The position numbers and the translations under genes were made by a program. The notes beneath the pieces were generated by a model that made no database searches, had not been told where the DNA came from, and worked only from the letters and a program-made list of their open reading frames with translations. A DNA stretch of 64,000 bases. Origin: Odiellus spinosus (lineage: Eukaryota; Arthropoda; Arachnida; Opiliones; Phalangiidae). Shown piece after piece: positions 1 through 64,000 of this stretch. The stretch spans positions 18,129,320 through 18,193,319 of the forward strand of contig OY987230.1 of NCBI GenBank assembly GCA_963920705.1. Reading direction: 5' to 3'. Positions within the stretch are counted from its first letter, which is position 1. Every line of letters begins with the position of its first letter.

Positions 1-40
1 TTTTTGTCGTCTGCTTTGTAACATTTCAAAGTTCCTTTAA

Positions 41-134
41 AGGGAGTATATAAAGAAAATCAAAAAATCGTCTGCTAACGGGCGCTGTAGTTTCCTAACG
101 TAATTTGCGCCGCTTTAAGAGAAGGATACTCCCT
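41..134. mobile_element. 94-bp inverted-repeat element flanked by TTAA
   Basis: The segment starts AGGGAGTATA and ends with near-inverted GGATACTCCCT, and is flanked on both sides by TTAA (37-40 and 135-138). It lies in the intron upstream of the first visible reductase exon. TTAA duplication is typical of piggyBac- and Kolobok-type elements, but no transposase is present, so the class is inferred. A further small TTAA-bounded inverted pair lies just downstream (about 243-280). Confidence 0.5.
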
Positions 135-313
135 TTAAAGGCCCTATCTGCTCTGAAATTTGCCTATTTTAAATGCTCTTCACGTACGCACAAAATCTAG
201 CTTTGACTGTACAAAACGTCGTCTGCTAAGCTAAAAAAGGCGACTTTAAAGGGGCTATAAAAATCGCAGATAGTCCCTTTAAGGACCAATAATTTATAAT
301 GTTTATAATCTAG

Positions 314-1189
314 TGACATAAAACAAGGAGCTCATTTAGAAAAAGGCTGGCCTACCACGTATCCTACATCCAAAATCTTCCTAACAGCTCTTACATTCAT
401 CCAGCATAGGAAATTAAGTTTAAACCCTGATCTTGATATCGTAATTAATTCAGTAAGCCTTTAATATTAAACCAACTGTATCAGTTTAATTATTTTATAT
501 CAAATTTAATATCGGTAGGTACACCCTGGATTCGTCGATACCGATATGAATAATCATAGAGGCGTTCTGACACCCGAACAAGGTAGTTAAATTTCTATAA
601 TTGACACCAAATTCAGATTAAAGGAAGCATTTACTAGAAAGAGTCTATTGAAAGTTTTGTTCCCTATTGCTGGATCCATGTCGTCTGCTTATTTAATCTT
701 GCTAACTTGAAAATATTTCCCATTTGTCTCTTGATGTCAAAGCCCCAGAGAGCTTAAATTTTTCTATAGTTCTCATGCGGAGAAACAAACAATAAACAGA
801 CAAGATCAAATAATCTGTAGCTAACTGTCAGTGGTCGCAAGATAAATTTGGTCTCGTATTTATCATATTAAAAGGAAGTAATAAAACTCTAACCCAAGGT
901 AGATGGTATAAATTCACATTTCTGCTACTATATCTAACAAATGCTCACTAAAAGGGCGCTAGTTACTTTAGGAAACAAGATGTCGCGATCGCTAGCAGAC
1001 GACGTTTCGATTTGGTTTACACTCCCTTTAATCTGAACAACTAACAATGTACTAGCACTAATAATTTATATATTGACAGGAGCCGAAGCCCCAGTTTACC
1101 TGGCTCTTTTACCTCCTAATGTCGAATCACCACGCGGGGAATATGTATGGTGCGATAAAACTATTGCGGATTGGTCAAAATCAGAGTGA
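314..1189 (+). CDS. Carbonyl reductase-like SDR, copy 1 (3' three exons; 5' part outside the window)
   Basis: Three exons, 314-452, 519-582 and 1080-1189, join in frame and end at TGA. They encode the C-terminal part of a CBR1-type short-chain dehydrogenase/reductase, an NADPH-dependent cytosolic enzyme that reduces carbonyls. The catalytic YxxxK pair is kept (TTYPTSK), and so are the VHPGFVDTDM segment and the PPNVESPRGEYVW C-terminal block that also occurs in the two neighbouring copies. Exon phases match those of copies 2 and 3. The acceptor at 312-313 implies an upstream exon left of position 1, so the gene is partial because of the window edge. No stop or frameshift is seen in what remains. 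It has two extra residues (SE) at the end. The 497-bp last intron and the sequence left of 314 carry short TTAA-linked repeats absent from the sister genes. Gene family is confident; substrate is unknown. Confidence 0.85.
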
Positions 1190-1652
1190 AATATAGACCT
1201 AGCGGGGAAAGAAGATTTTGTTCTACTGTTTTTCACCAGGTTGATAGAATGCTTATACAAGGCGTTTAATCCCTTCCGTTGTTTGAGAAACATACTAGCT
1301 AGTGCGATGTCATATTACACGACTTCTCTTTCCCCACTCAGGTCAAATGAAAAACTGTAATTTGTAAGGATGAAAGTTTGAAATAAAAGTTTCGTGATTT
1401 AAAAACGGCGCCTATGTAACTAATTTGGCATGAAATTTCATTTTAACGCCATCTATAATGGGAATTTACGATTCAGACATGCGCATGGTGTCAAAATGCA
1501 AAGGTTTGGTCTTTGACAGAGAGAGGATAATCAGTTATCAGTTTGAAGCCCGGGTGTACTTTCGCAACTTCAAAACCGGCAGTTAAATTAAGCTAGTTAA
1601 TTGTCCTTGGATTTTTGATAAAAATTAATCAACTTATTGATTTTATTGAAAA

Positions 1653-3135
1653 ATGGCTGCTACTCGAGTGGCAATCGTGAGTTAACTTTTTATTCTTTTA
1701 ACGTTGCGTATCAAACTACCAGGGTAAACATTAATAATGCCTTATGTTTCTATCAATTGGTATTTATTATAAATTAACTTTAAACAACAAATCTAGGTAA
1801 CTGGTGGTAACAAGGGCATTGGTTTCGCAATCGTAAAGGGGTTGTGCGAAAAATTTCAAGGGGATGTGTATTTGACCGGTACAAACAAATTTTTATTAAA
1901 TTCCTAAACACTTTCTAAAAATTAATAAACTCTGGGACTACAGCTCGAGATGAGGGCAGAGGAACTGATGCGGTTAAAAAATTAGAAGCTGAAGGATTGA
2001 AGGCAAAGTTTCATCAATTAGACATTGATAACGAAGAGAGTATTAAAAAAATTAAGGATTATATGGAAGAAAATTATGGTGGGATTGATGTCTTGGTTAA
2101 CAACGCTGGGATAGCATTTTCAGTTAGTTATCTTTTACTAATTAGTAATTACACGCCTATTATTACGCGTATTTACAAAAAAACTACTCTAGGGATCATC
2201 AACAGCCCCCGTAACTGAACAGGCGGAGAAAACTGTTGGAACAAATTATAAATCAACTAAAAAAGTCTGCGATATTTTGTTTCCAATTCTTAAAAATCAC
2301 GCTAGGTAATTAATAAATTAATTTGTGGGAAAATTAAACGCTATACTATTTCTCATTTATTTAAAGGGTTGTCAATGTCACAAGTTCTGAAGGAAAAGCA
2401 TCCCTAATTCCTAATGAAGAACTTCGCAAACAATTCACTGACCCCAATCTAACCGAGGAAAAACTAGATGAACTTGTTGAAAAATATTTGAGGTAAACAG
2501 TAGTTTTACAGAAGATTCCTAAAAATCATTGAGAAAAATCTAATTTCTATACAGCGATGTCAGAGCCGGTGTTCACAAGACTAATGGTTGGGCTGGTACA
2601 ACTTACAGGATGTCCAAAATAGCTTTGAACGCCCTGACATTCATTCAACACCGCAAGTTGAGTCAAAATGACAAAGACATCATCATTAACGCCGTGAGTT
2701 TAACTATAATTTTAATTCTACTACCTTAATTTTTACAATAATTATAAATTTGAATTTAGGTTCATCCTGGTTACGTCGATACTGACATGACTAATCATCA
2801 AGGACCTTTAACAACGGAAGAGGGTCAGTATTTTATGGTGTAATTTTAGGAGTTCTATTTGATAGCTTAAGCCTTTGTTTTTGATCATAAAATATATATT
2901 CTGGCTTTGAATTGGTCTCTGATTTAGACCAATGAAAAGAAAGCTATATTATATCGGCAGACGATGTTGATCACCTAAGCATAGTTCCTTTAAATACTCA
3001 TTTTCAAATTTAATTCATTTGCATACAATAGGCGCCTCTGCTCCTTTACATTTGGCTCTTTTGCCTCCAAATGTTGATTCACCAAGAGGCGAATTCGTAT
3101 GGTATGACAAAGTCGTAACTGACTGGGCACGATAA
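1653..3135 (+). CDS. CBR1: Carbonyl reductase (CBR1-type SDR), copy 2, complete
   Basis: Eight exons: 1653-1676, 1797-1878, 1944-2122, 2193-2305, 2367-2492, 2555-2693, 2760-2823, 3032-3135. They give 276 aa, the normal length of carbonyl reductase 1. The Rossmann NADPH-binding motif TGGNKGIG is near the N-terminus, NNAG follows at about residue 90, the catalytic serine region is NVTSSEG, and the active-site YRMSK precedes VHPGYVDTDM. All introns are short and GT-AG. The start was chosen because MAATRVAIVTGG matches the family N-terminus and the exon ends in phase with the next. It lies head-to-tail between copies 1 and 3, with the same intron positions, so the trio arose by tandem duplication. 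Expected role is cytosolic NADPH-dependent reduction of quinones and other carbonyls. Specific substrate is not visible. Confidence 0.93.
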
Positions 3136-4153
3136 AAGCATTAACTACATCAGTGAGCGCTAAAAGTGGAGATTACAATATTTTCCTATAATAATACTAA
3201 GTTAATGCAAATTAAAAATTCTTACAAGTCCTGGAAAATAATCTGCATTGAATCAGATTCTTGTTACAATTCACTTACACTTTTTAAGGCAAACGTTAAA
3301 ATATAAATATTAATATTTTAAGTACGCCATTGTGCTTTAGACATATTGATCAAATTGTATAGTTGTTAAAGATTTATTCAATCAATAAAACGATTTTCAC
3401 GTATACTTTGGGTCAAAATAAATTAATGTCTCGTAACTATTTATTCTTCCTACCATAAATCCTTTAAATTTCTATAAAAACACTGCTTATGACGTAAAAG
3501 TTAGGAACAATAAAGTGATACTGTTACCATTTTTTCCCGGGGTGATGGATTATATTTTTGGTTTTTACACAGTAAAAAGCTATAATCAAAGTTTTAAATC
3601 TCAAAGTTCAAAGAGTTTTAAAAAACTTCTAAAGATACAGTTCATAATTTTTTTACTGTTTCATGATCTCTCCTAGAATGCTATTTCATTTCGAGTTCAT
3701 GAAAAACCCCTAACTGTAAAATTTTCAGAAACTTTGTCTATATATATATATTTTGAACCTTTTTTTACAGGGTGGGAGGGGATATTAACAATCCGAAATT
3801 GCAACTTGGGTTGCGTGAATTTCCGTGAAATCGATGACAGCATCACTTTAACATATGCTTAAATATTACTTTTGATAATACTTATAAGGTGGGTAGGGCA
3901 GCTTTGGTAGAAAATAATACCTGTACTTTATATTATATGCATATTATGAGTTTTTATAAAGGTTTTCAAGGCTTTTTCGTCCCAGAGCATGGCTTTCCCT
4001 CCCCCATCAAAATCAAGGACATACTGTCATAATCGATGAGCTAGTGGAGGGAATTTCATAATCAGTCTAGTCTATAAAAGCTAAGCACTAGGATCTTGCT
4101 CTAAGACCACCAAGTTCTTGCAAAATCAAAATTTTAACTACAAGAAATTAATA
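3136..4153. other. Intergenic spacer between reductase copies 2 and 3
   Basis: No gene is seen. The stretch 3524-3660 carries one copy of a dispersed repeat that begins about CTGTTACCATTTTTTC; related copies lie near 32820, 56550 and 60203. AATAAA-like signals follow the copy-2 stop. Confidence 0.5.
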
Positions 4154-5763
4154 ATGTCTAAAGTGGCTTTAGTAAGTCGAAACATTTTTATAAGGTTTGA
4201 AGATTATCAGGATTATAACCTTGAATAAGAACTTTTTAAAGGTAACTGGTGGCAATAAAGGAATTGGATTCTCAATAGTTAAAGGATTATGCCAGAAATT
4301 TGACGGTGATGTCATATTAACAGGTAAAATTGAAAATCAACAAATTTTAAATGAAATTTTATAATTTAATAATGAAAAATTCAAAATTATAAGCAAGGGA
4401 CGACGCAAGGGGTCAAGAAGCTGTGAAAAAGTTAGAGGAATTGGGTCTACATCCAAAATTTCATAAATTGGACATTGATGATAAAACTAGCATCGAGACA
4501 ATTAGGGATTACCTTAAAAGGGAATATGACGGCTTAGATGTTCTAGTTAATAATGCTGGGATTGCATTTTCTGTGAGTTTGTTTTTGTCAAAGTAAATTA
4601 AGCTTTAAAGGGAATTTGTGTTACTTAAAATAATGCTCTAAGTAATATTTTAACGAGCCAGATAAAGTTGTCAGGAATAATTGATTATCTTCAAATATTG
4701 ACATATACGTCAATTTTTAATCTTAAAAGGGATCTTCAACGGTGCCGGTGATAGAACAAGCGGAAAAAACTATTTTCACAAACTATCACTCAACTAAAAA
4801 TGTCTGCGAAATATTGTTTCCAATACTCAAGAAACATGCCAGGTAAACCTTTCAAAAAACCAATCTTACGACCGTAACTTATTATTTTACGATTAAATAG
4901 GGTGGTAAATGTAACCAGCTCTGAGGGTAAACTAACTCATGTTTCAAATGAAGAAATCAAAAAAGAACTGAATAACCCAAACCTAACGATTGAAAAACTA
5001 GATGAGATAATGGATCGTTATTTGGAGTACGTTCATATTGAATGAATTAAATATGATATTTAATATAACTCATCCATTTTATCAATAAAGCGACGTTAGA
5101 GCAGGAATTCAATTGGATAAAGGATGGGCAACAACTACTTACAGAATGTCTAAAGTGGCAGCTAATGCTTTATCATTTATTCTACATCGAAAAGCCAGTG
5201 AGAATCCTGACATGGATATTGTTGTCAATGCAGTAAGTTTAATGTGAAGAGTAATAGTATTTTAAGTTAATGTCTCATTGGTTAATTGTAGGTTCACCCG
5301 GGTTACATTGCGACAGACATGTCTAACCATGCTTATACAAAAACGCCGGATGAAGGTAGGGTATACTATATGGAGCCAGCATAAGGTTAGCTCCACCCAT
5401 ATCCTTCATTATAAGGCAGTTGTGGGCAAATTCAGGAACTTTCTTGGGAATGATCAGGATTGGTAAACAAAGTCACTCGCGAATTGCCCAGCACTGTTAC
5501 AAGGTAATGTTTAAACAATGGAAGGCTAGGGGGAATATTTTTATGATAATTAAAGGTAATATTAGGTTCCCCAATTAGATCTAAGAGTTTGTTACATTCA
5601 ACGCGTCTTCTTACCCATGTTTAAAAAAGTTTCTTACCTAAAAATAATGATCATTTCAGGTGCTGTAGCTCCAATTTACTTGTCTCTTTTGCCACCCAAT
5701 GTTGAATCACCAAGAGGAGAATTCGTTTGGTCTGATACCGAAATCTCAAAATGGGATGTTTAA
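4154..5763 (+). CDS. CBR1: Carbonyl reductase (CBR1-type SDR), copy 3, complete
   Basis: Eight exons: 4154-4171, 4242-4323, 4394-4572, 4730-4842, 4901-5026, 5091-5232, 5292-5355, 5660-5763. They give 275 aa ending at TAA. TGGNKGIG, NNAG, NVTSSEG and the catalytic YRMSK are all present, so the enzyme should be active. Intron positions equal those of copy 2. The donor of exon 5 has moved one base upstream relative to copy 2 (GA|GTACGT instead of AG|GTAAAC), changing the junction residue from Ser to Asp while keeping the frame. Exon 6 has one extra codon. The N-terminus is two residues shorter. The last intron is longer (about 300 bp). Function is as for copy 2; sequence differences suggest diverged substrate preference, which cannot be read here. 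Confidence 0.92.
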
Positions 5764-6917
5764 CCATGACATTCCCGCCTAGTAGCCGACATTTTGTCTG
5801 ACACTTGGAGTTTCGCTAAGCCTAACACTATCAAACCGAATTACTGTGAAATTAGGTTACTTTCGTCAAAATTTAGTACAGCCGCACTAGATATTATTTT
5901 AAACCGAAACTATTTTCATAAAATCAACTTTGTAGCGCTAATTATAAATAAAATATGTTCTTAGAATTGATCAACCGTCGTCTCGTGTGTCCATAATCTC
6001 CAACAACCAAAACATAAGATTATTTCGTAATTTTGAGAGTGGAGAACAAATACTGTGAGAGACTGGAGTAGAAGCTCATTCAAAATCCGTTTCTTTAAGA
6101 ATTCTCCACTCCTTGACGAGTGTTATCAGACCGAGAAGTCTTTTTTAAATTTTGAGCAATATAATATGATAGATAATGATAAATAATTCTTGACACAATC
6201 CAGATCAGTCAGCAGTCTTAGGCAGTGCTCAGTGAGGAATACCAAAGCACCCGGTAATGTATTTTCTGTGAAGGTGGTATCTTATGATACAAGTCCCTGA
6301 ACGAAGAAAATTATTCCAGCTATTTCGGCGCCAAATTTAACACCGTATCACGAAATTAAATTTTCTTTGAAATAATTAAGGTTTCTTGAAATTAAAATAC
6401 AATTTGCACATTATATTTTTCTTTATTTCAATATAAAAATAAAATTACCCCAAAAAAACTCATGGATGACAAAGTTTAAATTCACACTTTCTTTAATTTT
6501 TATTTCCAAAAGGGAATTACGATAACTAATTTTTATCGTTTTACGAATCGAAAACACATTATGTTAAGGAATAAGAATTTAAAAAGGCTTGAAAAATGCG
6601 TCAATAATTTAAATTACAATGTATGAAAAAAATATTAAGAGGTACGTTCTCAAATAACTGAATTAAAATTAGTGTCAGTAAAAAATATTCTCAGAGGATT
6701 GCATTTTTAGATATTTTGGTCATTGTTTTGTAAATATATTAATAGGCAGGGGTAATTGAATAAGCTATCTGGTCTTTACGAACGAGTGATACTAATACTC
6801 GGGCTTGGAAAGTGCTGCCTAATTATTCCCATTCAACTTGGGATGACTGCTTTTATCGTCTCCCTTAAGGGAAAGATAGGGGGTTTGGCTAAACACAAAG
6901 ATATCACGGAAAGACTC
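5764..6917. other. Intergenic region between the reductases (+) and SCAP (-)
   Basis: This is the convergent 3' side of both neighbours. No coding exon, RNA gene or clear element was found. The sequence is AT-rich with short A/T runs and holds the 3' UTRs. Confidence 0.4.
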
Positions 6918-9900
6918 TTATTCCCCTTTCTCTGTCATGGCTGGGAAATGAACCACGCATAGTTCATTACCGTAACAACATACTATCGCTCTACCAATAA
7001 GCCTTAAATGACGAATATTCAGATGGTCTTCCATACCCAAATTAACGACTCTCAATGCTTCGCCAAAATTGGTGTCCCATAATACCAAACGATTCTAAAT
7101 AATAATCATTAATATATTTAAATAAATTAAATGAATAAGTGTTAAAATTAATTTACCTGGTTTGCAGTTACTAAAATATTATTTGTAAGCAAAGCAATAT
7201 CATTGCAAAGATTTGGCTAAAACAAAAAAAAACAAACAGTTAAACATCTTATTATTTTTTAAATTCTCTTTTCTAATTAATTATTTAAAAATAAATTTCA
7301 TTTACTTGTCTTATGGAGTGAATTAAATGGCCTTGATTCTTGTCCCAAATGCAAACACAATCATTTGAACCCAAACTGATTAAATAGGTTGGTGTCGTCA
7401 TTAATGTTAAGACTGGTCCTTCGTGAGCGTGAATATTATAAACGCAGGTTCCCGTTAAGAGATCCCAGATGCACACCATCCCTTCTTGGCAACCACTCGC
7501 GGCGGTGCTAGGATTCAACTGATCAATGTGCAAGGCAGACAAGGCACCAGAATGACCATGTAGTGTATAAATTAAGGTGCCCGTATCACAATAAAAAACC
7601 TAAAATTCAGGTTTCATAGCAATATGTCAATAATGTTAAGATTTGGCTTCAGAATTTCTTATTATTTACTTTCATGAGATGATCTTGACTACCGGTGACG
7701 AGATGACCATCAAATACAGTCAAAACGGTGATGGATTTTGAATGAGCTTTTAAACTATGAAGTAAAGCTATTTTCATTTTGTCTCTGACGGAAGAACTTT
7801 GTTGATAACCGTAATCAAAACTTCCCGGTTCTGGATGACAAATTACTTCATCCGTACTCGACTCGCAAAAGTCTATTAATAGGAACTCGACTACTCCATT
7901 CATTCTCGCTACGTAAAGTCTAATAAAAAAAACTCAGTTTAGGTCTAAAACCATTAAAAAAAAAAAAAGGAGAAAAATAATATTTACCTATTTCTTTCTA
8001 AATGAAGTGAAGTTACGCCAACTTTAGTATGATTATATGCGGATATGAGTGTTCCCGTTAGCGTGTCCCATAACTAAAACCATTAAAAAATTCTTTAAAA
8101 TTATAAGCCAGCAAAAAATTAATTTAAAATGGATTTTGGCTTAACGAGTCTTTCTCACGGATATTATAATTAACTGTAAAATTTTGGATATGGTTTTTGA
8201 GTTTATTTTAAACATATTTTAAACCGTCAAAATCGATTAAAAATAACTCGTTAAGAGTCAAGTATCCCTTTAAATATATAAAATTTCATTCTCACCTCCA
8301 CACGACCTCCGGCGCATCCTAATATGAGCCAAGATCCCTTGCTATTCATGCACCATACAGGTTGATAGTCAAACGGAGACTCGCTGACATTTTCTTTCAA
8401 TGATGAGAGAGTAAAATTTTCACTTCTACTCCTTCTATGGCCCCTATTATTATGGCGCGTAGACGAGATTCCACCGCCTACTACAAAACTAGACTGTTCC
8501 GGGCTTGTACCCATAGTTGGACTGGACATACCGCTATCAGAAGCCCACTGACTTCGACTAAGGGGTGGGTAATTTTGTTCAATATCACCCGTGTGACTCC
8601 AATGAAAACCACTACTTAGATCTTCATTCGTGGACGTTTTTGACTGAAATGCGTTATCCGAATAATTTTGGTCACGATTCCTCTCATATTGATGTCGACT
8701 GAAAATAAAAATGAATAAATTTTTAAAATATAAAGGGAGGAAGAAGTCAATTCATTCTTCCTTTAAAAATATATTAAATTAGTAATCTTGTGACAGTTCC
8801 TGCCATCACAATCCTCCCTTGGTTCATATCATTAGCTTTTTTTCATTAGGACAGTTACTAGATACTCACTTTTTTGATCGATCAAGAACACTAAGACATT
8901 CTCCAGACATAGCGTCCCAAATTCTTACATCTCCCGATAAGCAAACGCTACATACGATATTTTCATCACTAACCATCGCTTCAATCTCCTATGAAAGCAA
9001 ATGAAATTAATTCCATCGCAATTAAATATCTTTGAAAACTAGTTCAACGCTAAAGTTACTAACTTGATGATGCCCGACTAATTTAATGGGAAGAGTTTCC
9101 ATAATTAAGTAGGTATCAGGATCCATCTCAGAGTTTAAAATGTTATTGTTATTCGAGATGCTCTTCCTCTTCCAAGAACTCCTCCATTCGGCGTAATGTT
9201 TCGGGCAAATGCATCGATACAGAATCACCATAAAGTAGATGAGGAAAAAAAGGGTTGGTAAAGCCAATCCCACGGCCAAAATAATTTCAGCAGTTGAGGA
9301 AGGTTGGTACATAAGTAGCAGGGGTATTTCATTAGATGAGATGTCTTCCGTATCATCATCTGAGAGAATTAAATTCAATTAATACAAATTTAATAATATT
9401 GTCCACCCTAATTAACTCGTCCACTTCACAATTAACTCGCCCATGCCCCACTTAACTCGTCCACGTGCTAATTAACTCGTTCACGCGCCAATTAATGTGT
9501 CCACTCCGCAATTAACGCGTCCACTCCGCAATTAACGCGTCCACTCCGCAATTAACGCGTCCACGCCCTAACGGGCTCACTCATGCTCCAATTAACTCGT
9601 CCACGCCCTAATTGATTAGTCCGCGCCCCAATTAACTCGTCACTGCTCATTAATTCATTCATTAATGGATGGATGGATGGATGGATCTAACTATAATTAC
9701 CCTGAAGTTTATCGATGTACTTTTTGAAGTAGGCTGTCAAGGAAGGATCCATTTCAGAAGGATGTCTCATCTGAATGGCACTCGTTGGCGAAATAGGTAT
9801 AGATAGATGAATTGGGGGTAACATTGTTATATACCTATAACAAATAAATCATAAAAAACTGTTTTTTCTTCGTATAACTTTCGAGTTTACCTTCCAAGGA

Positions 9901-12822
9901 GGGAAATGTTATAAAAACCAAAAAGATTGGTCCAATGATGAGGCGGTAGACTTTGCCACAAGTTTAAATTATGATGTTTAAGTTCATAAACTGGGGTGGT
10001 TGAAGAATTTTCATCTTTTTTAAATCCAAATGTTGACATGATTCCATTTTTGATATCTTGGGTGTTATTAGCGCTCATAAATGATTTAAAAAAGCCTTCT
10101 GGAAGAACAAAAAATTCTATAAGAGAATATTACAACATGTATTAAATATAATTGCCTAGAACCTTGGGAAAGTTCAGGAGTTATCGTCGTTGCATTCTCC
10201 GTGAAATGTTCAACTATACCAGAGTTGTAGACCAAGATCATGATCCAAACTACGAGACCAAACTGCAAAATTAAAAATTATACATGGGAATGATTATGAT
10301 AATTTAGTAATTATGAGAATATAATGAAACAAATCATTTCATTATTTCACTATCTCTTTAATTTCTCACCATTAGACCTCGTTGTACCATTCTAGTTCGG
10401 GCCCAAAAATGGAAAAACCTCAAACGTTTTGGTATTTTAGCTAAAATAGGGGTACTAGGTGGAGCAAAAACGCTGGTGGAATAAGGGGTATTGTTGTAGG
10501 GAACCACGGGAGCTCTCATACGTGTTAAAGTTAGCCTAAAATTATTCAAATTTGTTATTAGGATGTATTATTGTGACATTTTCTGACAAAAAAAAACATT
10601 CTTTCATACCTAGTTCTTCTTAAAACTGGTCCAGTTAAACCAGGATCACTCAATTCATCAGCTTCCTGACCAGTTTCACCCAAATTACCGAGGTTAGACG
10701 AGTTTTTCTTCAAAGTATGTTTATATTCTTCAACCTTTTCGATGAAATATAAATCAATCTTGATTTTTTATCAAAAAACACTCGGGTGGAAATCAAAACT
10801 TACTTCCAATCTTCTGATATCTATCGACAAAATAGTGATAAAGAAAACCATTTGAAGGAAAAAATCTGACAAAAGTCCGACAACTGCGAACAGACAAAAT
10901 TCTTGAATAGCAGGAACGAAGGTGAAAAACGAAACAGCGAGTAAAGCGAGCTCTGCGAGAAGGTTTTTCGTGATTGATAAGCCTTCTTTACTTAAACCTT
11001 GAGCGATTCTAATCTTGACATCCAAATTAACTGGAGTTGAAACCACAGATTTTGTTAAAACCAGCATATTTTCCAAACCAATAACGACAACTAAGTACGG
11101 CAAGATTTCACTGAATGAGAGACTGAAATAAAATGTGAATAAATTTTAAAATACATGCGCGAGATAAAGTTAGCCTACAAAATGTCTTTGTTTAATGAAT
11201 GACTGATAAAATAACTTGTGCTAAGCAGAAAATGTGGTCATAAAATACAAGATTGATTTATAATTTTATGATTTACCTGCCATTTAGGTTCGGATTCAAA
11301 CCAAACCAGACGCAAAGACCGACAGACATAAGTAAAGACATGATAACGGTAAAAACAGCACTAATAGCTAATGCCCATTTATATTTCACCAAATCAATCT
11401 TTCCTATTTGATCAAAAAAAACCTAATTAATTTTAATTATTAATTTAAATTTAACAAACTTATGTACTTACGAACGGAGAAGTAAATATAGAGGCACAAA
11501 ATAATGTAGGTAAAACCTAAAGGTATGAATTCAGCCATTGTATAGTTATCTTCAAAATAAATGTGAGTTACGCTGTGTTCGTCAAATAGTTTTTCTTTCG
11601 AAACTGGTTGACTGGAGGAGAATTTATCTAGGAGGTGATCTTGTAATGCTAATGTGTAACTAAAAATTAGTAGGTTTATGTTAAATTTAATCCTTAGTTT
11701 TGTCTAAAAACAAAATCCTAAATATTCGTCCAGACTAACTTGACATTTAAAGAACTATAGACGATCGTCACGGAATAAGTTAAAACTCTTTGTCGAGTTC
11801 GGAGCAGGAATTTTTTAATACCACTCTCTTTCCAAGGAATTCCGAATAGTATTTCTGTGTAGATTAATTTGAATAATTAGTGCTAGATTAATAAAATTTG
11901 TTAAGATCATCAAATATACCTCGAAAACCCGTTGCGTCCGTCAATTTTCCATGTCGTTCGAAAATAGATTTAAGAAGATTACTGTCTTCTTGAAACCTAA
12001 AAGTGAGCTTGTTGAGATTAGTTGATTCAATTTAAAAAAAGTTAATATCTCATAATTTACTTGTTTATATTATTATTCCAAATAGCGGCTGGGGAAATAA
12101 TAAGGCACCCATACTGAGGAAGAAAATCTTTGACCGATTTTTGTAAAGTTTCATCAACTTGCAAGCAAAGTTGGCTCAATGAAACCAATCCCTTGTTTCT
12201 ACGTTTAAATGAGGTTAAAATTGTACAAAAATTTAAGAATTTTTAAGAACTTACTCGTCTAAAAATTGATAGTTGTTAACAGACTCTACTATCCTGAAAA
12301 CTTCCGCTAATGGTGCGCGAAAGGAATCTGTTAAAACTAGATTGTCTTGCCATGGTGATACGGACGTTTTGATGAAAATTTGTTGAATATAACCGAGAGG
12401 AATAGCTTGAAACTGTTAATTAATTTGTAAGTTTAGATAAGGATTGAATTAAGTAGATAAAAGAAAGAAGCTTACCCATCTTGGAGCTCTACTTTGAACA
12501 TCGTCAAAATCAAATTTGTTGGTTTGAGGCGAAGCTAGAGGGGTTGTAAATTTTTGGGAAGAGTTTCCGAGTATCGGTTTATGGCATAGCGGGTAGCTAT
12601 TAAGAATTAATATTAATAAAACAACCTTTTTTATTTTTAAAATGACAGTCAGTTTTGAACTTACCAACACAACGACGCAATGAATAATGTTAAAAGTATG
12701 ACAGAATAAGGATGGCTTGCACAGAATAAACCGTGCTTGTAATATAAATTGGCTATCCTATCGCGAAATGATAAGGATTTTGGAGCAAAGGCCAACGTAT
12801 TTGAGTTACCCGAACCTTCCAT
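6918..12822 (-). CDS. SCAP: SREBP cleavage-activating protein (SCAP)
   Basis: A multi-exon gene read leftward. SCAP is the ER membrane protein that binds SREBP, senses sterols and escorts SREBP to the Golgi. The ATG at 12822-12820 gives an N-terminus matching SCAP ([13 protein letters not shown], then a membrane segment). Exons I could phase include 12665-12822, 12476-12596, 12255-12412, 12061-12198, 11920-11996, 11740-11854, 11472-11659, 11277-11403 and 10804-11122. The last of these carries the core of the sterol-sensing domain ([32 protein letters not shown]). Downstream exons give [15 protein letters not shown], the luminal [14 protein letters not shown] segment, a late membrane helix (about 9230-9300) and WD40 repeats at the C-terminus ([20 protein letters not shown]). 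The stop TAA is at 6920-6918. Exon edges between about 7.1 and 10.7 kb are less certain. One intron carries a 20-bp minisatellite (9405-9650). Confidence 0.93.
9400..9700. repeat. 20-bp minisatellite plus GGAT microsatellite in a SCAP intron
   Basis: About a dozen units of roughly CAATTAACTCGTCCACGCCC run in tandem, three of them nearly identical (around 9505-9560). They end in an (ATGG)n tract near 9666-9686. The tract lies between exons and is not coding in the gene's frame. Confidence 0.85.
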
Positions 12823-14005
12823 GCTTCTTCAACACGCATGGAAGAACTCAATTTTAAGTCTATTTAGTTTGCGGATACAATGTCTTAACATTTTAGTTGG
12901 TTTAACGAGTTAGCAAGGTTAAATTTTAACCATTTTCAAAGGGATGATTACGAATCTTTACGTTGAATAATTCTTTCAGAGCAAAAGAGTACAAGATTTC
13001 TAAAGAACTTTGAGGATAGTAAACGATCCAAGGTCGAATAACTTAAAATTGTCACTTCTTACGACATGACGATATTAAGAGTATACATAAAACAAATTCT
13101 AAAGTTTCCTACGAATGTCTTTTTGTGCTTCTAAAATTAGGAATTTAAATTAATGTTAATTACTATTAAAATTCGAACAACAAATTCCGAAATTGCATGG
13201 GAGCCATTTTTTTCCTCACTTAAGTTGGGCGTTACATCATATTTAGCATGTGGTATGGTTGACCAATCAGTGAGATTTTCACTGGGCGCGTAAATTCAAA
13301 CAAATAAAACCATGGACCAAAAAAAAAAAAAAAAAAAAAACGATTGCGTATTCGGTAATGTGAATAAAACCAAGTTTAAATTATTTCCTACATGTACTAA
13401 TTTATGAACTTTAAAAACTTAACTACGCTAAATTACTTGAACTAGATAAAGTACTTAAGCGTTAAATTTATCTTAATTACATCCACCCACTATACATGTA
13501 CATTGTATGAATCATTAGAATTATTGCTCTCGTTACACTGGTTAGAAACGACGCAAATTATATAATAGAGCTTTTACGGACTATTTAAAAGAAAGAATCG
13601 AAAAAAGTTGCGTGTTTGGTCTTGGCGTGCGCTGAAAGAAGAAAGACACATTGAGAAGCTCCAAGGTCTAGCTTAAAGCCGCTAATACACCTGGACTACC
13701 CTTCTTCTGAAATTATATCGAGGTAATATTGACCAGCGTACTCAAGCTAGCGTGACCAATAACGTGTTTTACATCCGGTTGTTGCCTTGACGACGAGTTC
13801 TATCCATGCGTATACAAACACACACCCAAGTTAAAAATTCGACGAACCTTGGAGGAGTTTTTCAATTCTTCTCAAAGAATTTTTCTTCGTAGTTTAATCC
13901 AAGTTCGCGAAAGAGAATTCATCGGATTTAGGACTAGAATTGGGGAGAAAAACTATCTGACATTGTATTATTTAAAGTTAAAACTTAAACTCTAACTAAA
14001 CAATC
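12823..14005. other. Divergent promoter region between SCAP (-) and alpha-tubulin (+)
   Basis: No coding exon is seen. A poly-A run lies at about 13319-13340. Two CCAAT pentamers are present (13263-13267 and 13756-13760), the second about 250 bases before the tubulin ATG. The last 150 bases before 14006 probably form the tubulin 5' UTR. The exact start sites are not visible. Confidence 0.45.
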
Positions 14006-16453
<2,448 letters not shown>

Positions 16454-16847
16454 TAGTCAAATCAATGTATTAATGGTTTTTGTATAACTCTACAATAGAA
16501 GATAGCTAACTAATTCTTGGGCAAAAACAAATAAAATGAAACCATGCACTTTTAACTTCGATTTGAAAAATGCTTTTAGTTTTTTTAACTAACATAATAA
16601 TGTGATATTTTTTAAATTGAGAGTGAAGCAACTATCTAAAAAAAGCAGCTCTGATTTCACCTGTTATTTTAATTTTCTCTATTTCTCCCTCTCTCTTTAA
16701 ATATATAAATAACGTACAAAATCTTTACTACAATTATAACCTGTAATATTATTTTCAAATAAACGCCTCGTATTTCACTCTTGTCGCTATGTTTAGTTGC
16801 TGTTGTTCTGATAAGTCTAATCATAAGTATGGATCGATGATTCTTCT

Positions 16848-17024
16848 TAAGATACGTTCACACTAGAGACTTTGAAACCGTTTTGGAAAGATCGAATTGC
16901 GAAAATTTCGGGGTCAGCCGTTTAGATCTACCATAAAATTATGCGTTTAATATTAAGAATAGTCGGATTAATCTTTCGAAAGGGTTTGAAATTTTATCAA
17001 AGTCGCTGGTGTGAACATAGCTTT
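16848..17024. mobile_element. Inverted-repeat element ending 20 bp before the 17-kb gene
   Basis: Termini ATACGTTCACACTAGAGAC and, inverted, CTATGTTCACACCAGCGAC match the family described in tubulin intron 5. The right end stops about 20 bases upstream of the ATG at 17044, so it forms the immediate upstream sequence or 5' UTR of that gene. Confidence 0.6.
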
Positions 17025-17043
17025 ATTTAATTTTATTCTACAA

Positions 17044-17781
17044 ATGGTATTACCTTTGTCATCTTGGAAATTCAGGGAGAATGCTCTTCCAACACGTCCA
17101 TTGCCCAAGAACATCTCGTTGGTGAACAAAGTACCAAATAAGGACCATTCTCTCGGAACGCAAGGTAATTTTTCGCAGTTGGACAAGTCCGAAATTGCCA
17201 TCATACACCACGCGAATAACGAAGAGCTTTCGGCCATCTTCAGAAGAGAACCGCAACCGGGGTCTCATCTTGTTGAATCGATTCATACCGACAGTGAGTT
17301 AGACCTTTGTATACTTGTCCAAGTATTACAAATATTCAAGACACATACATCTTATTTTGCAGATTTGAATACAGAACCTCCAGGAAAGCCATCCACTATT
17401 TCCATTTCATCGATTAAGGAATCGGTTAGTTTGAAACCAATTTATATTCTAGGCTGATCGCTAAGCCTATTTTGGTCTATATTTTGATTTAGCCCAGTTA
17501 TTCGAGTGTCTACAAGTCCGCTGTAGTTCAAACAAACTCGATTTGTTCTTGGAACACTGAGTGGGACGATGGCGAAGCCGTGGACCCTTCTATTTTTGCT
17601 AGTCCTGTAATTTCGCAAAAATACATAAATTATTCATGTCCAATATAGCTGCAAAGTTCCAAACTAATACGTTTTACCTTGTTAATCCCAGTTCTTTGAA
17701 GTTCCGAGAGCAGAGATCGCCAAAAGGGCAGCGCAAATAAACAAGTCCGCTAACAACTTCAACTCCTCCCCCGCTAAATAA
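17044..17781 (+). CDS. Unrecognised four-exon gene, about 172 aa
   Basis: Exons 17044-17293, 17363-17424, 17493-17606 and 17692-17781 join in frame with GT-AG borders and end at TAA, followed by AATAAA near 17840. I do not recognise the family. The protein is hydrophilic, with no membrane segment or signal peptide. It begins with a basic/proline stretch (PTRPLPKNI), has a serine-rich middle (PSTISISSIKES), then WNTEWDDGE and a conserved-looking end (FFEVPRAEIAKRAAQINKS). It may be largely disordered. The ATG at 17044 was chosen because it is the first in frame after the upstream element; an additional 5' exon cannot be excluded. It lies about 590 bp downstream of tubulin on the same strand. 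No function is proposed. Confidence 0.7.
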
Positions 17782-18347
17782 ATTCATATTTCTTGTTTAC
17801 TTTTTAAACTATTCTTATATGTAAATTTGTAACGTTTTAAAATAAAGATGTTAGTGATCTAACAATTTTGGGTCGTCATTTGCAGTGTCTTTTACATTTA
17901 TATTACGAAATAAAATTGAATTGATTGAAAAACATAAATTACCGTTGGGGAAAATATTTTTTTTTTTGAGAGTAGGGTTAAAATATTCAAGGAGAATGTT
18001 GCCGAGTTAAGGTGGTTAAGTGGTGAACAAGGGGTGTTATACACTATACAGCCAAACATCATACAACCCATGGCGTGTATGATACGATCCTGAACCACCC
18101 CAAAATCTATTCTTGATGGTGCACCCTTCGCAAAACCAACAAACTATCCACGTTCTAAGCACGCGTCCCTTAAAATTGATACAGCCCCATGATCCAAAAG
18201 CGACACTTTTAGGCTACAACAGTAAATAAGCGCCTAAATCTGCAAAATCACAGGGCTCGTGAAAAATGTTTGGAAACTCACTTCTCCAAATTATCCCATA
18301 ACATTTTTTAGCGGTTTCCTAGGTGTAGCAACAACATACCTATCAGG

Positions 18348-18380
<33 letters not shown>

Positions 18381-19507
18381 ACTTTTGGCGATGCATGTTT
18401 CCTTGTAAAAATGCCACACTAACCCTGATTTTTGGGGAAAAAAAATTTATATCAGACTTTCTAGAAATTTCTTTTTAATCCCAGATTTTCTAGGAATTTT
18501 TTAATCCCTGACCTTTTGTCCCTATTTTGGTAATCCAAGTTGAATAAGTCCTATTATATTTATAATAGGCCAAATAACCTGAATTTTTACAAGTAAACTC
18601 TTGACACTATGCAGATACTGAGTTTCTTTTAAAATACTCTTCCCTTCATTCTTCGATTACAACATAAAATGACGCTTACAAAGAAATATACAAATTCAAA
18701 GCCGTTACGAACAAAATTTGAAATTTTATTACTTTCAGTCCGTGAAATGGCTTCGAAATATTTCTTAAAAATCAAAAAAGACTCCAAATAAAACCAAGAA
18801 GGGATCGAAATATTAGCCCTTCTCGATATTAGTACACAATATGGTTTTTCTCGCGCGCATCATACACTCTCCGAGAACTAAACAAATTTGTATTTAATTT
18901 ATAATCACGCGTAACTAAGTGCTTGTTTTTTCCGTATCATTTAATTATTAGCCTTTATAATAATGGGGAGAAACTAAAATTGATATTTTTCTTATCAATT
19001 TGAAGTAATTTCCTCACAAAGTTTGTTTTATTTCTCGCGAGTGTTTTTTTTTTTTTTAATACATTTTCTTCTCAAAAAGTATAAATGGTTAAATTTACAT
19101 TATATTATGAACACTAAAAGTAATTATAAGCTGTAGTACTAGTTTAATAATTAAGGTTTTATTATTTTTAACGAAGAAATAGCGGAAATTCGTTATTTCA
19201 ATTTTTGGGGAAAAAATAATGACGTAAAACTGAGAAGGGGAAATTAAAATGGAATATTGGTAGCTCTCTCGTAAGCAATAAGAATAAACGATATTAACAG
19301 CCGATATCTATCTCTTGGTTCAAAAAATAAACGAGGCAAAGATTTATAAATTGCCAAAATTAACTTACTTCAAATTTTTTTTTTTTTTTCTCGTAAAAAT
19401 GGGAGCAAATTAATTAAATTTTAAGAAAAGGGGCTAAATAATGATGACAATGATATTTTTTTGCGATAGGGTTGATTTTTGTTGGGCCTAATTTACATCT
19501 TGTACTT
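17782..19507. other. Intergenic region, 3' of the 17-kb gene and of p23
   Basis: Convergent 3' ends. A pure A tract lies at about 18350-18376 and T runs near 19045 and 19378. No coding exon or RNA gene is seen. The 3' UTR of p23 occupies the right side. Confidence 0.4.
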
Positions 19508-20787
19508 TCACTCCAAGTCAGGAAGTTCTGATTTTGCGTAAAAAAATAAAAATAAAACATTTTTTTATCTAATTTTCTGCGAAATTGCGCAATTAAATGT
19601 GTTTTTGTAATAATTTTAACGTTAAATACCATCTGTCTTACCTTCATCATCACTATCAGCTCCGTTATCCTAATAATTCAATAAAATTAGAGTTAAATTA
19701 ATTAAGTAAAACCTTATTTTTAAATTACAGTAATTACCATATCAGCTAAGTCAGTGTTACCACTCTTTAAACCTCCCATTTTTTTCATCATCTGAATGAA
19801 AAAGGTTTTAATTTATACAAAAGTTGTTAAAATTTAACTTTTAAATGATAGTTAACCTCTTCAAAATCGGTTCCATCTTCACCAGCTCCATCATCTTCCG
19901 AATCATCTTCATCTCGCCATTTATTGAAGTCTACTTTTAACCAGTGAAACTGACAAACAAACGATATAAAACCGATTTCTACTTAAAATTCAAAATTTTG
20001 TATTTTAGAAACATACTTTGGTTTCTGTTTTAAGTAATCGTTTCCAAAAAGGACCTTCATCGGCTTTTATTAAAACAAATTCCGTGCCTCGGTCTCTCGT
20101 GACAAATTTAGAATCCTAATAGCATTGAAAAAGATATTATGGTTAAGAAAGTTTTTACATCTTGACAGATAATCAAAGAAAACTTACATCTGGTTTAATT
20201 TCTGAGAAAAACTCTAAAGTGACTTCGTGATCAGACTTGCTAGTACCACCAACCCCTCTTTTTAAGATTAAAAATTATAATTTTTAATTACTCTTCTGTA
20301 TTTCGCGTTTGAAAGGTACGTGTAAAAAAATGTTTACCTGAAGTATAATTTATCTTTATCTAATTTGATTGTTGGGTTTTTGCAGTCTTCCAGGGCAATT
20401 TTAAGATAAACCAAGTTGTGTCTCTGAGCCCATAATACAGGAGGGGCGGGAAGGTTACTCGAATTACTGTAATAAAATATAATATAACGCGTTTATGATT
20501 GTTTTAAACGTGAGTCAAGTGGTGATTCGGAAAGCTGGCTTAAAACTTTAGAAGCTAAATTAGAAAAAAAAAGTGCAAGGCTTCCTTGATACAAAGTAAC
20601 AAAACTTCGTAGAAAAAGGCTTAAGAAAAACCTAGGCTTATTTTTAGCGCTTAGATAAGGCTATTTTAGCTAAAAATATATTGAAAAATGTCTACCCGGC
20701 CGTAACCAAGGCTAAAAAACCATGACAATGAAACGCACATTTTCAGAATTGGAAATAAATCGAGATTTACCTGTCTGTTTCTGGCAT
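19508..20787 (-). CDS. PTGES3: p23/Sba1-type Hsp90 co-chaperone
   Basis: Eight small exons read leftward. Exon 1 is 20771-20787 (MPETD), exon 2 is 20338-20466, exon 3 is 20188-20257, and the last exon is 19508-19527 (ELPDLE, stop TGA). The middle exons lie around 20007-20115, 19855-19950, 19737-19793 and 19642-19670. The product is about 170 aa, as usual for p23. The CS domain begins PPVLWAQRHNLVYLKI. The FWKRLLK and FHWLKVDFNKW segments are the conserved p23 core, followed by the acidic tail (DEDDSEDDGAGEDGTDFEE) and MMKKMGG. p23 binds the ATP-bound Hsp90 dimer, stabilises client complexes and has chaperone activity. The start was chosen because the 17-nt exon 1 is the only ATG exon that phases with exon 2. 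The last exon was identified by the ELPDLE ending. Confidence 0.93.
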
Positions 20788-22348
20788 TTTTCGAAATTGC
20801 TAACCAAATTAGGTCTTAATATATAACGAGGGAAAATTCTTCGGCAAAACGGGTGGACTAATAACTCTTCCGCGAAAAAGAAAGTAAAAGTTAGAAGACC
20901 AAAAAACCACAATGATCTATGGAAGTCTTGAAAGAAATTTTTGCTCGTTGATCTTTGGACACCGCGAGCAAACGACGCTTGAGGGCAGCACGAGAGACTT
21001 CGAAGAGGCGTGGCTTGAACCTAATGGCGCTTAATTTTGAATTCCTATATCACACGCAATATTGACCAAGGCTTAACATTAAAATTTTCCAGTTTCTGTT
21101 TGATTTATCTGTCACAGATACTCACCTAAATTTATCTTTGATTTCATTAAGACATACCCTGTTAAATAAAATATTATTATATGTCTGCTGAACCTGGTTA
21201 TTCAAGCTTACTTACGTTTCACCTTGGAATCCTTGAATAAATAATGATCATAAGAATCCATTAGTTCCAGTTTAGGAATTTACAGGAAATTCTAGTCCTC
21301 CCAATGATTAATAAAATTATGTAATGTATTTCTGGATACCACGTTAACAGACAAAAATTCTAATAGGGAAATAAGTGTGCCAACTCCTTTTCCCCATTTT
21401 TCTATATCTTGTATGATTCACTACTACATTTTTCGAGCGTGACATGTGAATCCATGACAATTCTCAGGTCAAACATGGTGATGCATACTTTCCTTGCATG
21501 GCCAACTCCTATATTTATTTAAATAGTCTGTGTTCAGTTTACATACTTCCTAGAAATGAATTATGTTATTTTTTATGAAGTTTATTTGTAGAAAAATTAT
21601 ACCATATCCTTGATTTTACCAATGTTCGTGATTATTTAAACCCAGTACATTGATGGATGCTAAAGAAACCTTAATATAGAAATGCTGATTTTGAAGCTAT
21701 TCCTAAATTTGTAAACTTAAAATGAAATAAGTAATAACAGTTATGAAATACTTTGAAATATATCAAATTAACAAATTTGTTTTTATTTTAGTCACCATCT
21801 CATAAATACACGTATAGTAAAGACAAATTTGAGAAAAAAAAAAAATACAAAACTCACGGAAAAAGGGAGGGACTTATTATTTTAAAAACTTATGACAAGA
21901 TAATGTTGGTTTTTTTCTCAAAACCCCTTATTTCTTTATATAACCAAGTAAGGGGGTGGAATGAAAGCGTAGTCTTTCTTAACTTAAATAAAAAAATATA
22001 ATTCAACGGGAATATCTCGCCGAATCACATCTGTAAAGTGAAATAAAAATAAAACACTTTTGCAAAGTACCGAAGAAAACAGAAACTATACAATATTTTT
22101 CACTTTACTGACGCGAACCCTCTTAACTTGTTTGATCCCAGTCAGCCAGAGTTTTGTAAAAAAAAATATCCATCTTTGTTCTGGAATTACGCCATTGAAA
22201 ACTTCGCGGCACCCAAAAGGAATTTTTTCCTGCTCACATAGTCTTTTTTTTTTCTTTTAAGATATTAGCAATTAATAAAAAAAACAAGGAATTTTTTTGG
22301 TATTTGGTTTTAGGAAAAAAAAAAATTATTAAAGTTAAGAGCGTTAAT
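20788..22348. other. Intergenic region between p23 and actin (both - strand)
   Basis: It holds the p23 promoter at the left and the actin 3' UTR at the right. No additional exon or clear repeat element was seen. Confidence 0.4.
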
Positions 22349-23905
<1,557 letters not shown>

Positions 23906-24596
23906 TTAAGTTCTATTAAAATAATAGATTGAAGAAATAGTTTGATTAAGTATAATAGTCTTAATCTTTGAAAGTGTTATAAAAGCCGCATTAACTACCC
24001 GATGTATAGAGCTTGAAATTCCGAACGAATTTAAAAATTCAAAGGGGAGAAAAATGAATCAACCGCAAACGCCCTAAGACCGTTCGTTTTTCCGTTGAAT
24101 CACCGCCTATAAGGATGACGCCTATCCCTGTTTCTACCCCTTTGTCATCCCCCTTTTACTGTCAGAGACCCCCCACTAAATACCTAGAATTCCCTCATCC
24201 CTATGGAAAGCCAGAAAAACGCCTCCCTTCTATGGAAAATTTCTTCTTGGTGGAATTTACAAGATGTATTCTATTGCTGGTAAAAATAGATTTGACCGGT
24301 CAGTTACAACTACAAATGTTACTCTTATCAGCGATGGCCGTTGTAGGTTTTAAATAAAGCCCCAATTTGCTACATTGAATTTGAAGCCAATTCTATTCTT
24401 AAAAGGACAGATATTCTTAAATTTCAAACAAGCTGATATAAAATATTGTACACCCGAACTAACCGAACAGAAAGAAAAACTAATCCCAACAGAAACCTAA
24501 CACAAAACCTATACAATTCCGAAATTTAAATAAAAGCTAAAATACATCTCAAAATTCTAATACACTACGATAACGTAATTAAAATTCAAACTTACA

Positions 24597-24680
24597 TTTG
24601 ATTGAGCTTCGAAAAAGAAAAAATTTCGAATATTCGATCTAATGAAGTAGACCGTCCGAAGTGATCGAGTGTAGGTGGCT
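24597..24680 (-). other. Probable non-coding first exon of actin
   Basis: Reading leftward, the sequence ends in a strong donor (AAT|GTAAGTTT, near 24596). An acceptor TTTTAATAG lies 15 bases before the actin ATG, so the two would splice across a 680-bp leader intron, a common actin layout. The 5' limit is uncertain. Confidence 0.6.
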
Positions 24681-24776
24681 TGAATGAAAAACTACGGCAC
24701 AGTTGAAAGCCGAAAATCCACGTGTATTTCTCGCGCCGACTCTGTTGGAACTAACGAACAAGAGAGAAGTGCTTGC

Positions 24777-24786
24777 CCATATATGG
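24777..24786. promoter_or_regulatory. CArG box (SRF site), actin promoter
   Basis: CCATATATGG is a perfect CC(A/T)6GG match, about 100-180 bases upstream of the inferred actin leader exon. CArG boxes drive animal actin genes through serum response factor. Confidence 0.75.
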
Positions 24787-25087
24787 TAAAGTCTCGGGGC
24801 CACCTTGTGAGTAATTTATTCCAACGACTACTGAAACACAACACCAAAATGGATGGGCTAGCTTAACGTATCAAAATGTGAATCATTTTTCCTCTACCGG
24901 CCAATTTTAAAAACAAAATCGTAAGCGAAATCGCTACGATGGAAACAGAAATGGAAGGTTTTAGCGACAGTGCTGCCTTCACAACTCGACCGTAGAAGTC
25001 CCCTCTCTCTAGTCGATGCTTTTCTCAAACAATGAGAGCTGATCGCTGATTGGTTGGTTCATATCGACTGTAGGACCTCTCGCATGC

Positions 25088-25097
25088 CCATATAAGG
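25088..25097. promoter_or_regulatory. Second CArG box upstream of actin
   Basis: CCATATAAGG matches the CC(A/T)6GG consensus. On the actin strand a CCAAT box (CCAACCAATCAG, near 25046-25057) lies close by. This supports an upstream control region or alternative promoter. Confidence 0.65.
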
Positions 25098-25740
25098 AAA
25101 CCGGCGAATCTTTCCGGAAAATATCCCCACAATTTTGCCCCCCTCTCGCTCGGTTTAATATCGGACTCACAGGGGGAAGTACTAAAAAATAATATGAGTA
25201 AAAAAGCTAACAGCCCCCTGCATGCCAGTATCTCTATGGGAAATATTAATCTACATGTTTTGTACTTTTATGGAATATGAAACGTGTATATAGGTCGGGG
25301 TTTTCTGTATTGTATATATGAAACACTTGTACAGTGTCGAGTTAGGCTTAACTTTTTAAGGATGAGAATTGGGAAGCTCGGGGCAAGGTTGTTTTTCGGA
25401 GAATTTTAAATATTTTTTTATTTTTATTTTGAATTTCTTCTTCCCCCGAAATGGAAACGTTTTCCGCTTTTAACTGATCGTAGAATTTCTACGCGATTTC
25501 ACAAGAAATTAAAATTTTTACGCCCCAAATTTAGGAAGGAATTTTCTAGTAATTCTAGTTCCCCTTATTAGGGGGATGTACAATCTATATGAACGACATT
25601 TTATGCCTATTATGTAATTATTATTTTGAAATAAAAATAAAATACAGAATGTTACGTGGTCTTCGTAAATTTTATAACAGGAGACAGAAGTTTATAATTA
25701 GAAGTTTCAGACTTTCAATAATATATATTCAAATATGATA

Positions 25741-26240
25741 TTATTCTGTCCAGCACCCTTGGCTTAGTAAGCAGACGAAATTATGATAGGGACTACTAGG
25801 GAGCAGGCTGGGAAATAAGGATTATTTTTAAACTGGACTTGTGGCCAGTAGAGCCCAAGCAGTTTAATTAAAAAACTGGACATTGGCCAGTTACAATTTT
25901 CATGAGATTGACAAACTGTCATTATGACGTAGTACTATGACCTAGGCTAAGAAACAAAACAAAATTTTGGAATTAATTAACTGGCCTTGTGGCCAGTAGA
26001 CCCCCAAGCATTTAATTTTTAAACTGGCCCAGCTAATTTTTAAACTGGACTTTTGTCCAGTAAAACCGCCTTATTTCCCAGCCTGCTAGGGAGGATACTG
26101 GTGACGTCAATTTCTTGCATTTCGAATTACTATGAGAGGAAATCGATAATGTATAATTATTCTGTCTACACCATTGGCTTAGTTAGCAGACGAAATTATG
26201 AATAAATTTTATTTTATAAGGATGATACTGGTGACGTCAT
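25741..26240 (+). repeat. Direct duplication of a ~90-bp unit, one copy split by the hAT element
   Basis: The unit TTGGCTTAGTAAGCAGACGA ... GATACTGGTGACGTCA occurs at 25741-25795 plus 26094-26110, interrupted by the hAT-like element, and again uninterrupted at 26158-26240. The second copy approximates the empty site. Confidence 0.75.
25804..26085. mobile_element. Non-autonomous hAT-like element, 282 bp
   Basis: The 17-bp terminal inverted repeats CAGGCTGGGAAATAAGG are perfect. They are flanked by a perfect 8-bp direct duplication CTAGGGAG at 25796-25803 and 26086-26093. CAG-type ends with an 8-bp duplication define the hAT superfamily. Inside, several copies of CTGGACTTGTGGCCAGTA or its variants form subterminal repeats that could bind a transposase. 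No coding capacity is present. Confidence 0.9.
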
Positions 26241-29200
26241 TTTCTTTTATTGTCATGTAGGGTTTTCCAATTTTTAGGGCGCATATAAATTACAGCAAAG
26301 CGTAATGCCGGTTGTTTAACCTTCTTATCTCGATCATGTGTCACCAAAACGCTAGTAAAGGTATCATTACGTCCTCGTGCTATATCAAAGGTGACAGAGG
26401 TAAAATTGGGCGACCTCTTTGTTATTATAAATTAGATCAGAATTATATTATCAGCAGCTAGATATTTGTTTAAAAATTGTTTAAAATTGATAATGAAGAC
26501 AAGTAACGTTATTTTTAATCGATTATAATTGATAAAATATGCATACAACAATTAAAACTCACCAAACCATGAAGTAGCAGTTTCGTTAATTTAATAATAT
26601 CATAACTCTGTTAATTAACAGTAAATTAACGAGAAAAGTCTTCATTAACCCTTCAGTAAAGTAATGTAATCTATGAACATTCCATTTTTTTTTATTTTTC
26701 ATCTACAAATGATGAATCATGTTTTAGTTAAGCCTAATTTGAATAGCGTAATTTGTAAGAAAGAATCATACTTCTACCCTAAGAATCCTTTGCTTCTGGT
26801 AATGATATCGAATACCTAGACGGAGCCCTGGTTTTCATAACAATTGAAGCGTTCAAATGGATTTGGCCATTCACGGCGGACTCGACGTTTTTAAAAACGC
26901 TAGCTATGGAAGAGATACCTATCCTCCACGGTACCAAATCACTCGGAGATTTCATTGTATATAACCTTATAAACTTCCCTTATAAAAGTAAATCAAAAAG
27001 TAAAATAATGAATCCTAGGTTTATACCGGCTGAGATCTCAGAGAGATTCTTGTGGCCATGAAACTCGTCTCGGGCGCATTTTTCAGGGTCAGCAATGGGG
27101 AAAGAAAGGCGGGAAATCTTAGCTGCCGCGTAATTTGGCCATTGAGCGAAGCAGCGAACTTCCTTAGAAATACGTGGATGTTAAATTGTCCATTGAGAGG
27201 ATAAATGTTTTAACTCGATATACCACATTTTATTTATATTTAAATAAAATAATATTATAAACTTCGTTATATTTGTTTAAAACGACCGGAAATTAATTAA
27301 TTTTTAATTACCGATTTTTAATCATAATTAAATATTAATAAGGCAAGTAATTAAGATCATTATTTCCTCGAAACTAAGATAATGAAGTTAATTCGTTTTT
27401 GTTTTGAGGATAACTGAAATTGGCCGCCTCATATTTTCATCCTAATTAGGATGAAAAATCAAGAACGCGTTTTTTGCGTGGTTACATTTTTTCCGCAGAT
27501 TGATATCGAACGATTCTAACAATAGTTTATTTCAAGCCGCTTTTTTTATTCTTTATTTGATTACTTTGCAAGATATTGATTCGCTTGATTTAGCGTTAAG
27601 TTATTAAGGTTACATCCACATCCGTCGTGTTGGCATTGTTTCGGTTCAAAAAAGCGAAATAATAAAAATACCTATAACTATATTACACTTTAAAATAGTT
27701 AATAAAACAAAATTTAAGCATTTTCAGGATAATTTTATGATGTGAACTAAGTTGTAAATGAACTAGAATGTTAAGGATATTTTGTTTAGATGTTAGTTGT
27801 TACAAATGAATCCAGATTTGCAAAAAGAAGGTGTTTTATCAAGGGTGGTATTTGATTATTATTAAAAACTAAAAATATAATCATTATGCCTTTGAAAAAA
27901 AAAAAAAAGAAATGTAATTTTATTTTAGTACCAAACCTAACAAACCAATATCTTTGAAAATACATATAAAATATTGGTCGCGATATACTGGTACTCCAAT
28001 AAAGTCGAAAACAAAACTGCACCTGTATTTTAAGTCCAAAAAAACATAGTTAAACGAACACCTGGAAATGTTAAAGGTATTTATTGGCGCCAGGAAAGCG
28101 TTAGAAAAACGTTACACTCTTTGGATCGGGACATTCAAAGTATTAACACTTTTAAAGCTTGAAAAATATCTAATTACCTATTAAAATAGACTTAACTACG
28201 TAATCGGCCCAATTGTTAATACACATAAACTAAGGGAGTTCGCTCTTCTGTAGGCCATGGGCCCCTCCTTTGCCCTGTTTTGTCATCCTTTGGGAGCGTT
28301 TTTAACACAGAGTTCTATAGCTCCCAGACTGCGCCTAGATATGGTGACGTTTAGGTTATGTTTTCTTTGCCACTCACGTCAGAAACGTCAATTTAAGATT
28401 GATATTATATTTATAAAGCTTTGTTTCGCGTTGAGGGGTGGGGGCTCTTCTTGTACTATGATTAAGAATAAAATAAGGGAAATAAGTCTAATGTCCCTTC
28501 TATATTTATATATGAATTTCTGGTTTCGTATAATTATTTCCGGTTAGCAACATTGAAATCTTCTAGTTGGAAACTCTTAAGATATCGCCGGAAACGAGAA
28601 AAACTGGGCCTACAGTCGCCACCAATTTCCAGTGCAGATAAGGGGTTCTATTCCCTTTAAAGAGACGGTTAGAAAATTATTTTCAACTCAAAATATCCTA
28701 AAATGTGTGTATTATTATATAAAATCTGTCTATACAAAGTTTCACTTAAAAATATTTTACCGATTTCAAGCAAACACAAAAAATGAACCCGAGAAATTTG
28801 AATTTTAAGAAAGGGGGCGTGGCCAAATTATTTAACAATTAGTGGATACCGCCTCCGAATCTAACCAGAATAGCTCGTGAATAGTCACGTGCTCCTACTT
28901 ATGTCGAGGACTTAGGTTAAAGCGTGCGACAAATCTCGAGATATTTAATTTAGTTAAGATAATGAGATTCCCAAAACCTTTTCCATGTCAAAGTATTTGT
29001 CTCATTAATTAAAATAATTTAAAGAAACCATTCTTAATAGATTTCTTAAAAAACATATTGAGATAATTATATTTTCCTTGATCGGAATAACGTCAAAGGG
29101 AGGTTTTAGTTCTGGGTTTTCGTTTGAAATTCCCACAAGAAATCGGATATAGCGACAATTTCACGGGATATTAGTTTTTGCTATTAAAAAAAACTCCTTA

Positions 29201-29261
29201 CTTCAAATTTAAACGTTGTATTACCAAAAGTTTACAAAGTATGACACAGTAAATTATTTAA
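26241..29261. other. Repeat-poor intergenic stretch
   Basis: No supported gene. Open frames here are short and lack neighbours that splice. A 27-bp segment at 26565-26591 recurs exactly at 41526-41552. Confidence 0.4.
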
Positions 29262-29661
29262 AGGGAGAATTCAACCTACAAGTGAATAGTTATCGATTCC
29301 TTATCGTTTAAAGGGTTAATCAACCAGTAAATGGTTTTTATAAACAAATATTAAACTTACTATAAAAATAGGCTTAGCTGGATTCAAGGAGAATCGCAAT
29401 TTATTCAAATTGATGGGCCAGCGACAAATAAGCAAAGGCCCATCGTTAAGGCAAGATCTCCATAAGACTTCCAATAAAACATTCGATTGATCTCTGACCC
29501 TTCAACTGGTTCTCCATAAATACAGCTAAGCCTATTTTCTGGGTATGTTTCAAATTTATTTCTAGTTTAATATTTGTTTATAATTTTATTTTATTGTTGG
29601 ATTAGGCTTATTTAAATGATAAGGAATAGATAAAAAACACATGTTAAGTTGCATTCTCCAT
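29262..29661. mobile_element. 400-bp TTAA-flanked inverted-repeat element
   Basis: It begins AGGGAGAATTCAACCTAC and ends with the inverse of ATGGAGAATGCAACTTAAC. TTAA lies on both sides (29258-29261, 29662-29665). The termini resemble those of the larger palindromic elements at 46 and 52 kb. Confidence 0.6.
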
Positions 29662-30254
29662 TTAAAGGATTTAAAAAATTCCTAACCCTATTTTACAAGA
29701 CCTTGTGTAACATGTTTATAGGTTTTACGATATCATTAGTTCATCGATAATCACTCACGAGCGTTTGATATTAAACATTTTAATAATCTCAAACCACAGC
29801 ACCGCCGTTATCAGTCGCTTTGTTTCAAAAGATTTCGTCAAACGCGGGAAACATTTAGAATTATCAAATTATTGGGAAATTACACCATCTCTCTATATGT
29901 TAATATTTACGACCTTTAGATTGTATAACCAAAATAGGAGTGGAGGGCGAGCGACGAAACGCGGATTGAAATCAAAGCCGCCGTTGCAATCAACGACGAG
30001 AAATCGCGCTCAAAACTGACCTCAAAATGTCAAAAACCCCCGGTCCTTAACCATATACGAATAACAAAATGACATACACCAGAAGCCTGCCTGGCTTTTC
30101 CCTTAAGCCTTATTTAGTCGAGAAACTGTATCAAGGAAAATTATCCTTAAATGGATTTAATGAAAATTAGTAAAGTGTTATATTGGAAATTAGGCAACAA
30201 ATTAAACGTCCAGGACCTAAATATTTGAGTTTTAAATCAGAAATTTACCCTGGT

Positions 30255-30340
30255 TATTTACGCGGAACATTTACGCGGGGAATTTGCGCGGGAAATTTAC
30301 GCGGGTAATTTACGCGGGAAATTTACGCGGGAAATTACCA
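30255..30340. repeat. 13-bp minisatellite (GCGGGAAATTTAC)
   Basis: About six tandem units of GCGGGAAATTTAC or close variants. The flanking sequence resembles that at about 38860-39010 and about 60540-60610, suggesting one dispersed repeat family with an internal variable array. Confidence 0.75.
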
Positions 30341-31087
30341 GTTTAATGATAATTTACGGTTTCATTTTGTAAAATTACAAAAATGGTTATAACATTCAAA
30401 ACTTTTTAGATTTAACAAATTGTTAAAAGAGGTCAAAATTTAACGTTTTAAATCGTCTACCAGTCTACTTAAGTTATGTTAATCTAATTCTTCATGTCTG
30501 AGTCACTCTTAATTTCCGTATCAATGAAAAATACTGATTGAAAACGGGGCGTATCAAGGCTTAATTGAATTTCTTAATACTATATTTTTAAATTAAAATT
30601 TCAAATATTGTGATCATCCATTTGAACGCTGATGATTTTAGGACGTATAGAGAAACCACGATAAAGATCATACAAAATAAAATGGTTTTCAAGAAAGCGG
30701 ACATTCTAAGCATGAAGTGGGTCATATTAAAGTTTTTCCGCGTTTGTCGCGAAACTCATTTGGCAGTGAAAATCAGTCTGCATGTCATCTGCGCCCCGTT
30801 TAGAGGGACAAACCGCGAACACGTATTACGTATATTATTATGCCACATCAAATAAATGTTCATCATTGTTATCATATTTTAAAAGCCCCTTCACGAAGAA
30901 TAGCTAGTAAAATTATAATACTAATTATATTATACATAATGTAAACTTGAATATATATATTTATATTATAACAAGAGAAACTTAAAGCTCGTATTTAAAA
31001 ATAAATAATGACATAAGATTTAAATGGAGTGTAGACCAAACGAACAAGATGGTCAAGCTCATATGTAGAGCCACACTTCTCATACGA

Positions 31088-31155
31088 CCAAATTGAGCTG
31101 GCTCAACGAACGACTTAGCTTGGCTCAACGACCGATTGAGCTGGCTCAACGATCC
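31088..31155. repeat. Short tandem repeat of about 21-27 bp
   Basis: Three units built on GAGCTGGCTCAACGA or TTGGCTCAACGA follow one another. No gene is supported here. Confidence 0.6.
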
Positions 31156-32032
31156 TTTGGTTTTTAGTAAGCCTATATTACAATATACAATGTTTTCGTC
31201 TTCATGACGATTTTGTGTTCTTGCACACCGCCAACTCCTCCCGTCTAGGGGAGGTATTGCTAAAAACCGTCTGCAAATGCGTGTGACGTCTTGTTTCATG
31301 ACATAACTTGTGCCGATTTTAAAGATTTGTTAAACGTAGCGGCAGGAATGTCAAGCTGTACCTAACTTACACCTTGGGCCAAAGCTTTATCCTCCCTTTA
31401 AAAATATAATTTTCTTATTGTGTTGAAATTTGAACAGCAAAAACATTTATTTCCTAAGAATCGCAAACGTGATCTTACTAAAATTTCTACCTTTAATCAA
31501 AAGACCTTCGAGCTAAACATAAACGTTAGCTCATCATGAAAAATAAGTAAAGTTAAAGACGCAAGATACCATATAAATTAATTTCAAATGGGGACGAACA
31601 AAAAATATGCCCCCATTTGAACGATAAGGCTTAAAACCTATCCTTTCGCCAGCCAGCCGGATGTCAGATGAGCAAACCCGCAATATTTCAAATATATCTC
31701 TCCCTCTCTCTCTGGCTGGGATTAGTTTTCGTTTCGCTTGAAAGGATTCTTGACGTCATACTGCCTGACGTAGCCTTCAAAATCATTTAACGATTTATCT
31801 TCTCAGTATCGCCATCTCGCGCCAAAATTACGAATTAAAATCAATATATTTAATATTAAAATTATTAACCAACTAATAATTATTAATTAAATTAAATTTC
31901 ATATAAAAATAATTAAAAATTTCAATATTATGAAACACGGAGGATATATTGAATCTTTCCTCTAACTGGAGTGGAAACAGATGACTATAGGGTTTTTATC
32001 GGAGTGTATCAGACTTCCTCATTTCTTTTTAA

Positions 32033-32335
32033 AGGGAGAATGCAACACAATGACAAGCAGACGATTTTCTATTTATTTCTTATTGCTCAAATAGACCTAA
32101 TCCAATATGATTGATCCGAATTTACCCTACAATGAAATTCAAACATAATCCAACTGCAGAATTTAAATTGCGCACTAAAATGTCGCCTAAAAATTGTGGA
32201 AATATTAATTGATAATAAATTCAAAAGCTGTTGCATTTTTAGCTCATCTTTTTCCAAAAATATTTGTTATTTAGGCCTATTTATACGTTAAGTAAACGAC
32301 AGAAAAATCACTTTTTTGTAGGATGTATTTTCCCT
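32033..32335. mobile_element. 303-bp TTAA-flanked inverted-repeat element
   Basis: It starts AGGGAGAATGCAACACAATG and ends with the inverse of AGGGAAAATACATCCTAC. TTAA lies at 32029-32032 and 32336-32339. It also contains the motif AAGCAGACGA. No coding sequence. Confidence 0.55.
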
Positions 32336-33497
32336 TTAAGTAAATGAGATGAAACTCAGATGTTTTCATCGCTAGTATAACAGAACTGTGCGAGATAATT
32401 GGGAACATCATTGAGTTGTCGATGTTTGAAGTTTTTTTTTTTATTCTTACAAAATTTTACAGTTTAATTTGATTAGCACGTTCAAATTATAACCAGCTCT
32501 TTTTATCAGTTTATTACATCCCTAAAGACCTAAACGACAAGGTGTGACATCCTGGATCTTATAAAGCGCCCCCCTAGGTCCTAAATATCCAAATTCAGCT
32601 TGGAGTAAAAACCATTCAATGGAATTAACCATAGAGGATGTAGCTCTAATCTCAACCAGAGTAGAAACATATTCACAACTAAAATAAATGCTCGGATACA
32701 TCTGGGTAAAATTCATTATTACCCTTTGCTAATCCTTTAAAGTACTGGTATTCATTTATTGAATAACTACTAATGACAAGAACTAATTTATGAGACACGT
32801 CGAGAACCTTCAACTCTTGCTGTTACCATTTTATATTTCTGTGGATTATATTTCTAGCTTTTTCACACTATTAAAACAGGTCTTAAAATTTTTACACCTC
32901 AATTTGGGTTGACACGTATTTGAATAAAAAATTTAACAGAATTTGAAACTATTTTCAAAATCCGAATATAAAATTATTAATAAAATATAATTATTTACAG
33001 AATTTTTAGACGACGTTTTAGTGTTTAATTTAAATTCTGAAGTTAGGTTAGGTTTGAATTTCAGCGTATGGTAAATTCGAGCCAATCATATTATTATTCA
33101 GCCTTCCACAGCGCTATCGCGATTGAGTTTCTTAAAAACGTCGCTAGATGTCGAGAGCTGTACGGTTGAATGCTGAAGATACATTAGAGGTCTTTAGGGG
33201 GAATTGAGGAGATACGGCGGTGTAGGAAAACAACGTATATTTCCTCACTAATACAAAGAAATTCCATCTTCCATCATTCTTATTTTCCATTTAAATTAGT
33301 TCTTGTTAATGTTACGAGATAAGAGAGGTTCATAGTCCTTCGTTATAAAATTGGTAGCTGAGCATCTGCGCTAAAAAATACCTTTTATAATCTAGTTTGA
33401 TTACTAGGAATAAAAGAGGGTGGTACAATTTATCGATGAATGAATAATGACACATCGAAAACTATTAAACGGCATTTAAATTTAAATTTTGAAATAT

Positions 33498-34505
33498 ATG
33501 TCGGAAATTGAAAACGACATGGATACGGTAAGCCAAAAAACTAATAATTTTTAGAGTGGCAATTCAACATACGATAACTCTAAGCGTATCGCAAATTTCA
33601 ATTAAAATAACACACGTCAAAATGGATCAGGATTCATACAAGATTTAACTAACCAATTTATAGGTTTTTCAACGACTTTTGCATAATATTTATAGGTGCA
33701 GTCAAATTAATATTTTGGTGTGGTCAAAGATTTAAAAATATGAAGGCTTGCTAGGACTTTGTCATCTTTTACTAACCCATTAATTAAACTTACTAAGTAC
33801 CCTCAAAAATTCCCTTATGTCCAAATTTTCCCTGATGAATTCTCAGCATTCTAATTTCATGACATTTCTGGGTTCTCCAGATTTTAGAGGATTATGATTA
33901 CGATTTAATTAAAGGATCATGAAAGCGTTAATTTGCTGTTAATTAACAAAGTTATAGGTTGCGAATAATCTTACACGCTTCTAATACTACTCTTAAAATT
34001 TTAGAACGACCTGATCGATCGTAGCACCGAAAGTAATGACAGCGCCACTGTGGACATGATATTACCAGAATTAAGACCACCTAACATGTGCGGGGTGAGA
34101 TTAAAAACGGCGGCAAAAACCTCCGCGTGTTTAATAGCGGTAGGTTTAGCATTCGTTACAATTGGAGCAATTGTCGAAGTGCTGTCGGCCAAAACTCAAA
34201 CGGGACACACGGCCAAAGTGGCTAGACATTGGAAAGAAACGCCTTTGGACGTTTTTGGCATATTTTTCATCGTTTTCGGTGTATGTTCTTCATTGTTCGG
34301 AATATTTACAATGATCAGAGTGGTCTTGGTGGTCAGAAAAATTAGAAAACGTAACAATATTAACGGTGCGGGACGCGAAAGAACTGTGACAAGCGTTAGT
34401 GGTTATGTCCACAGAACGCATAACGAACACAGGCTGGAATCATTTCCTTCCTTAGACGAAGGATCGGGGCACGGATTCATAAGGCAGTTTATTGGGAAGA
34501 CTTAA
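33498..34505 (+). CDS. Two-membrane-segment protein, cluster member 1 (176 aa)
   Basis: Two exons, 33498-33527 (MSEIENDMDT, ending at GTAAGC) and 34005-34505 (after TTTTAG), join in phase 0 and end at TAA. The product has a 49-residue polar N-terminus, membrane segment 1 at about residues 50-71 (ACLIAVGLAFVTIGAIVEVL), a short basic loop, membrane segment 2 at about 93-118 (VFGIFFIVFGVCSSLFGIF), then the basic stop RKIRKR and a polar tail. Both segments carry spaced glycines. It differs from the other three members in lacking a PPPPY tail. I do not recognise the family. Layout resembles small two-pass proteins such as TMEM51, but no sequence match was tested. No signal peptide is evident. Confidence 0.8.
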
Positions 34506-34699
34506 TAACTAAAAGCCTTGACCTTGGGTTTGACCCGAGTATAAACATACACCAGGAAACAATGTACAAGAAAATGTAATGGTGATAAACTGTCTATAAA
34601 AGGCAGCGTCCAACAGGGACCCAAATCTGTAACCCAAATTAAAACTTCGATTTCTAGCTCTAATAATACATAGTTTTCACTAAAGGGGGGAAATGCAGT

Positions 34700-34816
34700 T
34701 CCCTCAGTGTTGCCAACCACTTGTGAGCGCAAACTTAAGCAGAGCGAAAGGCTAGCAGTTCAGTTTTGAAACTGATTTGCTCTGAACTGCGGTCACAAGC
34801 TCCTGGCAACCCTGCA
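34700..34816. mobile_element. ~115-bp inverted-repeat element ending TGTTGCCA / TGGCAACCC
   Basis: The left side has GTTGCCAACCACTTGTGAGC and the right side inverted has GTTGCCAGGAGCTTGTGACC. A related copy in opposite orientation lies at about 39747-40236 and is split by another insertion. Confidence 0.6.
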
Positions 34817-35159
34817 ATGAAAGGAAAGCTGGGAAAGAGGGGTAGAATTTTAAGAGGGAATCTGCAGTTTTCTATCGGAAACTAAATTTAAAATGTTTAC
34901 GGAATAGAATTTTGGTTTGGTCGAAATTTGGTCTCATCATGAATTTATACATAAATTCATGGTCTCATCTACGTTTCTATATACCGAAATATAGTATTAA
35001 GATTTGTGTGTGATCTTTATGCTACGCATAAATAATGAAAATAAGTCATTACATGACTTTTAAGTAATTTAATGTATATATTAAAATGCCTGATGGCTGA
35101 ATGAGTTAGAATATGTTAGAATACTATGTGTTTAATTATTTCATACTTCAATGCTAAAC

Positions 35160-35280
35160 CGAGGCCTAATTCTAACAAAATATAACGAAAAGGGGAAGAT
35201 TTAAGAAGATTTCGTCTGCTAAAACTAGGCCTAATTCTCACCGGATGTAAAGAAAGGGGAAATATTTAAGGAATTTTTTT
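35160..35280 (+). repeat. Two tandem ~68-bp units
   Basis: The string GGCCTAATTCT with a following GAAAGGGGAA and ATTTAAG occurs twice in a row, with the motif TTCGTCTGCTAA between them. Confidence 0.5.
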
Positions 35281-37084
35281 TATAACGGCAATAATGTTAA
35301 TTTAAATAATTTGACCCGTTACCCACAAAACCAACCATCCGAATGTTTTTCAGGATATCACGATGAAAATATGACGCTACCCAATAACCCTAAATGGTCA
35401 TTGAGTCAGCCTTTAAATAAAAATTTATTTACAAATAAATATCTAAAAATGACCAAGAATTTATATCTATTGTTATTTATTAGTAGGTTCCGGATTATCT
35501 ATTGAAACCGGAAGCTAAACAAGCTCGTGTTAATATCAAGCGGAAGCTCTCCTTAATTTGATCTCTCGGAACGGTCGCCTATGGTCCGTTTAACTGGGAG
35601 ACAATTAATAAGCAAAGACGACCAAAGAGATAAAGGCGGTAAATTGGTAACCACATACTACAGCCTTGTACGTGTTATTTCTAACTAGTCAAACAGACTG
35701 AAGGCGCTAAAAATGGACATTAAAGAACAAGTCTCACAAAATTCCACGGCTATGTAAGGTTTTTTTTTACATCTATGTAGGTTAATATTATTAAATTATT
35801 TTATTAGATTGCTACTGATATTAAGAAAAACAGATTATTAAATTTTGTGTTAAGGACAATGTGGTTTAAGCTGTCTGTTAATTTTTTATTGCATTTGATT
35901 GGTTCGTATGCGCGTATATTAGGGGAAATTTCTCTGTAACCTGAGTTCGTCTGCTAAATTAGTTACGTAATATCTTTATTGCAGTCAAAGCTACAGGCTT
36001 GTACAACGATTACACGAAGTGTACTGTTAAGCCCCTCGCGAGATCTAGTTTATAACTATACGTTACTTTCTTACAATTTTATGAAGAGCAAAGCCAGATT
36101 GCACGATCTAGCGATCTGATTGGACGCAACATTCGATGTGGACGTATCGTGTCAACCACGGATCCGAATTTTCTCATGTAATACCTCATTTCAAAGCTCT
36201 CCGCGAGTACTATTCCAATATCTCATTAACAAAAACGCGAATTTGAAAGAGACTCGCGCTTTAAGTATTAAACCGTGGTGTTACGGCGTACCGGGCGTAG
36301 TATTATATAGAATAACCATCAAAACGGAAAGGGGGCCGGACCAGGGACTCGTAAATATAGCGGTTCAGCTCGTTTTAATAATCCAGCTTGGGAGAGGAAA
36401 CCGCGGCGGGAGCCATATGCTTTTCGGCTATCGTTACTACAAACCCCAGATGAGGAGGAGAAGGGCCAGGAAATTGTATTATATCTTTACTATACGTACG
36501 AGAGCATAGGAGGGGTTTCCTCGCTATAAAACCAGCTGCTCGCGAAGCGTGGGGTAAAGCTAGACTCTCTTAATATATATATATATACGTAACGCAGATG
36601 CTTTATATTGTCGACGCTTTCTATATGATATAGGACCACGCGGTGGCACGCGCCCTGCCTTTCCCAAGCCTAAATTTTAGGTTTAGTTTCGTTTTTTTCC
36701 TTTTCTAAAGATGACCCCCAGCTTGTATTAACATATCGAGCGTCGCCACGTCCCCCCAAACGTAACCCTCCTTCATCCTGGGTCCGAAACGTGGCGCGTG
36801 GATGGCCGGGGAAAGCTAAGGATGGAGACAGATCATTCACGATGCAAATATTATTTGGGATTTTGGAGAGACGGCTGGCCTGATCCCGGGAGAGACCCTT
36901 TTGTAAACGAATTTTTAAGAGGGGGTTTCATATTTTATTTTCCCCGTGATATAGATTTTTGCAGCCTTACTTGATAAGTTGATTTGTAATTCTGGCGCCT
37001 AGCTAGCTAGTCAGTTTTAAAATTTGGTGTATCTACATTATAACCTCGGTTTAAAACAAAAAATCATAGTTTTCCCGCGCTTTT

Positions 37085-37149
37085 ATTTTGGATTAACCTA
37101 CTTGAATTGAAGAGGGATATACTTTTGAATTTGGAGAGATTGGACTGGT
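37085..37149 (+). other. Probable non-coding first exon of cluster member 2
   Basis: A strong donor (ACTG|GTAAGT at 37150) and the acceptor TAATTTCAG before 37618 fit a 5' UTR intron ending about 95 bases before the ATG at 37713. The region 36540-36840 upstream is GC-richer and could be the promoter. The start is uncertain. Confidence 0.5.
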
Positions 37150-37712
37150 AAGTTTTTTTGTTTTTGCATTTGCACATCAGCTTAAATGTAATTTAGAGTA
37201 AGTCGTACGCGTATCTTTCTCCTAATTAGTCAGTGACTTTGAAACCTTTTTGGTAAGATTTCAAATTAGCCACCTCATATTAGACGATTCAAAATTATGA
37301 ATATTTATACAGATTTTTCAAGGCAATAATTTCATTTCTAGCCCCAAAATTTTATAATATTAACTTGTCAATCGTAAAAGTTTGGGTACAACTGTAGAGA
37401 AAATGTTTCAAAGTGTCTAGAGTGAAGGTATAGATTTAGAAAAATTTAAATCCGTTTTGTTAATGGATTCTTAATGGTTTTGTCTCAAGCGTTTTAAATT
37501 TTGGACTTTGAGGTGTTAAAAATCGATAAACCATTAATTATTTCAACTCTATTTTGGGGATATATAATAATGATATTAAATATAGTTTAATTATTTATAA
37601 ACCCTAAATAATTTCAGAAATAATCATGAATACCTAACGAGGAAAGAAAAATCGAAGCAGAACCAAAACAGAGACATTTTTAACCCTATCAACGCCAATT
37701 AAGAAAACAACA

Positions 37713-38264
37713 ATGGAATACAATCCTCATGATCCTTACTTACCGGAAACGATAGCGGCGCGTTCCGGAAACGGACGTTTATGGCCACGACCTTGCTTAC
37801 ATATTGTTCTGGTCGTTGGTTTCGCCTTCCTGGCTTCGGGCATCGCTTTGACCATTATCGCGGGTCATCCGGATCTCCTACCTCCCTCTACCGACAGTAA
37901 CACGATGCGCGTGTTCGGTTACGCGTTTATTTGCGCGGGTGGTGTCGTTATGCTCAAAGCAATCGTACTTTTCGCCTTGGATCGACGCTCTTTACTAAGA
38001 TCCGCGAGTATCGACGACGTCATTCCGACCCAATCGGAACTCGGTAATAATAGTTCTATGATGACAGCACCGCCTTTCGGTAGTCCAAGGTACTCTCCTT
38101 GGTCAAGGGTACATTCCTATCACTTGTACTACCCGGAAGTTAATAACGCCACGGTTAATTCCGGAAGGTTTCAGTCTTGCGGGCAAGATTTGGACGCCTC
38201 GGGTTTGCCTTGTCGATATTGGGATCCTCCACCTCCTTATCCAGGCAAAAGCACCTTAACCTAG
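37713..38264 (+). CDS. Two-membrane-segment PPPPY protein, cluster member 2 (183 aa)
   Basis: A single coding exon with ATG at 37713 in good context (CAACAATGG). A four-codon upstream frame (ATG at 37626) precedes it in the leader. Membrane segment 1 spans about residues 29-51 (LVVGFAFLASGIALTIIAG), a 14-residue loop follows, and segment 2 spans about 67-89 (FGYAFICAGGVVMLKAIVLF), then RRSLLR. The tail is Ser/Tyr/Pro-rich and ends with PPPPYPG at about 172-178, a PPxY ligand of WW domains such as those of NEDD4-type ubiquitin ligases (known of the motif; not shown here). The coding sequence is GC-richer than its surroundings, which supports a real gene. Family not recognised. Likely an integral membrane protein with both ends on the same side. 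Confidence 0.8.
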   Translation: MEYNPHDPYLPETIAARSGNGRLWPRPCLHIVLVVGFAFLASGIALTIIAGHPDLLPPSTDSNTMRVFGYAFICAGGVVMLKAIVLFALDRRSLLRSASIDDVIPTQSELGNNSSMMTAPPFGSPRYSPWSRVHSYHLYYPEVNNATVNSGRFQSCGQDLDASGLPCRYWDPPPPYPGKSTLT

Positions 38265-38365
38265 TTGGGAAACAATAAAAATTAACAATTTTTGAGTCCA
38301 TCGACAACTTAATTAAAAATTAAGGACTGAACCAATTAAATTATGTGAAATGGTTAAAATAAACA

Positions 38366-38573
38366 TAAGCTTCGTTCATACTAGGCCTTGGAATCGATTT
38401 AAACCGTTTCGCTAGAATCGTGTGAACGGGAAACCGTCTGTTCTCGAATCATTTTGATTCGATTTCCTGAAACTGCTTTGGGAACCGGTTTCAACAACCG
38501 ATCGATTTAAAGATAATTTTTTTTGATTTTACCGTTTCAAATCGATTAAGAAATGCTAGTGTGACCGTAGCTA
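38366..38573. mobile_element. Inverted-repeat element 3' of cluster member 2
   Basis: Ends TAAGCTTCGTTCATACTAG and, inverted, TAGCTACGGTCACACTAGC, with repeated AATCGATTTAAACCG inside. Same family as the tubulin-intron element. Confidence 0.6.
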
Positions 38574-39746
38574 TAGAGAGGATGACGTATGAGAAAACAC
38601 AATCTTAAAAATTGTACAGAATTTTATAAAAATTTAAAAATTTGTTACGTAAATTTAGTACATTGCCAATATATTATTTCCCATATATAGGATACTTCCG
38701 AAGAATAATTTGGCCAACAAAATATTGGTTAATTTTACCCCTGAAATGATATTAACTTTAAAGATTACCAAAAATTTACTCCAATAGCTAACTTTATCCT
38801 TTTGTAAGATTATCACTCGTCTAAATAAATATAAGCACGTTAAAATAGAGTAATAAAGCGGTAATTTGCGCGGTAAATTATGTAGTAATTTACGGTTTGC
38901 TACATGGTAATTTATAATTTAAAACTTAGTAGTTTAATAGTGAACAAATTTCTAAAAACTAGGTCATAGTTGAAAGTTTTAAATCGTCTTCAAGTCTATT
39001 TTTAAATAATTAAGAACTTTGCCCTATCAACGCGGTCAACCACCAATCAATTAATCATTTAATTCTTAAATTTAAACTTTATTTATAAATAAATTGTAAA
39101 AACAAACCTATTCCTTTATCACACAATTGTAAATATTATAAAATTAAAGTATAAAAATTATATTTTTTTTTTAAACCCGTCCCTTTTTCAATTTTTTCCT
39201 AATCCTAAATAATCCGAATCTCGATATAGTAAAGGTTCCCTAAAAATCTGGGATAAAATTTATCGTTTATTTTCATCACCAATCGGAGTTTGCTCTACCT
39301 TAAAACCTACTCTAATACATTCGTCACTTCATTGTAAGAATTTGAAATTACATTTGAACCTAGCTTCGTACTTTAAGAAAATTGAAATTGGAACAAAAAT
39401 CACTCAATAATTTATGCGTCGAAGCAAAAGTAGACGGGAAGAGATTTTTACGTGAAATATGGACGTCGAAGAAACATAAAAAATGACATCTAACGCGCGA
39501 AGGTAAAAAAAAGTGGGTATAGAAGAAAAAAAAAACTAAAAAAAAAAAAATTATAAAAAATTCTCATCAGGAATTCATTTTACAATGGGGGGAAAAAATC
39601 GTTCTTATCTTCTATAGAATAAAATAAGCCTTGGTTACGAAATGACGGTGGGTGATCATAAAGGGAATATGACACGCTTTCAATTTATTGTGATTTATCT
39701 TTCTGATTGGGATGTCTTTGGGCAAAAGTCCCAGCTTTTCTTTCAA

Positions 39747-40236
39747 TTGAAGGATTGCCATGAACTTGTGAACCCAGAAAAAAATCAGTTCCAAAACTGA
39801 ACTGCTAGCTTTTCTCAGGGTTGCCACAGTTTTTTCAGATTCACTGACTTTTCCAGGTTTTTCCCTGACCTTTCCCAACGATTTTCCATGACCGTTTCAG
39901 CTAATACTATCCAATTTTTAACCTTTTATTTTGCAATTGCGTTCGCCAAACTTTTTGCACGCGTATCTTTGTTCTAATCTATACAACTGACACGGTCAGC
40001 TTCGAATCTTTTCTGCAGATAATGATTGTAATTTCCTGGCTTCTTGAAATATCTTTGAATTCCCTGACTTTTAAAAATATATTTTTGGTTCTTTTTCAAA
40101 TTCCCTGACTATTCCTTGTTTTCCCTGACTATTCCTTGTTTTCCTGACTATTCCTTGTTTTCCCTGACCTTTGGCAACCCTGTCTCTGTTTCAGTTTGCA
40201 CTCACAAATGGTTGGCAAATACTTGGGGAACGAAAT
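39747..40236. mobile_element. Nested insertion: a CAGGGTTGCC element inside an older inverted-repeat element
   Basis: The outer element (39747-39815 and 40183-40236) matches the 34.7-kb element in reverse orientation. It is split by a segment of about 367 bp with ends CAGGGTTGCCA and TGGCAACCCTG (39816-40182). The inner segment holds a tandem array of about 20-bp units (TTTTCCCTGACTATTCCTTG) at about 40080-40170. CAGGGTTGCC ends suggest hAT, but no clear 8-bp duplication is seen. Confidence 0.6.
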
Positions 40237-41046
40237 TTATCCAGTATTTATGGTGAAAACTATGTATTAAGATATTTTGGTGAAAATATTGTTTCTGATC
40301 TTGGTAATATCATAAAAGTGGTTTTTATCTTGTAAAACTTGTTAATTTAGCGGAAACAACAATTTAGTGAAAGGTTGGTGACGTAGGCCGTGACGTAACA
40401 AGTGGAGTAAGCCTATTTTATATATTTACATATTGAGTTGAAGAGTTCAAGGTTACGAGAAAATATTTTTTATCGACGAAGGGATTATAATTTCAATCTC
40501 ATCAGGGATGATCCATATCAAAGATATTAAACCTACTTGACAAATTAAAATTGATTTCTAATTTAATATTTTTTAAATATTTTTAATTTGTGAATTTAGG
40601 CCCACTTCATTATTTATTGTCTAACTTAATTCTCCCTTTAAAAATTTGAGTTATTTACTAATTTTCGCAGACTATTTTCTTTCCTAGGAGTCTTAACATT
40701 ATGTATAACTCCGCATTTGATTTAAACCAAAAATCTCTGATTGGTCATGACATTCTAGTCATGACGATTCATCCTTTTGATTTATTTTCCCGCGGAAATT
40801 TTCTTCCAAAGGAAAGCCGGTGATTTGATGAAACTCTTAATTGATTTGTTTTAGTTGGTAGTTAATGGTTTTTTGCGCTAGATAAAGGAAATGGATAAAA
40901 AAAGAATGAAATTGGGTTTCTGTTAAAGTTCGTATTTTCCCACAACACCGCGAAGTATTAATGATGAAATAGTTTTATGAAGAAAATATATTGGAAAAAC
41001 TTTTTAAGAATTAGGCTTAAAGGCTTTTCCGAGAATGTTGAATCAA

Positions 41047-41348
41047 GAGCTGGGAGTCTTGGCGAACTCCTGTAATCCAGCGTCTTGGAAGCTAGAATCA
41101 TTGGTCGGTATGAGGTAGGGAGATCTGTGACTCGTTGACCCGTGTAGATCGGATGTCCGCGCTAAGTCGGGCGTCAATATGGTGACCTCGGGGTAGCCCG
41201 TGGGTCACCAGGTTGGTCTAACGAGGAGCGAATAGGCCCAGGGCAGAAATGTTGCAGGCAAAAGCTCCCGCGTCAAACAGTAGCGGGTTCGCGTCCGAGA
41301 GCTGGCGGCGAGACATAGCCTTATCAAAATGACCGTACACGATTCTTT
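41047..41348 (+). ncRNA. 7SL: 7SL RNA (signal recognition particle RNA)
   Basis: The 7SL core is plain: GATCGGATGTCCGCGCTAAG, TCAATATGGTGACCTC, CACCAGGTTGGTCTAACGAG, then GGCCCAGGGCAGAAA, GCAGGCAAAAGCTCCCG and CAGTAGCGGG. These are in the same order and spacing as the S domain (helices 6 and 8) of animal SRP RNA. The 5' Alu-like domain (GAGCTGGGAGTCTTGGCGAA, CCTGTAATCCAG) and the 3' part (GGCGGCGAGACATAGCC) flank it. A T6 run at 41346-41351 would stop RNA polymerase III and makes the RNA about 300 nt, the usual size. The RNA scaffolds SRP, which targets nascent secretory and membrane proteins to the ER. The exact 5' end is inferred. With a complete S domain and terminator it looks functional rather than a pseudocopy. 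Confidence 0.93.
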
Positions 41349-42099
41349 TTTATTAACACTAATAATTTGTTTAATTTAATTTTAATTATTTGGATGAAAT
41401 GGTTGGAGGGTTGAAACTCTTGGGGCTACACTTTTAAATGAGAAATATTGCATCTGATCAGGTCTGATCCATCTGGTGAACATTATTTGGATTAATTAAT
41501 TCCTAATTAATTAACTGTTTTTCTTAACCATGAAGTAGCAGTTTCGTTAATTAATTTAAGAATAAATTATAAGTTAATCACCATGGTCGATAAATGTTTT
41601 GTAGTAAAACGTCTTATATTTTTCTAGCCCTAAATATTTAATTATTTAATTTAAGCTCTACTTTAACACGAAACTCAATTCCAAATTTTGTAAAATTATA
41701 AAGGTTTTTAAAGTTTGTATTTTCCTAATTGCTGTATTGATTTTTAAACTGAACTAACGACACCCGTAGTGGGATTTCGCGTAAGCTAAAGTCGTTGTTC
41801 ATTGGAGGAAACCTTCAAGCGCTAATTTGAAACAGTTGAACCAAAATGGCTTACAAAATTTTAAAAAATTAGAGAAAAAGATCAGAGATATATTTTTCTT
41901 CTCTCCGCGTATTTCATCCGCTCTTTAACCGCTTTAGCGATGGAATTTTTAGTAGGAGGGTTGTCGGTGGCGTGTGCCCGAGGCTGAACGTTTAGTTTTG
42001 ATAATAGTTGGGAGTAAAAGGGGGGTGGAGTAGAAAATTTAATTCCTCTCCTTAACAGTTGATAATAAGTAGTGAAATGTTGTCAAGAAGGGTTGCTAA

Positions 42100-42236
42100 G
42101 CGACGAGAAAGCGGCCGGAGAGAAGATTATTGACTGCTTTTTTACGCCGCTAGCCATCCGTGTCGCTGCTAGCTAGTCCGTCGATGTTCAAACCTACGTC
42201 CTACGCACCCCAAAATTCACTCTTCTCTCTCGCTCC
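42100..42236 (+). other. GC-richer segment ending in a donor-like site
   Basis: The stretch ends CTCGCTCC|GTAAGC and is CpG-rich relative to its surroundings, so it may be an unassigned 5' UTR exon. No ATG frame joins it to a known exon. Weak call. Confidence 0.25.
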
Positions 42237-43429
42237 GTAAGCTTTTACCTCATTTCATACAGAGAGAATATACAGTTTAGGAGAAGAAAAAGATTAGAGA
42301 CATAACGAAGTCGAAAGGAAACGAAAATTACAAAAAACATTTCGCTAGAGTCGTGTGAACAGGAAACCGTCACACCGAAACTGCTTCGGGAACCAGTTTC
42401 ATACCGATTCGGTTTCAACAACCGATAGATGAAGCTACAATAAATCGATTTATAAAGATAATGTGTGAACACATGACGTTTAAATCGATTCCTGGCGATT
42501 TGAATATCGGTTTGATTTTACCGTTTCAAATCGATTAAAAATGCTATGTGACCGTGATGTGATCTATCTGGATTTCGTTACAGATAATGTAGTTTAAATG
42601 TGTATACTTAAAATCTTCCATCCGTCGTAATTTTATGCATCTATTGAAATAAACCATTAGTTTATTTCGAAATTCCGATATAATGAAATTATTTTCGTTT
42701 TATTTGCATATTGGTTTCGTTTATTAGCGCATATTTAATACTACGCATGACCTTCTTTAATAGGAGGGTGAAGAGGTCATGAATTTTTTTATTGATTCTT
42801 CTTCTAAAAATAAAATGTTTGCGCAGTAAAACATTCAGGAAATGTCTCTGAATTCCATAAAAAAAATCCGAAACCTTCCAATTTTGGTATTTAATTAAAA
42901 GGAGAACTTCATACTAATCTTTGGTTTAGTAAAATCCCCGCGACACATGCTGAGGCACACTCTTTGAATCGCGCTAAATCACGTTCTTGATTATTTTCAC
43001 GCCCACAATCGTGCCTACAACAGCGCGTGTCGCTGGTATTTTACGAAGCCAAAGATGGGGTATTTTGATTGGTGGGTGGTTCTTCTTTTAATTGAATACC
43101 TAAATATGAATCTTTTCTGATTTTTTGGTTTAATTTTATCGAACGTTTCAAACCTATTAAGAAATGCTAGCGTGACCCTAGCTTTATTTACCATGGTAAT
43201 GCGAGTATATCTTTCTACTACGCAAGTATATTCTCCTTGCCTCTATAACTTTCTCCCGCAACGATCAAAGATTCATAGGGCGCTGCTGGATTTAAAACAG
43301 GTAGTTTTGGCCCAAGATTGCCAAAGGCATTTTGGGTGGAGAGAGTGTCTGACAGACAGAGAGGGAGGAGAGTGAATAAGGCTCTCCTAAGAGGAACGGC
43401 GAGAGAGAGAGAGAAAGAGAGAAAAGCAC

Positions 43430-43647
43430 CGTGCACGAGAAGATCTTCGACTTTCGCTCAGTTTAGTTCGAGAGGCGTGCTCTCTTCGTCTTCTTCCGGA
43501 TGGAGGCATCTTCGAGGCTTCCCACGCGTCGGACGATCATGCTTTTGAGGTTTCCAGCAGGAGCGAGATCAGTTTCTCTTCCAAAGAGATCATCATCTTC
43601 TTAGTATATCGAGTTCCAGAGAAAACTTGGTTTATAACATTTGAAGT
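43430..43647 (+). promoter_or_regulatory. Candidate promoter and long non-coding first exon
   Basis: GA-rich tracts (GAGAGAGAGAGA, near 43403) precede an initiator-like GCTCAGTTTAG (about 43456) and a CpG-rich 200-bp block that ends at the donor TTTGAA|GTGAGT (43647/43648). It contains a 21-codon upstream frame and no frame that continues. The next + strand coding gene is cluster member 3 at 53.7 kb, making this a plausible distant leader exon; that link is inference. Confidence 0.4.
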
Positions 43648-43861
43648 GAGTTCCCTTATTATTGAACTATAGTTGTAACTTGTTGTTGGTTTACTTGTTG
43701 GTCTATATTGATTTGTTTCTCGCGAAAATATGATTTTATAACTTTATCATTTGTGGTCACCGTGGGAAAAATAAAAGGGTTAATTCTGAGAACCTGAGGG
43801 AAATAATTTTATATTCTAAGGGAATAGTTCTGAGAAATGGGAAGGTTTCAAAGACTAATTA

Positions 43862-44620
43862 ATGAATGAGAAAGATGATAATTCTGAGAAAGAGAAAGAC
43901 GATAATTATGGGAAAGTGAAAGACGATTATTATGGGAAAGTGAAAGACGATAATTATGGGAAAGTGAAAGACGATAATTATGGGAAAGTGAAAGACGATA
44001 ATTATCGGAAAGTGAATGACGATAATTATGGGAAAGTGAAAGACGATAATTATGGGAAATTGAAAGACGATAATTATGGGAAAGTGAAAGACGATAATTA
44101 TGGGAAAGTGAATGACGATAATTCTGGGAAATTAGGGAAGGATAATAATTCTCGGAAAGGGAAAGATGATAATTCTGGGAAAGAGAAAGACGATGATTCT
44201 GGGAAAGGGAAAGACGATAATTTTTGGGAAAGTGAAAGACGATAATTCTGGGAAAGAGAAAGACGATAATTCTGTTAAACGTGGAAGACGATAATTCTGG
44301 GAAAGAGAAAGACGATAATTCTGTTAAACGTGGAAGACGATAATTCTGGGAAAGAGAAAGACGATAATTCTGTTAAACGTGGAAGACGATAATTCTGGGA
44401 AAGAGAAAGACGATAATTCTGAGAAAAGGAAAGACGATAATTCTGGGAAAATTAAAGTTTACAATTCTGTGAAAGGGAAAGATAATTCTGGGAATGGGAA
44501 AGATATTTCAAAAAGGAAATGATCAAATTGCTAGGAGAGTGAAAGACGATAATTCTGTGAAAGAGAAAGATCTGATAATTCTGGGAAAGGGAAAGGCGAT
44601 TACTTTTGGAAAAGGGAAAA
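43862..44620 (+). repeat. 24-bp minisatellite (GAAAGTGAAAGACGATAATT..)
   Basis: Some 25-30 units of about GGGAAAGTGAAAGACGATAA TTAT, degrading toward the right (GGGAAAGAGAAAGACGATAA TTCT, later mixed). Because the unit length is a multiple of three it opens a 127-codon frame reading KVKDDNYG repeats, but no splice site, start context or non-repeat protein supports a gene. Confidence 0.85.
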
Positions 44621-46069
44621 AACAATTTTAAGAAAATTTTGAATGACGACAAATCATGAGAAAGAAAAATAAATCAGGGAATATCACTGAAAATAATTGG
44701 TTTTCCAAACGTGGTTTTAATTGACTATGTTCCGGGAAAATGTAAGTTATATAGGATAATTAGGTAAATATTATTCTACCAAGTTACTAACGCAAAACGT
44801 ATCGTGGGAAAATAAATGAAAAACACAGCAAAAGAGTTTACAGGCCACGGCGTTTGACAACAAAAACACGATAAAATGTAAACGTATGGGAACGCTTACA
44901 ATATAGGTCATGCAACTCTGACGATTGTGATAAGTAATATAGATTTTCGCAGCCAAATTTGCGTGTCGTTTTCAACTCTTTTAAATATGAGAAATAGTAT
45001 TTAAGTATGATAATGTCTACAAACAACGATGTCAAAGGTTAGACCATATTAATTACGATTAAAATCAACTTATTTGATTTTAGAGCAACAATATTGAACA
45101 ACGATTTCAAACGAAAAAGCTCTGACGTCAATGATGGTAAAATAAATCAAATATAATTATCGGGAAATTTTTGACGGGCTTTAATAAAAATGAATAAAAT
45201 ATAGTATAAAGGCGCGTGGGGAGATATTCAGATAGCTAGAGTTCCGGCAGGATGGGCGAGATCGACAAATTGCGCCGTAATTAGTCCACGCCCCTTATTT
45301 AAAAATTCAATATGTTACGGGGGGTTTTTATATAAGTTGCCATTTTCGGATAAAAATAGATATTTATATTATTTTATTTTATCCTCGGATTAGTTAACTC
45401 TATTGATAAATAAATAATATATTTTTAAGTAAAACGGATATCATCCGAATTTAGCAGATCTATCCAATAAATAATTTTATTCAAATTTGTAGGACTAATT
45501 TTAAATAAATTAATTTTTCTGTCTGTCCCCCTTTAAGTATAAACGTTACCAATTTAGAAACACTCCATATATAAGCATAAACTAATATCAACGATAGAAA
45601 TAGGCCCCCCTCTACATTGCAATCGAAGCGATAAAATCTTATCAGAGAGGGAGAGAATTTTTAATCTTGTTCGATAGAGGAGTTATCAAAATAGCGAAAA
45701 ATTGAGGCGAATTGATACACAATATTAAACTCCGTAGAAAAAAGTAGTTTGTAAACTGCTCTTGTTTACGAAAAAATTATAACTTGACATTTAAGAGCGA
45801 ATGCAATTACCAAACAAGTTCCTGAAATTGAACAAATTTGCCAACTAAAACAAAAATGTTTTCTATTGGAAATATTATTCCTATCATACCTTAATGTTGA
45901 AACAATTGAAAAATATAAAATCAAATCAAATCTATTGATGATTGCGTAAGGCAAACACTTTAAAAGACTACCATATATTCTTAAGCAAAGACGACATTCA
46001 GATTCTGATTCAACAGATAGTATTTCCATGCACAAAGGCTTCCAAATAAAAATAACCTTTTTTCTTTAA
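44621..46069. other. AT-rich intergenic stretch
   Basis: No gene, RNA or clear repeat element seen. Confidence 0.4.
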
Positions 46070-46544
46070 AGGGAGAATGAATGGCCAAAACAACCTATTT
46101 TTAATCGATTAAGAATGCTAAAATAATGAGAAAAACAATAATATAACTCACCAAAAATATTTCGTTATTTTATAATCAATTTCCAAAGTTCCGAAACTTT
46201 CAGATGCTAAGCCTTGGCTGCCTAGCTCGGCGAACTAGGCGAGCACGAGTCGTATTTTTTTTTAATATTCCCGTCTGATCTAGTCACCAATCACGAGCGA
46301 GTACGCGTATTTTTAAAATACGCGTACTCGCTCGTGATTGGCGACCAGAACAGCCGCGAATATTAAAAAAAAAATACAGGTCGTGCTAGCCTAGTTCACC
46401 GAGCTAGGCAAACTAGGCTTAGCATCGGAACTTTGGAAATTGATTCTAAAATAACTAAATATTTTTGATGAGTTATATTTTTTCTCATTATTTTAGCATT
46501 CTTAATCGATTAAAAATATATTGGTTTCGCCTTTCATTCTCCCT
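46070..46544. mobile_element. 475-bp near-perfect palindromic element, copy A
   Basis: Arms of about 235 bp mirror each other around a centre GCGAGTACGCGTATTTTTAA / AATACGCGTACTCGC near 46295-46335. The ends AGGGAGAATGAA and TTCATTCTCCCT are flanked by TTAA (46066-46069, 46545-46548). A second copy lies at 52008-52484 in the same layout. No coding capacity. TTAA targets point to piggyBac/Kolobok-like mobilisation (inference). Confidence 0.85.
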
Positions 46545-47398
46545 TTAAAGAAAGAAAAAAAAGAACCTTCCAATTGAATTATTATATTACTCCTAGTGCA
46601 GAGTGACTTAGGAATTTAAAGATCAGACAGCCCTTGGTGAGGTGCCCACTTTGGTTGAATAATGTTTGTTCCCTTTTGTTGCTAAGAAAGCTTCAAAACA
46701 TTTATAAGATAAAAGATATAGGTACCACTATCACGAAAGAAAAAAAAAATAGGTTTTTTACAGAAATTCCAGGACCAGAAAATGGGTAAAAAAAAACGTT
46801 ATTTGAGAAAATGACACCGTTCGGAAATTCAAGAAGTATCCTATCGTTGATCGTATTTTGGTGGAAAAGAATTTTTCAGGAGAAGATACGTTCGGGAAAC
46901 AGTTTTAGATTTCAACGCTCAGAGCTCTACATTCCTAACATACTTATTTCTATACTGTATCTATTTCTATAACAAAACAAAGCACAGATATAGTCTCTAA
47001 CGAGGGATTTAAGCTTGATACGTGCTGAAATCTCGGGCTAATTCTAATTATAGAACTTTAGAATCATACAGGTTTGAGTTTTCAGCTGGAAAAAAAAATT
47101 ATTTAATCTCATCCTTTATCTCCAAAGCTGTTTTTCTTTGGGCTGCTCCTGGAGGAAGGAGTGCTCCGGTAGTAGTCAGAGCAGACAAAGGATAAAACAC
47201 AAATACAGCTTTACACGTGCTGAAAAATCAAACTGATTCCAACTATAGACAAAAATAAATTTCAGAAACAAGAAACTAGCAACCCACATCCCTTTCTTAG
47301 GCACGATTTTGAATTATTTTAGAGCAAAGATACATAGGTGAAAGTTTTGTAGAACTACTAGAAATTTGATTAAGTTTAGAATTATGGTTAATTTCAAT

Positions 47399-47736
47399 CA
47401 GAAGCCGATGAAACCCTCCTTTGAAGTCTATTACTCCCGGGTCTTGTCTACCCCTCTCTGTATGGGTTACTCTGAAAAGGCGCGATTCGTACGCCTCCTA
47501 ACGGTAGATAGTTTTCGGAGCGAGAGCTCGTCGAGCGAATATCTCTAGCAGCCTTGCAGTTCGTCCAAAAAACGTCGTCGTTTGTGGAGAGAGAGAATTT
47601 CCAATTTTCCGTAGACGGGGGGGATGAAGTAGGACCCCTTCTAACTTGTAAAATTGGGAATTTTACCCATACAGAGAGGAGCGCTATATGGAACATTGGA
47701 GTAGTAGACTTCAAAGGAGGGTTTCATCGGCTTCTG
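47399..47736 (+). mobile_element. 338-bp element with 7-bp target duplication, copy 1
   Basis: Terminal inverted repeats of at least 35 bp start CAGAAGCCGATGAAACCCTC. They are flanked by perfect 7-bp direct repeats TTTCAAT (47392-47398 and 47737-47743). A second copy in reverse orientation is at 58789-59129. No coding sequence. Two independent 7-bp duplications argue for a transposase with 7-bp staggered cutting. Confidence 0.85.
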
Positions 47737-48489
47737 TTTCAATTGATAGTAACAGGGTAGACAAATCCAGTACACTTCACGAGGGAAAGTTCTTTGGGGT
47801 AGCAAGCTATATCTCATCAAACGTTCAAAAATTTTAAAACGAGCTAGAAAATATTATTTAAATAATAACTTTTTTGCTACCGACCCCGAGGTGAGTTCTT
47901 GAATTCCTTGGACACTCGGGTTCATACTCTGAGTTTAGCTTTGGTAGTGCAAGATATCAAAAACCGCAAGTGTCTGCTGCCTCAAAGTTTTCCATAAAAA
48001 TATCTAAAACAATTGCTGTTGGAAAATCGCCTACATGTCGCCTTAACCTTAAGTCTTTATTGTACGTCGGGCTGTAATCTTTACAAGGGCTTCCTTACCA
48101 ATAGTGTCTATTATTTTAAAATACACATGCAACCTGACTCTATTCGGGCTTCGTCAAATTTACCTTACGAAATTTAATTTTCTGAAGTTGAAAAAAATTG
48201 GCGAATTTGTTTTCAATCATGATTTTCTTTTGGACAAAAAAGCAAGTTAAATTATGACGAAAAAGATTTTGGTGAAAAATATTGATTGAAAAGGCGCCTT
48301 TACGGAAATAAACCGAGTGAAGATTAATCTAAAGGCCTAATGTAATATTAGGAACGATTGGGAACCAAAAATTAATTAAAAACAGATAAACCTTCCTTCC
48401 TTTAAGTTGCTGATTTCTCTTCATTATTAATTTCTGATATAACTTAGGTTATGTTCCGATATAGCTTAGAAACTCATGGCCTGATTCCC

Positions 48490-49230
48490 TTTTTTTTTTT
48501 TTTTTTTTTTTTTAATGTATCGATTACCGGGCCCGAGTGGGTCTTCTAGAATTACCCCCGGCCTTTTCCTGGTAACGATATAATACCGATATCAACGCGG
48601 GGGCGATGGCCATATTCTTTTTTTAATGTTTTCTAGTGTAGGATGATTTCCAATTCCAAATCCTCCTCTTCCCTCACTCTCTCCTCCCAGCGAATCTTCA
48701 ATTCTCCCTTTTGTAATAAGCTTAGCGGGCGATTTAAATCCTATCTCTGCTAGATCCTATACGTAATATATGGGGATAACCAGTGTACTCTTCTTTCTCG
48801 CGCGTAAAGATCAAAAGTTCAAAACATAACCCTTTCAGATTCAACTGTTATATCTTAACTTTGACAGTGCTGCAAAGCAAGCACCAACGTTGCAAGCCCC
48901 AACGTTCTTTTTCTTTAACTTATTTAAAGGTATAGTCAAATGAATACGGTAAAAAAGAAACTTTTGAACCATTTCATTAGTAGGAATAAAAATACTAAAA
49001 TATGTTTCCACCTTTAATCCACCCTTTGAGATTAGTAGTATCTTTACTACGGTTTCTTCGTAAGACCGTCTTCAAGACGGAATTGGGTCTTTTGTATTTG
49101 TATATGAACTTGAAGTATACATGCAAGCTCACTCGATTCATCGCCAAGCTCGCGAATTTTAGCTTTAGAAATTTAAAATATTCTCGAGACTGTTTTTACA
49201 TAAGCGTGACGTCAGTTTTACTTCTAATTT
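48490..49230. other. Intergenic sequence with a poly-T tract
   Basis: A T23-type tract lies at about 48491-48513. No gene is supported. Open frames near 49002 lack coding features. Confidence 0.35.
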
Positions 49231-49475
49231 AAATCTGCTTCCATAGAAAAACGAAAGAAATTGGCTTTCCCAAATAATTTGTTCAAAAATGGTACAAATT
49301 CAAACAGAATTCGACTAAATAGATCAAATAAGCTAAATTTAACAAAAGTGGACTAAAATTACAAATATCTTTGCTCTATGTTTGCTAATTCGGGTATATT
49401 AGGTCGAATTCTGTTGAAATTTTACAATTTAAACCATATTTAAGCAAATTTCTTTCGTTTTTCTACGGAAGCCGG
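49231..49475. mobile_element. ~240-bp inverted-repeat element
   Basis: The left arm GCTTCCATAGAAAAACGAAA and the inverse of the right arm GCTTCCGTAGAAAAACGAAA match; AACAGAATTCGACTAAAT recurs inverted inside. No clear target duplication was found. Confidence 0.6.
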
Positions 49476-49479
49476 TACT

Positions 49480-52007
49480 TTTCCCAATAGTTGATAATAA
49501 AAAATAACTTGTGGGTGCGAATGTTACTAACCACGTCACGAAATCACGTGGCGTTAAGGTTATACAGTGCAGTTATTTCCGTTTTCATAAAACGCTAGGG
49601 GTCAGAGGGCTCGGAAGTCACTCGGGAGAGATCTGACCTTGAAAGCTGACACGGATATAGAAAAATTAAGCTTAAGAAATGCTCGGTGCTCACGAGCGCT
49701 ATGAGCTTTACAAACTATGACGTAGCTTATGACGTCGACTAATAATGATAGCAACTATTTGTATTCGCGAGCTGGTGGCAAGATCAATTTGACAAGGCCC
49801 GAATCAAGTCAGGTTGCATGTTTACTTTAAATATATATGGCGAATACTAACATAAAAGTACAGAAGTAGTTTTTGGTAACCTATATGTATGTACATGTAA
49901 GTAGAAATGATTACGCGTTATCTGTTCTGGCAAACATAAGGCCTGCAATAAGAAGAAAATGAGTATAGGGAGATGTAAAAAAAAATTGGAAATGGGGAAC
50001 TCGAAATGCGGATTAAAAAAAATGGGTAAAAATGTTCTTCAAATCTCCCTATAGACGAAGAACTACAGTAAGATTAAGTTCGGAATTTCAGCGTAAAACG
50101 AAGGAACAATTACATCCGTAGACTACAAAATATATCACTGAAGTAATAAGGTGGTGTAAGCTTTCTTGATGAAAGCTCGAAAAATAGATTGGACCTTCTC
50201 GAGCCATTTTCCTCCATGAAACAATCCCAACCATCCCGATTTAAAACTACGTACGACTTTCGTAAGTTAATAGGTTTTAATAAAAAAGATAAAGAACTTT
50301 CCTTGGTAAAAATACGCATCAACGTAGCCTTGTACGCGTTAACTTGACCAAGTCGAATGAACATAAGGGTAAAATATAATCTTTCGCTTGATTGCGAAGA
50401 CTTTCGGGAGATTTTCAACGAATTGCTATATATACTCAAAGGACAAGCTTGTTGAATTATGACCTTAAAGATGGGAGTTAAAAGTTCGTAATTGGTCAAT
50501 TTTTGGCAATGAGATCAGTTTCTTTTAAATAGGCCATTAAATATGAAGTTAACGAATTTTCAAGGGTTCTTTAAAACTTCAAAATTAAAATGCAAAAAGA
50601 TATAGGTCATTTATTTTACGATATATGACGTAGTTTACGCTTGGAAAGGGAGGATTTTATGGATTAAGTACTTTTACGAAAAATACGGCGCGAAAGCGAG
50701 GTTATCACGTGCCAGAACGCGCGAGAATCAGCTGTAGGCTCGATAATGATGACGTAGTATTGCGGGGAATTTTTCAAATTTTAAAAATGGCAATTATAAA
50801 ATATGCATTTTAATTATAGCTGTAATTTCTTTCCATGACATATGTATATATATTTTGAATCGTTTTCTAACGATCTTTCCGAAAATACTACTTAATTTAT
50901 ATTTGGAAATGAATTTTCACGAAAAATCCGTGATAGCCTAACTTAAATAAATTATCAATTTTAATAAGATATATATTTATTCAAAACCATGCGCAATTTC
51001 ATTATTTGTGGGCCTATTTTAGCGTTCTTTGCCTTAATTTGAATCTCTAATCGTGCTCTCTTGGAATACGCTATTACCTAAAAAGGCTTCTCATCACGAA
51101 ATGTGGTCTCCCTTAACGCAGAAAAAAATAAAAATAAAATAAAAATAAATAAGAGTTTCGGAGGAAGAAAAATACATCTTTTCGATTTCTTTTTTTTTTT
51201 TCTCCAAGAATCCAGTTAGCCGTTTCTCTTCTCTCCTCATCTATTATAGTTATTAGAGTCAGTTTGAAGTATTCAACGCGTATAAAGCGTAAGTTTACTC
51301 TTAATCCCTAAGCCATGATTGATTAGAAATAAGGAGGAATTCCGGCTTTGCACGTACAGCAATTTCAAAGTGATATGACTTAATATTTTGGTTCGAAAAC
51401 TGAATGCAATGTAATGAAAGCTAAGACGGATTAATTCGCAACGTTAAACCATATAGAACTTGTAAGTAGATTTTGCAAAATGTTCGTGAAATACGTGAGC
51501 TGAAAGGTTTAAAAGACGTGAGAACACAGTTCGCTTTTCTTAAGCAAACACCTTTAGGGTTTGGACTATATACGGAACTGGGTATACATGAATATTATAC
51601 TTTAGACGGGGAAGGAAAAAGCTAATATTAGATTGTTCATATATGTCCGGGCCGATGTTTTTATAGCCACCACCTTTCTACTCCAGCTGTAGGCGAGACT
51701 TATATCTCTATTTCCCCCTTTTTTTACGGGGTCCTTTTTTCAAATCGACGACTTTTCGTTTAATACTGGTTCTTTTAGTTCTTTCAGTTCTTTCAAAAGA
51801 GAAACTCATTTAATGTCAAGAACTGTTAAAAAAATAAATAAAAATATAAATGAAATGTGTGCTCAGTAATATGGGTACTACAAGTGATGTAATATATATA
51901 CTATAATTTCTGAGATATTACTGAGTGATATTACTCAATTGCGTTAATTGAGAATAACACTATTTTTCAAGAGTGTGGATGACTTTCTAGCTTTAGCAAT
52001 TTGTTAA
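49480..52007. other. Intergenic stretch without supported genes
   Basis: A 129-codon open frame on the - strand (50110-50499) has no ATG at its start and no recognisable content. Nothing else is seen. Confidence 0.4.
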
Positions 52008-52484
52008 AGGGAGAATGAAAGGCCGAAACAACCTATTTTTAATCGATTAAGAATGGTAAAATAATGAGATAAACAATAATATAACTCACCAAAAATATTT
52101 CGTTATTTTATAATCAATTTCCAAAGTTCCGAAACTTGCAGATGCTAAGCCTTGGCTGTCTAGCTCGACGAACTAGGCGAGCACGAGCCTTTTTTTTTTT
52201 AAATATTTCAGTCTGATCTAGTCGCCAATCAAGAGCGAGTACGCGTATTTTTAAAATACGCGTACTCGCTCGTGATTGGCGACAAGAACAGCCGCGAATA
52301 TTAAAAAAAAAAAAAAAAAATACAGGTCGTGCTAGCCTAGTTCACCGAGCTAGGCAGCCGAGGCTTAGCATCGGAACTTTTGAAATTGATTATAAAATAT
52401 CGAAATATTTTTGGTGAGTTATATTATTGTTTTTCTCATTCTTAATCGTTTAAAAATAGGTTATTTTGGCCTTTCATTCTCCCT
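52008..52484. mobile_element. 477-bp near-perfect palindromic element, copy B
   Basis: Same sequence and layout as copy A at 46070-46544, with small indels in the A/T runs. Flanked by TTAA at 52004-52007 and 52485-52488. The two copies are similar along their full length, suggesting fairly recent spread. Confidence 0.85.
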
Positions 52485-52981
52485 TTAAGGAATCGATAAA
52501 AAATCGATTGTTGTTAGGTTGCATTTTCCCTTTAAAATATTATAGTCGGTTGATAAAATGTAAACTTAAAGATAAAATGTAAATAACATTTTTAAGTTTT
52601 CAGATAAAATGATAGGAAAATATTAATATAAAAATATTAATATTTTCCTACCATTTTATCATTTTTCTAGTAAAATTTTTTAAACTATAGTTATTAGTTT
52701 TTTTTTAGCTATATTTCGATGGTTTGCTAAAATATAAACGTCATAAACATTAACTATAGTTAAAAGGAAGAATTTAGGCTTTCTTGGTCTTGACCATTCT
52801 TGTTTGATAAAACACTAGGCTCGATATGTGTATATTACGAGGGCGAAACCTAATGTAAAATTCTCTTTATGTAAATATCGGGCTACGTTTGCCCATCTCT
52901 AGCTCTTTCCATCTCGCAATTTTAAATATTTAAACTCCGCGTCTTTCTATTTCTCTTCCGTTCTAGTTTATTCCCTCAGGT

Positions 52982-53060
52982 TATTCACGTAGGAGCCGAC
53001 GAGTTATACGCCGAAAAGGACTTTGTCTTCAGGATAATCAGGGCCAACATCAGCGCCACA
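52982..53060 (+). other. Probable upstream exon of cluster member 3
   Basis: A pyrimidine-rich acceptor (TTCCGTTCTAGTTTATTCCCTCAG) ... (first 20 bases shown are TTCCGTTCTAGTTTATTCCC) precedes a GC-richer block ending at the donor CACAA|GTAAGTAC. Spliced to the acceptor at about 53677-53678, it would leave an open frame (VIHVGADELYAEKDF ... SATSDDYTT) running into the MPSSP start. Either it is 5' UTR, or the protein starts further upstream. The consensus Kozak at 53695 favours UTR. Confidence 0.5.
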
Positions 53061-53423
53061 AGTAAGTACTTAAATCTCCAAGTATACGTCATTAATTAAA
53101 ATAATTTAAATATTTAAAAGCCCCATGGTTAATAAATTTAATATAAAAGATTATATACTACGGGGGGAAAGCTATGTAAGAGTATTGTTGATATCAAAAA
53201 TCAATAATATAACAGAAACTCTAAGCAAAAACAGGCCTTCTTTCCCATGCCAGTAGAAAAACAAGTTCTTAAAGACACGTACTGATAGCCAGCCAATAAA
53301 AGCCCACTTCGATTAGTTAAATTCTAGGGGATATCTCGAATTTGAGCCTCAGAAACATTATATAATCCTGAGATTATCAGTAGAAAGGTTAGTAGCTAGA
53401 CAGGTCAAACAGGCTTTGTTGTA

Positions 53424-53587
53424 AATCACCAAATCACGTGACTGTTCGGAAACTGGACTTGAATTTCCAGAGTGTAACTTTACAGAAAATGAATAGATTC
53501 AATTTGATTGTAAGTTCATCCATCCCTTTATGGGATAGGCTCTGGAAATTCAAGCCCTGATTACCAACAGTCACGTGGTTTTGCGAT
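53424..53587. mobile_element. Inverted-repeat element with CACGTG in each arm
   Basis: Left AATCACGTGACTGTT and GACTTGAATTTCCAGAG are mirrored on the right by CTCTGGAAATTCAAG and AACAGTCACGTGGTT. It lies about 90 bases before the splice acceptor of cluster member 3. Confidence 0.6.
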
Positions 53588-53694
53588 TGCGTCAGAGCGT
53601 GCTTAAATTGTCTTCTACTAGCCTTAATCCATCCCTGAGAATTCTACAGGAAAAGAGTTCATTGTTTATGTTTTCAGGTGACGATTATACCACC

Positions 53695-54438
53695 ATGCCT
53701 TCTAGTCCGGCTCACAACGCTCGCCAGGCGGCCGTATCAGGATGGCGTGCCTGTAGCAACCTTTCCTTCAAATGGTGTATCGTCTTAGACCTGGTCGGTT
53801 TAGCCTTACTTGTCACCGGTTTGACCTTAATATCGGTGGGCTACAGTCCCAGCGAAACGCGTAGGGGTAGACTAGGCGAAGTACCCGTGGACAGTGGTAA
53901 CAAAGGTATGCAGATTTCCGGTCTAATCATATTACCAATTGGCGTCGTCTGCTTTTTTACGGGACTAGCCTTAACGGTAAAATCGGTGCGTTCGGATCCT
54001 AACGATCGCGATCGAGTTATTAGACCAGTTTCGGTACAAGTAAGGCCGCAGGCTGCTACGCAACCAAACGCGAATAGACCTCGTACGGTAACGGTGAACC
54101 AGAGGAATCAACCGAACCAACATTTACCTTCGACTGGTTATAACGCGAATGAACGGGAAGGTAGTATTTATTCGCAATTGCCGTCCCGGGTTTCGGCACC
54201 AAGATTATCCACAGCGACTAGCGCCAGTAGTGACGTGTTTTATATCGAACAGTACGACGTCACGCCAAGAAGAAACGTACCACCACCACCCCCTCAATCG
54301 CGTACGTCATCGGCTTATACTCATAATCCGTATTACAGTCGAGGAAGAATGTACGCCGTTGGTCAAGATTACGAAGGACCGCCACCCCCTTTTAATCCCA
54401 ATTACGTTACGGATACTAACAGACGTCAAAGATATTAA
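53695..54438 (+). CDS. Two-membrane-segment proline-rich-tail protein, cluster member 3 (247 aa)
   Basis: The coding exon starts after TATGTTTTCAG (about 53678). The ATG at 53695 has a full Kozak context (ACCACCATGC). An in-frame GTG far upstream (53575) lies before the acceptor and is not used. Membrane segment 1 spans about residues 28-50 (IVLDLVGLALLVTGLTLISV), then a 22-residue basic/acidic loop, segment 2 about 73-95 (GLIILPIGVVCFFTGLALTV) and VRSDPNDRDR. The long tail is rich in Asn, Gln, Arg and Pro, with PPPPPPQSR, a Tyr-rich HNPYYSR and PPPPFNPNY near the end, a degenerate PPxY site. Poly-A signal AATAAA lies near 54580. Family not recognised; architecture matches members 2 and 4. 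Confidence 0.8.
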   Translation: MPSSPAHNARQAAVSGWRACSNLSFKWCIVLDLVGLALLVTGLTLISVGYSPSETRRGRLGEVPVDSGNKGMQISGLIILPIGVVCFFTGLALTVKSVRSDPNDRDRVIRPVSVQVRPQAATQPNANRPRTVTVNQRNQPNQHLPSTGYNANEREGSIYSQLPSRVSAPRLSTATSASSDVFYIEQYDVTPRRNVPPPPPQSRTSSAYTHNPYYSRGRMYAVGQDYEGPPPPFNPNYVTDTNRRQRY

Positions 54439-55932
54439 TGACGAGAAATGTTTTTAATTAAGGTTTTATATCATAAGTCTTTAAATATTTTTTTGTAATT
54501 GCTTTAAAATTAAAAAAAAAAAAAAATCCCAAAAAGTCATTTTTCTAAATATATATATGAATGTTTTACGAATTTTGTAAATAAAATGTTTATATAGACA
54601 CGTTGCTTATTAATTAAAGAATGGTTTCGTAACCATTACACTTATCTAAATTCTAGAAAAAAAAAAATAATGCCGATAAACACTTCATTGAACGATCAGG
54701 GATCATTTCTGACTAGAGATTAGATTGTTGAGAAAAGGTTAAAAGTCAAATCGAAATGGCGAGACAATTTTATACTACATTATAATAGTCTAGGATTTTA
54801 ATTATTCAAGTTTAAGTCATGAAATAATATAAATCATTTTCACATTTTTAGTCATGATCTTAAATTTAAAAAATCCTTGAAATCCATCCCAGGTTTACGA
54901 ACAATTCTAAAATTAAGTATTTTTCATTGCAGATTTTACCTTAAAGGGAGGGTGAAGAGGACAAGGAAGCGAGTTATTAAGGATTCTTTAATCTAAGACA
55001 TGTTTGTAAAACATTAATGTCCTTTAAACATGGGTTTAAAATAATAATAATTCGAATATTAAACTATGTTTTAATCCCATTTCTACTATAATATTCCGAT
55101 TAAGGCTTACAACCAGCTAGGGATAAAATATTTCAAAACTGAAAATTCATTTAGAATGAAACTGAGATAACGAATTTATTTTCGTTTACATAACTATTAA
55201 TTATATCCGTATTTTATCCTCAATTTCGTAATTTCAAAACGATTTCCAAGAAACCGGCTTCAATCCACAAATTACCGAAATAAAATCTTGCATTTATATA
55301 AAATTGAATAAACGTCTGAAAACCGAGTTTTAAGTTTGAACTTTCATCACATACGAAAGTATAAAATATTCCAAGCAATATATGTTAATTTAAAAGGCTT
55401 AGAAAGGATCATAGTATTATACGTACTGAAAACTCACGATGACATCGAAAAAATCATAATCAAACCTTATCAGCTTAGAATAAGGTTCGAAAACGTTAGC
55501 CAAGCTGGGTTGACTTGACTTTGATCCGCAGAGCCATGGCGTTCGTTCATATTCTAATCTATTTTCTATCTTATTGGCTGTTTCAACTTTCTTATCCATC
55601 CTTCTATTCATCAATATCACGCAGGTGTAACGGTACAAATATCTATACCTGGAGACGACCCGAGTTAGGCCTAATCGTTAAGCCTAAACGCTAAGCCTTT
55701 TACGAGCTGACGTTGCGGAAATTTTAAGCTTCTGCGTGTAATAAACAATTTTGTTGTAAAACGGTGCCTTTTGACGCGGCAGGTTTAATTAAGATTCGAA
55801 CGTGTTTAATTAGAAGAGGCGCGGTAGCGAAGAGAGATATACAGAATTTAGATATGAACCGATCGAATATCAAAACGTGCGTCGATTTTACTAGTTAGCC
55901 CAAGTATACTTCACCGAAAATGAAATTTTAAA

Positions 55933-58674
55933 ATGCCAGTCAACGCCGCTGCAACTGGGGATGATGGCACGAAGTAAGTTATGGTATTCTAAATGTAAAA
56001 GTGTCGGTAACGAATATTAATTAAAATCTAATGAATTGTTTTTTTTGACATAAGTAATAGGAAAATGATCCAACCTTTTCATAAATGTAATTTTATAAGT
56101 TTTTGCTTCTATGGGACAGACGGAAATTCAGTTTTTGGATGGATATTTTACCCAAATTTCCGTCTGTCCCAGGTAATTCGGATAATTATTAAAGGATCGT
56201 GTCACAGACACTTTAATTTGTGAAAGGAACCAGTAGTCCTCGGGCTAAACATATTTGCGTTTGCTTTTTGGAGTTTTCCAAAATGATTCTCTCAATCTTT
56301 CGCTCACTCTCTTCTCTCTCAGTGCTTCTCTTTACTCAATAAATATCTAAAGAGGAGAAATTTTCCGGAAAATATCCTTGGGCACTTTTGGGAATAAATA
56401 ATACTACATACAAAGAAAATTAAATTTAGAAAAAAAAAGATAATAAATTTAAATATTTAAGTATATATGAATTCTTTCATAGAAATATTTACTATATTGT
56501 CTTTAGAGGATTAATGTTTTTAATAAGTATCCTTGATTAAAGTAAGGCTGTCACCATTTTTTCGTCTGATTATGGATTATATTTTAGTTTTATCATACTA
56601 TTAAAACGTCATAGTCAAAATTTTATACCTATAAGTTGAACAGTTCTTAAGAAACTTCCAAAATGAAAATGTTAAAGGCCTAGGATTTCGTCTGCCTGTT
56701 TCACTGGAAATGGGCTCACCTTCTGAGATTCCCCTTTGGGTAGCAAGGCAAGAAAAAGCCTGGAGGGTGAGTTTGTTTCCAGGGTGGCAGGCAGAAGTAA
56801 TCCTAGGCCTTTAAAAATACTTCTGGAACAAAATTAAGGATGATTTTCTTACGAAAGGTAGGACATTCTGGATTAAGTACTTTTACTAAAAAGACAGCGC
56901 GAAAGCCACCTTAACTGTATTCTCTACAATAGCCACGCGACGTAGAATTGCGAGGAATTTTATTTTAAAAATTTCGCAACTCATAAAATTGAGTTTAAAA
57001 AGTACTTTGATTAGCTGCAGATTTTCTGACATCGAGTGATTTGGTTTATTAATTGCAAATTAATGAGAAAACTTTAGTAAGTTTTAATGATGATTTTATC
57101 GATAATTTAAAGCTTAATAACAGATTCCTCGTCTTCCTTATCACTTTAAAATATTATAAAATTTATGGGATATTAAATTTTCGTATTCCAAGGTTGTGTC
57201 GCCGCAGTTCTGACCCGTTTCTCTTTAATGTTTGAAACACGCTTTAAAATGCACCGAAATTTGCGCAGTACGGCTTATTGAGCTATAATTTATTAGTGAG
57301 ATTATATACACCGTATATTTGTGGGTCCCTCGCTTATTTTAAAATGATAACTTTTTTCCCGGGCCGCTTGAAAGGTCACCTAATGTCATCCGCTGGCTGC
57401 TAAGTTATTGAATTAGTTGCCTTCCAGCATGGCAAAGAGGAGATAGTTGCCGGTCCGTTTAAAGTCTTCAATCTGGTTATTGCCATCAAGAGACCAATGG
57501 AATCCCGGATCATACGTAAATAACCGGACGACAATGATCAAATAAAATAGGTTCCTGGCAGATTATGTTTTAATTTTATATTTAAAAAGAAAATTTAATA
57601 TTCAGTCATTTGAAATTCACGTATTATCTTTATAAATCGATTTATAGTGGCTTCATCTATCGGTTGTTTATAGCGAATCGGTATGAAACTGGTTCCCGAA
57701 GCAGTTTCGAGAAATCAAATCAAATCGATTCGAGAAAAGACGGTTTCCCGTTCACACGACTCTAGCGAAACGTTTTGAAACGGTTTAAATCGATTTCAAG
57801 GCCTAGTCTGAACGCGTATAAATTACATTTGAAAGCGTGAAGAATTCGTGACAGCCTTACTTTAAATATTTGCACCGAACAAAATTACAAATATATCATC
57901 TTATCAAATTCCAAGAAGTATCCGAATGGCGTTTACTCAGAGAACGAGATAATGACAAAAAATTTCCCTCCCCAAGAAAACGTTTCTCCAATCCTAGTTC
58001 AATTAACAACTAAAGTTCAACATAACGGAAAGATATGGATATAATTTTGTAAATCAAACTAATTTCTTTATATTTTCCTATACAGCATCAATGCCAGTGA
58101 CCCCGCTTATCTACCGAGCTACGAAGAAGTTTGTCGCAACAGAAGCGAAAGCAACGTGACCACGATCGAGGAAGACAATTCTGGGATAAGTTTCGTACCC
58201 GACCCTGTCTCTCCCAAGAAATTCTGTAACAAGAAACGAGTCTTCGCCATGATAATGGTTGGATCAGCCATGGTCTTGATAGCCGGTGTCATTCTGGCCA
58301 TCTTGTCTATCAAGAACCAAGCGTTTAGAATGTCGGGACTAATCTTGATTTTAAGCGGGGTACTAGGAACAATTTGTTCGGCTCCGTGTTGTTTCTACGT
58401 GACCATGAACGTGGACTTTCACGCGCGAGTGAGAAGGAGACGGTCAAGTGGTGAATCTAGCGATAGCCATTCTCCTTTACCGGCCATGGTGGAAAACATA
58501 TATCCCAGTATGATAAGGGCCAGTCGTAACCTCATCGTAGTCGATGGTATAAGACCACCGGGACCTATTAACCTTAGACCAGGGAATAGGACGACTTCTT
58601 TGTCAAGGCATTTGATCGCGTATCCTTCTTACGAACCACCACCCCCTTATTCACCGCCTCAAACCGATGCTTAA
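55933..58674 (+). CDS. Two-membrane-segment PPPPY protein, cluster member 4 (209 aa)
   Basis: Two exons, 55933-55973 (MPVNAAATGDDGT, donor AA|GTAAGT) and 58086-58674, join in frame across a 2.1-kb intron and end at TAA. The N-terminus carries LPSYEEV, a second tyrosine-proline motif. Membrane segment 1 is about VFAMIMVGSAMVLIAGVILA. Only a short loop (SIKNQAFRM) separates it from segment 2, about SGLILILSGVLGTICSAPCC, followed by VRRRRSSGE. The tail ends YPSYEPPPPYSPPQ, a classical PPxY site. The intron holds a TTAA-flanked hairpin element (56676-56810) and a diverged inverted-repeat element (57630-57835). AATAAA lies at about 58749, just before the 7-bp-duplication element. Family not recognised. 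Confidence 0.82.
56676..56810. mobile_element. 135-bp hairpin element flanked by TTAA
   Basis: Ends AGGCCTAGGATT and AATCCTAGGCCT, with inner pairs CGTCTGCCTG / CAGGCAGA and GGGCTCACC / GGTGAG, so the single strand folds into one long stem. TTAA lies at 56672-56675 and 56811-56814. It sits in the intron of cluster member 4, within a copy of the CTGTCACC dispersed repeat. Confidence 0.6.
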
Positions 58675-58788
58675 ATTAAAAATTTAATTAGGATATATTA
58701 TTTACAATTATACGTTATACATCTACTTTATAAATATTTCTAATCTGAATAAAAGATTTGACTTTATTAATTTGGTTTTCATCTTAAA

Positions 58789-59129
58789 CAGAAGTAGATG
58801 AAACCCTCATTTGAAGTCTACTACTCTAATGTTCCATATAGCGCTCCTCTCTGTATGGGTAAAATTCCCAATTTTACGAGATCGGAAGGGTCCTACTTCA
58901 TACCCCCCTGTCTACGCAAAATTGGAAATTCTCTCTCTCCACAAACGACGACGTTTTTTTTTTGACGAACTCCAAGGCTGCTAGAGATATTCGCTCGACG
59001 AACTCCCGCTCCGAAAATATCTACCGTTAGGAGGCGTACGAATCGCGCTTTTTGTAACTTACCCATACAAAGAGGGGTAGACCAGACCAGGGAGTAATAG
59101 ACTTCAAAGGAGGGTTTCATCGGCTTCTG
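58789..59129 (-). mobile_element. 341-bp element with 7-bp target duplication, copy 2
   Basis: Reverse-oriented copy of the 47.4-kb element. Flanked by perfect direct repeats TCTTAAA (58782-58788 and 59130-59136). It lies about 115 bases after the stop of cluster member 4. One end carries GAAGTAGATG in place of GAAGCCGATG. Confidence 0.85.
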
Positions 59130-59136
59130 TCTTAAA

Positions 59137-62100
59137 TAATGTGACGCAAAAAAAATTAAACAAAACCCCGTAGCTTTATACTATCAGCAAAGGTCCGGGT
59201 AAATGTACCGGCAGATTCTGATTCGAGACACTCTAGCGACCACAGACGGTGTAAATAGTGAAATCGGAACGCGCCAATCTTAGGAGAAACTCTGGTGTTG
59301 GGAGGGAAGACAATATAGCCAAGTGCGGCCCGCCTAAATTCCGTTCCTCTCTCCAGACTCAAAATATCGAGGAAGAGTCCAAATCACTCGAGCCAGACAG
59401 GGGTGATGACTTTTTTGGGATAGTGTTAAGTGATGGGCTAGTACGTTCACCTAGCCCTTTGCTGACAGTTTAAGCTACGTGATGTTGTTTACTTTAGACG
59501 CGTTAACCTTGAATTAATACTTTTCGACTGGATAACAATTTTTCTCTTCTGAGACAGACGACAGTTGGTACGGGTCAATATAAGAGCTTACATAATTTCA
59601 AGGGGGAAGTGTGGCTAAAAACGTTAAATACCGAAGGGAAACCGAGAAAGGAGAGAATGACCAAAGAATATAAGATTGATCCAAGAAACTCTTGGAAATA
59701 ATATACAGCCCGGTTTGATGGACGCAGTTATACGTAAACCAGCTTTGATTAATTAGGAGGGGTGGTTCGTGTCCTACTTAATTGGATAATCCTTAATTCT
59801 AGGAAATTGGATGGATGAAAAAATGTTATCCAATTGCACTATAGTACTCCAAGTTAATTAAAAAAAATATCTACCAAGGGATAACCTTTATTTAAATTAT
59901 AGTATTGGATAGTCGGCAATAAAGAAAAAGCTAAGGTCTCTATTTTTTACGATAGATAAATCCCTAAGGCTTAATTCCCATAAATAAATTTACAAGGCGA
60001 GCCTGAAATCTCGGCTCCACATACATACTGTACGTAGCACGTCATTTTGATTTACTATAGTCTATTCTTTTCGCGTAAGACCATGGGAGTAAGACGCCTT
60101 AAGCCCCTAAAAAGCAATATGTAAAATATTCCAACAATACTTGTCACGGAGTAAGCGCCGGGGTGGTAAAATTTTAAATCCCATATGCTTAAAGTGCATG
60201 AAACTGTCACCATTTTTTTCGTGGGCCAATGGATAATAATTTTAGTTTTTTTCCATGCTATTTAAACCTTTTGGGCGAGGGGTTAACCAATTTCGAAAAA
60301 TCTGTACATAGCTACTACGCGATTACGTAACAGATGACTACAGCCTTTGGCAATGCTAAATACGTAATCCGTTAAGTAATAACTTTAGTACAGACGTATA
60401 CGCAGATTACGAGAAGTAATCATCAACCCCTCAAGACTGGGTACAAAATTAAAATGCTCAAAATATGTTAAAAAAATTTTTTTTGATGACTTGGAATGTG
60501 GGAAATATTTTCCTCTAGTAAAATTACAAAAAAAAAAAAAAAAAAAAAAATGATAATTTATAATTTAAAACTTTGTCAAAGGTTTTTAAATCGTCTAAAA
60601 TTCTACTTTTCAGTAGCTTTTCGGGTTTGGTCGTCTAGCTAATCTTGGTACGTACCAGTTGTTGGACGACCAGAGGAAAAGGAGAGTGTAAATATCCGTT
60701 CAGCGACAAACCGTGGTTTTTGGTAAGCTCCCGGGGTGCTTTGGTATACGTCGCTGAACGCATCCTAAATCGAGTTAAGTGGTCTTAGCTTTCAAATGAC
60801 GATACGTATAAGAAACATCTCTAGCAACCTTGATGACGATACGCCCAAGAATCTCGGGAATTTGGTTGGAAATTGAGGAGCGACGCGTAGTGGTCATTAA
60901 ATTGGATAAATCAAGCGCAAATGGTCCAAGTCCAAATGGCATATCGATTCAGTTAGGAACAAATTTGCGCCACTATGAGTCGTAAGACACGCGCCATCTA
61001 GGGACCTTACCGAAAAGAGCTACTGTCAGGGGCTAAAAGATCCCGATTGGATCGATTGGGGGAAAATTCAGTACCCTCTTCCGTCTTGCACAGGATGCTC
61101 GGGTTCCGGCCCTCCTATAGATCTTAGGTCCATCATCTTTAAACCGAGTCGAGAACATCAACGTAAGAACTTAAAACTGAACCGGCTTCAATATTGGGAT
61201 TAAGCGTCGTAAAATCAATTGGCTTAATTAATCAGACGACACCTCGCGCCGACAGGATTAAAAAGGTAATTGATTAAATCTATTTAATAATATATGTTAG
61301 ATTTTAAATCAACATCTTTACCTTATGGAATTCACGTACATCAGGCACCTAAGCCTTTCGCGTTATTAGTTATTTCATATAGCTTATTTACATCAGTATT
61401 TAGAGACAATGAAATTAGAACAGTCGCGTTTTAGCGTAATTATTGAAATTAAAAATATAATTATATTATAAAACCCGCTTAGAATTAGATCTGCCTTTAT
61501 ATATTTTAATGTTTGGATGGAAACTATTAATAAAACAATGTATTTTAATTTCATATAATTAAATTCTAAATAGATTTAAATCATCGTTTAAAACTAAACT
61601 TCGTTATTTTATACCAAATATTTGTTGTTTATAACTGTATTTTAAGGTATTTGGTTTCAAATGTAAATACTGGTTCTACTGTTCAATGCGCAGGATCTAT
61701 ATATAGAACTAAAATCGTTATGGTGGACTAAAAATAGAAAATTTGCTTTTAAGGATCGACAGGCAATATATTGCGTTATATTTAAAATACTTCAAACTGA
61801 CACTAAATATACATTTTATATTTAATTTTATGATTAAATATGTATTATAGAAATATATTTTTTAAATATATTAATCCTGTGTTTATAATTGTGGATACTA
61901 ATGAAAATTCACAGTAGGGATTAGCCTTATTATCCAGTTTAATTATTGTAGTATGCGCAAACATATAGGCTCTATCTCCAAGCAAATGTATCATGTATAG
62001 ATAAAGGGTAGCCTAGGTTTGTAAACGCTGCCAATTCGTTGTGGAATAGACCATGTCAAGAAAAATACAAGGCTTAGCTTAGAGGTGTGAGAAAACGAAT

Positions 62101-63300
62101 AGCAGACGAAATTTAGTACCAGCTAGGCTTATGATACATTATCATGTTCATGGATGAGTTATTGACTTAGAAACATTTGGTCAACAACATGAAAATGTCG
62201 TCACATGCAACATTGTATTCTAATATTGCTAAACCTAAAGTAATTTTATCATAATAGAAAGTGGGAGTGTGCCGGTTATTATTCGGTTCTCAACGACAAC
62301 AACAAAAAAAGCTAGTATTCACGAATAATCGGTTAAAACGGGAGAATATACCGGTTAATACTGTCTAATAATCGATTAAAAAGGTCGAATAATCGGTATA
62401 AACTACTCAATAATCGATCCTAAAATAAAATATATAGATTACGCGTAGATAAGCTTTGTACGTGCTGCCAATTAAAAGTGAAATTGACTATAAAGTGACA
62501 AATAGCTTGGTAAATCTGCAACGTATTTTTGACCACATTTTAGTTCTAATAATATTTTTAATTCGGTTTCAAACGGTTCTTCGGTCTAATAATAAATAAT
62601 CGTTTTGAAAACGAGTATTCCCTTTTTTCTTCGAATAATCGGAAAGGTCTAATTCGATTAGTTGAATCGAAATATTCGGTTATTTTAATAGAAAGTAACG
62701 AAATTCTAAATATAGAAATCAGTTTTTCGGTAAGACATATATCTGTACACTGATTACAGCCTTTAGTAATGCTAAATGCGTAGTCAGTTACGTAACCGCC
62801 TTAGCACAGTCAAAGCAACAGTAATTTACACCTATTAAGTGCCTGGGTGATCAAACCCTCGGGTTTAATGCTAAAAATAAAGTTATGCGAAAATTCGACA
62901 TATTCCAACACGAGGAAATCATTCACGAAGCCTTGCGGGATTGACCCTATAACTTTTCGCGCGTCGTCTGCTATATAAGCTCTTTCCTTTATATTTAAAC
63001 AGCGAGTAAAGCGAGGAAGGGTATTGTGAAGCCAGAGACGCGAAAATTCGGCACTGGAAGCCGGGAATTTGTCACGTGACCTACAAAATCACTCAAAATT
63101 CGTGTGATATTCTAATAATTCTACCTATTCCAATCTTTAGGATAGTGGGAACAGAATAGTTTCGAACCCTCTGTAACCTCTGAATAAATTCAAATCCAGG
63201 AAATGAGTTTGAAACAACCTAAGCAATAAAAACCTTCATAAAATAATATCACTCTGCCGATCGTAAATTATACCAGTCACGTGATATTAGTGACGTCATT
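59137..63300. other. Intergenic region with dispersed repeats
   Basis: No supported gene. It holds a CTGTCACCATTTTTTTCG repeat copy (about 60203-60300), two copies of a repeat built on GATTACAGCCTTTAGTAATG (about 60300-60440 and 62740-62870), an A-tract (about 60528-60550) and a cluster of AATAATCG motifs (62270-62700). Confidence 0.4.
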
Positions 63301-63359
63301 AGGGCGGGTATACCTCTGACTAGCCTCTGGCAAATCCCTAAGTAACCTGACAGAAAAGT

Positions 63360-63582
63360 CGCGCGTGTACCTTTATACTCTCGCACGCGAACGCGATTTT
63401 CGGCGCCCCTTTCGGCGATTTTCCCCGTCGAGCTTCTCGAAGCGTAGCTCGAAGGCCCAACGCGCGTTCGACAGTGAAAGCCCTCGCCAGGCGCTCGTCC
63501 AGCCACGATTTTGCCTCTCGTTTTCTACCTAATCTCTTTCCGACACAAGCGACACAAATGTCAGTTATCGTCGAATAACAGG
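63360..63582 (+). promoter_or_regulatory. CpG-rich candidate promoter and first exon of a gene beyond the window
   Basis: A CpG-dense block (ACGCGATTTTCGGCGCCCC, AACGCGCGTTCGACAGTG) contrasts with AT-rich flanks and ends in the donor AACAG|GTAAGAAG near 63582. The only late ATG opens a six-codon frame, so the exon would be non-coding. The gene it serves would lie to the right, outside the window. Confidence 0.45.
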
Positions 63583-63627
63583 TAAGAAGTCGGTTTTTTG
63601 AAACCTTGTACTAATACCACTCCACTA

Positions 63628-63644
63628 CCCCCCCCCCCCCCCCC
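63628..63644. repeat. C17 homopolymer
   Basis: A run of about 17 C followed by AGGGGG. Length is prone to sequencing or assembly error. Confidence 0.9.
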
Positions 63645-64000
63645 AGGGGGAATTTTACCCAAGTGAAATGAGTTAAGAGCGAATTGAAATCTAAGACTTT
63701 CATAGATCGAAACTGATGTTCCAGTAGATAAGGGTTAAAAATTGCACTGTAATACAATCGCTTTCTTTCCGCAAGGTTTTTTTTATGCACAAAAGGCTGT
63801 GTACAGGTCAGAATTTGATAACATTTCATGTACGGATCTGAACGTTTTGTTAGGCAACTCTGCGTTATCACAATCACAATCCGGTAAATTTTCAAGTAAC
63901 TGGTTTTGGTAAATTAAAATGAGCTATTTTGTAACTAACTAGCAGCCCTCGTGTAATTAAACAGTGAACAGCATGCTTTCGCAATTAAACATTGCCATTT

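Follow-up and report, generated by a model that had tools for sequence, protein, structure and literature searches.

The four plus-strand genes in the window (the whole 64,000-nucleotide stretch of DNA analysed here), designated g1 to g4, may well mark the upstream limit of a tandem array of diverged genes, located on one arthropod chromosome, whose two-pass membrane proteins have tails for endosomal sorting, a reading that we judge to be about evenly balanced. The analysis shows the reading frames, the two hydrophobic segments that these encode, sequence similarity within a core set and an excess of short motifs. A helical hairpin is the common part of the array proteins, while their tails vary, many carrying short sorting signals.

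The frames and coordinates of the original prediction hold for all four genes, which lie on the + strand and each encode two membrane helices and a polar tail. The g1 gene comprises exon 1 (33498..33527, +), encoding MSEIENDMDT and ending at the donor ACG|GTAAGCC, and exon 2 (34005..34505, +), which encodes both membrane segments (34128-34184 and 34251-34307) and a tail; neither PPxY nor PPPPF is found in the g1 protein. The g2 gene is a single coding exon (37713..38264, +; membrane segments 37803-37859 and 37923-37979), g3 (53695..54438, +; membrane segments 53776-53832 and 53923-53979) has a long tail, and g4 consists of exon 1 (55933..55973, +; 13 codons plus 2 bases, donor GAA|GTAAGTT) and exon 2 (58086..58674, +; membrane segments 58249-58305 and 58339-58395, plus tail). 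The predicted proteins are 176, 183, 247 and 209 aa in length for g1 to g4, respectively, and each reading frame has one terminating stop. Each protein has two hydrophobic 19-residue segments with a mean hydropathy of 2.1-2.7, separated by loops of 22, 21, 30 and 11 residues, and the 15 residues following helix 2 contain 6, 3, 5 and 4 K/R residues, in the same gene order. The three longest stop-to-stop frames of the window are those of g3 (299 codons), g2 (208) and g4 (203); the g1 frame, at 166 codons, is unexceptional in a window that also has two frames of 174 and another of 166. Codon-usage scoring is too weak as a test of coding in these genes: a leave-one-out model scored g1 at -9 bits, g2 at 24 and g3 and g4 at ~11, SCAP exons spanned -17.9 to 6.2 bits in this model, and g4 scored lower than its own antisense strand. 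All four look like real genes.

The shared short 5' exon or leader that had been proposed is not one feature, as a coding 5' exon is present only in g1 and g4. The intron that follows it is in phase 0 in g1 and in phase 2 in g4, and because these phases differ a single shared 5' intron is rejected. The g2 gene is without a short coding 5' exon. Upstream of g3 lies a candidate exon (52980..53061, +) with splice signals, including the donor CAA|GTAAGTA, that is open in frame with no ATG; this candidate may be 5' UTR or coding.

The cluster had been described as one of four genes, but it is not bounded by the window edge, and similar genes run on downstream. In total, 26 candidate hairpin frames (g1 to g4 included), all on the + strand, are spread across ~147 kb of the 443 Mb genome, with the array ending downstream at chemoreceptor genes; the set tied to g1-g3 extends ~117 kb past the window. 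Hairpin frames of 110 aa or more numbered 27 among 95 in the window plus the 120 kb downstream (24 on + and 3 on -); two low-complexity - rows and a simple-repeat pair (162082/162086, one on each strand) were removed, leaving 23 on + and 0 on -. The 90 kb upstream contained 19 such frames among 61 (12 on + and 7 on -); among the seven listed, five were visible repeats and two were left. The 26-frame set consists of the 23 frames together with m82 (91 aa), m92 (94 aa) and m100, the last picked via its PPxY, and carries 27 hairpins, two of them in m105. Searched genome-wide, m75 matched four places with E no greater than 1, namely m75 itself and three others, all within the array.

Proline-rich PPPPY or PPPPF tails had been attributed to the second, third and fourth genes. 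True PPxY motifs occur in g2 (PPPPY at 38226..38240, +; PPxY at residues 173-176) and g4 (PPPPY at 58636..58650, +; PPxY at residues 199-202), in both cases starting 11 residues before the C-terminus, whereas the PPPPF of g3 (54379..54393, +) is not a canonical PPxY. The g4 protein also has an LPxY motif, LPSYEEV (58111..58131, +), on the N-terminal side of helix 1. Across the array, PPxY is found within the last 25 residues in 6 of 26 frames (g2, g4, m68, m75, m96 and m100, m68 being counted with its spliced tail) against a shuffle mean of 0.26, and YxxPhi is found at the extreme C-terminus in six near neighbours (m76, m78, m80, m83, m84 and m86) against a mean of 0.73; for neither motif did any of 4000 shuffles reach the observed count. 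A 19-frame subset, chosen without a strict rule before the count was repeated on all 26 frames, gave five PPxY (shuffle mean 0.21) and six YxxPhi (mean 0.58), with 0/4000 shuffles as high for each. No convincing splice candidate joins the m72 hairpin to a PPPY tail, and this join was left out of the PPxY count. The proposal that the family consists of adaptors for WW-domain proteins would therefore fit, as judged from sequence, the six PPxY members, but not the six with YxxPhi or the rest, which have neither. Short motifs are promiscuous, and YEEI-like tails could instead bind SH2 domains.

A somewhat doubtful though real alternative is that the two-pass tandem family has another main job, such as membrane or epithelial organisation or partnership with receptors or channels, its PPxY and YxxPhi serving for routine turnover rather than marking what the proteins do. 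The 14 of 26 frames with neither motif at the tested positions are in keeping with such a role, as are matches under the Pfam cut-offs to claudin-like (m68), tetraspanin (m117), TMEM100 (m68, m177) and CD20 (m105) models, but the motif excess at fixed tail positions and the near-terminal PPxY shared by members with otherwise dissimilar tails argue against it.

Both the N- and C-terminal tails of the array proteins are predicted, though unevenly, to be cytosolic; positive charges favour this tails-in orientation in all four window genes but in only 14 of the 24 hairpins examined among the 27 of the array. The PPxY tails may recruit Nedd4-family (WW-HECT) ubiquitin ligases and the YxxPhi tails clathrin adaptor complexes, and the proteins would travel through endosomes and lysosomes and serve as adaptors aiding the removal of other membrane proteins. 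Such a mode of action would be like that of Sna3, LAPTM4/5, NDFIP, TMEM127 and Commissureless, of whose families the array proteins would not be members. Known proteins with PPxY or YxxPhi tails are reported to be sorted via Nedd4 or AP complexes (PMC2171029, PMC3214061, PMC5297682, PMC7342019). The fuller proposition, that this is an undescribed set of some 20-26 two-pass proteins that join a common hairpin scaffold to one or another endosomal sorting code (PPxY/Nedd4 or YxxPhi/clathrin) and so tune the removal of surface proteins, is tentative and rather unlikely. Should the array be real as read, it would represent a large one-strand gene family, comparable in extent to the Osiris cluster and unnamed by the Pfam models tested, and its tails would suggest a testable role in ubiquitin- and clathrin-dependent sorting. 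To our knowledge, few insect Nedd4 adaptors (Comm, Ndfip) are known, and a candidate repertoire of this kind would therefore matter for cell-surface control of receptors and channels.

Among the known systems, LAPTM4 and LAPTM5 have more membrane spans than two-pass proteins, and the NDFIPs span the membrane three times and Comm once; the two spans of g1-g4 thus contrast with three or more in LAPTM and NDFIP. LAPTM and NDFIP models were absent from the Pfam matches listed for 23 array proteins, and no model named for the Sna3 family stood among these matches. Yeast Sna3 is small and spans the membrane with two helices, and the PPAY of its cytosolic C-terminus binds the WW domains of Rsp5 (PMC2171029); as far as that source describes it, it shares with the array its small two-helix form and a PPxY-type tail as in g2 and g4; its family, however, is described there as plant and fungal, with four Sna proteins in budding yeast, in contrast to the large array found here. 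The tails of LAPTM4 and LAPTM5 are reported to combine PPxY or LPxY with YxxPhi signals and to be sorted via Nedd4 (PMC3214061, PMC5297682), and the LAPTM5 motif LKVALPSYEE, as given in PMC5297682, resembles AYLPSYEEV in g4, although the g4 LPxY precedes helix 1, outside the C-terminal tail. NDFIP1/2, TMEM127 and Commissureless are described as recruiting Nedd4-family ligases to other membrane proteins via PPxY (PMC7342019, PMC12101832); TMEM127, a PPxY membrane adaptor with four spans, acts on MHC II with Salmonella SteD in the account of PMC7342019. These proteins share PPxY with g2 and g4, with no sequence relation seen.

In its genomic layout the array is like the Osiris cluster, which is described as ~20 diverged, insect-specific paralogues packed into a single 168-kb insect block and bearing a putative membrane segment (PMC3284338); many diverged paralogues in one block and a putative membrane segment are common to both, as far as that description extends. 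The Osiris domain DUF1676 (PF07898) was not listed for the 23 of 26 array proteins scanned (E limits of 10, 1 and 0.1), and g1-g4 lack an Osiris-type N-terminal signal peptide, having only two internal hydrophobic segments, the first at residue 28 at the earliest; this domain and the signal peptide are two of five Osiris features. The Osiris AQXLAY motif occurs in 0 of 26 array frames. Among the papers listed in the literature searches, which covered few subscription papers, none described such a cluster or such two-pass PY proteins, which does not imply that they are unpublished.

Assignment of each protein to a separate, well-known family had been named as evidence against a tandem family; this did not occur, g1-g4 all falling below the Pfam cut-offs. 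None of the 23 array proteins scanned (g1-g4 plus 19, with m72, m82 and m92 left out) reached a cut-off, the best E-value overall being that of m87 against DUF3671 (7.5e-5, at 22.7 of the 34 bits needed). Neurensin/TMEM74 and TMEM51 are two-pass proteins, and their models gave weak matches, under the curated cut-offs, to g2 and g3 (PF14927; 14.7 bits, E 0.026, and 14.2 bits, E 0.037, against a gathering score of 27.7) and to m117 (PF15345; 15.2 bits, E 0.019, against 25.5); TMEM51 was not listed for g1-g4 at E up to 10. These matches, together with the finding that the real proteins draw more weak matches than shuffled controls do (2/10 of the controls had any match under 0.1, the best at 0.025), would suit membership of a described animal family such as these, or of an annotated insect family, too diverged for the tools or absent from them, but with scores far under the cut-offs and different members matching different families we consider this unlikely. 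The ten controls were two shuffles each of g2, g3, g4, m75 and m117, made from whole stop-to-stop frames.

Structure prediction, suggested as a check for a common two-helix hairpin, gave two helices in both models obtained, that of g1 exon 2 built with the four-gene alignment (AlphaFold; helices 29-66 and 78-121; mean pLDDT 61, ends below 50) and that of g2 (helices 26-51 and 62-100; mean pLDDT 62, with block values of 82-92 along most of each helix). A Foldseek search with the g1 model yielded 309 hits with E no higher than 10, with no solved fold below 0.001; the first among the best 50 were helix pairs of pore-forming proteins at ~20% identity, which we read as helix-pair matches. PDB profile matches, to a designed protein (E 1.9e-4), claudin-4/claudin-18 (0.87 to 2.5) and a few others, were likewise read as generic hairpin matches.

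As a group, the cores of g1-g4 are more alike than chance, with single pairs weak and g4 the weakest. Helix-core scores for the six pairs average 41.0 (range 37 to 45). Quartets drawn from 59 unrelated E. coli hairpins (17 proteins) average 28.2 (sd 2.3) and segment-shuffled quartets 28.0 (sd 2.1); the g1-g4 mean was reached by 0/5000 and 0/3000 of these, respectively. For pairs of unrelated hairpins the 95% and 99% levels stand at 38 and 45, with the highest score at 56, so that single g1-g4 pairs overlap them, and g4 scores 52 against E. coli yccA, above its scores with g1, g2 or g3. When each gene in turn was left out of the profile and the 1487 segments of the window were searched, g1 and g3 each ranked first among non-seeds (E 1.8e-4 and 0.01), g2 second (0.47) and g4 third (1.9). 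The tandem family of the original prediction is accordingly supported by quartet tests and profiles for g2 and g3 and, less directly, for g1, with g4 tied in weakly. Outside the window, the four-gene profile placed m117 at the top of 4663 flank segments (E 2.9e-8). A profile of the downstream frames m75, m96, m117 and m68 only, searched against 6608 segments, gave m100 (E 0.023), g3 (0.096) and g2 (0.15) as top non-seeds, with g1 and g4 absent at E up to 1; g4 appeared only at E 0.86 once g1-g3 had joined the profile.

A core set comprising g1-g3, m68, m75, m96, m117 and m100 is alike beyond composition by profiles and quartets, and m76-m86 form a second similar set by pair scores. The strongest pair scores are 151 (m78-m80), 131 (m75-m96) and 129 (m68-m117). 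Only 27 of 351 pairs among the 27 hairpins exceed the 99% shuffle level and, compared with shuffles of themselves, 11/27 hairpins score z below 2 (between -1.7 and 0.6 for m72, m82, m122 and m140), and hence not every one of the 26 frames is shown to be related. That unrelated small two-pass genes adjoin by chance, alike only as any hydrophobic hairpins are, would accommodate the poor recovery of g4 and several downstream frames, the overlap of single pair scores with unrelated hairpins and the scatter of weak Pfam matches over many families, but is very unlikely given the quartet result, the three strong pairs, the sharing of a single strand by all 23 hairpin frames of 110 aa or longer left after repeat removal, and a similarity that declines weakly with gene-order distance (Spearman -0.12; 38/2000 permutations equally low). 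For the m75/m96 core, dN/dS is ~0.26 over 74 codons, at a dS that is already high (2.1).

Four two-pass genes (g1 to g4) had been predicted on the + strand of the window, which represents 64 kb of the 443-Mb genome (contig C6, 18129320–18193319). Models rebuilt from sequence place g1 at 33498–33527 and 34005–34505, g2 at 37713–38264, g3 at 53695–54438 and g4 at 55933–55973 and 58086–58674, all on the + strand, and all four exhibit a clean frame with two hydrophobic segments, in agreement with the original prediction. The short 5' exon thought to be common to them is not shared: the short coding first exons of g1 and g4 differ in phase, g2 has none, and a candidate upstream exon of g3 is ambiguous as to whether it is coding. 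Of the proline-rich tails proposed for the last three members, those of g2 and g4 contain a true PPxY, starting in each 11 residues before the C-terminal end, whereas g3 ends in PPPPF; neither PPxY nor PPPPF is present in g1.

Reading of the flanks (120 kb downstream, 90 kb upstream, then an extra 20 kb downstream) indicated that g1–g4 are followed by further + strand candidate frames for hairpins of two membrane helices and a loop. Counted from the window start, these lie at about 68.7, 72.2, 75.5, 76.9, 78.5 and 80.1 kb (m68–m80), 82.6, 83.2, 84.9, 86.2, 87.9 and 89.4 kb (m82–m89), 92.3, 96.8, 98.3, 100.3 and 105.6 kb (m92–m105), and 117.7, 122.2, 140.1, 177.3 and 180.3 kb (m117–m180). With g1–g4, the array comprises 26 candidate frames and 27 hairpins over ~147 kb, all on the + strand. 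The last of the m92–m105 group, m105 (downstream piece L009, 1624–3057), is a single 477-aa frame containing two mutually similar hairpins (core score 81) and is apparently a fused duplicate. With repeats dropped, hairpin frames of at least 110 aa number 23 on the + strand and 0 on the − strand; the upstream 90 kb holds 2 such frames outside repeats. Frames with PPxY number 9 of 95 in the window plus 120 kb downstream, versus 0 of 61 in the upstream 90 kb. That this gene array exists can be stated with high confidence.

The hairpin cores of g1–g4 are jointly more alike than chance, while their pairs are individually weak (z of 1.5 to 3.1, local scores against segment shuffles). The mean of the six core scores, 41.0, was reached by 0 of 3000 segment-shuffled quartets (mean 28.0, sd 2.1) and by 0 of 5000 quartets in which each hairpin came from a different membrane protein of E. 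coli (mean 28.2, sd 2.3; 59 hairpins, 17 of 19 proteins used), these control hairpins being all bacterial and the core limits having been set with helix positions already known. Against this, the single scores of 37 to 45 overlap the upper tail of unrelated pairs (n=1584; maximum 56, 99% level 45), and E. coli yccA gives a score of 52 with g4. When a profile built from three genes was run against 1487 six-frame segments of the window, the gene left out headed the non-seed segments in the case of g1 (E 1.8e-4) and g3 (0.01); g2 (0.47) came second in its turn, and g4 (1.9) third.

Homology was also searched for across the whole array, and we have good confidence that the core set forms a single family. 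The four-gene profile placed m117 at the top of 4663 flank segments (E 2.9e-8). A reverse profile seeded with m75, m96, m117 and m68, and with no window gene, had m100 (0.023), g3 (0.096) and g2 (0.15) as its top three non-seed hits among 6608 segments of 294 kb, with g1 and g4 absent at E up to 1; once g1–g3 were added, m100 (0.0012), m105 (0.0061) and m180 (0.035) came next, and g4 reached 0.86. The 351 core pairs average 32.7, versus 29.0 in shuffles (40 replicate means, 28.3–29.9), with 27 pairs past the 99% shuffle level and 9 past 99.9%. The highest-scoring pairs are m78–m80, m75–m96 and m68–m117, and m117 is also the best core partner of g2 (73), g3 (67) and g1 (54). Since 11 of the 27 hairpins have z under 2, with zero excess in m72, m82, m122 and m140, some frames may be bystanders. 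Among the best candidates scored in genome-wide searches, m75 matched itself and three further places, each of the four within the array, g3 matched itself plus two hits at E above 1, and g4 matched itself alone.

Codon position 2 is the least and position 3 the most divergent in 5 of 6 pairs, as protein-coding genes show. In the neighbours m78 and m80 (piece L005, 4547–6630; 40% protein identity) the three positions differ equally and crude dN/dS is 0.64, which suggests relaxed or fast evolution. For the m75/m96 core, crude dN/dS is 0.26 across 74 codons, with a dS of 2.1 that is close to saturation; the other pairs are saturated.

None of the 23 array proteins scanned (of 26) reached a Pfam cut-off. 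Weak matches were scattered over Neurensin/TMEM74, TMEM51, TMEM100, claudin-like, CD20, tetraspanin and DUF models; because 2 of 10 shuffled controls also gave a match under 0.1 (best 0.025), these exceed shuffles without naming a family. AlphaFold models led by g1 or by g2 consist of two long helices, fairly confident in their cores, and tails of low confidence (mean pLDDT 61 and 62, respectively), as expected of any hairpin, and Foldseek listed no match at E under 0.001. By positive charge, a tails-in orientation is favoured in 4/4 window genes, yet across the hairpins examined in just 14 of 24. The layout of the array is similar to that of the Osiris cluster, which has 20 genes in 168 kb (PMC3284338), but no PF07898 match, signal peptide or AQXLAY turned up in the array proteins examined.

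Sorting-type motifs occur at fixed tail positions in a dozen of the 26 two-pass proteins. PPxY lies within the last 25 residues of 5 frames as ended, or of 6 with the spliced m68 tail, in which a 70-base intron with fair signals leads to PPSY and then PPPAY near the end (shuffle mean 0.26). YxxPhi stands at the very C-terminus of 6 frames (shuffle mean 0.73): m76 (YGSLN), m78 (YEEIE), m80 (YEEI), m83 (YNSIE), m84 (YGTI) and m86 (YEAI), at L005 2890–6630 and 9220–9999 and on into L007 to 2633, with m82, a fragment lacking YxxPhi, in their midst. For each motif 0 of 4000 shuffles reach the observed count, the cases not being independent because array members are relatives; an earlier test on 19 frames agrees. 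We would call these PY/YxxPhi-tailed membrane proteins, a known kind, here as a large tandem repertoire. Nedd4-type ligases would be recruited by PPxY members and clathrin adaptors by those with YxxPhi, and the whole set may function in endosome and lysosome traffic; confidence in such a sorting mechanism is moderate. Precedents exist among known proteins. Sna3 has two spans and a PPAY tail through which Rsp5 is bound (PMC2171029), TMEM127 recruits WWP2 by PPxY and, acting with the Salmonella protein SteD, removes MHC II (PMC7342019), and Commissureless brings Nedd4 to Robo1 (PMC12101832). LAPTM4/5 undergo lysosomal sorting via PY motifs and Nedd4, with YxxPhi also present, and the LAPTM5 motif is given as LKVALPSYEE (PMC3214061, PMC5297682); this is close to AYLPSYEEV of g4, where LPSYEEV precedes the first helix.

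Other features were identified in the region. Between g2 and g3 lie a full-length metazoan SRP RNA gene (41049–41348, +; Rfam RF00017, 226 bits, model 1–299, search scope 33000–59200) and a tandem array of a ~24-base unit (43840–44645), which opens long but spurious ORFs on either strand. An inverted-repeat element has copies at 46058–46562 and 51992–52502 (95% alike over 300 bases, with two further stretches at 92% and 82%), and another has inverted copies at 47391–47746 and 58779–59137. Reading of translations identified actin, alpha-tubulin and SCAP exons upstream of g1–g4, which together with a chemoreceptor gene past the array point to an arthropod, and disintegrin/metalloprotease-like exons within the array region (L014 4220–5464). 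Directly after the array, beyond 184 kb, are chemoreceptor-like frames in tandem (L028 112 to L029 894), the first of which, the one gene tested, passes the PF06151 and PF08395 cut-offs.
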